Shown: one piece after another, positions 1-46,559 of the stretch
Layout: the number at the start of each line of letters is the position of its first letter
Numbering within the stretch: the first letter of the stretch is position 1
Source of the DNA: a virus
Virus record (IMG/VR): IMGVR_UViG_3300024430_000004
Coordinates: 1 to 46,559 of that record
Strand: one strand, 5' to 3'
Length of the DNA stretch: 46,559 nt
The notes under the pieces: generated by a model
Told to the model about the DNA's origin: nothing
Databases searched by the model: none
What the model saw: only the letters and a program-made list of their open reading frames with translations
Program-made: the position numbers and the translations under genes

Positions 1-38
1 GCTCGCTGTGAAAAATACCCCCAAACTGGTCGGGATTC

Positions 39-236
39 ATGGATACCACTTCTGAGGTCGCGACGCTGGACGAGGTGCTGCGGCTGTTGACCGTCGAGGC
101 GCGCGGCGGGTCGGTGACGGCGCAGAAGGCGCTGCTTGACCATCTGCGACGCGACCAGGCCGATGAGGCCCCGAAGGACGATTGGGAGTCTCTCTATGGC
201 GACGGCAACGTCACCCCGATCCGCCGGCCGGCGTGA
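39..236 (+). CDS. Small terminase-like protein (candidate)
   Basis: Encodes 65 residues, mostly predicted helix with a central GSVTAQKALLDHLR segment and an acidic tail. Its place directly before the large terminase, which it overlaps by 41 bases, and its helical character suggest a very short small terminase subunit that would recognise DNA and recruit the motor. It is shorter than typical small terminases and I see no clear helix-turn-helix, so DNA recognition could instead involve the HNH protein at the other end of the window. No strong ribosome binding site precedes the ATG. The function rests on position. Confidence 0.55.
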   Translation: MDTTSEVATLDEVLRLLTVEARGGSVTAQKALLDHLRRDQADEAPKDDWESLYGDGNVTPIRRPA

Positions 237-1725
237 CCGGACAGCGCACAGGCCGCTAGCGCCGTTCACCGCCGACCACTTCCGGTTGTACGCCCGTCAG
301 CTCGTCCTTGACAACGGGGATCGGTGGGAGCCGGAGGATTGGCAGGTCGACGTCGCGTTGGACATCTTCGATCCGGGGACCCGCGAGGTTTGGCTGATCG
401 TCCCGCAGGGCAACGGCAAGACGACGCTGATGGGCGGCGTCGCGTTGTATCACGCGGACTTCACGCCGTCGCCGTGGGTGCCGATCGCCGCATCGAGCGC
501 GAAACAGGCCCGGATCCTCTACACGCGCTCGGAGGAGTTCATCCAGCGGACGCCGGCGCTGTACAAGCGCTTCAAGCCGCAGCAGGGCTACCTGCGGATC
601 AAGTCGGAGGTCAACGGCGGCTGGGGCATCCAGGTGTACGCGGCCGACAAGGACACCGGCGAGGGCATCATCCCGACACTGTGTCTCGTTGACGAGCCGC
701 ACGCCCAGAAGGATCTCGGCCTGTACCGGACGTGGCGCGGGAAGCTGCGCAAGCGCCAGGGCACGATCGCGGCGATCTCCACGGCCGGCGAGCCCGGCCA
801 TGACTTCGAAGTGACCCGGGACCGGATCCGCGACAACGCGATCGACCGGGAGCAGCGCGGCCCTGCCTACAACGTGTACCGGGGGACGCGGCTGGTGATG
901 CATGAGTTCCGGGTGCCGCGGCCCGACCAGGCGCGCGACCTCGAGATGGTGAAGGCGGCGAACCCGCTGGAGGCCGTGTCGAAGCAGGAGCTCGCGGAGC
1001 TGCTTGCGTCGGACACGCTCGACTACGGCGAGGACTGGCTGCGCAAGACGTGCAACATTCCGGCCCGGTCGTCGAAGGCCGCGGTCAACGAGGCCGATTG
1101 GGATCGCGCGCAGACGTCGGAGCGGATCCCGCCGGGCGTGCCGGTGTGGGTTGGCGCTGACTTCGCGTGGACGCTGGACACGACGGCGATCGTGCCGCTG
1201 TGGATGCGCTCGGACGACTTCCGGCTGCTCGGCGATCCGTACATCCTTGAGCCGCCGCGTGACGGGACGATGCTCGACCCGCAGCTCGTCAAGGATGCGT
1301 TCGAGGAGATCCATGCCCGCAACCCGATCGAGGCGGTCGTTATGGACCGGTCGCAGGCGAGCGACACGGCGTTGTGGCTCGAGAACGAGCTCGGCGTCGA
1401 CGTGGTGATCGCGACGCAGGCTCCGAGCGAGGCGGCGAACCAGTACGAGAAGTTCATGGAGGCGCTGCGTGGCGGCGGCGCGGATGGCCGCGACCGCATC
1501 CCGTGGCTGCGGCACACGGGACATAGGGGCTTGAGGCGGCATGTCATGAACGCGATTGCGAGAAAGCTTCCCGGTGACCGCTACCGGTTCGACCGGCCGG
1601 CGCCGTCGCGCACGCAGTCGCGGCAGGACGTGCGGGTGATCGATGCGCTGACGGCGGCGTCGATGGTCGTCGCGTCCGCGGGCGTGGTGTCGAGTGAGCC
1701 GTCCCGCATGGCGGTGTTTCACTGA
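196..1725 (+). CDS. terL: Terminase large subunit
   Basis: The packaging motor ATPase and nuclease, 509 residues. A Walker A motif PQGNGKTT lies around residues 71-77 (Lys75) and a Walker B LCLVDEP around 162-168 (Asp166, Glu167). The C-terminal RNase H-like nuclease carries candidate metal-binding aspartates at D322 (GADFAW), D384 (VVMDRS) and D483 (IDALTA). The ATG at 196 is preferred to one at 136 because the first 20 codons of the longer frame are low-complexity sequence fully inside the preceding gene. The stop shares its last base with the portal start, so the two are probably translationally coupled. Both domains look intact. Confidence 0.95.
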   Translation: MATATSPRSAGRRDRTAHRPLAPFTADHFRLYARQLVLDNGDRWEPEDWQVDVALDIFDPGTREVWLIVPQGNGKTTLMGGVALYHADFTPSPWVPIAASSAKQARILYTRSEEFIQRTPALYKRFKPQQGYLRIKSEVNGGWGIQVYAADKDTGEGIIPTLCLVDEPHAQKDLGLYRTWRGKLRKRQGTIAAISTAGEPGHDFEVTRDRIRDNAIDREQRGPAYNVYRGTRLVMHEFRVPRPDQARDLEMVKAANPLEAVSKQELAELLASDTLDYGEDWLRKTCNIPARSSKAAVNEADWDRAQTSERIPPGVPVWVGADFAWTLDTTAIVPLWMRSDDFRLLGDPYILEPPRDGTMLDPQLVKDAFEEIHARNPIEAVVMDRSQASDTALWLENELGVDVVIATQAPSEAANQYEKFMEALRGGGADGRDRIPWLRHTGHRGLRRHVMNAIARKLPGDRYRFDRPAPSRTQSRQDVRVIDALTAASMVVASAGVVSSEPSRMAVFH

Positions 1726-3209
1726 TGGCGGTCGTGCGTCTCGACGCGTCCACGCAGCCGGATCTGTTCATCCCGGATGGCGCGGACCCGGATCGCGATC
1801 CGCCGGCGGGCTCGCCGCGGTGGTGGCTGAAGGTTCTTGGGTGTCGCCTTGATGCCGAGCAGCCGAAGATCCGGCGTGCGGACCGGTACTACGACGGGAA
1901 TCACGACCTGAAGTTCGCGACGGAGAAGTTCCGGGAGAGCTTCGGGAAGTTGTTCGGCACGTTCTCGGACAACTGGTGCCGGATCGTTGTCGACGCGACG
2001 GTGGAGCGCTTGACGCTGATCGGCTTCCGGTTCGGCGATGACGAGCGCGCCGACGGCGCGGCGTGGGACATCTGGCAGGCGAACGATCTCGATGAGGCGT
2101 CGAAGATGGCGCACACCGAGTCGATCAAGCTCAGCCGGGCTGCGATCATCGTCGACAAGCCGGCGCTGGGCGACGAGTACCCACAGATCACCGTCGAGCA
2201 TCCGTCGCAGGTGTACGTGGCGTGCGACCCGGCGAACCCGCGGCGTCGCCGTGCCGCGATCAAGCGGTGGGTCGATGAGCTCGACGGATTCGCGTACGCC
2301 AACGTCTACCTGCCCGATCGCGCATACCGGTTCCGGTCGACTCGCCCGTATGACCCGGCCCGGCCGATCCGCTGGTCGGAGGGCTACGGCTCGACGCCGT
2401 TCGAGGCGCTGTCGCCGGTGCCGGGCGTCGTCCCGGTGATCCCGCTGCTCAACAACCCCGGGATGTTGAAGGGTGGCCGGTCCGATCTCGACCCGGCGAT
2501 CCCGCTCAACGACGCGATCAACAAGCTCGCGCTCGACCTGCTGATCGCCTCCGAGTTCGGCGCATACCCGCAGAAGATCATGGCGGGCATCGAGGTCCCG
2601 ACGGACCCGTTGACCGGCCGGCCGATGAGCGGCCTGTTCGAGTCGGGCGCTTCCCGGCTGATGACGGTTGCCGCCAAGGATGGCGTCCAGTGGGGCCAGT
2701 TCGCGGCGACGGATCTCGGCAACTACACGAAGGCGATCGAGATGTTCGTGCAGCATCTCGCTGCGCAGACGCGGACGCCGCCGCACTACTTGATGGGGCA
2801 GGTCGTCAACGCGTCCGGTGATGCCCTGAAGGCCGCGGAGACCGGCCTGTCGATGCGCGCGAAGGCCAAGACGGGGCACTTCGCCGGGCCGTGGGAGGAA
2901 GCGATGCGACTCGCGTTCCTCATCAGCGGCGACGAGACCCGTGGCCGCGCGTTCGGCCTGGAGTCGATCTGGGCGAGCACGGAGTGCCGCTCGGAGGGTG
3001 AGAAGCTCGATGCTGCGGTGAAGATGCGCTCGCTTGGCGTGCCGCTCGAGGCGTGCTGGGAGTACATCGACGCGACGCCGGCGCAGATTGAGCGCTGGAA
3101 GAACCTTGCAGGCTTGCCGGATCGTCCGCCCGCGGGCGCGACGACCGCGAACGTGCCGCCGGTCATCGGCGGTCCTGCCGCGCCCGACGCGGCCCCCACG
3201 GGCGCCTAG
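1725..3209 (+). CDS. Portal protein (SPP1 gp6-like)
   Basis: Encodes 494 residues that would form the dodecameric ring at the packaging vertex. The N-terminal pattern (RRADRYYDGNHDL, then DNWCRIVVDATVERL) is typical of SPP1 gp6-like portals of actinophages, followed by the VEHPSQVYV region and a long helical C-terminal half with HYLMGQVVNASGDALK. It follows the terminase with a one-base overlap, the usual order. The last 30 residues are Pro/Ala-rich and probably disordered. The length is normal and no frameshift is seen. Confidence 0.93.
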   Translation: MAVVRLDASTQPDLFIPDGADPDRDPPAGSPRWWLKVLGCRLDAEQPKIRRADRYYDGNHDLKFATEKFRESFGKLFGTFSDNWCRIVVDATVERLTLIGFRFGDDERADGAAWDIWQANDLDEASKMAHTESIKLSRAAIIVDKPALGDEYPQITVEHPSQVYVACDPANPRRRRAAIKRWVDELDGFAYANVYLPDRAYRFRSTRPYDPARPIRWSEGYGSTPFEALSPVPGVVPVIPLLNNPGMLKGGRSDLDPAIPLNDAINKLALDLLIASEFGAYPQKIMAGIEVPTDPLTGRPMSGLFESGASRLMTVAAKDGVQWGQFAATDLGNYTKAIEMFVQHLAAQTRTPPHYLMGQVVNASGDALKAAETGLSMRAKAKTGHFAGPWEEAMRLAFLISGDETRGRAFGLESIWASTECRSEGEKLDAAVKMRSLGVPLEACWEYIDATPAQIERWKNLAGLPDRPPAGATTANVPPVIGGPAAPDAAPTGA

Positions 3210-3238
3210 CGCCCTTCCGAACGACCCAGGAGGTCACC

Positions 3239-3733
3239 ATGTCGGACGGCCAGGAGCCGACCGCCCCGCCCACCGGCCAGGAGCCGACGGGCGAACCCGC
3301 CACGCTGCCGAACGGCCAGGAGCCCGGCAGCGAACCCGAGTCCTTCTCCCGCGAGTACGTCGAGAAGCTGCGCCGTGAAGCGGCGGGCTACCGGACGCGC
3401 CTGCAGGATTTCGAGGACTCCCAGAAGACCGAGCAGCAGAAGCTCGCCGAGGAACGCGACGCGCTCAGGGGCGAAGCGACGACCTGGCAGGGCAAGGCGC
3501 TCCGCTACGAGGCGGCGGCGCAGGCCGGACTCGATCTCAAGCTCGCCCCGCGGCTGCAGGGCTCCTCGCTTGAGGAACTCGTCGAGGACGCCAAGCAGCT
3601 CGCCGAGACGTTCGGCGGTCCTCGGCAGGGACCCGACAACGGTCCCGTCGGCGGCGGCGGCGCCCGCGGTGGAGCGCCCGCGCAGGACATGAACTCCTTC
3701 ATCCGGCGTGGAGCCGGCGTGAAGGTCAACTAA
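3239..3733 (+). CDS. Capsid scaffolding protein
   Basis: Encodes 164 residues. A Pro/Glu/Gly-rich N-terminus (repeated GQEP) is followed by a charged coiled coil (about residues 40-100), a Gly-rich linker (about 135-150) and a C-terminal MNSFIRRGAG motif, the arrangement seen in internal scaffolds that bind the major capsid protein through their tail. It lies between portal and capsid genes, the standard place. A strong ribosome binding site (AGGAGG) lies six bases before the ATG. Confidence 0.85.
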   Translation: MSDGQEPTAPPTGQEPTGEPATLPNGQEPGSEPESFSREYVEKLRREAAGYRTRLQDFEDSQKTEQQKLAEERDALRGEATTWQGKALRYEAAAQAGLDLKLAPRLQGSSLEELVEDAKQLAETFGGPRQGPDNGPVGGGGARGGAPAQDMNSFIRRGAGVKVN

Positions 3734-3785
3734 CCCCGGCGGCACCGTCACGGTGGCCCGGACAACCTAAGGAGACGCACACACC

Positions 3786-4730
3786 GTGGCGTACGACAAC
3801 GTCACCACGCGCGCCGACCTGGCCGCGCTGGTCCCCGAGAACGTCGGGGCAGAGATCATGAAGGAGGCCGAGGAGCAGTCGGCCGTCCTGCGGTTCTTCC
3901 GACGCATCGACATCCCCACCGGCCAGACCCGGTTCCCGGTGATGTCCGCCCTCCCGGTCGTGTACTGGGTCGACGGCGATACCGGCCTCAAGCAGACGAC
4001 CGAGATCGCGTGGACGAACAAGTACATCAACGTCGAGGAGCTCGCCGGCATCCTGCCGATCCCCGACGCTGTCGCCGAGGATCTCTCGTTCAACATCTGG
4101 GACCGCGCCCGGCCGCTGCTCGCCGAGGCGATCGGTCGCCAGCTCGACGCGACCGTGTTCTTCGGGGACTCTGCCACCGGGCTGAACTTCCCGACGAACA
4201 TCACGGCCGCGGCGGTCGCCGCCGGCAACGTGTACGCCCGCGGCACCAACAACGCCGCCGCCGGCGGCATCGCTGAGGACATCAACCAGCTCTTCGGGCT
4301 CGTCGAAGCCGACGGGTTCGATGTGTCCGGCATCGTGTCCCAGCGAGCCAATCGCAAGCGCCTCCGTGGCGCGCGGGACACGACCGGCCAGAAGCTCCTC
4401 GACGTCAACGAGGGCTCGCTGGACGGCGTCGCCCTGCAGGAGGCGATGCGCGGCCTGTGGCCGACGGGGGTGAGCGTCGCCGAGTTGTTCGCCGGCGACT
4501 TCTCCGAGTTCATGCTCGGCGTCCGGCGCGACATCACGTTCGAGGTGTTCAACGAGGGCGTCATCCAGGACAACACCGGCGCCATCATCTACAACCTCAT
4601 GCAGCAGGACATGTCGGCGCTGCGGGTCACGTTCCGCGCCGGCTGGCAGGTGTCCAACCGCGTCACGCGCGAGCAGCCGACCGAGTCGGCCCGCTACCCG
4701 GTTGCGGTCCTGCGCTCGCCCGCCTCCTGA
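3786..4730 (+). CDS. Major capsid protein (HK97 fold)
   Basis: Encodes 314 residues and starts with GTG after TAAGGAG. The sequence opens with a short helical arm (LVPENVGAEIMKEAEEQSAVLRFF) and continues with the strand-rich pattern of HK97-type capsids (TRFPVMSALPVVYWV, the LAGILPIPDAVAED spine-helix region and a C-terminal VTFRAGWQVSNRV strand). No cleaved N-terminal delta domain is visible, which fits the separate scaffold gene just upstream. It is the highest-demand structural gene and has its own ribosome binding site. Confidence 0.92.
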   Translation: MAYDNVTTRADLAALVPENVGAEIMKEAEEQSAVLRFFRRIDIPTGQTRFPVMSALPVVYWVDGDTGLKQTTEIAWTNKYINVEELAGILPIPDAVAEDLSFNIWDRARPLLAEAIGRQLDATVFFGDSATGLNFPTNITAAAVAAGNVYARGTNNAAAGGIAEDINQLFGLVEADGFDVSGIVSQRANRKRLRGARDTTGQKLLDVNEGSLDGVALQEAMRGLWPTGVSVAELFAGDFSEFMLGVRRDITFEVFNEGVIQDNTGAIIYNLMQQDMSALRVTFRAGWQVSNRVTREQPTESARYPVAVLRSPAS

Positions 4731-4762
4731 CCCTGACCGACTCGAGAGAGGACGAAGCCACC

Positions 4763-4981
4763 ATGGCGAAGGACAAGGACGATCTGGGCGCGGCCCAGGT
4801 CAAGAGCGCGCGCGACGAGGCGCGCGAGAAGGGCTACGAGGGCACGTCGCCCACGGAAGGCCAGAACGAGCGCTACAGCCTGAAGTCGGGGCCGAAGTCG
4901 CCGAGCGCCGCCGAGGTGCAGGCGCAGGCCGCGGAGACGCGCGCGAAGGAAGCCCGTGCGGCGGTGACCGCCAATGGCTGA
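4763..4981 (+). CDS. Small charged hypothetical head protein
   Basis: Encodes 72 residues, almost entirely charged and Ala-rich, with a predicted C-terminal helix (SAAEVQAQAAETRAKEARAAV). GAGAGGA before the ATG serves as ribosome binding site. It sits between the capsid gene and a decoration-like gene and overlaps the latter by eight bases. I do not recognise the family. Position suggests a minor head component or a chaperone of head assembly, but nothing in the sequence proves it. Confidence 0.65.
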   Translation: MAKDKDDLGAAQVKSARDEAREKGYEGTSPTEGQNERYSLKSGPKSPSAAEVQAQAAETRAKEARAAVTANG

Positions 4982-5396
4982 CACCGCTCCGCTGAGCGAG
5001 ACGCTCGAGGCGACCGTCTCCGCGCAGGGGACCGCCGGCGCCGCGCAGGATCAAACCGTCGGGACCGCCCCGTTCGCGGGCGAGGTCACCGCCGTGTCGA
5101 TCATCCCGGAGGCGGCGGTAACCGCGAACGGCACCAACTACCGGACGTTCCGGCTGGTCAACAAGGGCCAGTCGGGCGCCGGCTCCACGGTCGTCGCGAG
5201 CTTCGCGACCGACACGCCCACGACCGACGACCTCGCCGCGTTCGACGAGAAGGCGCTGACGTTGTCGGCAACGGCGGCGAACCTCGATGTCGCCGCGGGT
5301 GACGTTCTCGCCGCTGACGAGACGGTCGCCGGGTCCGGGGTCGCGCACTCCGGCTACCGGATCAAGGTCACGATCAGCCGCGGGCAGAGCGAGTAG
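4974..5396 (+). CDS. Capsid decoration-like protein
   Basis: Encodes 140 residues rich in Ala, Thr, Val and Gly with alternating beta-strand patterns (GEVTAVSIIPEAAVTANG, YRTFRLVNKGQSGAGSTVVAS). The composition and position immediately after the major capsid gene fit the small beta-sandwich proteins that decorate HK97-type heads. No catalytic motif or membrane segment is visible. It overlaps the previous gene by eight bases. Assignment is by context and composition. Confidence 0.6.
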   Translation: MADTAPLSETLEATVSAQGTAGAAQDQTVGTAPFAGEVTAVSIIPEAAVTANGTNYRTFRLVNKGQSGAGSTVVASFATDTPTTDDLAAFDEKALTLSATAANLDVAAGDVLAADETVAGSGVAHSGYRIKVTISRGQSE

Positions 5397-5476
5397 CTCA
5401 CGCACGCGAGGCGCGCGGCCCCTAGCGCGGGCGTTACGGGGTCGCGCGCCCTCACCTTCTTCGACAAGGAGCCCGA

Positions 5477-5776
5477 ATGGCTGCTCATAGTGTCGCGGCG
5501 ACCGAGCCCGGGATCCGCGCGAAGACCCTCACCGCCGCGACTGTCGACACGGTCACGTTCGACCGCGACTGCGATGCGGTCGAGGTCTACAAGGACGGTC
5601 CTGCCGTGTACTTCACTGTCGACGGCTCCACGCCGACCGTCGCAGGCAACAACTCGTACGAGTTGCCGGGCACCGGCGAGGGTGCTCTCGAGGTCGAGGT
5701 GCCGACGTCCGGCGACACGGTCGTCAAGTTGATCTCGAGCGGCACGCCGACCTACAGCGTGACGGGGAGCCTGTAG
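5477..5776 (+). CDS. Decoration or head-fibre base protein (hypothetical)
   Basis: Encodes 99 residues, predominantly beta (VDTVTFDRDCDAVEVYKDG, AVYFTVDGSTPTV). AAGGAG precedes the ATG. Its stop TAG overlaps the GTG of the next gene (TAGTG), coupling it to the beta-helix protein. A second capsid decoration protein or an anchor for the following protein is plausible. An 80-base gap without a gene precedes it (5397-5476), holding only the ribosome binding site. Confidence 0.6.
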   Translation: MAAHSVAATEPGIRAKTLTAATVDTVTFDRDCDAVEVYKDGPAVYFTVDGSTPTVAGNNSYELPGTGEGALEVEVPTSGDTVVKLISSGTPTYSVTGSL

Positions 5777-7275
5777 TGCGCGGGCATCAGCGCAGGCTTC
5801 TGGGTTCGTCGGAAAGCGGAAGCGGCGGCGGCGCGACCTACGGTGGGTTTGGGTCGACGTTCGTCAACGTCAAGGACGCCCCGTACAGCGCCGCGGGCGA
5901 CAACTCCACCGACGACACCGCCGCCATCCAGGCCGCGATCGACGCGGTGACGGCAGAAGGCGGCGGAACCGTCTACTTCCCCGAGGGCCGCTACCTCGTC
6001 TCGGGAGCGCTGAAGTCGAGCCACAACGCCGGGACCCGCCTGTACCGGGCGCAGGTCACGATCCCGGAAGTCTCGATGAACTCGAAGAAGGTCGAGTTGG
6101 AGTTGCTCGGCCCGACGCCGATGGGCGATTACGCCGGGTACACGACCGGGACCGTCGTCCCCGACCAGGGCGCGATCATTGTCTCGACGCTGACCGGGCA
6201 GACGTACAGTGCTGCCGGCTTGCCGGCGTGCATCGGTGGCCCGGACGAGGTCGACGGGACCGGCTTCAATCGCACGAACGTCGGCGTGTACGTCCGCAAC
6301 CTTGGGTTCCGGGCACCGTCGAATCCGACGGTCACGATGGTCAATCTCGCTCGGGTGGCGTCCGCGAAGGTGCAGGCGTGCTTCTTCGACACGACGGTCG
6401 GCCTTGCGAATGTCGTGCAGCCGACCGCTGGGACCGGCCGGGGACTGCGGATGCCGAGCGTCGCGAACAACACTCTCCTCCGGGTGCAGGACGTCGCGAT
6501 CGTCGGCTACATGGTCGGCCTCGAAACGGGCGAGCACTGCTTGACGGAGAACGTCGAGATCATCATGTGCATCGTCCCGTGGACGCCGATGCCCGGCCCG
6601 CATCTCCAGTGGGCGGTCAACGTCGGCATCGAGTGGTGCCCGTATCTCATCGCGTCCGTCAACCCCTCGACCGGCATCGTTGGCGATCTGACAAGTGCCG
6701 CGTACCTCGACATCGACGGGCTGTCGATCGAGGAGCACACGGGGTCCCCTACGTGGATGAACCCGGCAACGAACGTCATCCTCGACAACTCCCACCACCT
6801 GCGCGGGCATGTCCGCTTCGCCCGATCCGCTGCGGGCGGCGTTCCCGCCACCGACGGCCTTCCGACGCAGGGCGCGCGGCGCCTGTCGCTGAGCAACGTC
6901 GCCTCCGGCAAGTTCAACGTTCACAGCAAGACGCTGGCGTCGTTCACCGCGATCAACAACGGCACGAGCGGCAAGATCATCGAGGTCGGCGCTGGTACGG
7001 GCGCCCCGTACGTGGCGTTCGACTCAACCGCCGATCTCGCGTTCTTCACCCAGACCCGCGCGAAGCTGCTCGCTGACAACGCCCTCGACGGCACGGAAAC
7101 GACGGTCGCGCGAATCACGAAGGACGGCGCCGTGCGCCCACGTCAACTCGCGACCGGCTCCCGTCCGGCGGCGGCGACAGCGGGCGCCGGAGCGATGATC
7201 TGGGACTCGACGCTCGGCAAGCCGATCTGGTCGACCGGCTCGGCGTGGGTCGACGCCACTGGCGCCGCCGTCTAA
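5776..7275 (+). CDS. Right-handed beta-helix (pectate-lyase-3-like) protein, possible head fibre
   Basis: Encodes 499 residues from a GTG start. After a Ser/Gly-rich N-terminus (residues 10-22) the segment GDNSTDDTAAIQAAIDAV followed by GGGTVYFPEGRYLV is the hallmark entry of the Pectate_lyase_3 beta-helix family. Repeated short strands follow, with a C-terminal domain (GAGAMIWDSTLGKPIWS) resembling those ending many tail-spike proteins. Such proteins usually bind or cut surface polysaccharides. It lies between capsid decoration and connector genes instead of with the tail genes, so it may be a virion head fibre. I see no obvious lyase catalytic residues. Confidence 0.75.
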   Translation: MRGHQRRLLGSSESGSGGGATYGGFGSTFVNVKDAPYSAAGDNSTDDTAAIQAAIDAVTAEGGGTVYFPEGRYLVSGALKSSHNAGTRLYRAQVTIPEVSMNSKKVELELLGPTPMGDYAGYTTGTVVPDQGAIIVSTLTGQTYSAAGLPACIGGPDEVDGTGFNRTNVGVYVRNLGFRAPSNPTVTMVNLARVASAKVQACFFDTTVGLANVVQPTAGTGRGLRMPSVANNTLLRVQDVAIVGYMVGLETGEHCLTENVEIIMCIVPWTPMPGPHLQWAVNVGIEWCPYLIASVNPSTGIVGDLTSAAYLDIDGLSIEEHTGSPTWMNPATNVILDNSHHLRGHVRFARSAAGGVPATDGLPTQGARRLSLSNVASGKFNVHSKTLASFTAINNGTSGKIIEVGAGTGAPYVAFDSTADLAFFTQTRAKLLADNALDGTETTVARITKDGAVRPRQLATGSRPAAATAGAGAMIWDSTLGKPIWSTGSAWVDATGAAV

Positions 7276-7308
7276 GGCCGCTGCTTCGCGTAACAAGCTG
7301 AATCCGCC

Positions 7309-7776
7309 ATGAGCACGTACGCCACCGTCCAGAACGTCAAGGACTACGTCACCGGCAACGACATCACGTTGCCCGACGACGCCCGCATCCAGCAGCTCCT
7401 CAACGAGGCCGAGCGCTACATCGACCAGGCCGCCGGCGCGTGGCCCGTCATCAACACGACCACCGGCCGCAAGTTCGACCCCGAAAGCCTGCCCGCTTAC
7501 CAGGCGACCGCGTTGAAGTACGCGACGTGCGCCCAGGTCGAGTACATGGTGCTGCACGGCGCGACGTTCTTCTCCAAGGCCCAACACCAAGTCGTCCGAG
7601 TCGAGGACGATTCGGGCTCGGAGTTCCGCACCGGCACCCTTCCGTACATCGGCCCGAAGGCGCGTCGCGAGCTCGAAGCGGGCGGCCTCGTCCGTGCCGC
7701 CGGGATCGCCATGGTTCCGATGGGTCCGCGCATCACGGGTTCCTCGGTGATCGCCAACAACCCGGACCTGTCATGA
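7309..7776 (+). CDS. Head-tail connector / adaptor protein
   Basis: Encodes 155 residues. The N-terminal pattern TVQNVKDYVTGNDITLPDDARIQQLLNEAE, split here by short loops, and the helical bundle after it match gp6/gp15-type adaptors that dock under the portal. The C-terminal part (SGSEFRTGTLPYIGPKA) is extended. It is the first gene after the head proteins, the usual position. The ATGA overlap with the next gene points to coupled translation. Confidence 0.75.
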   Translation: MSTYATVQNVKDYVTGNDITLPDDARIQQLLNEAERYIDQAAGAWPVINTTTGRKFDPESLPAYQATALKYATCAQVEYMVLHGATFFSKAQHQVVRVEDDSGSEFRTGTLPYIGPKARRELEAGGLVRAAGIAMVPMGPRITGSSVIANNPDLS

Positions 7777-7958
7777 GCGCCGAAGAGGAAGAGGCGCGCG
7801 CCCTCACGTACCGCACGATGATGCACAACCGGGCGGTCCTAGCCGTCGCCCGCGAGATCGCCTTGCAGGGTGACCCGGCTGCTCGCCGGGCGCTCGGCGA
7901 GGCGTGGGAGCCAGTCGCGAACCGTCACGCGGACCCGGCCGAGCACGAGCTGCCGTAG
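7773..7958 (+). CDS. Small hypothetical protein in connector operon
   Basis: Encodes 61 residues, highly charged and helical (MSAEEEEARALTYRTMM, then AVLAVAREIALQGDPAARRAL). It starts in an ATGA overlap with the connector gene and its stop directly abuts the next ATG. I do not recognise the family. The tight coupling on both sides makes it a real gene, probably a minor neck or assembly factor. Confidence 0.65.
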   Translation: MSAEEEEARALTYRTMMHNRAVLAVAREIALQGDPAARRALGEAWEPVANRHADPAEHELP

Positions 7959-8402
7959 ATGTCCGCGAGCACGATCCCCGCCGCCCGGTCCTGGCTGGTC
8001 ACCAACCTCGCCGCCGACCCGGCGCTAGCGGGCGTGAGCGTTGAGCGGCCCGGCGTCGGCAACGCCACCCCGGTCCTCGAGCAGATCGAGGTCCGCAACG
8101 CCCGCGACATCACCCGCGAGCCGCGCAGCATGGACGGCAAGCTCACCGAGACGTACACGATCCCCGTCTGGGTGCAAGTCGTTCAGCACGGCCAGGATGT
8201 CGAGGAAGCCGAAACGCGTCTGTGGACGCTTGTCGCCGCCGTCGAGCGCATCGCGAACCAGTCGAACATCGGCGGCTTGTGCATTTCCGCTGGGCCGGCC
8301 GGCGCGACCGACGAGGAGTCCGGCCCGGGTGAGAACGCGCGGGTCATCGCTCGCGTGACGGTGCTGATCGGCTGCGCCGCGATCTTCAACCCCGGCGCCT
8401 AA
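7959..8402 (+). CDS. Neck / tail terminator-like protein
   Basis: Encodes 147 residues. The order of an N-terminal helix (IPAARSWLVTNLAAD), a central strand region (YTIPVWVQVVQHGQD) and a helix with a final strand (ARVIARVTVLIGCAAIF) resembles tail terminators and gp17-like neck proteins. It begins at the base following the previous stop. Position between the connector and the major tail protein supports a role in joining head and tail or ending tail-tube growth. The exact role is uncertain. Confidence 0.6.
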   Translation: MSASTIPAARSWLVTNLAADPALAGVSVERPGVGNATPVLEQIEVRNARDITREPRSMDGKLTETYTIPVWVQVVQHGQDVEEAETRLWTLVAAVERIANQSNIGGLCISAGPAGATDEESGPGENARVIARVTVLIGCAAIFNPGA

Positions 8403-8437
8403 GCGCCACGTCCACCATCACAGCCCGGGAGGGCCAC

Positions 8438-8680
8438 ATGAGCAAGAGAGCCCGCTACACGGGCAACGGGCCGACGACCGTCCACTGGCCCGCAGGTGAG
8501 GTCTACCCGACCTACACCGCCACCATCGAACCGAACCACGAGCTGCCCGCCGACGCCCCGGCGGCGCTGCGTGACGAGCTGCTCAAGCGCGACGACTTCA
8601 CCGAGGTCAACCGTGCCGAGGGCGGCTCAAGCTCGCAGGGTTCGAGCGCCTCGACTACCGACGCCCGCAAGGAGGGCTGA
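8438..8680 (+). CDS. Small hypothetical protein before the major tail protein
   Basis: Encodes 80 residues: a short strand-rich N-terminus (RARYTGNGPTTVHWPAGEVY) and a Ser-rich tail (SSSQGSSASTT). GGGAGG precedes the ATG. Similar short genes are common in this position of actinophage tail operons, but I cannot name the family. The disordered tail suggests a linker or a protein exposed on the virion. Confidence 0.6.
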   Translation: MSKRARYTGNGPTTVHWPAGEVYPTYTATIEPNHELPADAPAALRDELLKRDDFTEVNRAEGGSSSQGSSASTTDARKEG

Positions 8681-8683
8681 CGC

Positions 8684-9652
8684 ATGGCATCAGCGAGCGA
8701 TGCAAGGGTGGCGATCTCGAGGGAGACGACCTTCGGGACCCGCGTCGCCCCTTCGCGGTTCCTGCCGCTGACCGCGGAGGATCTCGGGTTCGAGATCGAG
8801 GAGTACGTGTCCCCGGTCATCGGGACCGGGATGTGGAGCGCTCCGTCGATCCAGACCGTCAAGCGCGGCGCCGGGTCGATCGCCGGTGACGTGATGAGCC
8901 TCGGCTTCTCGTACCTCGTCGACGCGCTGCACCCGAACACGACGACACCTGTCCAGCAGGGAGCGACGATCGCGTATCTCGCGACGCACACCCTGAACGG
9001 GCCGCCGTCGAAGTCCTACACGGTGCAGGTGCAGACGCCGCCGGTGACGTCGAACACCCTCGTGCCGCACGAGATGCTCGGCGTCATGTTCAGCGGGCTG
9101 AGCCTGTCATGGTCGGCGGCCGGGGTGCTGTCGTTCAACTTCCCCGTCGTCTACCGCGACCTGGACCTGACGCAGACCAACATCGTCTACGTCGCGCCGG
9201 CGTCCTACGAGCTGTTCTCGTTCAAGGGAGGCAGCCTGTCGTTCGGTGGCGTCGCCGAGACCGATCTCATCGGTGACGGCACGCTGGACATTTCCTACTC
9301 GCTGCGCACTGACGCGCACCCGCTCGGGTCCGCCGGCCTGATGGCGAAGCCGGTCCTGTCCAGCAAGCCGACCGCGACGGTGTCGACGACCGCGGATTTC
9401 CAGGACAACACGCAGATCACGCGCACTCTGGCCGACACGCAGGGCGACGTCGTCCTGCGGTTCACGGGGACGAACATCGCGAGCACCTATGACCGCTACG
9501 TCGAGGTGACGCTGCCCGACTGCAAGGTCCGTGCGTCGCGGCCGACGGTGTCCGGTGACGGGCCGCTGTCGCAGCCGATCGAGTTCCGGATGGCGTCGGC
9601 GACCAACGACCCGCCGGTCATCAAGGTCATGTCGACGGAGACGACGCCCTAG
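8684..9652 (+). CDS. Major tail protein (tube)
   Basis: Encodes 322 residues. The opening ASDARVAISRETTFGT, followed by strand-rich repeats (GTMWSAPSIQ-type hairpins, YTVQVQTPP, MLGVMFSGLSLSWSAAGVLS), matches the phage tail tube family, whose subunits stack as hexameric rings. The last third contains an Ig-like region (FRMASATNDPPVIKVM). It lies between the neck genes and the tail assembly chaperone, as expected for the tube protein of a siphovirus. Confidence 0.85.
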   Translation: MASASDARVAISRETTFGTRVAPSRFLPLTAEDLGFEIEEYVSPVIGTGMWSAPSIQTVKRGAGSIAGDVMSLGFSYLVDALHPNTTTPVQQGATIAYLATHTLNGPPSKSYTVQVQTPPVTSNTLVPHEMLGVMFSGLSLSWSAAGVLSFNFPVVYRDLDLTQTNIVYVAPASYELFSFKGGSLSFGGVAETDLIGDGTLDISYSLRTDAHPLGSAGLMAKPVLSSKPTATVSTTADFQDNTQITRTLADTQGDVVLRFTGTNIASTYDRYVEVTLPDCKVRASRPTVSGDGPLSQPIEFRMASATNDPPVIKVMSTETTP

Positions 9653-9738
9653 CGCAGCCACCGGCTGATGATCGGCCAGGCCGCGATGCAGGCGATGACC
9701 AGCACCATGATGACGAGCTGCCAATCCTCGGTCTGCAT
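9649..9738 (-). CDS. Possible leftward single-pass membrane micropeptide
   Basis: A 29-codon leftward frame runs from ATG at 9738 to TAG at 9649. The peptide starts MQTEDWQ, then has a clean hydrophobic stretch VIMVLVIACIAAWPII and ends SRWLR, the pattern of a one-segment membrane peptide with a positive C-terminus. It sits in the 129-base gap between the major tail protein and the gp10-like gene, and its stop overlaps the tail-gene stop in convergent orientation. No ribosome binding site is obvious. It may be chance, but the hydrophobicity is striking. Holin or anti-holin-like or exclusion roles would be speculation. Confidence 0.35.
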   Translation of the reverse strand: MQTEDWQLVIMVLVIACIAAWPIISRWLR

Positions 9739-9781
9739 GGCGCGACGGTAACGCCAGCGCACCCCGGAAGGAAGGGCGACC

Positions 9782-10219
9782 GTGGCACTGAGTAAGCGCG
9801 ACTACAGCGCCGCGATCGACGTCGAGGGCCTGTCGGAGTACCGCAAGGCCCTTCGTGCGCTCGAGCGCGGCGCCAACCGGGACCTGACGAAGGGTCTCAA
9901 GGACGCGTCGCGGCCGATCCTCGCGACCGCGAAAGCGACCGCTCCAAGGTCAGCGATCACGCGGCCCGGCTACCGGCACATCGGCGACACGCTGAAGCTC
10001 AGCGTGCGAGGCAACAACCTCGCAATCACCTCCAACAAGCCGGGCGCCCGCGTCATCCATTGGGGCGGCCGGCACCCGCTGTTCGGCAACCGTGACCGCT
10101 GGTACCCGCAGCGGGCGCAGCCGTTCATCGCGCGCGCGATTGATCGCAACCGCGACACGGTCGTGGACGCGATCGGTGACGCGATCGACGAGCACGCCCG
10201 CCGCCTCGGCTGGCGGTAG
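9782..10219 (+). CDS. HK97 gp10-like tail completion/neck protein
   Basis: Encodes 145 residues from GTG after GGAAGGAAGG. The pattern VEGLSEYRKALRALERG near the N-terminus, a middle ATAPRS turn and the closing AIDRNRDTVVDAIGDAIDEH helix match the HK97-gp10_like family of neck/tail completion proteins. It is found after, not before, the major tail protein here, a minor deviation from the common order. Confidence 0.8.
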   Translation: MALSKRDYSAAIDVEGLSEYRKALRALERGANRDLTKGLKDASRPILATAKATAPRSAITRPGYRHIGDTLKLSVRGNNLAITSNKPGARVIHWGGRHPLFGNRDRWYPQRAQPFIARAIDRNRDTVVDAIGDAIDEHARRLGWR

Positions 10220-10248
10220 TTCCACCCCTCAACGAAAGGACGTTCCTC

Positions 10249-10593
10249 GTGCCCGCAGAGGAACCGCAGGACCAGGCCGAAGAGGTCCTCGTCATCGATG
10301 GCGAGGAGTACGAGTTCGGTGACGCGACGTTCACGTTCCGTGAGATCCGGGAGGTCCGCAAGCTCGTCCGCGCGCTCCTCGACGACGACGAGATCCTCAA
10401 CCCGTTCGAGGCGCCACTGACCGAAGTGCTGCCGGCGCTCGTGACGGTCATCAAGCGCCGCGAGGACCCCGAGTACAGCCTCGAGACGGCGCTTGATCTG
10501 CGTTACGAGGAAGTGCTGCGCCCTCGCAAGGCCGTCCAGCCGAAGACGTCCGGCGCCACTGGCGCCCGGAAGACAAGCTCGACGGCGGCCTGA
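10249..10593 (+). CDS. Tail assembly chaperone, short (unshifted) form
   Basis: Encodes 114 residues from GTG, rich in Glu and Asp, with FTFREIREVRKLVRALL and ALVTVIKRREDPEYSLETALD helices. Size, acidity and position immediately before the tape measure gene are those of the G product of tail assembly chaperones, which bind the tape measure during tail growth and are not in the virion. The stop at 10591-10593 is bypassed in the longer form described in the next entry. Confidence 0.8.
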   Translation: MPAEEPQDQAEEVLVIDGEEYEFGDATFTFREIREVRKLVRALLDDDEILNPFEAPLTEVLPALVTVIKRREDPEYSLETALDLRYEEVLRPRKAVQPKTSGATGARKTSSTAA

Positions 10594-10697
10594 ACCCATG
10601 GGAACTCGAGCTCTACCGGCTCGATGAGCTCACCGCGCTGCGCGCGGAGTACACGACGCGCCGCGAACTGCGGCGCCGTGAGATGACCGACTCCTGA
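10249..10697 (+). CDS. Tail assembly chaperone, -1 frameshift fusion (G-T)
   Basis: The -1 frame relative to the short chaperone is open from 10323 to a TGA at 10695-10697, which overlaps the tape measure ATG by one base. In this frame the sequence EDVRRHWRPEDKLDGG, then PWELELYRLDELTALR and a basic Arg-rich end reads like a real chaperone C-terminus, although it has no convincing start of its own. A programmed -1 frameshift somewhere before 10590 would join it to the upstream gene, as in lambda G-GT. I could not find a canonical slippery heptamer in the right phase, so the site is unknown. Confidence 0.65.
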
Positions 10698-13600
10698 TGG
10701 CTTCCCTCAACCGCAACCTTCACGTCAACGTCACCGCCGACTCGTCGTCGCTCGAGCGCGCGTTTGCGCGCTCCGAGCGGTCCGCGGCGTCGTTTCAGAA
10801 GACGACGCGTGCCGCGTCGAAGGACACGGACGCGCTGACGAAGGCGTTCAAGCGTCAGGAGAGCGCCCTCAAGGCATTCAACGGCGCGCTCGGGCAGGTC
10901 AAGTTCCCGGCGATGATCGCCGGGGCGGGAGCCGCGGCGCAGGGCATGGCGACGCTTGGCGCTGGTGCGACCGCCGCGGTGTCGGCGCTCGCGCCGTTGT
11001 CGGGGGCGCTGGCTGCCTACCCCGCCCTTGCGACGACCGCGGCGCAGGGGATGGGTGTCCTGAAGCTCGCGACGGCCGGCCTGGAGGACGGGTTCGCTGC
11101 GGCGAAGGAGGGCGGCGAGGACTGGCGGAAGTGGCTCAAGGACGCGAGCGGGCCGCAGAAGCAGTTCGTGAAGAACCTGCGGCCGATGATCGCCGAGATC
11201 GAGGGCCTCGAGAAGGTCGCGCAGCGTGGCGCGCTTCCGGGGTTCTCGCGAGGCGTCCAGTCAGCGTCGAAGAACCTGCCGGTGCTGCGCGGCATCGTGC
11301 GCGACACCGCTGACGCGTTCGGTGACTTCGCCGAAAAGGCCGGCGCGATGGTCGGCTCGAAAGCGTGGGGTCGTGACCTTGAGGCGCAGGGGCAGCGCAA
11401 CGTGCGCTGGATGCGCCAGGGCGGCGACATCGCCCTGAACTTGGCTGACGCGCTGCGTCACGTCGTCATGGAGGCCGGGCCGCTCGTCGACTGGATGGTC
11501 AAGGGCGTCAAGTCCGGGTCGGAGTGGGTTGAGCAGCAGGCCGCGGCCGGCCGCGAATCGGGGCGCCTAGCGAAGTTCTTTGAGAGCACCCGCCGGACGA
11601 TGGAGCGCGTCGTTGCGATCGGCGGTGATCTCGCCGTCGCGTTCTGGAATGTCGGCAAGGCCGCGAAGCCGCTCGGCGACGAGATCCTCGACGGGCTTGT
11701 CAAGAGCGCCGACGCGTTCCGGCGCTGGACCGATTCGGCGTCCGGCAAGAATCAGATCGAGGACTACTTCCGCAAGGCTCAGCCTGCCATCTTCGAGATG
11801 GGTCGCCTCATTCGCGACACGGTCAAGGCGTTCGCGCGACTTGGTTCCGGGGATGATCTCGCGCCGCTGCTGCGGATGGTTCGCATCCGGATCCTGCCGG
11901 CGTTCGAGACTGTGGCGCGCACGACGACGGAGGCGTTCGGGCCGTCGCTGGTTGGCGCGATCGCGGAGATGGCGGACCTGTTTGCGAAGCTCGCCGGGTC
12001 TAGCGGGCCGCTTGTCGTGTTCGTCGAGTTGCTCACGACGGGCCTGTCGGCGCTGAACACGCTGCTGGAGACGATCCCGGGCCTCAACGCGGCGGTCGTC
12101 ACGGTCGCGGGTGGCATGGGGCTCGTGAAGGCGCTGCAGCTTGGCGCGGCGGTGACCGGCGTCAAGCGTCTGCACGACCTCATTCGCAGGACGCCGTCGA
12201 CGACTGCTCTCGGCGGCGGCGGCAAGGGCATTCTCGGCAAGGCTGCCAGCAGGGCGGCGCCCGTCCCAGTGTTCGTCACCAATCCCGGCTTCGGTGGTGC
12301 TGGCACGCCGGGGGTGCCGGGAGCACCCGGGAGGGGCGGCGGCTGGAAGCTGCCCGCCGGTGTCCGCGCTGGGGCAACCGTTGCCTTGCCGGTCGCTGGC
12401 ACCCTTGCAGCCGGTGCGCTCGCCGAGGGCGTCGCGCCGAGGGATTGGAAGCCCGGCGACTCTCGCCGCCAGTTCGAGAGTGGCCGCGCCCAGGCGATAG
12501 CGAGCGACGGGCGGGACGCCGACAAGGCGAGCAAGTCCTTCGACCGGCTGCGCGACTCGATCGTCGGCGTCAGCAAGGCGATCCGTTCGACGTCGATCAG
12601 GGCGGACATCCGCCGCAACTTCGGGAACCTGGAGAAGGACGCGAAGTTCGGTGACCTCGAGAAGGCTGCTGATCGCAGCATGCGGCTGATCGCGGAGAGC
12701 GTCGGCACGAACACCCGGGAGGGACGGCGGCTCGCCGTCGACAACTTCCAGCAGCTTGCCAAGAGCGTCCACCGGTCGATCGACAGCGGGGAGCTCTCCG
12801 TCCGTCAGGGCATGAAGCTCATCAAGCGGCACACGGTCGAGGAGACGGCTGACGGGCGCAGGAAGGCAAGCGAAGAGTTCAGGACGCTGGCGAAGAACAC
12901 GGCCACGCAGATGGGGACGACGGTTCAGCACGTCAAGGATGCGATGCGTGCCGGGAACCTCGCGACGATCCGCGGTGGCGGGAAGATCAAGGAGGCGCTG
13001 GTCAGCGCGCTGCAGTCGCTTGGGCTCAGCCGCGGGCAAGCGGAGGCGAAGGTCACGACCGGGACCGTCCAGAATCCCGATGATCGCCCCAACGCGAACA
13101 CGTTCCGGGCGGGCGGCGGGTGGATCGGGCAGCGTGGGCAGCGCGGCACCGATCAGGTCCCGACGATGCTCGGCGTCGGCGAAGCCGTCCTGAACCGTCA
13201 TCAGCAGGCGGTCGTGGAGGGCCTGCTCGGACACGGGTTCCTGGACAAGTTGTTCAGCCGGGTCCGGACGCCGCACTATATGGCGCAGGGCGGGTATGTC
13301 CCGCAGCCGCGGATGGTGCAGGCGTTCGCGGGCGGCGGCCGGATCCCGCGGGTCACGGTCGTGTCGCCGGGTGCGACGCCAGGCCGGATGGCGCAGCACT
13401 CCGTGGATGTCGACCGGGATGCTGCGTTAGACATCTACCGGCGTAAGGCCCGCGAGTACGCGCGTCGCGACACAGGCGCCCCGAAGATGATGGGCTCGCC
13501 CGGCGGTGGTGGCACGGGCACGTTCGATGGGCGCCCGGTCGCGAACTGGATCATCCCGATCCTCAACTGGGCGCGGTCGCACGGCTGGCGCGGATCAATC

Positions 13601-14953
13601 ACCTCCGGCTATCGCTCGCCGGAGCACAACGCGGCGGTTGGTGGGTCCCCAACGTCTAACCATATGAGCACGTCGTATCCCGGCGGTGCCATCGACGTTG
13701 GCGGTTGGGGAGCGCGGGTGGAAGGTCAGGCGCTCGCGTCGGTACTCGCTGGGTACGGCGGGTCTCGCCGACTGCTCTGGGCCGGTCCGGTGATCGGTGA
13801 CTGGGGCCACTTCTCGGCGACGGGTCGTGCTCGCGGCGGGTTCATCAAGAAGTTCGCGAGCGGTGGCCGGGTGTCGGCGCCGCACGCCGCGGCGCTCTTG
13901 TGGAAGCACGGCCTGAGAAACCAGCAGGCGGCGGCCACGCTCGCGGCCATCGCGATGGGCGAATCGACCGGCAATCCCGGCGCGAAGAACCTGAACTACC
14001 CCGACCACTCCATCGGCCTGTGGCAGATCAACCAACTCGCCCACAAGGGCCGGTTCGGGTCCGACGCGCAGCTGACGAACCCCGACGCGAACGCCAAGGC
14101 GGCGATCGCGCTGTACCGAGAGAGTGGATTCCAGCCGTGGTCGGTGTACACCAATGGGACCTACAGGTCATACCTCGACGACGCCGCCCGGGCGTTCGAC
14201 GGCGGGAAGCTCAAGGACTACTGGAAGCGTCGCGTCGGCATCGGCGGCACCAGCGGCGGCGGCGGGTCACGCGGCGCCGGCGGTGGCGGCGGTGGCGGGG
14301 GCAGCCGGTCCGTGCCGGCGGGCCAGTCGCCGGTCTCCGGTGGCCGGTCCACCTCGCAGCGGACGACGAACCCGATCAACGGGATGCTGCCGAAGGCGTT
14401 CGGGAACCGGGCGATCGGCAACGTCAACCGGATCGTCGACCGGCTCGACGCTGACGATGAGGACTTCCGCAACAAGCAGATCATTCGCGGTGTCGACCCT
14501 GAGTCGGTGCAGGGGTTGCAGGAGACGTGGGGCGAGGAAGCCAAGGAGGCGTTCGGGTTGTCGGTCGCCGAGCTCAACCTGCGCGGCGCGATCCGGGCGG
14601 CGAAGCGCGCGGGCAACAAGCGCCTCGAGCGCAGGCTGCGTCGTCGCCTTGAGCAGCTTCAGCGTGAGCAGCGCGCGCAGACGGCGAACTTGATCGGCAT
14701 CCAGGGGCAGATCACCGACGCGCAGTCCGCTGGTGTCGAGGATGCCGGCCCGTCGGCGGCCGACATGAAGGCGGCGATCGACGCGCTCACCGCCGAGATG
14801 AAGGCGTCCAACGCGATGAAGGCGCAGCTTGGAGCCCGGCAGGACGGGACGCTCGTCCAGTGGGTCGCTGAGGCCCTCGACGGCCGGCTCGGCTACAACT
14901 CGACGGCGGCGATGGCGACCCCCGGGTTCCCTGGTGGCGGGGTCAGGATCTAG
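10697..14953 (+). CDS. Tape measure protein with M15-type peptidase and lysozyme-like domains
   Basis: Encodes 1418 residues and should set tail length. The N-terminal part is a helical tape measure domain with Ala/Gly-rich hydrophobic segments (about residues 70-115 and 450-500). Around residues 970-1045 lies an M15-like D,D-peptidase/endopeptidase motif, with SNH (His989), AIDVGG (Asp1000) and DWGHF (Asp1035, His1038). It is followed at about 1055-1170 by a transglycosylase/lysozyme-like domain (AMGESTGNP, Glu1089, then SIGLWQIN). A Gly/Ser linker (about 1183-1210) leads to a C-terminal coiled coil (about 1290-1350). The two wall-hydrolase domains suggest local peptidoglycan digestion during DNA entry. 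The start overlaps the chaperone fusion stop. Confidence 0.92.
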   Translation: MASLNRNLHVNVTADSSSLERAFARSERSAASFQKTTRAASKDTDALTKAFKRQESALKAFNGALGQVKFPAMIAGAGAAAQGMATLGAGATAAVSALAPLSGALAAYPALATTAAQGMGVLKLATAGLEDGFAAAKEGGEDWRKWLKDASGPQKQFVKNLRPMIAEIEGLEKVAQRGALPGFSRGVQSASKNLPVLRGIVRDTADAFGDFAEKAGAMVGSKAWGRDLEAQGQRNVRWMRQGGDIALNLADALRHVVMEAGPLVDWMVKGVKSGSEWVEQQAAAGRESGRLAKFFESTRRTMERVVAIGGDLAVAFWNVGKAAKPLGDEILDGLVKSADAFRRWTDSASGKNQIEDYFRKAQPAIFEMGRLIRDTVKAFARLGSGDDLAPLLRMVRIRILPAFETVARTTTEAFGPSLVGAIAEMADLFAKLAGSSGPLVVFVELLTTGLSALNTLLETIPGLNAAVVTVAGGMGLVKALQLGAAVTGVKRLHDLIRRTPSTTALGGGGKGILGKAASRAAPVPVFVTNPGFGGAGTPGVPGAPGRGGGWKLPAGVRAGATVALPVAGTLAAGALAEGVAPRDWKPGDSRRQFESGRAQAIASDGRDADKASKSFDRLRDSIVGVSKAIRSTSIRADIRRNFGNLEKDAKFGDLEKAADRSMRLIAESVGTNTREGRRLAVDNFQQLAKSVHRSIDSGELSVRQGMKLIKRHTVEETADGRRKASEEFRTLAKNTATQMGTTVQHVKDAMRAGNLATIRGGGKIKEALVSALQSLGLSRGQAEAKVTTGTVQNPDDRPNANTFRAGGGWIGQRGQRGTDQVPTMLGVGEAVLNRHQQAVVEGLLGHGFLDKLFSRVRTPHYMAQGGYVPQPRMVQAFAGGGRIPRVTVVSPGATPGRMAQHSVDVDRDAALDIYRRKAREYARRDTGAPKMMGSPGGGGTGTFDGRPVANWIIPILNWARSHGWRGSITSGYRSPEHNAAVGGSPTSNHMSTSYPGGAIDVGGWGARVEGQALASVLAGYGGSRRLLWAGPVIGDWGHFSATGRARGGFIKKFASGGRVSAPHAAALLWKHGLRNQQAAATLAAIAMGESTGNPGAKNLNYPDHSIGLWQINQLAHKGRFGSDAQLTNPDANAKAAIALYRESGFQPWSVYTNGTYRSYLDDAARAFDGGKLKDYWKRRVGIGGTSGGGGSRGAGGGGGGGGSRSVPAGQSPVSGGRSTSQRTTNPINGMLPKAFGNRAIGNVNRIVDRLDADDEDFRNKQIIRGVDPESVQGLQETWGEEAKEAFGLSVAELNLRGAIRAAKRAGNKRLERRLRRRLEQLQREQRAQTANLIGIQGQITDAQSAGVEDAGPSAADMKAAIDALTAEMKASNAMKAQLGARQDGTLVQWVAEALDGRLGYNSTAAMATPGFPGGGVRI

Positions 14954-16888
14954 ATGCCGCGCCTGACGCTGGACCCGATCAGCGAGGACGACCGCAACCG
15001 GCCGCTCGACGTCAACATGGACGTCGGGAACGCGCCGGTCGCAATCGCGCAGATCAGCTTCCCGCAGCCGCCGCTGGAGACGCTCACGTCCGGGTCGATC
15101 TCCACCGAGGGCGACGTCATCGCGGCACGCCGGCACGCCAACCGGCAGATCCCCGTCACCTTCGCGGTGCAAGAGCCCGACGGTGAGCCCGCCACCACGA
15201 ACCTCGTCACCAACCCGTCAGCGGAGCGTGACCTCACCGACTGGTACGTGCACACCACGCTCGGCGTCGGCCAATACACATTCGCCCGAGACGACGCGTG
15301 GAGCTCCGACGGCGACTGGTCGATCCTCTGCGAAGCGACCGCCGTCGCCGACATGGACTTCATGGGCGGCCTGGCCGGCAACTTCGCGGTGACCGCCGGG
15401 CAGACGTACACCGCCAGCTTTCGGATCAACGTTGAGGACGCTCCGGCGAACGGGCCGGGGATCTGGTCTGAGTTGTTCTTCTTCGACGCCGGCAACGTCC
15501 AGCTCGCGCAGAACAACAGCCCGGAGATCAGCACGCCGGCGGCGTACGCGACCGGCGAGCGGTGGACGACCGTCACCGCGACCGCGCCGCCCGGGGCGAC
15601 GCAGGCGCAGATCGTCGCCGTCGGGCGGACCGGCACCGGCGCACCCGGCGGCGCGGGGGATCACATCAAGTTCTGGATCGACTCGGTGCAGCTCGAAGTG
15701 GCGGCGAGCCGGTCGGCGTTTGTGTCCGGCGACCACCCGGGCTGCTCGTGGTCGGGGACGGCGCACGCGTCCGCGTCGGTGCGCCCGGCGGCTGGAGGAC
15801 TCCGCTTTCGGGCGATCCTCGCGGACCTGCAGCGCAAGGCCGCCAAGTTCGGTCAGCAGGGCGGGACGCTGCGCTGGATCAACGACGACGGGACCACCTT
15901 CACGTTCGACGTGCTTGCCGCCGACGGGTACGAGCCGGCGCTCGAGCACGCCTACTTTCTCGGCTCGGCGACGACGGTCCCGGTCACGTTCACTTGCGCC
16001 CCGTACGCGCGCGGCGAGGCGGTGACGTGGACGACGATCGGCTCGGCGACCGTCTCGCACGTCTCCACGTACGTGTTCTCGGCGCCGCCCGGTGACGTGG
16101 CGGCGCTCGGCGAGCTCGTCATCACCGACGCCTCGGCCGCCGACGTCCAGCACGCCGCATGGTGGGGCATCGAAGCCGACACGCGCACCGTCGGTCTCGG
16201 CGGCCTTGATCTCGAAGCGGAAGCGCAGACGATCCTCGCCGGTACCAGCAGCGGCGGCGTCGTGCAATGGACACCGAGCGCGGCGACGACCGCCGCGCTC
16301 ATCAGCGTCATCGGCCAGCACGTCGGCCGCGCCTACCGGGTGCTGTGTCGCGCGAAGATCAACTCGGGCTCGGCGGGGGCGACGCTCACGTTCGGCTGGT
16401 CGCCGGTGTTTGGGAACGCCGAGATCGCTTCCAACCCCGCGGGCGGCTTCCATGCCGTCGGCCAGTATGAGTACGTCGACCTCGGCGTCATCCGGCCGCG
16501 GACCGAGGTCAACGGCTATTGGGGAGGGTTGCTGTACGGGACCACCCCGGATGCGTTGACGTCGATCTACATCCACCGGTTCGTGCTCGTGCCGCTCGAC
16601 GGCGGCAGCGGGCAGATCCGGTCGACCGCCGCGTTCGATCACGCCACCGTCACGTCGTCCGGGGTGACGGTGAAGGCGTCCGGGACGTTCGACTACGAGC
16701 CGACGAGCTATCAGGGCGACCGGTTGCTCATTGCTCCGTCACGCGGCGAGACCCGCACGCACCGGCTCCTCGTGGCGGTCAGCCGCGGCAGCCGTCTCGG
16801 CGCCGGCGCGAACTGGTCGGACTCCCACACCGACAACGCGACCGTCGACATCTTTGAAATCACGCCGCGCTACTTGACGATCCAGTGA
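14954..16888 (+). CDS. Minor tail protein (distal tail-like) with carbohydrate-binding-like domain
   Basis: Encodes 644 residues and starts at the base after the tape measure stop, the usual place of the distal tail (Dit) protein. Residues about 82-245 (TNLVTNPSAERDLTDWY, AGQTYTASFRINV, FWIDSVQLEVA) resemble the CBM_4_9 carbohydrate-binding fold often inserted in actinophage minor tail proteins. A further strand-rich region ends in YQGDRLLIAP. It probably builds the tail tip ring and contacts cell-wall glycans. Confidence 0.75.
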   Translation: MPRLTLDPISEDDRNRPLDVNMDVGNAPVAIAQISFPQPPLETLTSGSISTEGDVIAARRHANRQIPVTFAVQEPDGEPATTNLVTNPSAERDLTDWYVHTTLGVGQYTFARDDAWSSDGDWSILCEATAVADMDFMGGLAGNFAVTAGQTYTASFRINVEDAPANGPGIWSELFFFDAGNVQLAQNNSPEISTPAAYATGERWTTVTATAPPGATQAQIVAVGRTGTGAPGGAGDHIKFWIDSVQLEVAASRSAFVSGDHPGCSWSGTAHASASVRPAAGGLRFRAILADLQRKAAKFGQQGGTLRWINDDGTTFTFDVLAADGYEPALEHAYFLGSATTVPVTFTCAPYARGEAVTWTTIGSATVSHVSTYVFSAPPGDVAALGELVITDASAADVQHAAWWGIEADTRTVGLGGLDLEAEAQTILAGTSSGGVVQWTPSAATTAALISVIGQHVGRAYRVLCRAKINSGSAGATLTFGWSPVFGNAEIASNPAGGFHAVGQYEYVDLGVIRPRTEVNGYWGGLLYGTTPDALTSIYIHRFVLVPLDGGSGQIRSTAAFDHATVTSSGVTVKASGTFDYEPTSYQGDRLLIAPSRGETRTHRLLVAVSRGSRLGAGANWSDSHTDNATVDIFEITPRYLTIQ

Positions 16889-18513
16889 GCGACGACCCGA
16901 CCCGGCTGCACTACGAGGTCAGCGGCCCCGGCGGCAACGTCTTCTACCGCTGGTCCGAGGACGATTGGGACGCCGCCAACCGGCTGACGGACTCGGCGTT
17001 CACCACGGACATGCCCGGCGGGTTCGGCACGTTCAACGGGTCGCTGCTACGCGACCTGCCGGTCCGCGCCGACGAGGGCCTGTTCAACACGCTCACCGCC
17101 TACGGTCCCGGCGGGCAGGTCGCGTGGCAGGGCCGCATCACGCAGCTTCCCCGGCAGACCGGCGGCGGCCGGACCCTGCAACCGCAGGCGGTCGGCTGGT
17201 CCGCGCACCTGCAGGACCGCCAGGACTTCGTCGAGGTCTACATCGACCGCAACCCGGGTTCGTGGGGCGAGATGATCATCGAGCGCCGCGCCGCGCTCGC
17301 GATCGCCGGGTATCACACGGAGGGCCTGTCGGCGAGCTCGACCACCGACGGCCTCGCGTGGGACGCCGACCCGGCCGTTCCTTACGGGTCCGTCGTGGAG
17401 CTGTGGTACCGGGCACCCGCCGGCACGCTGATCGCCAAGCTGTTCTGGACCTATCAGCGGCTCGGGGTCTGGACGGGCATGGAGGTCCCGACGGTCTACT
17501 TCTCCAGTGACGGGCTGGGCATCACCTACTTCGAGGCGTTCCCCGGCGGCACATCCGGCGTGGCGCCCGTCAGCCCCTCATCCGGGCGCTGGGTGATGCT
17601 GCGCGCCGCGAACACGTCCGGCGCCCCGATCGCGACCGGGGCAGGTGCCAAGCAACTGTTCAGCCGGCACGCCCTCGTCGGAAGTCACGGCCTCGACACG
17701 CACTCCGGCCCGTTCGTGTACGCCCATGACGTCGTCGATGACGTCGTGAGCCGGATGTGCCCGAAGCTGTCGGCGACGCTCGGGTCGAGCATCGCGACGT
17801 CGACGACCGGCGTCGAGCTGTCGCATCTCGTCTTCGACACGCCGACGCACGCGGCGGACGTCATCGCGACCGTCAACGCCCCGCACGGCTACGACTGGGC
17901 GGTCTGGGAACCGGCGGCCGGGCAGATCCTCCCGACGTTCTACTTTCGCCCGCAGCGCTCAGGCACCGCATGGCGGACCAGCATCCGCGAGGGAGCGCAG
18001 ATGAACTTCGAGGGCGACAGCGCCGAGCAGCTCATCAATGGCGTCGTCGTCTCCTACAACGGCCTGGACGGCTTGCCGCGTCTCGCCGGCCCGACCGCGA
18101 CCGGCATCGCGTACGACGTGCAGTCGAGCTTCCTGTGGGACTCGAGCGTCGGCAATCCGGTCAACCAGCACGGGTTGACGAGGCTGCACGTCCTCAACGC
18201 GTCCGTCGCGCTCAAGGACGACGTCGCTGTCGCGATCGGCCAGGTGTATCTGCGGGACTCCAACGCGGCGACGCGACGCGGCGACATCACCCTGCCATCC
18301 ACCGTCCGTGATGCAAGCGGCGCCGTGCATCCGTCGTGGGCGGTTCGCGCCGGCGACACGATCGAGGTCACCGACCTGCCGGACACGCTCGCGCGGCGGA
18401 TCGTCACGACGTCCTACAACCACCAGGCCCGGTCGTTGACGGCGAGCATCGACCAGACCCCGGCGCGGCTGTCGACGCTGCTTGCCCGCCTCGGCTGGAA
18501 CACCGGCAACTGA
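16885..18513 (+). CDS. Minor tail protein (Tal/hub-like)
   Basis: Encodes 542 residues from GTG in a GTGA overlap with the upstream tail gene. The N-terminal part ([29 protein letters not shown]) and the late segment ([32 protein letters not shown]) match the beta-rich hub proteins at the tail tip of siphoviruses, which anchor fibres. The intervening region has a concanavalin-like run of strands. I assign it by order and pattern; no peptidase motif is visible. Confidence 0.7.
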
Positions 18514-18515
18514 CC

Positions 18516-19562
18516 ATGTCCGACACGACGATCCTCACCGAGCTCGAAGCCGAGGCGCTCCGGCGGCGCTTCAGCACCGGCATCCTCACCGAGGAACACA
18601 TCGCCGCCCTCTACGGCCTGTACAAGCGGCTCGGGCCTGCGGTCATCAAGCCCGGGGAGGAGCCCGCGCCGCTGCCGGCGCCGACGACCACTGGTCCGCC
18701 GGGACCGCCCGGACCCCAGGGTGACCCGGGACCGCAGGGTGAGCCCGGCCCGGAGGGACCGCAGGGCATCGCTGGTCCTCCGGGCCCGGAGGGACCCGCC
18801 GGACCCCGCGGCGAGCAGGGTCCGGTCGGACCGGCGGGACCGGCAGGCAACGAGGGACCCGCGGGGCAGCCGGGGCCGCAGGGACCCGCCGGCACCGGCG
18901 AGCCCGGCGACCAGGGACCCGCAGGACCCACCGGGCCGGAAGGACCGACCGGGCCGCAGGGGCCGACCGGACCGGAAGGACCGCCCGGCACTCCCGGGGT
19001 GAAGGGCGACCCCGGGCAGCAGGGGCCGACCGGCGGCCAAGGCCCTCAAGGCGACCTCGGTCCCAAGGGCGACCCGGGACCCCAAGGTGACCCTGGCCCC
19101 AAGGGGGACACGGGTCCCGCCGGACCCGCCGGCATCGGGACACTCGTCCAGCTCGCCGCCGACGTCGCGCTCACGGCGACCGCGTTCACGAGCGTCGGCG
19201 CGCTCAGCTTCCCGGTCGCCGCGAACACCACCTACCGGTTCCGGTTCCTCATCGACTTCACGGCCGCCGCGACGACGACCGGAAGCCGATGGTCGATCAC
19301 CGGCCCCGCGTCGCCGCAGCGGCTGGTCTACACGGCGCGCTGGTCGGTGACCGCGACGACGGAAAGCCCGCCAACGCCGCTCACCGCCTACGACACCGGC
19401 ACCGCGTCCGCGACATCGGCCTCCACGACCGCGAACCTCGCCGTCATCGAGGGCATCATCCGCACCGGCCCGACCGCCGGGACGGTGACCGCGCGCGGCG
19501 CGACGGAGGTCGCCGGGTCGGCGATCACCGCGAAGGCCGGATCAGCGGTCCTCGTCTACTGA
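18516..19562 (+). CDS. Collagen-like tail fibre
   Basis: Encodes 348 residues. A helical N-terminal anchor (residues 1-45, with [20 protein letters not shown]) is followed by about 49 Gly-X-Y triplets (residues about 60-207), a Pro-rich collagen triple helix, and a C-terminal beta domain of about 140 residues ([20 protein letters not shown]) that resembles the trimeric heads of collagen-like phage fibres. The Gly-X-Y region is coded by imperfect short repeats prone to slippage, so its length may vary. It is likely the host-contact fibre. The ATG at 18516 follows the hub stop by two bases; a longer upstream frame only shadows the hub gene. Confidence 0.88.
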
Positions 19563-19745
19563 GCGGTGCGTTCCAGCGTCGGCCAGTCGAACCTTCCTCC
19601 GTCCGAATAGCACCGCCCATTCCCGCTGAACCCATGCTGGCGCTTGACCGTCGTGGTTCGCCTTGTAGCGCTCCACTGCTCCCGCCTTGGTGGGCCAGCC
19701 GTCACCGTCGGGCGTGTACCACGTCTGCTGGAGGCGGGCGCCCAT
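19542..19745 (-). CDS. Leftward small hypothetical protein
   Basis: Encodes 67 residues from ATG at 19745 (an in-frame ATG at 19805 would add 20 low-complexity residues). The sequence has a protein-like mix with conserved-looking aromatics ([30 protein letters not shown]), unlike the Arg-rich frames around it. It runs against the tail fibre gene and overlaps its last 21 bases. I do not recognise the family. Together with 19746-19885, in which I see no gene, it fills the space between the tail and small-membrane-protein genes. Confidence 0.5.
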
Positions 19746-19885
19746 GCGGCGGACTTTAACGCCTCCCCCCGAAGGAAACCAGACGGCGCCCCGCCGACGA
19801 GCCACCGCCGACGGGACGCCTTCACCCAGCCCTACACGGAGGGCCAGATGCCCCTACGCAACGATGCACCGACGACAGACCTTCC

Positions 19886-20281
19886 ATGAGCATCAACGAC
19901 CGCGACTGGACGCCACGCCAGCTCGCCGCCTTCACCGGGCTCGTCGCGTTCATCGTCGCGCTCGTCGTCGCGTTCGTGACCGTCAGCGTCGTCGGCTCGC
20001 AAACCAACAGCGCGCTGCGCGCGAATGCGATCAACGCCACTGACGGCGCCAACCTCCTGCGCGGCGTCGCCCGCCTCCTCATGAGCGACGGAAAGCCGAT
20101 GCCCGCAGACCCCGGCAGCTTCAGCGACCTTCTCCGCATCCGCGACCCCGAAGCCACCTACGACACGGGACGGATCGTCGTCTGCGGCCCCGAGCAGGAA
20201 GTCGCGTACCTGCGCCAGTTGGTCCTGCATCGCCGGGTCGCCGTTCGTGACGGATGCGAACGGCTCGAGCCGATCCCCTGA
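19886..20281 (+). CDS. Single-pass membrane protein
   Basis: Encodes 131 residues. A short cytoplasmic N-terminus is followed by one transmembrane helix at about residues 14-37 (LAAFTGLVAFIVALVVAFV) and a soluble domain with two cysteines. It ends in a TGATG overlap with another membrane protein, so the pair is probably co-translated. Position near the endolysin suggests a role in lysis or in the envelope, but no family motif is recognised. Confidence 0.65.
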   Translation: MSINDRDWTPRQLAAFTGLVAFIVALVVAFVTVSVVGSQTNSALRANAINATDGANLLRGVARLLMSDGKPMPADPGSFSDLLRIRDPEATYDTGRIVVCGPEQEVAYLRQLVLHRRVAVRDGCERLEPIP

Positions 20282-20739
20282 TGCTCATCTGGCTGCTGCT
20301 CGCCCAGGCCGAGCAAGTGGACGTGTCCGGGATCGTCGTGCCGATCATCGTCGCGTTGATCGCCGCGGCGGGAGGATCGCTGCTGACGTTCCGCGCGACG
20401 AACAAGAACATCGCGAGCTCCGAGGCGCGCAACCGGCAGGAGGCGCTCGCGATCGCCGAGGAAACGCAGCGCAACATGAGCGTCCGCCTCGCCGAGCTGT
20501 ACCGCAAGCTCGAGGAGGCGCGGGCTGAGCGCGCCGAGTTGCAGGCGCAGCTTGAGGCGGCGAAAGCTCTCGCGAGTGATGAGCGCGCGAAGCTCGAGCG
20601 GGAGATCCATGAGCGTGACGTGAAGATCCGCCGGTTGTCGACGCGGATCGAGCAGTTGCATGACGAGGTCGCCGCGCTCGCGGTCGGCCGGCGCGCAGGG
20701 AATCGCCGCACGGACGGCGACGACCCCCTCGAAGTCTGA
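20281..20739 (+). CDS. Membrane-anchored coiled-coil protein
   Basis: Encodes 152 residues. One or two hydrophobic segments at about residues 2-33 (MLIWLLLAQ, IVVPIIVALIAAAGGSLL) precede a long charged coiled coil (about residues 45-130, with ELYRKLEEARAERAELQAQ). The layout resembles spanin-like or holin-associated proteins of phage lysis regions, though high-GC Gram-positive phages need no classical spanin. The start at 20281 overlaps the upstream stop; an ATG 27 bases earlier is less likely. Confidence 0.6.
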   Translation: MLIWLLLAQAEQVDVSGIVVPIIVALIAAAGGSLLTFRATNKNIASSEARNRQEALAIAEETQRNMSVRLAELYRKLEEARAERAELQAQLEAAKALASDERAKLEREIHERDVKIRRLSTRIEQLHDEVAALAVGRRAGNRRTDGDDPLEV

Positions 20740-20748
20740 GAAATCGAC

Positions 20749-21165
20749 TTAGAAGGGCAGTGAGAGCGGCGGCTCTAACGGCTGCTGACGGGCGGGGAGC
20801 GGCTTGTCCCACTCGTGGACCTCGACGGGGATACCGCGCTCCTGTGCCGCCTTGATGCAGTCCCGGGTGCCCCTGCTCTCACCGCGCACGAACGCGAGGA
20901 CGAGGTGAATCCCGGAGTCGAGCATCTCTCGATTGCGGATGGGTCCTGCCGCCTTGCCATGACGTGACCAGTCGGCAGGGTGTGTCTCCACCCAGAATCC
21001 GAGATCGGTAGCGATCTCGCCCGCGATCCGGTCGGCGCCACGGGCGTCGCCATGCACGATCGTCGGTTCCTCTGCGGCCGGGTCGGCTGGTAGCAGGCAC
21101 GCGAGCCGCAGCCGGATCCATGTCCTGTCGGTCCATTCACGGGATCCGCACACCAGGACGCGCAC
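20749..21165 (-). CDS. SLOG-fold DUF2493 (YspA/cpYpsA-like) nucleotide-binding protein
   Basis: Encodes 138 residues leftward, with GTG at 21165 as the likely start, because the family pattern begins there: RVLVCGSREWTD at residues 2-13, then IVHGDARGADRIA near 37 and PADWSRHGKAAGPIRNREM near 62. These are the glycine-rich and RN motifs of DUF2493, a SLOG (DprA/LOG-like) family thought to bind nucleotides or nucleic-acid derivatives. Homologues occur in phages and near antiphage genes. It is a lone leftward gene inside a rightward region, so it may be a moron expressed in the prophage. No strong ribosome binding site is seen. Confidence 0.8.
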   Translation of the reverse strand: MRVLVCGSREWTDRTWIRLRLACLLPADPAAEEPTIVHGDARGADRIAGEIATDLGFWVETHPADWSRHGKAAGPIRNREMLDSGIHLVLAFVRGESRGTRDCIKAAQERGIPVEVHEWDKPLPARQQPLEPPLSLPF

Positions 21166-21198
21166 CCGCGAAGTATCCCACGCCCGCAAGGAGCCCGC

Positions 21199-22170
21199 AT
21201 GAAACGCTGGACCCGGCCGCCCGTGTTGATCGGCGTCGGCCTGCTCATCGTCGCCATCGCCGTCCTCCTCGCCATCGCCGGGGACGACGGCCCCGGCCGC
21301 CCCGCCGACCAGACCCCGACGCGGGTGCTCGTCGACGGTGCCGACCCCGACACGCGCCGTGACGATGTCCTGCCGCTTGACGAGCGCACCCAGGACGTCC
21401 TCGACACCGTCGCATCGGAGGACCCGGACGTCGGCCCGCACAAGGACCTCAACGCCGGCGCGACCCCGGAGCCGATCCCCGGGCCGCTCGCCACGCAGTC
21501 GTTCCCCGGCTGCCGGACGCAATTCGTGCGCAACCAGTCGACCCGGTCAGCGACGCCGCGACTCATCGTCTGGCACTACACCGTCAGCCGCGACGTCCCC
21601 GGCTGGGCGGACAACAACGCGCTGACCGCCATGGCGAACAACCCCGCCAACGGCGTCTCGTGGCACTTCTCCATCGGCCGGGCGGACGGCAACTGCGCGT
21701 ACAACGTGCCGCTGCTCGGCAACGCATGGACGCAGGGCCGCGCGAACAGCTTCAGCGTCGGCATCGAAGTCATCGCGCTCGGCAACGAGGGCGAGTACGT
21801 CACCGGCGCCGGACGCAAACGGCTGCTCGCCGTCACCCGGGAGGCGGGCCGCAGGCTCGGCATCCCGATGCAGCGCGGCGCGGTCTCCAACTGCGTCCCG
21901 ACCCGGCCGGGGATCATCCGCCACATCGATCTCGGGGCGTGCGGCGGCGGGCATCACGACATCACGCCGATGACGGGGTACGAGGGCCTGCTCGCCGAGC
22001 TCGCCGTTCCGCCTGTCCCGGCGAAGGTGACGGAGCGCTGCCGCAAGGTCGCCCGCTACCGCCGGACCCACGACCAGGCGAACCGCTGGCAGCGGGCGCG
22101 CGTCGCCCGGATGAGGGCGGCGGGCTATTGGTGCGATGACCGGGGCCGGGCGCACCGGCGGAAGGGATGA
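21199..22170 (+). CDS. N-acetylmuramoyl-L-alanine amidase endolysin with N-terminal membrane segment
   Basis: Encodes 323 residues. Residues 9-27 form a hydrophobic segment (VLIGVGLLIVAIAVLLAIA) after basic residues, a signal anchor or releasable signal. A Pro/Asp-rich linker precedes an Amidase_2/PGRP-like domain (about residues 105-275) with IVWHYT (His126), SWHFSIGR and RHIDLGACGGGHHD (His242, His252). The C-terminal 50 residues are basic and may bind the wall. AAGGAG precedes the ATG. The signal anchor suggests export without a holin pore. Zinc ligands are inferred from the family; the third is not certain. Confidence 0.85.
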   Translation: MKRWTRPPVLIGVGLLIVAIAVLLAIAGDDGPGRPADQTPTRVLVDGADPDTRRDDVLPLDERTQDVLDTVASEDPDVGPHKDLNAGATPEPIPGPLATQSFPGCRTQFVRNQSTRSATPRLIVWHYTVSRDVPGWADNNALTAMANNPANGVSWHFSIGRADGNCAYNVPLLGNAWTQGRANSFSVGIEVIALGNEGEYVTGAGRKRLLAVTREAGRRLGIPMQRGAVSNCVPTRPGIIRHIDLGACGGGHHDITPMTGYEGLLAELAVPPVPAKVTERCRKVARYRRTHDQANRWQRARVARMRAAGYWCDDRGRAHRRKG

Positions 22171-22173
22171 ATC

Positions 22174-22347
22174 GTGGCGAGTACGGAGATCAACATCCGG
22201 ATTGAGTGGCCGGAACGAGAGGAGTTCCGGGCACTCGTCTTCGCCGCGCTCGACGTTGCGATTGCGCTGCGGATGATCGACCCCGACAACGAGGCGCTGG
22301 AACGGTTCGATGACGCAGCCGACGCACTCGGAGGCGGTCATGGCTGA
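22174..22347 (+). CDS. Small hypothetical acidic protein
   Basis: A 57-residue GTG-started frame placed three bases after the endolysin stop. The sequence (ASTEINIRIEWPEREEFRA, then VFAALDVAIALRMIDPDN) looks like a strand-helix protein and is not low complexity. It overlaps the next gene by eight bases, a sign of coupled translation. The family is not recognised. Confidence 0.6.
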   Translation: MASTEINIRIEWPEREEFRALVFAALDVAIALRMIDPDNEALERFDDAADALGGGHG

Positions 22348-23428
22348 CTTCGAGGGCGTCGCCGAAGCCGTCTTCACCGGCACCGAGAACGCCACCAAAG
22401 ACCGGATGAGGACCGCCGTCCGCTGCAAGCGCGTCGTCATCAGCGACCGGACCAGCCGACACGTAGGTTACGTGCTGGATTACTGCCCGGAGGTCATCGT
22501 CGAACGGTCGACGCTGACCGACTACACGGGGGTCTACCTGCACCCGCAGCGACTCCCGTTCCGCAAACTGCACATCATCGACTCGACGATCGGTCCCGGT
22601 CGGGATAAGGATCTCGTCCATCCGCCGACCGGCAAGTACAAGCTCGACCTGCTCATCCAGCGGTCGAGTATCAGCGGCCTGTCGCAGGGAAACCACCGCG
22701 ACCTCATCGAGATCGCGTCTGACAGCGACGACGCCCTGTACGAGGACGCCACCATGCTCGACGGGCGTCTCATCGTCATGCCCGACACCGATGCCGACTG
22801 GCGGTCTCTCGACGGCCGGCACCTTCGCACCGTGATGCGCCGCGTCCGCGCCGACGAGGTCCGCCTGTTCAACTCGCCCGAGCTGCTCATCGAGGGCGGC
22901 ACGCTGCGCGGAGAGGTCGGCGCCGCCGGCGAACCGTCTGGGTTCAACGTGCTCGACCTGCGCGCCTGCTACGGCGACGACGACGACCGGGCGCACGCGA
23001 CGACCGCGACGATCCACGGGGAGCGGATCGGCCGCCTCGAGCTTGGCGGCATGGCGGGCGAGCGCGCGCCCCTGCAGGGCGTCGTCATCAGCGAGGACAG
23101 TGGCGGCTGCGAGGTCGGCGAGATCGTCGGCCGCGACGCGTCCCCCGAGATCCGGCGGCGCCTCACCCGGGTGATGGTGCCGGTCCCGACACCGATCCCG
23201 GACGAGCCCGAACCGCAGCCCGTGCCGGAGCCCGAGCCGGATCCGCGTGACGTGAGGATCGCCGAACTCGAGCAGCTCGTCGCCGCCCGTGACGCCGAGC
23301 TGGCGCTCGAGCGCGCGGGCCGTGCGGCCACCGAGGTTGACCGTGACTCGTACCGGACGCTGCTGGAGCGATCCGAGCATCTCGCCCAGCAGATCCTCAA
23401 GCGACCGGAAGGACTGTCATCCCCATGA
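22340..23428 (+). CDS. Beta-solenoid-like protein with C-terminal coiled coil (hypothetical)
   Basis: Encodes 362 residues. The middle (about residues 30-270) shows short regularly spaced strands (RVVISDRTSRHVGYVLDY, IVERSTLTDYTGVYLH, LLIQRSSISGLSQGNHRD) typical of a parallel beta-helix. It is followed by a Pro/Glu-rich hinge and a coiled coil (RIAELEQLVAARDAELAL). It sits between endolysin and holin candidates. It may be a virion adhesin or an envelope protein. The start at 22340 fits the overlap with the previous gene; an ATG at 22310 is an alternative. Confidence 0.6.
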   Translation: MADFEGVAEAVFTGTENATKDRMRTAVRCKRVVISDRTSRHVGYVLDYCPEVIVERSTLTDYTGVYLHPQRLPFRKLHIIDSTIGPGRDKDLVHPPTGKYKLDLLIQRSSISGLSQGNHRDLIEIASDSDDALYEDATMLDGRLIVMPDTDADWRSLDGRHLRTVMRRVRADEVRLFNSPELLIEGGTLRGEVGAAGEPSGFNVLDLRACYGDDDDRAHATTATIHGERIGRLELGGMAGERAPLQGVVISEDSGGCEVGEIVGRDASPEIRRRLTRVMVPVPTPIPDEPEPQPVPEPEPDPRDVRIAELEQLVAARDAELALERAGRAATEVDRDSYRTLLERSEHLAQQILKRPEGLSSP

Positions 23429-23625
23429 CCCCTGATCCTGTTTCCGCTGATCCGGCGGCGAACAAGGCACTCGCGGCGGCGCTCACCACCATCGTCGGCG
23501 TCGCCTTGCAGTGGCTTTCAACCGGGAACTTCAACCTCGAGGGCGAGGGCGCTACCGCGATCATCGGCGCCGTCGCAACCGTCGCCGTCTACGCCGTGTC
23601 GAACCGCCGCCGCCTGCTCGGCTGA
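23425..23625 (+). CDS. Holin candidate
   Basis: Encodes 66 residues with two hydrophobic segments, about residues 14-31 (ALAAALTTIVGVALQWL) and 42-58 (ATAIIGAVATVAVYAVS), a short loop between them and a basic C-terminus SNRRRLLG, the classic small two-helix holin layout. It overlaps the upstream gene by four bases (ATGA) and lies 1.25 kb from the endolysin. It would make holes in the cytoplasmic membrane at the end of infection. Confidence 0.75.
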   Translation: MTPDPVSADPAANKALAAALTTIVGVALQWLSTGNFNLEGEGATAIIGAVATVAVYAVSNRRRLLG

Positions 23626-23634
23626 AGGCGGCTC

Positions 23635-23721
23635 GTGGCGGCGTACGTGTGGATCGGCCTGGTGGTCACCGTGATCTGCCTCGCCGTCATCGTGCGCGCC
23701 ATGACCGCCCCGAAGGACTAG
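23635..23721 (+). CDS. Single-pass membrane micropeptide
   Basis: A 28-codon GTG-started frame nine bases after the holin candidate: AAYVWIGLVVTVICLAVIV followed by RAMTAPKD. The hydrophobic core spans the whole membrane width. The lysis-region context suggests an anti-holin or regulator of lysis timing, but small membrane peptides are common here and the role is not shown by the sequence. Confidence 0.5.
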   Translation: MAAYVWIGLVVTVICLAVIVRAMTAPKD

Positions 23722-23727
23722 ACCCCG

Positions 23728-23862
23728 TTGCCTCCCCGCATTACCTTGCGCTGCGTGCGCTGCGGGGTGTTCCTGACGAGCCCGCCGCACGACCCGGCGA
23801 CCACGACCGGGCTCATCTGTCTTTCGTGCATCGCGCGTGAGTTGCGCCGCTTGCGCGAGTAG
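23728..23862 (+). CDS. Zinc-ribbon micropeptide
   Basis: A 44-residue frame beginning with TTG shows LRCVRCGVFLTS, then a loop and LICLSCIARELRRLRE, two CxxC knuckles about 23 residues apart. Such a minimal zinc ribbon could bind DNA or a host protein. Start assignment is uncertain because no better start exists in this frame. Confidence 0.5.
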   Translation: MPPRITLRCVRCGVFLTSPPHDPATTTGLICLSCIARELRRLRE

Positions 23863-23872
23863 CATCGCGGTC

Positions 23873-24079
23873 GTGAAGGTCATCGTCATCATGGACGGCC
23901 GGGAAGTTCCGGCCTACCACCTGCGTGCGCGGCAGGTGATCGTCGCGACTAGCTACGACCACTCGGCGCAGACGATGACGATCACGGTCGTCTCGCAGGA
24001 GGAGTTCGAGGCGATGGATGAGGCGATGCGGACGCCAGTCGCCGACTACCGCACGAGTCCCGACGACTACGTGCTGTAA
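23873..24079 (+). CDS. Small hypothetical protein
   Basis: Encodes 68 residues from GTG, with KVIVIMDGREVPAYHL and ATSYDHSAQTMTITVVS strands and an acidic end. The ATG of an earlier in-frame start at 23837 lies inside the upstream zinc-ribbon frame and is less likely. It is the last rightward gene before the terminator at 24106-24139. The family is not recognised. Confidence 0.6.
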   Translation: MKVIVIMDGREVPAYHLRARQVIVATSYDHSAQTMTITVVSQEEFEAMDEAMRTPVADYRTSPDDYVL

Positions 24080-24105
24080 AGCACTCGCATGTGAGCGGCA
24101 CGACC

Positions 24106-24139
24106 TAGGCCCCGTCACCCTCCCCGGTGGCGGGGCCTA
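24106..24139. terminator. Strong bidirectional hairpin terminator
   Basis: Arms 24106-24119 and 24126-24139 form a 14-base stem (TAGGCCCCGTCACC against GGTGGCGGGGCCTA) with one G-U pair and a loop of six bases. It lies exactly between the rightward gene ending at 24079 and the leftward lipoprotein gene ending at 24146, so it can end both transcripts. It lacks a long T-tract, as is common in high-GC actinobacteria. Confidence 0.8.
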
Positions 24140-24145
24140 CGTCGT

Positions 24146-24709
24146 TCAGGGCAGGAACTTGCGGCAGTGCCCGGTGTTGAACGTCGGCGCGTTCTCGATG
24201 CACTGCTCGTAGCGGGCGTACTCGTCCGAGCGGCTCGGCTTGTCGACGGTGGCGGTCGGCTCCATCTCAGTAGACGCAGGCGCATCGGCGTATTCGACGG
24301 TGTTGGCCGGCTTCATCTTCCATTCACCGTCCTCCTTGACTGCGGCGCCCAGCACGATTCCTCCGGCCTGAACCTGAAAGCGTCCGTCGTTGCGCTTCAC
24401 GAGGTCTAACCTCTGCCCCTCAGCCCGCGACAGGTTCTCGCGTTGCTTGTCGGTCAGCGTGTCCTCGGAGACGGCGTCGAGGACGGAAGCGCAGGTCGCG
24501 CGGACGTTGAGCTGGCGCCCATACTGGCCCGCCTCGATGCGCGACTCCGTGGTCATGAGATCGCACACCTCGTCGAAGTCGCCATCGCCCATCGCCCGGA
24601 GGTAGCTCTCGGCGACGTTGCGCGCCCGGCTCTCCGGCGACCCGTCACCGCCGCAGCCGGCGACGGCGAGTGCCGCGATGATGGCGGCGGCTGGTAGCCA
24701 TCTGCTCAT
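24146..24709 (-). CDS. Lipoprotein, probable prophage-expressed surface protein
   Basis: Encodes 187 residues leftward. The ATG at 24709 gives a lipoprotein signal peptide: SRWLPAAAIIAALAVAGC, with lipobox AVAG-Cys19. The mature part (ESYLRAMGDGDFDEVCDLMT, ATCASVLDAVSEDTLTDKQ) has the pattern of NTF2/SnoaL-like cell-surface lipoproteins. It is downstream of the repressor in the same direction, so it could be expressed in the lysogen and block superinfection, as known for other phage lipoproteins. Upstream codons of a longer frame carry no signal and are rejected. Confidence 0.75.
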   Translation of the reverse strand: MSRWLPAAAIIAALAVAGCGGDGSPESRARNVAESYLRAMGDGDFDEVCDLMTTESRIEAGQYGRQLNVRATCASVLDAVSEDTLTDKQRENLSRAEGQRLDLVKRNDGRFQVQAGGIVLGAAVKEDGEWKMKPANTVEYADAPASTEMEPTATVDKPSRSDEYARYEQCIENAPTFNTGHCRKFLP

Positions 24710-24914
24710 GCGGACCTTGAGTCGGCCAGCACTCCTATACCGGAACACGGCTATGTCGCCATAGGTCATTCGTCCAGCCCGTCCCAATACGGACCGCGCA
24801 CAATGCCAATGCGCCAGAACCAAGTAGCGTCCCGCACACAGATGACCGAGGCGCACATCCTTAGTGAGCTGCTCGTCCACGTCGACGAGGCCATCGTTCT
24901 CCTCCCACCCGGGT
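24710..24914. promoter_or_regulatory. Intergenic region upstream of lipoprotein gene with CTATG/CATAG palindrome
   Basis: This 205-base gap between the leftward repressor and lipoprotein genes holds a perfect short palindrome CTATG-tcgc-CATAG at 24751-24764, a possible operator or hairpin, and a CCTATA (leftward TATAGG) at 24734-24739 that could serve as a weak -10 element. No convincing -35 partner is seen. A rightward frame from 24803 to 25048 exists but runs antisense to the repressor and is not called. Confidence 0.35.
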
Positions 24915-25373
24915 CTAGGTGGCGCGTCTCTCTCCTGCGTGCTCGGCGTTGTCTAGCGCAGGCGTCCGGCCAGCCTCTTCTATGTGCCGCAGAAACTCCT
25001 CCGCCAGACGAGCGTCGTCGTCTGGCAGCAGGCCAACCATCCGCCTGAGCACAAACTCCTGGTTGGCCAAGATCGTCCGCTGGTTCTCAAGGACGGCGGC
25101 AACGTCGTCCGTGATCCGCTCGAGGCGCTTGTCATCCATCGTGGCCGTGAGGTCGAGGTGCTCCTCGGTGAACCACGTTTCGGGGACCTGCAGGAGATCG
25201 GCGAGTGAGCGCCGGCGCGCGCGCGTGAGGTCGAGGCCACCGCGTTCGATGCGCCCGATGTCTTGGGTGCCGAATCCTTCGGCGACGAACAGCTTCGCCA
25301 GCTGCGCTTGCGTGAGGCCACGCAGCGTGCGCGCGGCGTCGATCCGGCGCTTGAGTTCTTTCGCTTCCAGCAC
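24915..25373 (-). CDS. XRE-family repressor (immunity repressor candidate)
   Basis: Encodes 152 residues leftward, starting with GTG at 25373. Residues about 5-60 form a helix-turn-helix of the XRE type (LKRRIDAARTLRGLTQAQLA, then GFGTQDIGRIERGGLDL). The region after it (EERITDDVAAVLENQ-like helix, LEFVLRRMVG) may oligomerise. It faces a Cro-like gene across 114 bases with promoters and repeated GTCAACG sites, the layout of a lysogeny switch. The longer frame upstream of 25373 crosses the intergenic promoter and is rejected. No protease domain is visible, so induction would not be LexA-like. Confidence 0.8.
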   Translation of the reverse strand: MLEAKELKRRIDAARTLRGLTQAQLAKLFVAEGFGTQDIGRIERGGLDLTRARRRSLADLLQVPETWFTEEHLDLTATMDDKRLERITDDVAAVLENQRTILANQEFVLRRMVGLLPDDDARLAEEFLRHIEEAGRTPALDNAEHAGERRAT

Positions 25374-25398
25374 GTGGGAGCGGTGTACCACCGGCGGC

Positions 25399-25425
25399 GT
25401 CAACGATGGGGAACCGAAGTCAACG
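25399..25425. promoter_or_regulatory. Candidate operators: direct repeats GTCAACG
   Basis: Two identical GTCAACG heptamers start at 25399 and 25419, 20 bases apart (about two helical turns), between the repressor start and the rightward promoter. A related TTGAC half-site is the -35 box at 25450. They are candidates for repressor or Cro binding sites; the assignment is by position and repetition only. Confidence 0.45.
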
Positions 25426-25449
25426 GGACTTTGAAGATGTGAAAGTTTC

Positions 25450-25478
25450 TTGACATCTGTGCGCAGGGCTTCTAAGGT
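25450..25478 (+). promoter_or_regulatory. Early rightward promoter with near-leaderless transcript
   Basis: A perfect -35 box TTGACA (25450-25455), a 17-base spacer and a -10 box TAAGGT (25473-25478) precede the Cro-like ATG by only nine bases. The expected start of transcription therefore falls at or within three bases of the ATG. There is no Shine-Dalgarno sequence, so the mRNA would be leaderless, a mode common in actinobacteria and known for the lambda cI transcript. Confidence 0.75.
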
Positions 25479-25487
25479 GCTCGCACG

Positions 25488-25715
25488 ATGTCGAACGAAC
25501 TTGCACGCCGTCGCATCCATGAACACCGGGTGCGCCTCGGGCTGAGCCCCGAGCAGTACGGCCTCCGTATCGGCGTGTCCGGGATGACCGTCCGGCGCGT
25601 CGAGAAGGGCTACATGCCGTTCCTGTCGACCCGCGCGAAGTTCGCCCGGGCGCTCGACTGCAATCACGTCGACCTGTTCGGGATGCCGGACCTTCCGGTT
25701 CGGGCGGCGGCATGA
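25488..25715 (+). CDS. Cro-like XRE regulator
   Basis: Encodes 75 residues with an XRE helix-turn-helix (RIHEHRVRLGLSPEQYGL, then GVSGMTVRRVEKGY) and no further domain, the size of Cro or excise-type regulators. It is the first gene of the rightward early operon, driven by the promoter at 25450-25478, and faces the repressor gene. It ends RAAA and its stop overlaps the next ATG. Confidence 0.8.
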   Translation: MSNELARRRIHEHRVRLGLSPEQYGLRIGVSGMTVRRVEKGYMPFLSTRAKFARALDCNHVDLFGMPDLPVRAAA

Positions 25716-25885
25716 GCCCCGCGTCCGACGGCATCAAGCTCGTCAGCGTCCCCATGCCGGAGCGCATGGCGGATCGCATCAAGGCGCTGGCCGATTCTCG
25801 TGAGCGGTCGACGGCTGCCGAGGTCCGGCTCGCTGTGGCCGCGTATCTCGAGGTCGAGGAACCGCGAGAGGCGCCGGCGGCATGA
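25712..25885 (+). CDS. Ribbon-helix-helix (Arc/CopG-type) DNA-binding protein
   Basis: Encodes 57 residues. The strand KLVSVPMPERMADRIKALA followed by STAAEVRLAVAAYLEV matches the ribbon-helix-helix fold of small phage and plasmid repressors. It is coupled to genes on both sides through ATGA overlaps. A second regulator directly after Cro is plausible; it may also serve as an antitoxin-type regulator. Confidence 0.7.
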   Translation: MSPASDGIKLVSVPMPERMADRIKALADSRERSTAAEVRLAVAAYLEVEEPREAPAA

Positions 25886-26196
25886 GTCCTTTCTACATGT
25901 CCGACGACGACAGGCCGGAGGTCTTCAGCGTGTACCGCTGCTACTCGGCCGACAACCGCGCGTTGTACATCGGCTTCACCGGTCGAGGCGCCAACCGCCT
26001 CAAGCAGCACAGCTTGACGCCTTGGTGGTCGGAGGTGGCCGCTATCGGTGTTGAGCACTTCGCCAACGAGGCGGACGCTCTGGAGCACGAGCGCCAGCTC
26101 ATCGACGCCCTCCGTCCGGTCTACAACCGCCCGCTCAGGGCGATCCCTGAGCCGCCCGAGGTTCCTGCGGCTCCCCCGGTCCCGGAGGCCGCATGA
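25882..26196 (+). CDS. GIY-YIG nuclease family protein
   Basis: Encodes 104 residues. The motif pair VYRCYS (residues 17-22) and ALYIGFTGRGANRLKQHS (27-44, with Tyr29-Ile-Gly31 and Arg39) corresponds to GIY-YIG, and a Glu near 66 (ALEHERQLI) could be the metal ligand. The fold cleaves DNA. It is a stand-alone domain with a Pro-rich C-terminus. It may be a DNA-processing or homing-type enzyme; no intron or intein is visible nearby. Confidence 0.75.
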   Translation: MSPFYMSDDDRPEVFSVYRCYSADNRALYIGFTGRGANRLKQHSLTPWWSEVAAIGVEHFANEADALEHERQLIDALRPVYNRPLRAIPEPPEVPAAPPVPEAA

Positions 26197-26369
26197 CCGT
26201 CAAGGCCCCCAGGCCCGCCTACGCACCCCGCGAATGCACGTGCGGGCACCGCCAAGGAGAACACCAAAGCAACGGCACGTCCTTCCCTCACCCGCTCCTG
26301 TTCGGTGTGTGCCTCGTCCCCGGCTGCGGATGCAAGGAGTTCACGGCCACCCAGGAGGAGGCGGCCTGA
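26193..26369 (+). CDS. Cys-rich small zinc protein
   Basis: Encodes 58 residues with a CTCGHRQGEHQSN stretch and a GVCLVPGCGCKEF cluster: four or more Cys plus His suited to bind zinc. Such short genes are frequent in actinophage early operons. It begins in an ATGA overlap and ends TGATG with the next gene. The function is unknown. Confidence 0.65.
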   Translation: MTVKAPRPAYAPRECTCGHRQGEHQSNGTSFPHPLLFGVCLVPGCGCKEFTATQEEAA

Positions 26370-26587
26370 TGCCTCACCCGGCCCTCATGGCTGAGGCGCG
26401 ACGCGCCTGGGCTACCAAGGCGGGCGCCGGACGTCACATCGGCTACTGCCATCCGTGCCGCCTTGTCATCACGCGCGGCACGCACGTCTGCGAGCACGGC
26501 GTCACGGCGTCACGTGAGGCCCTGATCCGTCTTGAGACGGCGCAGCTTGAGCGGGCGCTTCTTGACACCGAGGAGCAGGCCGCATGA
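26369..26587 (+). CDS. Small hypothetical protein with Cys/His cluster
   Basis: Encodes 72 residues. HIGYCHPCRLVITRGTHVCEH gives a CxxC followed by Cys and His, a likely zinc site, and the rest is a helix (EALIRLETAQLERALLDTEE). The start follows the previous stop in TGATG; it ends QAA. The family is not identified. Confidence 0.6.
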   Translation: MPHPALMAEARRAWATKAGAGRHIGYCHPCRLVITRGTHVCEHGVTASREALIRLETAQLERALLDTEEQAA

Positions 26588-26775
26588 GCGAGTACACGCT
26601 CTGGCCCGGTAGCCGTGCGGCGCGTGACGCCGGCTGCATCTGCCCCGTGCTCGACAACGGGCACGGGAACGTCGAGGCCGCACGTGACCGCGGCGGCTGG
26701 TGGCAGTTCACCGACTGCCCTGTTCACGGACCGGAGCCCGCGCCCGTCCCCCCGCGTACGGAGCAGGCCGCATGA
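26584..26775 (+). CDS. Conserved small phage protein (CPVLDNGHG motif)
   Basis: Encodes 63 residues beginning SEYTLWPGSRAARDAGCICP and VLDNGHGN, then WWQFTDCPVHG. From memory this pattern recurs in many phages of actinobacteria and proteobacteria, always as a short early gene. The two Cys pairs and His suggest zinc binding. The role is unknown. Confidence 0.7.
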   Translation: MSEYTLWPGSRAARDAGCICPVLDNGHGNVEAARDRGGWWQFTDCPVHGPEPAPVPPRTEQAA

Positions 26776-27311
26776 GTGACATGCGCAAGTACCGGACCAT
26801 CGTCGCGGACCCGCCGTGGGATGTGGGTCGTGGCCCCGAATGGGCCTCGAATGGCGCTAGCCGCCCGCTCACGTACCCGACGATGAGCGTCGAGGAGATC
26901 GCCGCCCTTCCGGTGCGCGACCTCGCCGACAAGCGCGCCCACCTCTACGTCTGGACGATCAACGCCTACGTCGAGGAGACGTACGAGATCGTGCGCTTGT
27001 GGGGCTTCAAGCCGTCCACGCTTCTGACGTGGTGCAAGCCGTCGAACGGCATCGGCCTCGGCGGCACCTACTCGCTCACGACGGAGCATGTCCTGTTCGC
27101 TCGCCGAGGTGTCTTGACCGCCACTCAGCGCGTCGACACGACGTGGTGGCAGTGGCCCCGCCGTAAGCACTCGGAGAAGCCCGAAGCGTTCCTCGACATG
27201 GTGGAACACGTCAGTCCCGGACCGTACGTCGAACTGTTTGCTCGTCGCGCCCGATTCGGATGGGACTACTGGGGCAACGAGAGTCTCGGCACAGCGGAGA
27301 TGGCCGCATGA
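26772..27311 (+). CDS. MT-A70 family adenine methyltransferase
   Basis: Encodes 179 residues. The catalytic DPPW motif is at residues 13-16 (YRTIVADPPWDVG), and the fold continues with HLYVWTINAYVEE and LLTWCKPSNGIGLG. The C-terminal part (RRKHSEKPEAFLDMVEHVS, PGPYVELFARRARFGWDYWG) is the conserved KPEEF/PG...LFAR pattern of MT-A70 enzymes that methylate adenine at N6. No partner restriction gene is nearby, so it is an orphan enzyme, possibly protecting phage DNA or tuning expression. Confidence 0.88.
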   Translation: MSDMRKYRTIVADPPWDVGRGPEWASNGASRPLTYPTMSVEEIAALPVRDLADKRAHLYVWTINAYVEETYEIVRLWGFKPSTLLTWCKPSNGIGLGGTYSLTTEHVLFARRGVLTATQRVDTTWWQWPRRKHSEKPEAFLDMVEHVSPGPYVELFARRARFGWDYWGNESLGTAEMAA

Positions 27312-27466
27312 CCTTCTGGAAGCTCGCCGCCTGCTTCTTCGGCCTCATGGCCGCCTTCTGGCTCATCGCCTCGGGGTTCGACTATGACCGCTCAGCGACA
27401 GCGATGGGGCTCGCCAACCTGGCGCTGTTCCTTCACTGCGGTCGAGCGGCGGGGTGGAACCGATGA
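27308..27466 (+). CDS. Small membrane protein, two segments
   Basis: Encodes 52 residues. A first hydrophobic helix (KLAACFFGLMAAFWLIAS) is followed by a short polar loop and a second, weaker one (GLANLALFLHCG). Start and stop overlap the neighbouring genes. The function is unknown; it could be an exclusion or regulator peptide. Confidence 0.6.
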   Translation: MTFWKLAACFFGLMAAFWLIASGFDYDRSATAMGLANLALFLHCGRAAGWNR

Positions 27467-27747
27467 CTCACCTTACGCCGCCCGAACGCGAGACAGTGAT
27501 CCTGTCATCCGACGCCGACGACCACTGGAAGATTTGGACCGCTCAGCGTCCACTTATCACGCGGCTAAAGAAGAACCCGGCCGCGACCCTCGTCAATGAG
27601 GGCGCTCACGGATCGAGTGCATGGGCTGAGTTCACGCTTCCCGCTGCACTCCTGTCCTTCCGGTCTATCCGGCGCACCCGGACCCTGACCGACGAGCAGC
27701 GACGAGAAGCGGCGGACCGACTCCGTCGAGCGAAGGAGCGGTCGTGA
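27463..27747 (+). CDS. Conserved hypothetical early protein
   Basis: Encodes 94 residues with SDADDHWKIWTAQRPLITRLKK early and a basic helix at the end (DEQRREAADRLRRAKERS). Similar short proteins occur widely in phages of Gram-positive hosts, but I know no function. The start overlaps the previous stop. Confidence 0.65.
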   Translation: MTHLTPPERETVILSSDADDHWKIWTAQRPLITRLKKNPAATLVNEGAHGSSAWAEFTLPAALLSFRSIRRTRTLTDEQRREAADRLRRAKERS

Positions 27748-27989
27748 TGATCGACTCCGAGGCGATCCCCTTCATCATCGCTGGCTGGGTTGCCGTTGCT
27801 GCGCTCGTCGCCCCGCTCATCGGCCGGGCAATCCGGTACGGCGCCGGCACCGACGACGACACACCGGATGAGCCCGTCGGCGAACTCGTCGAGTTCCCGC
27901 GCAGGTTGCGGCTGGTGAAGGGCGGCCTTGACGAAGCTGGTCGTGCCGCTGATGGCGTGTGGCGGGACGGGTCGGGGAGCGCAGCATGA
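27744..27989 (+). CDS. Single-pass membrane protein
   Basis: Encodes 81 residues from GTG at 27744 (or ATG at 27747). A hydrophobic segment (IPFIIAGWVAVAALVAPLIG) is followed by an acidic stretch and a basic-amphipathic helix. It ends SAA. It couples to a gene that carries the first copy of the junction repeat. The function is unknown. Confidence 0.6.
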   Translation: MMIDSEAIPFIIAGWVAVAALVAPLIGRAIRYGAGTDDDTPDEPVGELVEFPRRLRLVKGGLDEAGRAADGVWRDGSGSAA

Positions 27990-28288
27990 CCCCGCAGGAT
28001 GCCCGCCAGAGCAGAAGCGCCGCTCAGGGCGTGACCGCACGGCAGGCCCGTCTCGTTGATTGGTTCAAGCACCCCGGAACGGCGCTGCCCGACCATCCCG
28101 CGATCGACTCGACGGCGGCGGCTTGGACCGCTCAGGAAGTCGTCGATCACACGGGCCTGTACGAGACTCGCGCTCAAGCGCTCAGTGACCTACGGAAGCT
28201 GCGTGAGCTGGGAACCGTCGCCGCGATCGGCTCCCGATGGCGCTACATCCGACCTCATGAGGACATTCGGGGAGGCCGTCGTGTCTGA
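27986..28288 (+). CDS. Small winged-helix-like protein with repeat-encoded N-terminus
   Basis: Encodes 100 residues. The first ten residues MTPQDARQSR come from a copy of the junction repeat: the 24 bases at 27991-28014 are identical to those at 41423-41446, upstream of an unrelated protein. The body (WTAQEVVDHTGLYETRAQA, LSDLRKLRELGTVAAIGSRW) looks like a winged helix, suggesting a DNA-binding regulator. It overlaps the next gene by eight bases. Confidence 0.7.
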   Translation: MTPQDARQSRSAAQGVTARQARLVDWFKHPGTALPDHPAIDSTAAAWTAQEVVDHTGLYETRAQALSDLRKLRELGTVAAIGSRWRYIRPHEDIRGGRRV

Positions 28289-28691
28289 CCAGCCCGCCCG
28301 CCGAAGCAGAAGCGACCAGATGCCCGTGATGTTCTTCACCACCGCCGAGAGGGAGGCGTACGAAGCTGAGCAGAACCGTCGCGCTGCCCTCAATGAACAG
28401 GCAGCCCCATTGCTGCGCGCGGTCTTTGGCTCTGTCCGTCGCTCCGACCCAGACTTCTCCATCGATGAGTTCTGGCCCGGTGGGGCTGACGAGCCGAATC
28501 TCGGGAACCTGCGTGCGCCGTGTTCTGATTGTGGCCGCCAGGTCTACGCCTGGACTTCCTCATCGCGGACGCCAATCGGCGGCGGCTGGCGCTGGGTCGG
28601 CTTGAACCATCAGGAGCCATACACCGACTACTTCGCGGCCTGCGGATGGTGCGGCGGTCCCGTTCATTTCACGATCCACGCACCCCAATGA
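28281..28691 (+). CDS. Hypothetical zinc-binding protein
   Basis: Encodes 136 residues from GTG, opening VSDQPARRSRS, a variant of the repeat-encoded N-terminus. The middle is helical (TAEREAYEAEQNRRAALNE) and the C-terminal part holds PCSDCGRQV and AACGWCGGPVHF, two CxxC pairs for a zinc ribbon. An ATG at 28320 is a possible alternative start. It is followed by the first micro-ORF. Confidence 0.65.
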   Translation: MSDQPARRSRSDQMPVMFFTTAEREAYEAEQNRRAALNEQAAPLLRAVFGSVRRSDPDFSIDEFWPGGADEPNLGNLRAPCSDCGRQVYAWTSSSRTPIGGGWRWVGLNHQEPYTDYFAACGWCGGPVHFTIHAPQ

Positions 28692-28735
28692 CGCCGCACC
28701 TTTGCGCCACCAGGAAGGAGGCCGGTCGTGCCTGA
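28688..28735 (+). CDS. Junction micro-ORF 1 (MTPHLCATRKEAGRA)
   Basis: A complete 15-codon frame in the gap between two genes, starting in an ATGA overlap and ending eight bases into the next coding sequence. It contains the LCA motif shared by the other micro-ORFs. AAGGAGG at 28715-28721, the ribosome binding site of the next gene (GTG 28728), lies inside it. The stem CCTT/AAGG (28699-28702 with 28715-28718) encloses TGCGCCACCAGG and would cover that site. Confidence 0.55.
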   Translation: MTPHLCATRKEAGRA

Positions 28736-28940
28736 GAACCAGGGCGCCCGCCGGAGCGGCGTCCTTGCTCGGGACTGCGTCCGTGAGCGCAACGGCGTAT
28801 GGCACGCCTGTCGCGGCCGGGGAAACGCCGACTGGCAACCAATCAAGTGCAGCAAGAACGAGGGGATCGTGCTGCCCGGTCCGCGCGTGGAGCGAGAGCC
28901 GACATGCGCAGACTGCCTCGCCGCGCTGGGGGCCGACTGA
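28728..28940 (+). CDS. Small Cys-rich protein with repeat-encoded N-terminus
   Basis: Encodes 70 residues from GTG with a perfect AAGGAGG ribosome binding site. The N-terminus (PENQGARRSGV) is encoded by a repeat also found at 33109. The body has NGVWHACRGRG, IKCSK and PTCADCLAAL, a typical zinc-binding actinophage early protein. Function unknown. The first 51 bases around its start match 33084-33134 at 46 positions. Confidence 0.7.
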   Translation: MPENQGARRSGVLARDCVRERNGVWHACRGRGNADWQPIKCSKNEGIVLPGPRVEREPTCADCLAALGAD

Positions 28941-28972
28941 TGCAGCTAAGCGCCACAAGGTGCGGCCGATGA
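28940..28972 (+). CDS. Junction micro-ORF 2 (MQLSATRCGR)
   Basis: A ten-codon frame from a TGATG overlap with the upstream gene to a TGA overlapping the next ATG (28969). It shares the first 21 bases with micro-ORF 9 at 41889 apart from two changes. AAGG inside it is the only ribosome-binding-like sequence for the next gene, so translation of the micro-ORF and the next gene is probably coupled. Confidence 0.5.
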   Translation: MQLSATRCGR

Positions 28973-29238
28973 CTCTGACCCTCGCCGCCTGCACCGTCTG
29001 GGCTGCCCTCTGGGCGCTCTCCCACTACGCAGCCAACCGAACTTCCCGGGCCGGCAAGCCCGCGAAGACGCCGAGCGTCTCCCTCCGCTCGGCCCTCCTC
29101 CCGGCACGCCGGCCGTTCGACCTTCGCGACGCTCAGCGTCACATGCGGATCGAGTCGGGCGGCCGGTACGCCGGGATGTCTTCAACGAGTGCAGCCCGCG
29201 GCGGTGCGAACGCCCGGGCTGCCGACCGGACCGCCTAG
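28969..29238 (+). CDS. Hypothetical protein with N-terminal membrane segment
   Basis: Encodes 89 residues. A hydrophobic stretch at residues 3-21 (LTLAACTVWAALWALSHYA) precedes a basic, Ser/Arg-rich tail. The start overlaps the stop of the micro-ORF before it. The tail looks disordered. Function not recognised. Confidence 0.55.
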   Translation: MTLTLAACTVWAALWALSHYAANRTSRAGKPAKTPSVSLRSALLPARRPFDLRDAQRHMRIESGGRYAGMSSTSAARGGANARAADRTA

Positions 29239-29246
29239 GAGGCCCG

Positions 29247-29414
29247 ATGACCGAAGTGTCCCACACACCCAGCGCGACCTATCGGCTGTTCGTGAACAGC
29301 GACCGAACCGTGTACGTCCGCCTTTGGCCGGACGGCAGCGTCGAGGTGGCGACTCGGCCTGAGCCGGACAGGATCTGGGGTCCGCCCATCACCGTCCGGG
29401 AGACCGAGGCGTGA
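29247..29414 (+). CDS. Small hypothetical protein
   Basis: Encodes 55 residues, strand-rich (ATYRLFVNSDRTVYVRLWP, DGSVEVAT). TAGGAGG five bases upstream is a strong ribosome binding site, and the stop overlaps the GTG of the ATPase gene. It may be a helper of that recombination module, by position only. Confidence 0.6.
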   Translation: MTEVSHTPSATYRLFVNSDRTVYVRLWPDGSVEVATRPEPDRIWGPPITVRETEA

Positions 29415-30205
29415 CCACGTTCGCGCTTCCCACCGAGCCGCAGACCATCGCTGACAGCCGACCCGACCCGCTCGCCGCTCGCTTGTATGTGGGGGGACCG
29501 CCTAAGACTGGCAAGACGACGCTCGCCAGCCAGTGGTCGCCCGCCACGACGCTGTTTCTCGACCTCCAGCACGGCACCGATTTGCTGCCGGGGACGCATT
29601 ACGTCGCGCACGTCGACGACTGGCAGCAGTTCGACCAGGCCACCACGCAGATCGCCGCCGGATGGAAGGCCGGGACGCTGAAGCTCGGTGACGAGCCGGT
29701 TCGCACGGTCGTCATCGACACCATCGACCTCGCCTACAAATACGCCGACGCCTACGCCGGCGCCCGCTTCGGCCAGATCGCGGCGGGCCTCGTCGAGTAC
29801 GGCAAGGGCGCCGCCGAGGCCGAAGGCGTGTTCCGCATGGCGCTCAGCCGTCTCCTGTCGTGCCGGGGACTTGGGATTTGGTTCCTAGGGCACAGCGAGA
29901 CAGTGGACGAGCCGACCGGGACCGGTCGGGACACCGTCCGCAAGCTGGTCCCGAAGCTCGACAAGCGGGTCCGCGAGTACGTAATCGGCGAGGTTGAGCA
30001 CCAGCTCATCGCCGAGCGCGTCGGCAAGCGAACCATCCTGCACACGCAGGCGTCGCAGCGGTTTGAGGCCGGATCCCGTCTGCCGCTCCCGGAGCCGCTC
30101 GACATGTCCGCCCACGCTCTGTACCGGGCCATGCAGGCCGGTATCGCGCAGCTCTCTGGCGTCAACGGCGCCACACACATCGAACCCACGAAGGACGAAG
30201 CATGA
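29411..30205 (+). CDS. Sak4-like RecA-fold ATPase (single-strand annealing/recombination)
   Basis: Encodes 264 residues. Walker A GPPKTGKTT is at residues 29-37 and Walker B VVIDTIDL around 100-107 (Asp103). The sensor-like region IWFLGHSETVDEPTG and the late EVEHQLIAERVGKRTILHTQ fit the phage AAA_24/Sak4 group, recombinases that bind single-stranded DNA and anneal strands, usually with a phage SSB. The SSB-like gene at 30845 and the nuclease at 31739 follow, so this is a recombination module. GTG start in GTGA overlap. Confidence 0.85.
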   Translation: MTTFALPTEPQTIADSRPDPLAARLYVGGPPKTGKTTLASQWSPATTLFLDLQHGTDLLPGTHYVAHVDDWQQFDQATTQIAAGWKAGTLKLGDEPVRTVVIDTIDLAYKYADAYAGARFGQIAAGLVEYGKGAAEAEGVFRMALSRLLSCRGLGIWFLGHSETVDEPTGTGRDTVRKLVPKLDKRVREYVIGEVEHQLIAERVGKRTILHTQASQRFEAGSRLPLPEPLDMSAHALYRAMQAGIAQLSGVNGATHIEPTKDEA

Positions 30206-30390
30206 CCCCTCGAATCCTGCGGGCGCTGCCCGTGTGCCTGTTCGCGCTGATCGTCGGCGCTCCGTACCAGCGCGGCAGCGCCGAGATCGACACGGCGTCC
30301 GGCCTGTTCCTGTCGGCGTCGCTCGTCGGCGTGGCCGCCCTGCTGGTCGCGGGGCTGGTGACGGTGGTCTCCCGGAGGGCACGGGCATGA
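30202..30390 (+). CDS. Small two-segment membrane protein
   Basis: Encodes 62 residues with hydrophobic segments at about 6-20 (LRALPVCLFALIVGAPY) and 33-56 (GLFLSASLVGVAALLVAGLVTVV) and a basic end. It lies inside the recombination operon, overlapping both neighbours by four bases. The role is unknown. Confidence 0.6.
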   Translation: MTPRILRALPVCLFALIVGAPYQRGSAEIDTASGLFLSASLVGVAALLVAGLVTVVSRRARA

Positions 30391-30848
30391 ACACGCTCGA
30401 GGTGCTGTACGCCGCGAAGGCCCGGCTCGAGGGCGACGCGGAATTCGTCTTTGTCGACTGGACCAGCTGCACTTGCGGCCACATCTATGCCGCCGCGATG
30501 GGCAAGGAGGCCGACCGACCGATCCAGGTGCAGGGCTGGGAGCGGTCGGTAGACGAGAAGTACGCACAGGTGCTCATCACCGTCGCTGAGGCATTGGGAT
30601 TCCAGTACGACCCCGATATCCGGGTCATGACGCACGCGTCCCAGGCGGCGTGCCACATCAGCGACTTCACCATCCAGTGCAAGCCCGCAGATGCCGATCG
30701 CGGAACAGGTCGGGAGGACGCCATCAAGGTCATCGCCCACGCCATCGCCGCCATCGAAGCGCAGCACGAGCAGGACCGCCTCGACGTCCTCGCGCAGGCC
30801 CAGCAGATCGTCGACAACGCCGACGTGGCAACGGAGGTGACCGCATGA
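30387..30848 (+). CDS. Hypothetical protein in recombination operon
   Basis: Encodes 153 residues. The N-terminal part has ARLEGDAEFVFVDWTSCTCGH with a CxC pair, the middle a strand-helix mix and the end a coiled coil (AIEAQHEQDRLDVLAQAQQI). It lies between the ATPase and the SSB-like protein, with four-base overlaps. I do not recognise the family. Confidence 0.6.
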   Translation: MNTLEVLYAAKARLEGDAEFVFVDWTSCTCGHIYAAAMGKEADRPIQVQGWERSVDEKYAQVLITVAEALGFQYDPDIRVMTHASQAACHISDFTIQCKPADADRGTGREDAIKVIAHAIAAIEAQHEQDRLDVLAQAQQIVDNADVATEVTA

Positions 30849-31342
30849 CGGCGTTCGACGCCTCCACCTGGGCGAACACGCCCGTCAACGATGGCGAGAG
30901 CGGCCAGGACAACCCGCCGCCCGAGCCCGGCCTGTACGAGTGTGTGCTGGCGGACGCTCGCGCGTTCACGAGCAAGGCCGGCAAGGACATCGTGAAGCTG
31001 ACCTACAGCGTGGCGAGCGGGCCGCTGTCCGGCTATCAGTGGGACGACATCTACACGTTCGAGCCGCGCCGGATCAAGGCGACGAAGTCCACGATCGCGC
31101 ATCTCGGGGTCGACGTTGCGACGGTGACGAGCCTCGAGCAGCTCGGCGACATGCTCAGTGAGCGCGTCGGCGAGTGGTTCACGATCCGGGTGGTCCAGAA
31201 CGGCGAGTTCCGGTCGACCTACGTCAACGGCCCGGTTGGTGCGTCGCAGGCGCCGTTGTCGGATGTGCCGGCCCCGGTGTTGCCGCCGGTGGGCGCGGGG
31301 TCAGCTGCGGCGATCAAGGGCGACGACGACATCCCGTGGTGA
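30845..31342 (+). CDS. Phage SSB-like protein (DUF669-like) with acidic C-terminal tip
   Basis: Encodes 165 residues. The core (GLYECVLADARAFTSKAG, DIVKLTYSVASGPLSG, YQWDDIYTF) resembles phage DUF669-type proteins that bind single-stranded DNA. The C-terminus ends KGDDDIPW, nearly the DDDIPF tip by which SSB proteins recruit replication and repair partners. Position after the Sak4-like ATPase supports the role. Trp in place of Phe at the last residue is a conservative change. Confidence 0.75.
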   Translation: MTAFDASTWANTPVNDGESGQDNPPPEPGLYECVLADARAFTSKAGKDIVKLTYSVASGPLSGYQWDDIYTFEPRRIKATKSTIAHLGVDVATVTSLEQLGDMLSERVGEWFTIRVVQNGEFRSTYVNGPVGASQAPLSDVPAPVLPPVGAGSAAAIKGDDDIPW

Positions 31343-31710
31343 TGGCGACCCCGGAAGCCCGCCGGAGCACGCTGAACGCGAGCGAGTTCACCGCTGTGTT
31401 CAGTGACTACGACGAGCGCGAATCGCCATACGACGGCCGGGCGCTCAAGGTGTCGTTGACGAGCGACGTTTTATTTGTCTACGTCGGCACGCTGAAGGAG
31501 GAGCGCGGGTCGGACGTGTTTGCCTACGACGACGCACACGGCGTAGGAATTGACGCGGAGGCGCTCTACGAAGTTCTCGGCACGATGCTGCGCCGGTCGG
31601 ACCGCAACGCTAACGAGCGGCTGCGAGAGGGCACGCTGCCCGCCGACCACCCGTCGCTCGCCGCGGTTCCCGTGCCGACGTTGGTTCCTGGGACGAGGCG
31701 GCGGGCATGA
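31342..31710 (+). CDS. Hypothetical protein with repeat-encoded N-terminus
   Basis: Encodes 122 residues. The first residues ATPEARRSTL belong to the repeat family. The body is acidic and strand-rich (ALKVSLTSDVLFVYVGTL, FAYDDAHGVGIDAEALYE). It starts in a TGATG overlap with the SSB-like gene and is followed by a micro-ORF that overlaps its stop. Family not recognised. Confidence 0.6.
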   Translation: MATPEARRSTLNASEFTAVFSDYDERESPYDGRALKVSLTSDVLFVYVGTLKEERGSDVFAYDDAHGVGIDAEALYEVLGTMLRRSDRNANERLREGTLPADHPSLAAVPVPTLVPGTRRRA

Positions 31711-31742
31711 CCCTCCCCTGCACCAAGGGGTCGGTCCGGTGA
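31707..31742 (+). CDS. Junction micro-ORF 3 (MTLPCTKGSVR)
   Basis: An 11-codon frame linking two genes: it starts over the upstream stop and its TGA overlaps the GTG at 31739. It also encodes a nested hairpin: GACC (31709-31712) with GGTC (31733-31736) outside and CCCCT (31715-31719) with AGGGG (31726-31730) inside, loop GCACCA. AGGGG is the downstream Shine-Dalgarno-like sequence, so the hairpin should block it until a ribosome reads the micro-ORF. Confidence 0.5.
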   Translation: MTLPCTKGSVR

Positions 31743-32749
31743 CTCCTGGCTTCCACGACACCGCCGCCGTCGCGCTCGATCCGTCCGCCATCCCCGGCGC
31801 GCTACAGGTTCAGCTCGAACGACACATCCCCGGGTTCGGCACCATCCGCTACGAGTACGCGCCCGCGGGCTATCTCACCGCCCAGGGAGAGGTCCGCCAG
31901 CGCGACCACCGCGTCTATCACTTCCGCCCCGACCCCGACATCTGCGAGGACTGCGAGGGCGACGGGCGGGACTACAGCCGCAGCGAACGCGGCCGCAAGT
32001 GCCCGCCGTGCGGCGGGACCGGGATCAAGCCGACAGAGCGCCTGACGAGCGTCACGACGCTGATCGGGCAGATCACCCCGAAGGACGGGCTCGCACCGTG
32101 GAGCGAGGCGCGCGGCATCGAGGGCGCCGTGGAAGCCGTCCGGCTGCGCATCATCGACCCGGACGACCCGGCGAGCGCCGCAATGGCGGTCGGCCAGGTC
32201 CGCGCCCACCGGCTCGGTGCCGACCGGGCGCGTGACGACGCCGCCGACCGCGGGCTCGACATCCACGGCTGCCTGGAGGAGTACATGCGGACCGGGACGG
32301 TCCAACAGCCCGCTCGCGAGGAGCATCGTGGCTACTGGCTCGGGTTGACCCGGTGGCTCGCGGCAACGGACCTTGAGCCGGAGGAGGTAGAGCAGATCGT
32401 TGCGAGTCCCGGTGACGGGTATGCGGGCAGGCTCGACCTCGTCGCCCGGTGCCGCAGTGAACGGGTCCTGTTCGACGCGAAGACGAACGACCGCGGGCAG
32501 ATATGGCCGGGCGCGCATCTACAGGTCCAACTGCTCGAGCGTGCGCGTCGTGTCCTCGGTGACCCGCCGGCCGACCGGCTGCGGGTCGTGGTGTTTGCGG
32601 CTGACGGCGAGTTCCGCGAGATGGACGCTGTTGAGTCTCCGGGCCTGGTCGACCACGCGTTGGCGTTCGGTCGTGCGTTGCGTCCGGTGACGCGGGCGTG
32701 CGATGCCGCGAACAGGTTGGAGCGCGCGGCGCGGAGGGCGGCGGCATGA
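31739..32749 (+). CDS. Cas4/RecB-like PD-(D/E)XK exonuclease with DnaJ-type zinc region
   Basis: Encodes 336 residues from GTG. The nuclease core GYAGRLDLVARC (Asp233), VLFDAKTN (Asp246, Lys248) and HLQVQLLERA is the D...DxK...QxxxY-like pattern of Cas4/RecB-type exonucleases used in phage recombination. An N-terminal insertion ICEDCEGDG...CPPCGGTG (about residues 62-92) resembles the CxxCxGxG zinc repeats of DnaJ, which is unusual. It probably makes single-stranded ends for the Sak4/SSB pair upstream. Confidence 0.75.
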   Translation: MTPGFHDTAAVALDPSAIPGALQVQLERHIPGFGTIRYEYAPAGYLTAQGEVRQRDHRVYHFRPDPDICEDCEGDGRDYSRSERGRKCPPCGGTGIKPTERLTSVTTLIGQITPKDGLAPWSEARGIEGAVEAVRLRIIDPDDPASAAMAVGQVRAHRLGADRARDDAADRGLDIHGCLEEYMRTGTVQQPAREEHRGYWLGLTRWLAATDLEPEEVEQIVASPGDGYAGRLDLVARCRSERVLFDAKTNDRGQIWPGAHLQVQLLERARRVLGDPPADRLRVVVFAADGEFREMDAVESPGLVDHALAFGRALRPVTRACDAANRLERAARRAAA

Positions 32750-33075
32750 CCCCGCAGGATCCCCGCCGAAGCAGCATCCGTTGCGACCTCCCGCCCGAGG
32801 GGTGGCGCTGTACCCGGATCGCCGGACATGACGGCCCGTGTGCCGCCGTGCCGAACCTTCTGCGGGGCAGCGGGAAGTGCCCTCTCTGCGAGCACGAGTG
32901 GCGTCGTCACGACCCCTCGGATGGGCGCTGTGATGCCCACGCGGGCCTTGGCGGTGGGCTCGGCCCTTGCCCATGTGGACGTGACCTCGCGTTCATGCAG
33001 CGGGAGATCGCTTTGCAGTCGTCCGCTGCGCTGTTGGAGCGGTTCGACGAGGTCGACCAGGGGGACGTCGCGTGA
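32746..33075 (+). CDS. Cys/His-rich hypothetical protein with repeat-encoded N-terminus
   Basis: Encodes 109 residues; MTPQDPRRSS is a repeat-encoded start. The body has EGWRCTRIAGHDGPC, KCPLCEHEW and GPCPCGRDLA, at least three potential zinc sites, then a helix. Its ATG overlaps the nuclease stop and its stop overlaps the GTG of a micro-ORF. Function unknown. Confidence 0.6.
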   Translation: MTPQDPRRSSIRCDLPPEGWRCTRIAGHDGPCAAVPNLLRGSGKCPLCEHEWRRHDPSDGRCDAHAGLGGGLGPCPCGRDLAFMQREIALQSSAALLERFDEVDQGDVA

Positions 33076-33116
33076 CCCTGCTCTGCGCCACCACGAAGGA
33101 GGCCGACCGTGCCTGA
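33072..33116 (+). CDS. Junction micro-ORF 4 (VTLLCATTKEADRA)
   Basis: A 14-codon GTG-started frame in GTGA overlap with the upstream stop, ending eight bases into the next coding sequence. It contains LLCA. The 16 bases at 33075-33090 are identical to 36852-36867 in micro-ORF 7, and the longer stretch 33084-33134 matches 28703-28753. AAGGAGG at 33096-33102 inside it is the ribosome binding site of GTG 33109. Confidence 0.55.
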   Translation: MTLLCATTKEADRA

Positions 33117-33477
33117 GAATCAGGGCGCTCGCCGATCCAGGGTTGAGCCGTGCGCTGGTTGCCCGACCTACGTCTGCCCGACGAGCGGCGAGCGAGAGTG
33201 CCCGATTCACGGCGGCTTCGACGTGTGCTGTGACCACCCGCAGTGTCCTGGTGCCCGCCAGACCGGGGATGATCGGAAGCGGGACACGGACGCCTTGCGA
33301 TGGTTCCTGCTCGGCTCGTCGTCGGGTTACGGCCTCGGCGGCGGCCTCGCGTCGTGGCCCGGCGGCATCGTTGAGTCCGGCGTCGGCATGGCGCTTGCGA
33401 TGGCGGCGCTCGTCGTGTGGTGGCGCTACTTGCGAAAGCGGTACGGCGGCGCGATGGAGGCGACGGATGCGTCCTAG
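33109..33477 (+). CDS. Zinc and membrane protein with repeat-encoded N-terminus
   Basis: Encodes 122 residues. After PENQGARRSRV (same module as at 28728) come ten Cys/His residues (EPCAGCPTYVCPTSG, CPIHGGFDVCCDHPQC), then two hydrophobic stretches (GYGLGGGLASWPGGIV, GVGMALAMAALVVWW). The unrelated body behind an identical N-terminus shows that the repeat is a separable module. The function is unknown. Confidence 0.65.
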   Translation: MPENQGARRSRVEPCAGCPTYVCPTSGERECPIHGGFDVCCDHPQCPGARQTGDDRKRDTDALRWFLLGSSSGYGLGGGLASWPGGIVESGVGMALAMAALVVWWRYLRKRYGGAMEATDAS

Positions 33478-33514
33478 CTCAACCCTCCAATGCGCCAATC
33501 GGAGGGTCCGGTGA
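33467..33514 (+). CDS. Junction micro-ORF 5 (MRPSSTLQCANRRVR)
   Basis: A 15-codon frame starting 11 bases before the upstream stop and ending over GTG 33511. It contains LQCAN. ACCCTCC (33482-33488) pairs perfectly with GGAGGGT (33501-33507) around a 12-base loop holding the GCGCCA core. GGAGG, the ribosome binding site of the next gene, is fully inside the stem. This is the clearest copy of the hairpin. Confidence 0.55.
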   Translation: MRPSSTLQCANRRVR

Positions 33515-33924
33515 CCACCTTCGCCGCCGCCCGGGACGCCGGCCATCTCTCCCCGGACAGCCAGGTCAACCCGCAGCACATCGCGGACGACCTCGACCGG
33601 TTCGCCCAGCGCCTCGACGAACTCGAGAAGGAGATCGAGCGGGCGACGATGATCCTCAACGACACGGAGGACGCCTGGCTCGAAGTTTTCGACGCGGTCG
33701 GCGAGAGCCTGCGCACCGAGTACCAGGAGCGCGGCCGAAAAACTGACCCTGCCGAGCACGTCATCGAGTCGGAGGCCCGCCGTCAGAACAGGCTGGTGTG
33801 GACGAATCATCGGCGGGCGAAGCGGGCTGTGGCTCTACTTGAGACGCAAATCCGTGCTGTCACGGCCGCTCTCAGCGCATGTCAGTCGCGAGCCAAGGCA
33901 ACCGCTGCGGAGTCGTGGCGATGA
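33511..33924 (+). CDS. Coiled-coil hypothetical protein
   Basis: Encodes 137 residues from GTG 33511 (an in-frame ATG at 33490 reads MRQSEGPV through the repeat). Mostly helical: HIADDLDRFAQRLDELEKE, then NRLVWTNHRRAKRAVALLE. The Shine-Dalgarno GGAGG five bases before the GTG supports this start. Family not recognised. Confidence 0.6.
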   Translation: MTTFAAARDAGHLSPDSQVNPQHIADDLDRFAQRLDELEKEIERATMILNDTEDAWLEVFDAVGESLRTEYQERGRKTDPAEHVIESEARRQNRLVWTNHRRAKRAVALLETQIRAVTAALSACQSRAKATAAESWR

Positions 33925-34280
33925 GCATGGATTCCCGCCAATGCTGGGTTGAGGAGATCGCGCATCATCTGTATGCGGGAGGCCCCTACGGCGAGTTCAT
34001 CTGCTTCCTCGACAACGGCGCCAGGGCGATCACCGATGCCCACACGATGGACGTGTACCGCGGGCTCGTTGAGGACGTCGTTGAGCAGGCACACGTCGTG
34101 GATATCTCCGTGGAGCGCGACATGCAGGAGGCGTGGAACCGGCGCCTAGTGGTCGCGCTGCGCGAGGCCGTGTCCACGATGAAGCGCCAGATGCACAGCG
34201 ACTACGTGCTGGATAGGCCCTTCGACGAGGACATGGCGGACGCGATCCGCAAGGCCGAGGACGTGCTCAGCAATGGGTGA
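33921..34280 (+). CDS. Hypothetical protein with repeat-encoded N-terminus
   Basis: Encodes 119 residues; MSMDSRQCWVEE is repeat-encoded, and the RNA over it forms a hairpin AGCAT/ATGCT (33924-33928 with 33941-33945) around a 12-base loop with CCGCCA. The rest is a helical soluble protein (HTMDVYRGLVEDVVEQAH). Its stop overlaps micro-ORF 6. Function unknown. Confidence 0.6.
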   Translation: MSMDSRQCWVEEIAHHLYAGGPYGEFICFLDNGARAITDAHTMDVYRGLVEDVVEQAHVVDISVERDMQEAWNRRLVVALREAVSTMKRQMHSDYVLDRPFDEDMADAIRKAEDVLSNG

Positions 34281-34320
34281 ACCGCTTCTGCAATGCGCCA
34301 ATCCGAGGGTTACCCGATGA
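34273..34320 (+). CDS. Junction micro-ORF 6 (MGEPLLQCANPRVTR)
   Basis: A 15-codon frame from inside the upstream gene's end to a TGA overlapping ATG 34317. It shares EPLLQCA with micro-ORF 10: bases 34279-34301 match 43013-43035 at 22 of 23 positions, 8.7 kb apart. GAGGG before the next ATG lies inside it. Confidence 0.55.
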   Translation: MGEPLLQCANPRVTR

Positions 34321-34649
34321 CCCGTGGCGGACAGGCCGGCCGCGCCCGCGAACGCCAGGTCGCGAACCGTCTCCGCTCCGATGACTGGGTTTGCGTGAAG
34401 GGCACGACGTTCGGCGTGTGCGATCTCGTCGCCCTGCGAGCCGGGAGCACCCCGCGACTGATCGAGGTCAAATCGACTGCTGGAGGTCCGTATGAGCGGT
34501 TCGGTCCGGTGGAGCGTGCGAGCCTGATGGCGGAGGCGCGGCGTGCGGGCGCCGAAGCCTGGCTCGCGTGGTATCCGCCGCGCGGGCAGCTCCGTTGGAT
34601 TCCGAGTTGGGAATGGCCGGGCGTGGTCGAGTTGGGACGGGCGGCGTGA
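34317..34649 (+). CDS. Holliday-junction-resolvase-like / VRR-type nuclease
   Basis: Encodes 110 residues from ATG 34317 (an in-frame ATG at 34293 reads MRQSEGYP through the repeat). The pattern ARERQVANRLR (Glu12), TTFGVCDLVALRAG (Asp36) and RLIEVKST (Glu50, Lys52) is the PD-(D/E)XK core of Hjc-like resolvases. It would cut branched DNA during recombination or before packaging. It ends RAA. Confidence 0.75.
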   Translation: MTRGGQAGRARERQVANRLRSDDWVCVKGTTFGVCDLVALRAGSTPRLIEVKSTAGGPYERFGPVERASLMAEARRAGAEAWLAWYPPRGQLRWIPSWEWPGVVELGRAA

Positions 34650-34897
34650 CTCCCCCGGACCCCCGACAAACCGGGGTTATGCCAAACATGCGGGCTGACG
34701 GTTCGGGCCGCAACAAGCCCGCCATAATCGTCGCCGCTCCGAACGAAGCGGGCTACCCGAAGGTGCAGGGCCGATGCCCCGCCTGTGGCTCTACGACGCT
34801 GTTCCTCGGGAGCGGCGGCTACGTGACGTGCAGCCTGCTCGGCTGCTCTGACCCGTGCTCGGCGGACAAGTTCCTGCACGGCGAGGGCGCGTCGTGA
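34646..34897 (+). CDS. Zinc-ribbon protein with repeat-encoded N-terminus
   Basis: Encodes 83 residues from GTG in a GTGA overlap. VTPPDPRQTGV is repeat-encoded and covered by a hairpin CCCCGG/CCGGGG (34653-34658 with 34671-34676). An ATG at 34679 right after the hairpin is an alternative start. The body has GRCPACGSTTLFLGSG and TCSLLGCSDPC, a zinc ribbon. Function unknown. Confidence 0.65.
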   Translation: MTPPDPRQTGVMPNMRADGSGRNKPAIIVAAPNEAGYPKVQGRCPACGSTTLFLGSGGYVTCSLLGCSDPCSADKFLHGEGAS

Positions 34898-35106
34898 GAA
34901 CCCTGCTGGGCGCCAACAGCGGAAGCGCTCTCGCCGCCCTCGCCCGCCGGACCGCACTCCTCCAGTACGCCGACCAGCAGGCCGCCAAGGGCCACGAGGC
35001 GCTCGACCGCGGGCTTAACGACCGGGCCGCCGAGCATCTCAACGAGGCCCGGATGGCGCGGCTGGCGGCGCTCGCCATCGAAGCGCAACAGGAGAACGCG
35101 GCATGA
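34894..35106 (+). CDS. Small helical hypothetical protein
   Basis: Encodes 70 residues from GTG in a GTGA overlap. It is Ala/Arg-rich and fully helical (LAALARRTALLQYADQQAA, then RAAEHLNEARMARLA). It ends ENAA and overlaps the next gene. Family not recognised. Confidence 0.6.
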   Translation: MRTLLGANSGSALAALARRTALLQYADQQAAKGHEALDRGLNDRAAEHLNEARMARLAALAIEAQQENAA

Positions 35107-35438
35107 CTCTCCCGGAACATCACCCAAACAAGCACCGCGTCGTGCTGACGTTCGAGAACGGATACGGCCCCAGCGCCAAGCTCATCTGCCCCGAATCGGG
35201 ATGCATCGGCTCGGAGGTCTGCGGCATCTGCGGACGCGACGTCACCGACCCAGAGTCGAAGCCATGCTACGACTGCAAGGGCATGAACCCGGCCGCTTGC
35301 TGGGTGAAGACGTGGTTCGACAACCTCACGCCTGACGAGTTGCTGAGCGGCTCGCTGACGGTCGAGATTGACGCCGAGTGGGATGGCGATCACATGGTCG
35401 CGCACATCGCGGGCGTCGTCCCGAAGGACGCGGCATGA
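35103..35438 (+). CDS. Conserved zinc-binding hypothetical protein
   Basis: Encodes 111 residues: a strand-rich start (HRVVLTFENGYGPSAKLIC), a cluster VCGICGRDVTD and PCYDCKGMNPAACW with six Cys, then an acidic strand region (LSGSLTVEIDAEWDGDHM). Similar proteins are common in actinophage early regions. Role unknown; zinc binding is inferred from Cys spacing. Confidence 0.65.
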   Translation: MTLPEHHPNKHRVVLTFENGYGPSAKLICPESGCIGSEVCGICGRDVTDPESKPCYDCKGMNPAACWVKTWFDNLTPDELLSGSLTVEIDAEWDGDHMVAHIAGVVPKDAA

Positions 35439-36613
35439 ACGATCTGCCGGACCGCCGCTGCCGGACCTGCGGCAAACTCAAGGCGCCCGACGCGTACAAC
35501 GGGCCGACCGCCCGACGCTGCGACGCCTGCCGGGACGAGCATGTCGCCCGACGCAGCGGGACACGCCGATGCGCCGCCTGCTCCCGCGCCCGACCCGTCA
35601 GCGCATACCGGGGGCCGCTCGCCCGCAAGTGCGACGAGTGCATCGCCGCCGTCGCGACCCGCGAATGCCGGCGCTGCCACGAGCACAAGCCGGTCAGCGG
35701 GTACGTGCGCCGCGGCACCGTCTGCTCGGACTGCCGCAAGCTGCCGCACCCAAGCGACGCCCGGATCCGGCCGCGCGCATGCCTGCGGTGCTTTGAGGTC
35801 AAGGCGCCCGACGCGTTCGACTTCGGCCCGAGCGGCAACCGCCGCTACGGCGTCTGCCGGGCATGCCGGGAAGCCGAACGCCAGGCGAAGCATCAGCGCC
35901 GCGCGACGTTTGTGCGCGACGGCGTGACGGTCCGGCGGTGCTGCGTGTGCCGTGAGACGTTCCCGCTGGAGTCCGGGTTCTACATCCGCAAGCGCTGGGA
36001 TGACGGCCGCGTCGACTACGACCACCGGTGCAAGCCGTGCCACCAGCGTCACACGGAGGCGCGCCGCAAACGGCAGATGCAGGACCCGCAGCAGGCCGCC
36101 TTGATCCGCCGCCGCCGTGCGGCCGCTACCCGCCGGTGGATCCGCATGAACCCGGAGGCGTCACGGGCCGCCCAGAAACGCTACTACGACAAGGTGATGG
36201 CGGACCCGCGCCGCCGCCAGGAGATACGGGAGAACGAGCGGATCCGGCATCGTCTCGCCCGTGAGCGGGCCGGGACGCCACTCACGGCGCTGCGGTCCGC
36301 GTCGACCGCGATGATGGGCCACGACGAGCTGCCGCGGCTGCCTGTCGGGCCGCTCGCCGAGGTGATCCGCCGGCTGGTCCGGCGCGAGGAGCTCGCGGGC
36401 AACCCGGAGCCGTTTGAGTGCGTGTGCCGGTTGGCGGATGTGGAGCCGAGGACGGCGTTTGCGTGGTTGACGGGTGAACGGCGTGTCATGCAGTTCGATG
36501 TCGCTGAGCGGGTGCTGGTGGCGTTGGGGTTGTTGTGGTTCGACGTGTGGGGCGAGGATGATCCGGTTGCGCGTCGGGCGTTTGAGGGTGAGTTTGAGGC
36601 GGTGGCGGCATGA
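35435..36613 (+). CDS. Tandem zinc-knuckle array protein with C-terminal helix-turn-helix-like region
   Basis: Encodes 392 residues. Residues 9 to about 210 hold five consecutive modules with paired CxxC knuckles, from CRTCGKLKAPDAY to CKPCHQRHTE, each similar to the N-terminal zinc module of phage endonuclease VII-like/HNH proteins. A basic region follows (about 215-290, RRRRAAATRRWIR), then a C-terminal helical domain (CRLADVEPRTAFAWLTGER, FDVAERVLVALGLLWF) resembling a helix-turn-helix. No HNH or DExK catalytic site is visible, so it is more likely a nucleic-acid-binding regulator than a nuclease. The array is unusual. Confidence 0.65.
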   Translation: MNDLPDRRCRTCGKLKAPDAYNGPTARRCDACRDEHVARRSGTRRCAACSRARPVSAYRGPLARKCDECIAAVATRECRRCHEHKPVSGYVRRGTVCSDCRKLPHPSDARIRPRACLRCFEVKAPDAFDFGPSGNRRYGVCRACREAERQAKHQRRATFVRDGVTVRRCCVCRETFPLESGFYIRKRWDDGRVDYDHRCKPCHQRHTEARRKRQMQDPQQAALIRRRRAAATRRWIRMNPEASRAAQKRYYDKVMADPRRRQEIRENERIRHRLARERAGTPLTALRSASTAMMGHDELPRLPVGPLAEVIRRLVRREELAGNPEPFECVCRLADVEPRTAFAWLTGERRVMQFDVAERVLVALGLLWFDVWGEDDPVARRAFEGEFEAVAA

Positions 36614-36849
36614 CCCCGGATTCCCGCCAAACGGAGGTTCGCGTAGGGCCCGAGTCGGCGCGGGCGATGGCGGACTACATCACTGCCTTCATCGGGCTTG
36701 AGCGGCAGATCATCGCTCATCGAGAAGACAAGGATCCGGCTGAACTGCAGCGCCTTGTCGAGGCTTGGGCCGGTATGGCGGAGCACATCAGTCGGGGGCG
36801 GCGGCGCTTGAACAGCGAGATTCTGACCGCCACGGTGACCGACCGATGA
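36610..36849 (+). CDS. Small helical protein with repeat-encoded N-terminus
   Basis: Encodes 79 residues; MTPDSRQTEVRV is repeat-encoded and the RNA can form ACC-CCG/CGG-A-GGT with one bulge. The body is helical (SARAMADYITAFIGLERQI, LQRLVEAWAGMAEHI). The stop overlaps the ATG of micro-ORF 7. Family not recognised. Confidence 0.6.
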   Translation: MTPDSRQTEVRVGPESARAMADYITAFIGLERQIIAHREDKDPAELQRLVEAWAGMAEHISRGRRRLNSEILTATVTDR

Positions 36850-36887
36850 CAACCCTGCTCTGCGCCAGAACGAGGGTGGCGGCATGA
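36846..36887 (+). CDS. Junction micro-ORF 7 (MTTLLCARTRVAA)
   Basis: A 13-codon frame that starts over the upstream stop and whose TGA overlaps ATG 36884. It carries LLCA. ACCCT (36852-36856) pairs with AGGGT (36873-36877), covering the GAGGG ribosome-binding-like sequence before 36884. Its first half is identical over 16 bases to micro-ORF 4. Confidence 0.55.
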   Translation: MTTLLCARTRVAA

Positions 36888-37102
36888 ACGGCGCCTGCCC
36901 TACCGGCAAGCGGGTCTACTACACCGAGCGGCTCGCCAACCGGGCGATATCTCGAGCGCTTGAACGCGGAGAACTCGACCCGCTGCGCCACTACCACTGC
37001 GAGGACTGCGGCTGGTGGCACCTGTCGCGGATCATCGAACCGAAGCGTCGTCGGCAGCGGCGGCGAAAGCGGCAACGGGAACGCGCCGGGGGGTCGAGAT
37101 GA
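36884..37102 (+). CDS. Small basic zinc protein
   Basis: Encodes 72 residues: PTGKRVYYTERLANRAISRA, then YHCEDCGWWHLSR and a very basic tail (about residues 53-68, mainly Arg and Lys). Short proteins of this type recur in phages, and the zinc knuckle with basic tail suggests nucleic-acid binding. The start overlaps the micro-ORF stop. Confidence 0.65.
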   Translation: MNGACPTGKRVYYTERLANRAISRALERGELDPLRHYHCEDCGWWHLSRIIEPKRRRQRRRKRQRERAGGSR

Positions 37103-37365
37103 CCGTGATCGAGCGGCTGCACAAGTGCCGTTCCTGCCAGCGGATGTGGAGCACCCACGGGATCCAGGAACCCGACCGGAAGTGCGTGTTTTGCAGCGCA
37201 GATACGTTGCCGGACGTGCTGGTGACCGGTAGTATTCCGGGGGTAACGAAAAAGCGCCCCCGCGACGCGCGAACGTCCGGGGGCCGGCACGGAGGTACAG
37301 GCTCCATGCAGTTGAAAGACGGTACGCGGCTCGACGGCCGCATGTCAAGAGGGGTGGCGCGATGA
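37099..37365 (+). CDS. Small zinc-ribbon protein, C-terminal extent uncertain
   Basis: Encodes up to 88 residues. The N-terminal half (KCRSCQRMWSTHG, KCVFCSADT) is a clear CxxC zinc ribbon. The second half lies over a strong hairpin region (37238-37284) and includes an ATG at 37306 preceded by GGAGG, which would begin a 19-codon reading MQLKDGTRLDGRMSRGVAR in the same frame. Either the gene runs through or the end is a separate leader for the next gene (ATG 37362). Confidence 0.6.
   Translation: MTVIERLHKCRSCQRMWSTHGIQEPDRKCVFCSADTLPDVLVTGSIPGVTKKRPRDARTSGGRHGGTGSMQLKDGTRLDGRMSRGVAR
37238..37284. promoter_or_regulatory. Mutually exclusive hairpins (attenuator-like)
   Basis: CGGGGG at 37238-37243 can pair with CCCCCG at 37257-37262. 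The latter can instead pair with CGGGGG at 37278-37283, as part of an 11-base-pair stem (GCCCCCG, then GACG with CGTC, then CGGGGGC, 37256-37284) with one bulge. Only one can form at a time. On the leftward strand the large stem is followed by GCTTTTTCG, a good terminator; on the rightward strand there is no T-tract. A GGAGG-ATG (37306) follows. Confidence 0.5.
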
Positions 37366-37922
37366 GGTTCGACCTCGTCCGACCGTGCCCCCACTGCCCG
37401 TTCCGCACCGACGGCGAGGGCTACCTCCGCGAGGACCGTGCCAGAGACATCGCGCTCGCGCTCGCCCGAGGCGCCGACTTCGCCTGTCACCAAACGACCG
37501 TCGACGATCCGGACGACGAATTCGAACGGATCGCCACTAGCAAGTCACAGATGTGCGCCGGCGCGATGATCGCGATGCTCCGCGAGGACGCCCCTAACCA
37601 GACGATGAGGATCGCGGAGCGCCTCGGTCTGTTCGACCCGGGCAAGCTCGATACGAACGCGCCCGTCGGAACGCTCGACGACTTCATCCGCCGACACAGC
37701 GACGACACCGAAGACGACATCGAGCCCTGCAACGCGAGCGACTACGGGTGCCTTGCCCCGGCTGGCTACCTCGAAGGCGGGTCCGTCATCACCGCAATCG
37801 AACGCGAGCAGACCGTGGAATGCGATCTGTGTGGTCAGCCGGTGTGTGAGGAGTGTTCAGTTGACGGTCCGGACGGCGGGCGTGCTTGCCGCTGGCACGA
37901 GGAAGACGAGGCGGACGCATGA
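37362..37922 (+). CDS. DUF6283-like conserved phage protein
   Basis: Encodes 186 residues. The start MRFDLVRPCPHCPFRTDGEG and a later DFACHQT match the Cys/His pattern of DUF6283-like phage proteins, with KSQMCAGAMIAMLRED completing a possible metal site. The C-terminal 40 residues add a second knuckle (CDLCGQPVCEECSVDG). Function unknown. Coupled by ATGA to the frame before it. Confidence 0.7.
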   Translation: MRFDLVRPCPHCPFRTDGEGYLREDRARDIALALARGADFACHQTTVDDPDDEFERIATSKSQMCAGAMIAMLREDAPNQTMRIAERLGLFDPGKLDTNAPVGTLDDFIRRHSDDTEDDIEPCNASDYGCLAPAGYLEGGSVITAIEREQTVECDLCGQPVCEECSVDGPDGGRACRWHEEDEADA

Positions 37923-38026
37923 GCCAGTCCAGCGCCATCGAGTGGACGGAGGCGACGTCCGGTGGGCGCGCGCTTGACGGCCGGACGTGGGACGAGATGC
38001 CGGAGGTGGCGCATCATGGCTGTTAG
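37919..38026 (+). pseudogene. Internally deleted remnant of a Gp37/Gp68 (DUF5131) gene
   Basis: A 35-codon frame reads SQSSAIEWTEAT followed at once by SGGRALDGRTWDEMP. The first part matches the start of phage Gp37/Gp68 family proteins (IEWTxATWNP) and the second their typical end (LDGRTWDExP); the roughly 200 or more residues normally between are missing. It is best explained as an in-frame internal deletion of a once complete gene. The recognition is from memory of the family and needs a database check. It overlaps the HNH start by 11 bases. Confidence 0.6.
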
Positions 38027-38594
38027 CCGCCGCCTCCGCTACGAGATTCTGCGACGCGACGGCCACACCTGCCGCTACTGCGGCGGCAAGGCTCCCGACG
38101 TCGCTCTTACCGTCGACCACGTCGTCCCGGTCAGTCTCGGCGGCACAGACGAGCCAGTCAACCTTGTCGCGGCCTGCGCTGACTGCAACGGCGGCAAGAG
38201 CAGCGTCCCGGCCGATGCCCCACTCGTTGAGCAGGTTGCCGAGGATGCGCTGCGGTGGGGTCGCGCCATGAAGTTAGCCGCCGAGTACCAGGACGACGTG
38301 CGTTGCACGTCTGACGACGTCTGCAACGCCTTCTATGACGGGTGGACGTCTTGGACATATGGTTCAGACGGTCACACCGTTCCCTTGCCGAGTGATTGGC
38401 GCCAGTCGGTCGAGCACTTCGTGAAGGTTGGCCTCGAGCCTGGGGTCATCTACCGAGCGGTCGCCCGAGCAATGGAGAAGCGAGGACTCCGCGGTGACTT
38501 CGCCGAGTTCACGTACATGTGCGGCATCCTCTGGCGAACCCTCGACGAGCGCCAGAGGATCGCCCGGGAAGCCCTCGACGCGGGGATGGCATGA
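38016..38594 (+). CDS. HNH endonuclease
   Basis: Encodes 192 residues. HTCRYCGGKAP (Cys19, Cys22), VDHVVPVSLGG (His35), VNLVAACADCNGGKSS (Asn49, Cys54, Cys57, Asn58) is an intact HNH core with a zinc site. The remaining 130 residues are helical (WRQSVEHFVKVGLEPGVIY) and may bind DNA. It lies next to the replication initiator. It may be a replication-associated or homing nuclease. No intron is seen. Confidence 0.85.
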   Translation: MAVSRRLRYEILRRDGHTCRYCGGKAPDVALTVDHVVPVSLGGTDEPVNLVAACADCNGGKSSVPADAPLVEQVAEDALRWGRAMKLAAEYQDDVRCTSDDVCNAFYDGWTSWTYGSDGHTVPLPSDWRQSVEHFVKVGLEPGVIYRAVARAMEKRGLRGDFAEFTYMCGILWRTLDERQRIAREALDAGMA

Positions 38595-39517
38595 GCCGCC
38601 GTGAAGATGTCGAAACGGCAATCTGGTCCGACCCGGACTTTGAAGAACTATCGCTCGAGGCGTCGGCGCTCTACCTCTGGTCGTTCACGAACCCGCGCTG
38701 CGGCATGGCCGGCATCTACAAGGTCGGGCGCCGGGCGATGACCGAAAGCAAGGTCTCGCCCGACCGGCTCGAAGCCGTCCTGGCCGAGCTCGCCGCCGCC
38801 GGCTTCGCGTACTACGAGGACGGCGTCCTGTGGGTGCGGTCGCGGGTGAAGCATCTGCGGACCCGCACGGAGCAGATCGCGAAGTCGATCGCGAAGGACA
38901 TCGATCGCCTCCCCGCTGAGCATCCGCTGCGTCGCCGGTTCCTCATCACGTACGCCGACCAGCCGTGGCTTCGTGACTACCTGCGTCCGCTGGTGACCGT
39001 CCCGGGTACGTCGGTGACGCTCACCGAAAATGGCTCCGCAGAGCCAAACGGCGGGAACGTCGGAGACGTTCCGCAAGGGTTCCTGGGTAAGGGTAAGGGC
39101 AAGGGTAAGGGAGAAGGCAGTTCTCTTTCAGACGCGCGCGCGGTCACGGAACGCCTGTTCGCCTACTGGCAGCAGCAGTGCAACCACTCCGACGCGAAGT
39201 TCACCGCCGACCGCAAGAGCAAGGTCGAGGCTCGACTTCGTGAGGGCTACACCGAGGAGCAGGTCCGCCAGGCGATCGATGGTGCAGCGCGAGCGCCGTT
39301 CATCGACGAGAAGGGCAAGCGCCACGACGATCTCCACTTGATCTGTCGGAATGGCTCCAAACTCGAGGACTTCATGGGACGTGTCGGCTTGCCGTCGTCT
39401 TCGAACGGGGCGTCGAAGGCGTGGGGTCCCGAGCAGATTGCCGCCGAGGTGGCGGCGAGTGAGCGGCGTAACGCTGAGCGGGCGCGGCGCGAGGCCGAGA
39501 TGGAGGCGACCCGATGA
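38591..39517 (+). CDS. Phage replication initiator (replisome organiser-like)
   Basis: Encodes 308 residues. The N-terminal part (residues 1-150; AIWSDPDFEELSLEASALY, then KVSPDRLEAVLAELAAAGF) is a winged-helix domain like those of phage replisome organisers. A GKGKGKGKGEG linker follows, then a C-terminal domain (FAYWQQQCNHSDAKFTADR, REGYTEEQVRQAID) similar to the phage domain phg_TIGR02220 thought to load helicase. The linker DNA (39085-39111) is a tandem GGGTAA repeat, a possible origin. The helicase gene lies at 43045. Confidence 0.75.
   Translation: MSRREDVETAIWSDPDFEELSLEASALYLWSFTNPRCGMAGIYKVGRRAMTESKVSPDRLEAVLAELAAAGFAYYEDGVLWVRSRVKHLRTRTEQIAKSIAKDIDRLPAEHPLRRRFLITYADQPWLRDYLRPLVTVPGTSVTLTENGSAEPNGGNVGDVPQGFLGKGKGKGKGEGSSLSDARAVTERLFAYWQQQCNHSDAKFTADRKSKVEARLREGYTEEQVRQAIDGAARAPFIDEKGKRHDDLHLICRNGSKLEDFMGRVGLPSSSNGASKAWGPEQIAAEVAASERRNAERARREAEMEATR
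39085..39111 (+). repeat. GGGTAA tandem repeat inside replication gene (possible origin or G-quadruplex)
   Basis: GGGTAA at 39085, 39091 and 39103, with GGGCAA at 39097, plus a fifth GGG at 39109, give five G-triplets each separated by three bases. This is a perfect G-quadruplex motif on the coding strand. It encodes the Gly-Lys linker of the initiator. In lambda and relatives, repeated binding sites inside the initiator gene at the linker form the origin. Confidence 0.5.
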
Positions 39518-39768
39518 CACCGCCGGAACCCCGCCAACCGTGCGTAGTCGATGCGACCGCCGCAGGGGGGATCGACATCGGCCAGACGTGGCGAGAGCGA
39601 GTCGCGGGCGACCGCTTCAAGGTGCTTGCCACCTACCGCGACCACCCCACAAACCCCAGCTTCCTCGTGGAGTACGAGCCGCCTGCACCCGGCTGGCATT
39701 CGCGTGGCAAGCGCACGGTCACGCTTGGCTTCTTCCGCGCCTACTGCGAGAAGGTGGCCGATGTGTAG
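39514..39768 (+). CDS. Hypothetical protein with repeat-encoded N-terminus
   Basis: Encodes 84 residues. MTPPEPRQPCVV is a repeat-encoded start. The rest is a small beta protein (GQTWRERVAGDRFKVLATY, NPSFLVEYEPP). The pattern resembles small phage DUF-type beta-barrel proteins; the function is unknown. It overlaps the replication gene stop and is followed by micro-ORF 8. Confidence 0.6.
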   Translation: MTPPEPRQPCVVDATAAGGIDIGQTWRERVAGDRFKVLATYRDHPTNPSFLVEYEPPAPGWHSRGKRTVTLGFFRAYCEKVADV

Positions 39769-39802
39769 TCCGCATCTAAGCGCCAACGGGTGCATCCGGT
39801 GA
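39761..39802 (+). CDS. Junction micro-ORF 8 (MCSPHLSANGCIR)
   Basis: A 13-codon frame from inside the upstream gene's end to a TGA overlapping GTG 39799. It has HLSA in place of LCA (Cys to Ser by one base). GCATC (39772-39776) pairs with GGTGC (39789-39793), with one G-U pair, around a 12-base loop holding GCGCCA. Confidence 0.45.
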   Translation: MCSPHLSANGCIR

Positions 39803-40035
39803 ACAGCCGCGAGCAAGCCCTCGGCAACCTCGGCCGCATCCTTGCCGCCAGCATGACCCGCCGGCACGGCGGCACATGGGCGCTACTCCCCGCCGCTAAC
39901 CCACGGACGGGCGACGAACCCGCCACCGCCCTTCCGGGGCAACTCGACGGGCTCCCACACCGCGACAACCCCGACACGCCCACCCAGCGGCCCGCCCCCG
40001 GCCGCGACGAACACGGCCTGGACCATGCTGCGTAA
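39799..40035 (+). CDS. Small frame convergent with the integrase (uncertain)
   Basis: A 78-codon GTG-started frame coupled to micro-ORF 8. The first 30 residues (NSREQALGNLGRILAASMT) look protein-like; the rest runs antisense to the last 150 bases of the integrase and is Pro/Asp-rich. The gene may be real but extended by loss of its original stop, for example through insertion of the integrase module. Confidence 0.35.
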   Translation: MNSREQALGNLGRILAASMTRRHGGTWALLPAANPRTGDEPATALPGQLDGLPHRDNPDTPTQRPAPGRDEHGLDHAA

Positions 40036-41358
40036 CGCCTCCTGTCGCTCTGCCAGCAGCATCGCGTCCCACTCCTCCTGCAGCGACGCGACGTCCGCCG
40101 CCGGCGACACCCGCAACCGTGCCCGGGCCGACGCGACACGTTCCTGCGCATCCCGGGCGGATTCTCTCGCGTCCCGGACCAGCCGTCCCCAACGGTCCGC
40201 GCCGAGCTCGCGTCGCACATCCAGCGACGCCAGTTCATCCAGCAGCGCCTCCGCGTCCGCCAACCGCCGCTCGAGCGCCGCAACGTCCTCTCCGTCGTCG
40301 TCGGCACGGCCGACCTGCACCGCCCCCGCCAACTCCATGAACCGGGAGACCACGATCCGCTCCACCTCGATCGCTTCCCGTCCGGTCAGCATCGCTGGCG
40401 CCCCGCACTCGTGCGTCGCCGATTTTCCGGCGACCGTCCGGCAACGCCACCGCGGCGGCTTGCCGTGGCTGCTCACCATCCGCTTGAGCACGTACCGGCA
40501 CCCGGCGCACCGCAACAGGCCCCGCAGCAGGCTCTCGTCGTGGATGCGTGGCGTCGACGGTGCCGACCGGACCGCCGGCCGGGCGCGTTGCGCCGCCATC
40601 CATGACGCCTCGTCGAGGAGCGCCGGGTGAGCGCCGCGATGCACGTTGTCGCCGTGGCTGGCCTCGCCGACGTACACCCGCCGGCTGATCATCCGGCGCA
40701 GCAGGTGCGCGTTGAGTCGCCGCCCGTTCCACTGGCGAACCCCGGCCGTGTCGAGTTCCCGGCTGATCTGTTCCCATCCGGCGCCGTCCGCGCGCCGCTG
40801 GAAGGCGTGCAGCACCCATGGCGCTCGCTCCGGGTCCGCAACCAGGCCCCCGGTGACGGGGTCGCGGCCGTAGCCGAATGGCGCCGGCCCCATGTGGCGG
40901 CCCTTGTCGATGATCGCCCGGCGATGCACGATCTTCGACTGCTCCCGGAATCGTGCGAGTTCGCGTTCGGAGGCGGCCAGGATCACGGTCGTGGTCATGC
41001 GTCCCTCCGGCGTGGTGGAGTCGATGGTGCCGTCCGTCGCCGCGATCCACTTGCCTTCGGCTTGCAGCTCGTCCATGAGGCTGAGGCCTTGGATCGTGTT
41101 CCTGGATGCCCGGTCGGAACGTGCGACGATGATGCCGTCCGCTTCCCCGGCCCGCAGGCGTTGGCGTGCTTCGGTGAGTCCGGGCCGGGTGAGCGTGCCG
41201 CCGGACCGGTTGAGGTCGTGGATCTCTCCGGCGATCTCGATGCCGCGTGTTGCGGCCCAGGTGCGGATGGCGTCGCGTTGGAGGTCGGGGCTTTCGAAGC
41301 GGCCGCGGGCGGCTCGGTCGCCGACGACGCTGACGCGGATGTAGGCAAGGGCACGCAT
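39883..41358 (-). CDS. int: Large serine recombinase (integrase)
   Basis: Encodes 491 residues leftward. The N-terminal resolvase domain starts RALAYIRVSVVGDR, with nucleophile Ser10, and has SDRASRN and LAASERELARFREQSK. The recombinase domain (about 165-270) contains PAPFGYGRDP and AHLLRRMISRRVYVG; a zinc ribbon follows (LLRCAGCRYVL, Cys pairs), then a coiled coil (about 385-470) used for synapsis control. It would integrate and excise the phage. It is the only leftward gene in the right half, and a candidate attP lies at its 5' end. The start at 41358 aligns with the conserved domain. Confidence 0.93.
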   Translation of the reverse strand: MRALAYIRVSVVGDRAARGRFESPDLQRDAIRTWAATRGIEIAGEIHDLNRSGGTLTRPGLTEARQRLRAGEADGIIVARSDRASRNTIQGLSLMDELQAEGKWIAATDGTIDSTTPEGRMTTTVILAASERELARFREQSKIVHRRAIIDKGRHMGPAPFGYGRDPVTGGLVADPERAPWVLHAFQRRADGAGWEQISRELDTAGVRQWNGRRLNAHLLRRMISRRVYVGEASHGDNVHRGAHPALLDEASWMAAQRARPAVRSAPSTPRIHDESLLRGLLRCAGCRYVLKRMVSSHGKPPRWRCRTVAGKSATHECGAPAMLTGREAIEVERIVVSRFMELAGAVQVGRADDDGEDVAALERRLADAEALLDELASLDVRRELGADRWGRLVRDARESARDAQERVASARARLRVSPAADVASLQEEWDAMLLAERQEALRSMVQAVFVAAGGGPLGGRVGVVAVWEPVELPRKGGGGFVARPWVSGGE

Positions 41359-41361
41359 GGG

Positions 41362-41404
41362 GGTCCTTGCGGATTGTACGTGAACACGACGGACCGTAAG
41401 GACC
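41362..41404. other. Candidate attP: inverted repeat next to the integrase start
   Basis: GGTCCTTGCGG (41362-41372) and CCGTAAGGACC (41394-41404) are inverted copies with one mismatch, separated by 21 bases. The 43-base span, symmetric and directly upstream of the integrase ATG, fits attP sites of large serine integrases (about 50 bases, imperfect dyad, near int). It could instead be an operator of the integrase gene. The crossover dinucleotide cannot be told from sequence alone. Confidence 0.5.
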
Positions 41405-41417
41405 ACAGGGAGCCCGC

Positions 41418-41885
41418 ATGAGCCCGCAGGATGCCCGCCAGAGCAGGGTTGTCCCAGAGCCCGTCGATGGCCTCCTCATCTTCGACGTGGGCTTCCCCGA
41501 TCAGCGGTGGCGCGTCACCGGAGTAGCTGTCGATGACCGCATAGAAGCGCGGCGCATCGTGCCTGACGACGGCATCCTCCACAGTTGGGACCGTCCGGGC
41601 TGGGATTACGCATGGGAGCGGGGCTGGCTCGCGGTTGCGGAGCCTGAGAACCAGCCCGCCCGCCGAACCAGGGGCCAGCGCAGCGACTACGTGAGTGTGT
41701 GGGGCAACACCTGCACGGTCGGCATGAACGGCTCGGTCTACTACTGCGTTCGACCCGATGGATTGCCGGAGTACGGCCAAGACGACATGACGGTGACCCT
41801 CCGCGAAGGCCCCGGCGGCGACGACCCCGCAGAAGTCCGGTTCTGGGCGCACGACGCCTTCCTCGACGCCTACGGGGGCGTCTGA
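41418..41885 (+). CDS. Hypothetical protein with repeat-encoded N-terminus and an internal repeat copy
   Basis: Encodes 155 residues from ATG after GGGAG. MSPQDARQSRVVPEP is repeat-encoded, sharing 24 identical bases with 27991-28014. Around residues 75-87 a second in-frame copy reads EPENQPARRTRGQ. The two flanking parts (LIFDVGFPDQRWRVTGVAV; NTCTVGMNGSVYYCVRPDG) look like separate units, so the gene may be a fusion made at a repeat. Function unknown. Confidence 0.6.
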   Translation: MSPQDARQSRVVPEPVDGLLIFDVGFPDQRWRVTGVAVDDRIEARRIVPDDGILHSWDRPGWDYAWERGWLAVAEPENQPARRTRGQRSDYVSVWGNTCTVGMNGSVYYCVRPDGLPEYGQDDMTVTLREGPGGDDPAEVRFWAHDAFLDAYGGV

Positions 41886-41888
41886 GCA

Positions 41889-41927
41889 ATGCAGCTATGC
41901 GCCACAGGGAGCGTCCGGTGCGGGTAG
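41889..41927 (+). CDS. Junction micro-ORF 9 (MQLCATGSVRCG)
   Basis: A 12-codon frame that begins three bases after the upstream stop and ends with TAG inside the next gene (GTG 41918). It carries LCA. The first 21 bases differ from micro-ORF 2 at two positions. GGGAG inside it can serve as ribosome binding site of the next gene. Confidence 0.5.
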   Translation: MQLCATGSVRCG

Positions 41928-42628
41928 ACAGGCACACCGCCCACGCGATCGCTGTGGGCAGGATCAAGCAGTTCCGGCTACCCGTGGGTCCGAACGGGCC
42001 GACCAGGACAACGCCGCGCAAGGGCCGGCGCCTCGACATCAAGACGCTCTCCGGGTCCCTGTCCTGCCAGGTCGACATCCTCGACGTCAGGCGGGCACGC
42101 CACGCCGACACGCTGGACCCGGACAGTCTCCGCGAGCTCACCGGCGACCCGAACCCGGTGACATGGGCGAGGGCGTGGCTGCTCGAGCATGATGCGGCGT
42201 GGCTGGCTCGCCGGTGCCCGCCGGGGCTTCGCGGCTACAGCAGCCTGGATGACGCGACGGTGGCGCTCGACGGGCTCTCGGACGGGAGCGTCACCGCCCG
42301 GTTCGAGAGCCGGTGGGCGGACCGCAGCGTGTGGGCCGTCCGCTTCGAAGTGGTGCAGGACGCCCCGGTGTGGCTTTCACAAAATGGGGCTCAGCGGTAC
42401 GTGAAGTTGCCGGACGGCCGGTGGGCATCAGACGAGGAGGACACAGAGATGGAAGCGCACGGCTACACGATGCGTCCGTCGCGGGCGTTGCTGGACGCCG
42501 GGGAGGTACTCGACCCGGGGTCGCTCGCTCCCCGCTGGGCGGACGGGGCGGCTGAGCGCAGGCATGAGGCGCGTTCGCCGCGTGAGCAGGCCCGCGAGTT
42601 GACCCGACAACTGAGGAGGGCTTCGTGA
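41918..42628 (+). CDS. Hypothetical protein, possibly ASCH/PUA-like
   Basis: Encodes 236 residues from GTG. The first half (HAIAVGRIKQFRLPVGPNG, GRRLDIKTLSGSLSCQV, DILDVRRARHADTLDPDSL) has the order of strands of an ASCH/PUA-like RNA-binding domain; the second half is of mixed type, ending in a basic helix (EARSPREQARELTRQLRR). The ASCH proposal is weak. The stop overlaps the next start. Confidence 0.5.
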   Translation: MRVDRHTAHAIAVGRIKQFRLPVGPNGPTRTTPRKGRRLDIKTLSGSLSCQVDILDVRRARHADTLDPDSLRELTGDPNPVTWARAWLLEHDAAWLARRCPPGLRGYSSLDDATVALDGLSDGSVTARFESRWADRSVWAVRFEVVQDAPVWLSQNGAQRYVKLPDGRWASDEEDTEMEAHGYTMRPSRALLDAGEVLDPGSLAPRWADGAAERRHEARSPREQARELTRQLRRAS

Positions 42629-43014
42629 TGCCGGAAACCCGCCGATCCGGGGTTGTCCCCGAGGGTGCCTATCGGTGTTCGGAGTGCGGCCACGGTGACC
42701 ATCTCTACGCCTGCGCGGAGGCCATTATCAGCGGTCGCCTACTCCCCGATGGAGAGGTCACGCAGGACGACGTCACGCAGACCGACTTGTGTGTGTCGAG
42801 CATCGACTGCGAGGAGCATCCGGCGCCCTCAAGCCGCTTGGAACGGTGGATCGGCGGCCGATGGACCTACTGGCGCCGCTGCGACTGGCGGGAGGGCGCG
42901 GGGCGGTGCGAGGACGGCGCCGCCATGTACTACGAGAGGCAGGTCGGGAGCTGCCCTGCTTGCGGGGGTCGTGGCGGGTTCGATGTGCCGATTGAGGTCG
43001 TCGCTCATGCCTGA
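42625..43014 (+). CDS. Zinc-binding hypothetical protein with repeat-encoded N-terminus
   Basis: Encodes 129 residues from GTG (or ATG 42628) after GGAGGG. MPETRRSGVVPEG is repeat-encoded and covered by hairpin CCGGA/TCCGG (42631-42635 with 42646-42650). The body has YRCSECGHGDHLYAC and SCPACGGRGGF, two zinc sites. Function unknown. Confidence 0.65.
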   Translation: MMPETRRSGVVPEGAYRCSECGHGDHLYACAEAIISGRLLPDGEVTQDDVTQTDLCVSSIDCEEHPAPSSRLERWIGGRWTYWRRCDWREGAGRCEDGAAMYYERQVGSCPACGGRGGFDVPIEVVAHA

Positions 43015-43048
43015 GCCGCTTCTGCAATGCGCCAAGGGCTGCGGATGA
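43007..43048 (+). CDS. Junction micro-ORF 10 (MPEPLLQCAKGCG)
   Basis: A 13-codon frame from inside the upstream gene's end to a TGA overlapping the helicase ATG (43045). It shares EPLLQCA with micro-ORF 6. CCGC (43016-43019) can pair with GCGG (43041-43044) directly before the ATG. Reading of the helicase gene is probably coupled to it. Confidence 0.55.
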   Translation: MPEPLLQCAKGCG

Positions 43049-44334
43049 CCTCGCCAGTCTGGGACAAAAGCGCCGAGCAGGCCGTCCTCGCGAATATCCT
43101 CCTCACCCCCGCCATCCTGCGGCCGCTCAGCACCGAGATCGGGCTACGGACAGAGCACTTCTACCTGCCGTCGCACCAAGACATCTACCGGGCGATGCTC
43201 GACCTCCACGACCAAGGAGACCCAAACGACCGCATCGACCAGACCGCGCTCACCCGCCGCATCGACCAGACCGCCGCCCAAGCCCTCGCCGTGCTCATCG
43301 GCGACGGATACTCAGACACAGCCTGGCGTGTCCACGCCGAAGCCGTCATCCGCTGCAGCCGCTACGAACGGACCCGCGCGGCCGCCGAACAACTCGCCCA
43401 CGGCGCGCACACGATGGATGACGACCTCATCGCCGAAGCGGAACGGCTGCTCACCGAACCCGCCGGCCATGACGGCACCACCCTGGACCCCGAGACCCGC
43501 AAAACCCGGGCGCTCGAACGTATGGACGAGGAGCAGCCGCCCGTCATGCCGTTGCCGTGGGGTCGCGTCAACGACTTGATCGTCGGTGGCATGTGGCCCG
43601 GTCGCTACATGCTGCTCGGAGGACACGGAAAGCACGGGAAGTCCTGTGCCGTCGATGGTGCTCTCGATCGGTTCGCGGCGCAGGGCAAGAAGGTCGCGCT
43701 GTACCTCACCGAAACGACTGAGCAGGAACGCACCGAGCGGTCGATCGCGCGCAACGGCCCACTGACCTACACGCAGGTGCAGAAGTACTTTCAAGCGCCG
43801 AAAGCGCCCCAGAACCGGCGATACGACAAAGACATCGCGGACACGATTCGTAGCCTGCCCAGCGTCGCCTGCGTGGAAGCTCACGACTGGACGGTGCAGG
43901 AGATCACCCGCCACATCGCGCACGCCGGCTGGGACGCGTGCGCCGTCGACATTCTGCACGACATCCCGCTTCCGCGCGGGCAGGGCATGTCCACCGTCGA
44001 CGCCTACCAGGAGATCGGCCGGCAACTTTTGCAGTGCGCGAAGCGGACCCGGACGGCCATGATCGTCGCTTCTCATCTCAACGACAGCCGGGTGGTCGAC
44101 GCGCCGCCGGTTCCGGTCAACAGGGACTTCCGGGGCTGCGGGATGCTCTACCGCCAGGCGGATGTGGCGATGATGGTCTGGCAGGAGGAGAACGATGACG
44201 GCCCGACTGGTGACGGGGTGATCAAGGTGACTGCGTGCCGGCAGGGTCAGACGGGGTTGATGCAGGCTGCGTTCAACGGGTCAAAGCAGCGGTGGAGGGA
44301 GCTGGGTTCGGTGCAGCGGTTGGCGGCGGCATGA
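43045..44334 (+). CDS. DnaB-family replicative helicase
   Basis: Encodes 429 residues. The N-terminal DnaB domain (about 5-100, SAEQAVLANILLTPAILRP, FYLPSHQDIYRAMLDLHDQ) precedes a RecA-type core with Walker A GGHGKHGKS (Lys199, Ser200) and Walker B CAVDILHD (Asp302), then IVASHLNDS and a late TACRQGQTG finger. The start at 43045 overlaps micro-ORF 10; an in-frame ATG at 43027 reads through the repeat. It would unwind DNA at the fork with the initiator at 38591. It ends LAAA. Confidence 0.85.
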   Translation: MTSPVWDKSAEQAVLANILLTPAILRPLSTEIGLRTEHFYLPSHQDIYRAMLDLHDQGDPNDRIDQTALTRRIDQTAAQALAVLIGDGYSDTAWRVHAEAVIRCSRYERTRAAAEQLAHGAHTMDDDLIAEAERLLTEPAGHDGTTLDPETRKTRALERMDEEQPPVMPLPWGRVNDLIVGGMWPGRYMLLGGHGKHGKSCAVDGALDRFAAQGKKVALYLTETTEQERTERSIARNGPLTYTQVQKYFQAPKAPQNRRYDKDIADTIRSLPSVACVEAHDWTVQEITRHIAHAGWDACAVDILHDIPLPRGQGMSTVDAYQEIGRQLLQCAKRTRTAMIVASHLNDSRVVDAPPVPVNRDFRGCGMLYRQADVAMMVWQEENDDGPTGDGVIKVTACRQGQTGLMQAAFNGSKQRWRELGSVQRLAAA

Positions 44335-44768
44335 GCGACATGGAGGACTCGATGGCAACAAACCAATCCCGTCGAAGCTGGGTTGCCGAGAATGGAGCGA
44401 TGACGCGCGAACAGCTACGTGTGGTGCTCTCCGAGTGGTTCTGCGGGTGCGGCTCGCCCGAGGCTGCGTGCGGCGCGCTGTTGCGCCTCCTGAGCTTCCA
44501 CCCGATGTACGAGCATTGGCGCAACGCGCAGGCGTGGGTCGGTAACGAAGGGCTGCTGTATCTGCTGCTCTACCAGTTGGATCGTCTTGAACTGACCGAA
44601 CACGGCGGTTCGGTCGGCGGGGCGTGGCTGACGCCGAAGGGCGAGGCCGTCCGGGATGCGCTAGCTCGCGAGCAGGCGGACGGGTTCGAGACGCTGAACG
44701 GTGAGTACTGCGTCCACGGCTACGACATCAGCGACGGGTCGCACGACTGCATGAAGGCGGACGAATGA
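44331..44768 (+). CDS. Hypothetical protein with repeat-encoded segment
   Basis: Encodes 145 residues from ATG 44331. Residues 8-19 (MATNQSRRSWVA) are repeat-encoded and the RNA pairs GGCAAC with GTTGCC across it; ATG 44352 is an alternative start. The body is helical (REQLRVVLSEWFCGCGSP, EGLLYLLLYQLDRLELTEH), with a possible winged-helix character. It ends with a Cys/His pair. Function unknown. Confidence 0.6.
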   Translation: MSDMEDSMATNQSRRSWVAENGAMTREQLRVVLSEWFCGCGSPEAACGALLRLLSFHPMYEHWRNAQAWVGNEGLLYLLLYQLDRLELTEHGGSVGGAWLTPKGEAVRDALAREQADGFETLNGEYCVHGYDISDGSHDCMKADE

Positions 44769-45091
44769 GCCATTGGGGAAGCCTTGATGCGGAGTTCCAC
44801 GGCAAGGCGGTAAGCCGTTGGATGATCGAGGAGGGTCTGCCCACGGGCAGCGAATCCGGGCCAACGATCTATGAGCCAACGCCTGACGCCGGCCGGTGGT
44901 GGGTTGAGGGCAGATTGCGCGACGTGCAGGACTTCCGCGACAGCCCGGCCGTCCTCGCGTGGTTCGTCAGGGTCTGCGATTGGGCGGACCGAGCTGAGCT
45001 GAAGTGGCGCCTTGACGTCGGTCTGTCCTACTGGTTCACCTACACCGCTGACGATGGCCTCAGGCGCCAGCGCGGGGTGCTCGATGGGTGA
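44765..45091 (+). CDS. Hypothetical protein
   Basis: Encodes 108 residues rich in Trp (GRWWVEGRLRDVQDFRDSP, VLAWFVRVCDWADRAELKW, YWFTYTADDG). The family is not recognised. It is the last gene before the 174-base gap with the degenerate repeat copy. Confidence 0.6.
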   Translation: MSHWGSLDAEFHGKAVSRWMIEEGLPTGSESGPTIYEPTPDAGRWWVEGRLRDVQDFRDSPAVLAWFVRVCDWADRAELKWRLDVGLSYWFTYTADDGLRRQRGVLDG

Positions 45092-45130
45092 CGCAACACC
45101 GCTGAGTTGCGCCAGAACCGGGGTGTGTCC
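45084..45130 (+). repeat. Read-through copy of the junction micro-ORF
   Basis: The frame starts at ATG 45084 as usual (MGDATPLSCARTGVCPAP) and shows the LSCA motif and the CGCC...GGGGTG core, but no stop follows at the expected place and no gene start overlaps it. ACACC and GGTGT can still pair. It looks like a decayed or read-through copy at the end of the gene run. The rest of the gap to 45265 shows no gene or clear promoter. Confidence 0.45.
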
Positions 45131-45265
45131 TGCCCCGTCGCTACTATTGCCGACAGGCCGTAGGCGCCGTGGTCACGCTGTCCATAAGCACCCGGCACCG
45201 ATGACGCATATTCCCGGTTCAATCCCCGCCGACCCCGAACACGGGCGGCACCGGATTCCTCACCC

Positions 45266-45502
45266 ATGTTGGAGCCTCTCTCACTCGCCCAAGAGCGCGA
45301 CCGGCGCGACCGGCGGCGCCTCGCCAAGGAGACGCACGCCGCGTTCCTTCCCGGCACCGTCGCCGAGCGCACGTTCCTGCGAGGGCTCGCTGACGCCGTG
45401 ACCGACCGTCGGGTGACCGTGGAGCAGGCCCGCCGAGAAGTCGCCCGGATGCGAGACCGCCAACGCGACCGCATCCAGCAGCGCCGCCAGCAAGCCGCGT
45501 AG
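45266..45502 (+). CDS. Small basic helical protein
   Basis: Encodes 78 residues, strongly charged (LAQERDRRDRRRLAKETHA, then VTVEQARREVARMRDRQRD) and ending QQAA. It is probably a long helix or helical pair that could bind nucleic acid or an assembly partner. No family is recognised. No strong ribosome binding site is visible. Confidence 0.55.
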   Translation: MLEPLSLAQERDRRDRRRLAKETHAAFLPGTVAERTFLRGLADAVTDRRVTVEQARREVARMRDRQRDRIQQRRQQAA

Positions 45503-45514
45503 CCCGTCCACACC

Positions 45515-45721
45515 ATGACGCCCCGGGAACCCGGGAACGTCCACCCAACCCGACCGGGAGAACATCCGGTGCCGCTGCTCATCCCGCGCCTGCTCCGGGC
45601 GCTCCTGCACCTCGCCCTCAAGGTCGGCCGTTGCTGGCGTGAGCATTCCGCCGAATGGGACCGTCTCCGTGCTGAGCAGCAGCGTCATCGGGCTGCGGCG
45701 CTCCACCACCACCGGACATGA
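45515..45721 (+). CDS. Small basic hypothetical protein, start uncertain
   Basis: Encodes 68 residues from ATG 45515, or 50 from GTG 45569 after GGGAG. The 5' part (MTPREPGNVHPTRPGEHPV) resembles the repeat-encoded N-termini (compare MTPPEPRQPCVV), so 45569 may be the true start and the rest the repeat. The body is a basic helical segment (LRALLHLALKVGRCWREHS), perhaps membrane-associated. Function unknown. Confidence 0.5.
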   Translation: MTPREPGNVHPTRPGEHPVPLLIPRLLRALLHLALKVGRCWREHSAEWDRLRAEQQRHRAAALHHHRT

Positions 45722-45927
45722 CCATGGGCGCCTCCTTTGACGAGCTCCTAGACCGTGCGTACTACGCCGGTGCGCGTCTCGAATGGGGAACCGTCCAGAC
45801 GTACGGCGGCAAGACGAAGCAGGTGAAGCTGACGATGCCCGACGGTGACAAGATCCGCTGCGGCGTGACGCTCGACGACGCCGCCCGGCTGCTGCTCAGC
45901 GAACTCGACATCGTGCCACAGGCATGA
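45718..45927 (+). CDS. Small hypothetical protein
   Basis: Encodes 69 residues (or 67 from ATG 45724). The pattern SFDELLDRAYYAGARLEWG, TKQVKLTMPDGDKIRCG and TLDDAARLLLSELD reads as a compact alpha-beta protein. It overlaps both neighbours by four bases. The family is not recognised. Confidence 0.6.
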   Translation: MTMGASFDELLDRAYYAGARLEWGTVQTYGGKTKQVKLTMPDGDKIRCGVTLDDAARLLLSELDIVPQA

Positions 45928-46208
45928 GCGATCCAAGTAATCCGGCGGAAACTTGGGTCGAGCTAGCCCTGACCCAAGTTCTCTTTGGCATGACCGCCCA
46001 CGCCGGCTTCACACGGTGCCCGACGTGCGGCATCCCGTATCTCAGCGTCAAGGCCGGCAACGCCACCATCAGCGGCCACCGCTGCGCGCAGCCCAAAACC
46101 ATCGTGGAACTGGGGCCAGACGCGCAGCTCGGCCGTCACCTCGGCGCCATCGCCAGTACCAGCAGCACCCGCGAGGACGACACCGGATTCTCGGACGGCA
46201 AGTTGTGA
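45924..46208 (+). CDS. Small zinc-knuckle protein
   Basis: Encodes 94 residues. A helical start (TWVELALTQVLFGMTAH) precedes FTRCPTCGIPYLSV and SGHRCAQ, giving a CxxC knuckle. The C-terminal tail is disordered. The start and stop overlap the neighbouring genes. It stands before the HNH gene near the packaging end. Function unknown. Confidence 0.55.
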   Translation: MSDPSNPAETWVELALTQVLFGMTAHAGFTRCPTCGIPYLSVKAGNATISGHRCAQPKTIVELGPDAQLGRHLGAIASTSSTREDDTGFSDGKL

Positions 46209-46519
46209 GGCGCGCCTGCATCATCTGCAGCACGCCCGCCGAACACGGCAACCGGTGCGCCGTCCACGCAGTAGCCACGCCGGCCAACCCGACCGGAGGC
46301 CGCACGCCACGCGACAGGACGCTGCAAGCCCGGTTCCGCCGCAACATCCTCAAGCGCGACGAGTACACCTGCCAACGCTGCGGACATCACGACGCCACGG
46401 GACGGACGCTCCGCGCCTGCCACATCGTCCCGCACATCGAAGGCGGCGGCTACGGCCCCGCGAACGGCGTCACCCGCTGCCTCATGTGCGACCGCGACAC
46501 CGACCCGTACGCGCGATGA
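46205..46519 (+). CDS. HNH endonuclease (packaging-associated)
   Basis: Encodes 104 residues from GTG. An N-terminal knuckle (ACIICSTPAEHGNRCAVH) precedes the HNH core: YTCQRCGHHD (Cys56, Cys59), LRACHIVPHIEGGGYG (His73), ANGVTRCLMCDRD (Asn87, Cys92, Cys95). Where many HNH proteins have Asp-His this has Cys-His, a small deviation. HNH genes next to terminase genes in phages with cohesive ends assist cos cleavage, and here it would lie just upstream of the terminase genes if the ends are joined. Confidence 0.85.
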   Translation: MRRACIICSTPAEHGNRCAVHAVATPANPTGGRTPRDRTLQARFRRNILKRDEYTCQRCGHHDATGRTLRACHIVPHIEGGGYGPANGVTRCLMCDRDTDPYAR

Positions 46520-46559
46520 CCCCCGGGGGGTAACCCCCTTGGCCCACCCTCCTGAGCAC
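46520..46559. other. G/C palindrome at the right end, possible packaging-site region
   Basis: GGGGG-TAA-CCCCC (46526-46538) preceded by CCCCC (46520-46524) forms short palindromes after the HNH stop. The left end holds AAAAATACCCCCAAAC (positions 11-26). Joined ends would give a noncoding stretch of about 78 bases between HNH and small terminase, where cos sites commonly lie. The overhang is not identifiable. Confidence 0.4.

Follow-up and report, generated by a model that had tools for sequence, protein, structure and literature searches.

How phages gather and swap tiny orphan genes, their tightly overlapping operons left unbroken, is the question raised by the early region of a phage from IMG/VR, analysed here as a window of 46,559 nt. 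In this one genome, about a dozen unrelated genes have matching ends, and an open frame is kept in those ends. The ends are formed by two types of element, all on the + strand: type A (12 copies), the micro-ORF type, sits in the gap ahead of the next gene, and type B (14 copies) lies within the N-terminus of a gene, apart from one internal copy, and encodes the pattern M-T-P-x-x-A/P-R-R/Q-S/T-x-V. The consensus of A is CTNCTNTGCGCCA-N4-GAGGGT and that of B is GGANNCCCGCCRAAGC-NGGGTTG; core bases are common to both, yet are read in different frames. The type A elements are as follows.

28688..28735, + strand: A1, micro-ORF MTPHLCATRKEAGRA between g3 and g4; core 28705; strong Shine-Dalgarno AAGGAGG; 89% identity across 54 nt to 33081-33134
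28940..28972, + strand: A2, micro-ORF MQLSATRCGR after g4; core 28951
31707..31742, + strand: A3, micro-ORF MTLPCTKGSVR after g11 and before the exonuclease g12; core CACC at 31721; weaker matrix score
33072..33116, + strand: A4, micro-ORF VTLLCATTKEADRA between g13 and g14; core 33086
33467..33514, + strand: A5, micro-ORF MRPSSTLQCANRRVR after g14; core 33493
34273..34320, + strand: A6, micro-ORF MGEPLLQCANPRVTR after g16 and before the Hjc-like resolvase g17; core 34296
34894..34926, + strand: A7, divergent, an in-frame fusion with the beginning of g19 (MRTLLGANSGS...); core 34911; weak score, 8.7
36846..36887, + strand: A8, micro-ORF MTTLLCARTRVAA after g22; core 36863
39761..39802, + strand: A9, micro-ORF MCSPHLSANGCIR after g28; core 39781
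41889..41927, + strand: A10, micro-ORF MQLCATGSVRCG after g30; core 41900
43007..43048, + strand: A11, micro-ORF MPEPLLQCAKGCG after g32 and before the DnaB-like helicase g33; core 43030
45084..45129, + strand: A12, frame MGDATPLSCARTGV... after g35, without micro-ORF closure; core 45110
28269..28288, + strand: apparent truncated A; its right half, GGGGAGGCCGTCGTGTCTGA, makes up the end of g2 where that gene meets g3; aligned with two intact A-B junctions

The type B elements are as follows.

27986..28022, + strand: B1, g2 N-terminus MTPQDARQSRS; core 28004
28281..28317, + strand: B2, g3 N-terminus MSDQPARRSRS; core 28299
28728..28767, + strand: B3, g4 N-terminus MPENQGARRSGV; core 28749
31342..31378, + strand: B4, g11 N-terminus MATPEARRSTL; core 31360
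32746..32782, + strand: B5, g13 N-terminus MTPQDPRRSSI; core 32764
33109..33148, + strand: B6, g14 N-terminus MPENQGARRSRV; core 33130
33921..33954, + strand: B7, g16 N-terminus MSMDSRQCWV; core 33936
34646..34682, + strand: B8, g18 N-terminus MTPPDPRQTGV, within an extension of ~30 residues missing from the ZL12 homolog; core CGAC at 34664
36610..36643, + strand: B9, g22 N-terminus MTPDSRQTEV; core 36625
39514..39550, + strand: B10, g28 N-terminus MTPPEPRQPCV; core 39532
41418..41454, + strand: B11, g30 N-terminus MSPQDARQSRV; core 41436
41642..41679, + strand: B12, internal in-frame copy in g30 (EPENQPARRTR), which looks like two fused units; core 41661
42628..42658, + strand: B13, g32 N-terminus MPETRRSGV; core 42640
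44352..44388, + strand: B14, near the g34 N-terminus, MATNQSRRSWV; core 44370

The repeat family is confirmed as real and confined to the early region. Its literal core, CGCC-N6/7-GGGT, is a weak descriptor: the N7 form has 10 matches against 5.6 expected (a level reached in 4 of 100 shuffles) and the N6 form 12 against 5.4 (0 of 100 shuffles), and many matches fall elsewhere in the window. With position-weight matrices, leaving out each copy in turn and ranking both strands of the window, 9 of 12 A and 12 of 14 B copies beat every other position. Above 10 bits the late region holds one A-like and one B-like match only, which bears out the claim of an earlier note on this DNA that the repeats belong to the early region and not to the late genes. 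Chance similarity in a 69% GC genome could appeal to the just mild enrichment of the literal core; it is ruled out by the leave-one-out scores and, set also against the alternation, gap pattern and long near-identical pairs, retains a negligible probability. The earlier note had further described a single class of micro-ORFs before genes. The junction repeats and micro-ORFs stand, whereas the 14 B copies are coding tags, nearly all N-terminal, and that reading had missed both the alternation of A with B and the B-gene-A brackets around orphan genes.

Along the genome the elements run B...A, B...A, with zero adjacent A pairs among 14 B and 12 A (p = 4.7e-5). A gap of 28-36 nt with an A micro-ORF follows 10 of 13 B genes versus 0 of 21 other early junctions (Fisher p = 2e-6); g34 is an exception among B genes in that another gene comes before its A. 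The B genes, about a dozen and small, nearly all lack relatives, and their bodies are mutually unrelated by blastp, the common part being only the N-terminal 10-16 residues. Several of the other early genes encode core replication and recombination functions (Sak4-like protein, exonuclease, replication initiator, helicase, Hjc-like resolvase). Similarity ends sharply at the linkers, as at the A-B junctions g3|g4 and g13|g14, which are 89% identical with background level on either side; the linkers are short, and many copies are only 70-85% alike. The one B gene with clear homologs is g18 (DUF6085-like): its homolog in phage ZL12 has its start ~31 residues further in and a stop codon immediately before it, and on a Streptomyces albidoflavus plasmid a DUF6085 gene likewise begins with the domain. 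The internal B in g30 and the half A at the end of g2 are apparently fused and truncated cassettes, respectively.

Ten A copies are closed micro-ORFs, and each of these, with its peptide, is exactly as the earlier note had it. They span 10-15 codons, start -11 to +4 nt from the upstream stop and, as had been claimed, close across the next start codon, with overlaps of 4, 8 or 10 nt. A micro-ORF of such size and placement is found at 6.5% of background stop trinucleotides, versus 10 of 10 at the elements. The frame is kept in all 12 A copies, with start-to-core distances of 11, 14, 17, 20, 23 and 26, all 2 mod 3. The A core is also in frame with the next gene because of the 4-nt stop-start overlaps, so this is not separate evidence.

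Based on these features, the reading we prefer, held tentatively and as slightly less than an even call, is that the A and B repeats would be conserved translatable linkers at the two ends of small accessory-gene cassettes within the early operon, probably exchanged by homologous recombination and coupled through the micro-ORFs. B would give an orphan gene its start codon and its first 10-12 codons, and A would fill the 28-36 nt past the gene with a micro-ORF of 10-15 codons. Homologous recombination at the short common sequences could add, remove and reshuffle cassettes, with help from the Sak4-like annealing protein and the exonuclease that the phage itself encodes. Ribosomes ending a cassette gene may re-initiate at the overlapping micro-ORF start, traverse the linker and then do so again at the next gene, A giving a Shine-Dalgarno-like GRGGG. 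The micro-ORF would be kept open so that stop-start coupling continues, and the micropeptide itself would need no function.

This cassette reading draws on the pairing and alternation of B and A, the unrelated bodies, the sharp similarity ends, the g18 extension, the fused and truncated units and the kept frame. Counting against it, linkers so short and diverged (70-85%) are a poor substrate for homologous recombination, a weak correlation links the B and A ends of the same cassette (Mantel r = 0.25, p = 0.04), contrary to the expectation under free end-shuffling, and g34 has the extra gene before its A. Two other relations between the ends were tried and rejected: base pairing of B with A in one cassette is no better than in permuted pairs, and B-A likeness as a target-site duplication gave p = 0.07-0.24, the stretches including the right flank. 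No relative carrying the A/B family was found in IMG/VR by protein-guided scans (portal, helicase, Sak4, exonuclease) and four DNA patterns, which returned distant portal relatives only (best 50% aa) and otherwise chance matches such as L058. A portal search of GTDB genomes gave two distant matches, and larger portal-related contigs showed no comparable common N-terminal tags by a weak method. With no relative offering an occupied or empty site, we infer cassette movement from one genome.

The main rival to cassette linkers is a start-proximal regulatory signal, which is possible but rather unlikely. A and B would then be versions of one RNA (or DNA) box, CGCCR-N6/7-GGGT, 11-26 nt past the start codon, where a host or phage factor would bind and tune translation of the early gene set, comparable to the proposal for the start-associated sequences of cluster K phages. 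That spacing holds in both types, the copies lie on one strand and are almost absent from late genes, the GGGT in A copies also serves as a Shine-Dalgarno sequence, and the core bases are common to A and B despite the different reading frames. However, such a box rests on assumed A-B homology and leaves unexplained why A follows B genes and not other genes. Arm-swapping between copies gave no significant hairpin (A p = 0.06-0.17; B p = 0.22-0.60), and no Rfam covariance model matched at the elements. As a hairpin or single-stranded DNA site, perfect stems exist in single copies (ACCCTCC...GGAGGGT, ~33482-33507), and swapped arms do equally well. The elements might instead be sites on the DNA at which a phage repressor, an origin-binding protein or a recombination protein acts, near gene starts by coincidence. 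Their dispersed, single-orientation early copies are distributed like the stoperators of cluster A phages, which are well conserved 13-mers; the present elements, unlike stoperators, are loose in sequence and bound to the codon frame and the ends of genes. The region holds 0 promoter-like sites (sigma-70 consensus only) and 8 terminator-like sites versus 6.4 expected, none at an element, and we judge this alternative very improbable.

Function might also reside in the peptides, B acting as a common N-terminal targeting or degradation signal and A encoding a conserved micropeptide that serves as a partner or leader peptide. The frame kept in A, third-base changes in the Leu codon, the use of AGC as well as TCC for the conserved Ser of B, and the continuation of two A copies as longer frames, in g19 and at 45084, are consistent with this view, which we nonetheless consider unlikely. 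Variability at third codon positions does not significantly exceed that at first and second positions (A p = 0.20, B p = 0.39), amino acid changes are many in the most conserved part (Cys/Ser/Gly, Ala/Thr), and coupling accounts for frame conservation too. The earlier note's suggestion that the peptide is under selection is not supported, and the Leu-codon variation offered as its hint concerns one codon of eight, while B reads the same core bases in the other frame.

Returning to the cassettes, a phage-borne capture system is conceivable though doubtful, in which accessory genes would be taken up between two specific translatable ends by a dedicated or recruited recombination activity, the common N-terminal tag and trailing micro-ORF wiring each gene into an operon with uninterrupted coupling. 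Should B-gene-A units prove present in some relatives and absent from others, they would be a concrete molecular mark of genes inserted one by one without loss of translational coupling, and accessory genes would become recognisable from their linkers alone.

Several known systems resemble this arrangement in part. Integron gene cassettes with attC sites have been reported in phages too (PMC9892861). As in such cassettes, a repeated site comes after small, mostly unknown genes, in some places in tandem. An attC site is longer than the A site (~33-48 nt), which is without supported palindromic structure, no significant attC-like folded imperfect palindrome being found, and the phage adds a B tag in coding sequence. 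Among the proteins scanned, part of the ORFs, there was no tyrosine integron integrase, and the sole recombinase was a serine-type integrase (phrog_95/phrog_125). Phage modules likewise have short conserved sequences at their joints, usable by homologous recombination, which that summary does not describe as paired, codon-framed single-gene ends repeated a dozen times per genome (PMC3029335). The PeSLs of T4-like phages, an early promoter followed by a stem-loop at a boundary, are mobile regulatory cassettes whose boundaries vary in gene content among relatives (Arbiol 2010, Comeau 2014, as cited in PMC4503421). Like PeSLs, which lie in plastic regions, A and B are short repeats at gene boundaries with a proposed part in gene shuffling; they differ in having translatable linkers without promoter, terminator or supported stem-loop.

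The start-associated sequences (SAS) of cluster K mycobacteriophages are 13-bp repeats (GGGATAGGAGCCC, <=2 mismatches) located 3-7 nt ahead of the start (PMC3203893), and the ESAS are 17-bp imperfect inverted repeats beside them; both accompany a subset of non-structural genes (PMC3203893; PMC12699233). Here too, about a dozen or more short single-orientation repeats with a Shine-Dalgarno-like part lie at gene starts. The A and B consensus sequences differ from GGGATAGGAGCCC, and arm-swap and stem tests for ESAS-like inverted repeats were not significant; the earlier note is supported in setting the family apart from the cluster K sequence. Whereas SAS is nearly invariant, lies upstream of the start and brackets no gene, the A/B box is diverged, encodes codons and lies downstream of the start codon, and this phage has B at the start of a gene and A after the same gene.

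The repeats at the gene junctions of the early region, all on the plus strand, are a real and unusual family of two types: A (12 copies), a micro-ORF-type repeat in the gap before the next gene, and B (14 copies), which lies inside a gene, as a rule at its N-terminus. The ten micro-ORFs and their peptides listed by the earlier note were all correct on re-checking, but its core, CGCC-N6/7-GGGT, is only mildly enriched when taken bare, whereas the fuller sequence is highly specific. In leave-one-out scoring, with a matrix set that was picked by eye and includes some near-duplicate copies, 9/12 A and 12/14 B copies ranked above every other position on both strands.

The 28-45 kb operon, whose genes are numbered here in order, is dense in 4-nt stop-start overlaps. 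B sequence opens 13 genes (g2, g3, g4, g11, g13, g14, g16, g18, g22, g28, g30, g32, and g34), and, read gene by gene, ten of these are followed by a gap of 28-36 nt occupied by an A micro-ORF; such a gap occurs at 0/21 other junctions. The exceptions are g2, whose 3' end resembles the right half of the A sequence, g18, where the following A is fused in frame to g19, and g34, where g35 intervenes before the last A-like copy. Along the genome order of the 26 copies, the 12 A copies are never adjacent to one another (p = 4.7e-5). The A-B junctions g3/g4 and g13/g14 share 89% identity across 54 nt, with unrelated sequence on both flanks, and g30, which contains an internal B copy, has the look of two units joined in frame. 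Strongly degenerate copies are possible at 45515-45600 in g37 (MTPREPGN...) and 45924-45965 in g39 (...PAETWVE).

The bracketed genes have only their first 10-16 residues in common, the rest being unrelated in sequence, and searches of phage and plasmid collections, PHROGs, and Pfam found relatives for almost none of them. The clear exception is the DUF6085-like gene g18. In Streptomyces phage ZL12 the homolog of g18 starts at a position corresponding to about residue 31, directly after an in-frame stop, and that on a Streptomyces albidoflavus plasmid likewise starts at the domain; a third is embedded in a longer protein. Because the first two start at the domain, g18 is, judging by these comparisons, a known small gene to which the B tag has been added.

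The distance from start to core in A takes six values from 11 to 26 nt and is 2 mod 3 in 12/12 copies (chance ~0.004 when only five length changes are counted as independent). Every micro-ORF start abuts or overlaps the upstream stop, as ordinary starts of this operon do. Frame and placement thus support translation of the micro-ORF across the linker; by themselves they do not show a functional peptide. The selection on the peptide suggested earlier was not borne out, codon-position divergence being not significant (p = 0.20), and the variable Leu codon offered as a hint of it is an argument from one codon.

The favoured reading of the A/B repeats is that they are the paired, translatable linkers of accessory-gene cassettes; a regulatory role is a serious rival. 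At the elements, a promoter scan (sigma-70 consensus only), a terminator scan, and an Rfam search returned nothing. An RNA or ssDNA hairpin is unsupported, with a weak trend in A only (p = 0.06 in the narrowest window), and a test for B-A pairing within a cassette was negative. Mobility of such cassettes is inferred from the A/B pattern of this one genome.

Other features in and near the operon are as follows.

37919-38026, short ORF MSQSSAIEWTEATSGGRALDGRTWDEMPEVAHHGC, which resembles a phage Gp37-type (DUF5131) protein reduced to its two ends by loss of the middle.
38016-38594, HNH endonuclease gene (PF01844).
39799-41406, minus strand, serine integrase inside the early operon, overlapping the 3' part of g29.
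Around 41360-41417, flank upstream of the integrase, which may hold a putative attP and promoter.

The HNH gene is likely a recent transfer, since it gives the strongest nucleotide match in the regions searched (~70-75% DNA identity over ~230-260 nt to Gordonia and Mycobacterium phage HNH genes). The integrase may have truncated g29.

The 46.6-kb IMG/VR virus record (GC 69%) is that of a tailed phage and encodes a terminase, a portal, a tape measure protein, a serine integrase, a DnaB-like helicase, an exonuclease, and a Sak4-like annealing protein; residues 967-1000 of the tape measure protein (13595-13697) are a short endolysin/peptidase-like stretch (phrog_894). Megablast against 50,697 phage records gave zero matches. 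For the portal, the highest identity to any other IMG/VR contig is 50%, and the identity to that of Thermobifida phage P318 is 37.5%, from which the host is probably an actinobacterium. Two IMG/VR contigs from different samples (L012 and L018) gave identical match statistics to the portal query and are apparently one phage. No relatives bearing the repeat family were found in the collections searched, which is weak evidence because near relatives may be missing there. A proteobacterial-type phage contig (L058, a chance match) carries several dispersed copies of CATCCGCTCCTGCAACA at 7590-8540, another possible boundary repeat.

Boundary sequences between phage modules are a general idea (PMC3029335), and a limited search of open-licence literature found no description of the B-gene-A arrangement. 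Nearest in appearance are the start-associated sequences of cluster K, from which the A/B repeats differ in sequence, position, and conservation, and in which bracketing is absent (PMC3203893, PMC12699233). Nearest in proposed role are the PeSLs of T4-like phages, which, unlike the A/B repeats, have a promoter and a stem-loop (as summarised in PMC4503421).
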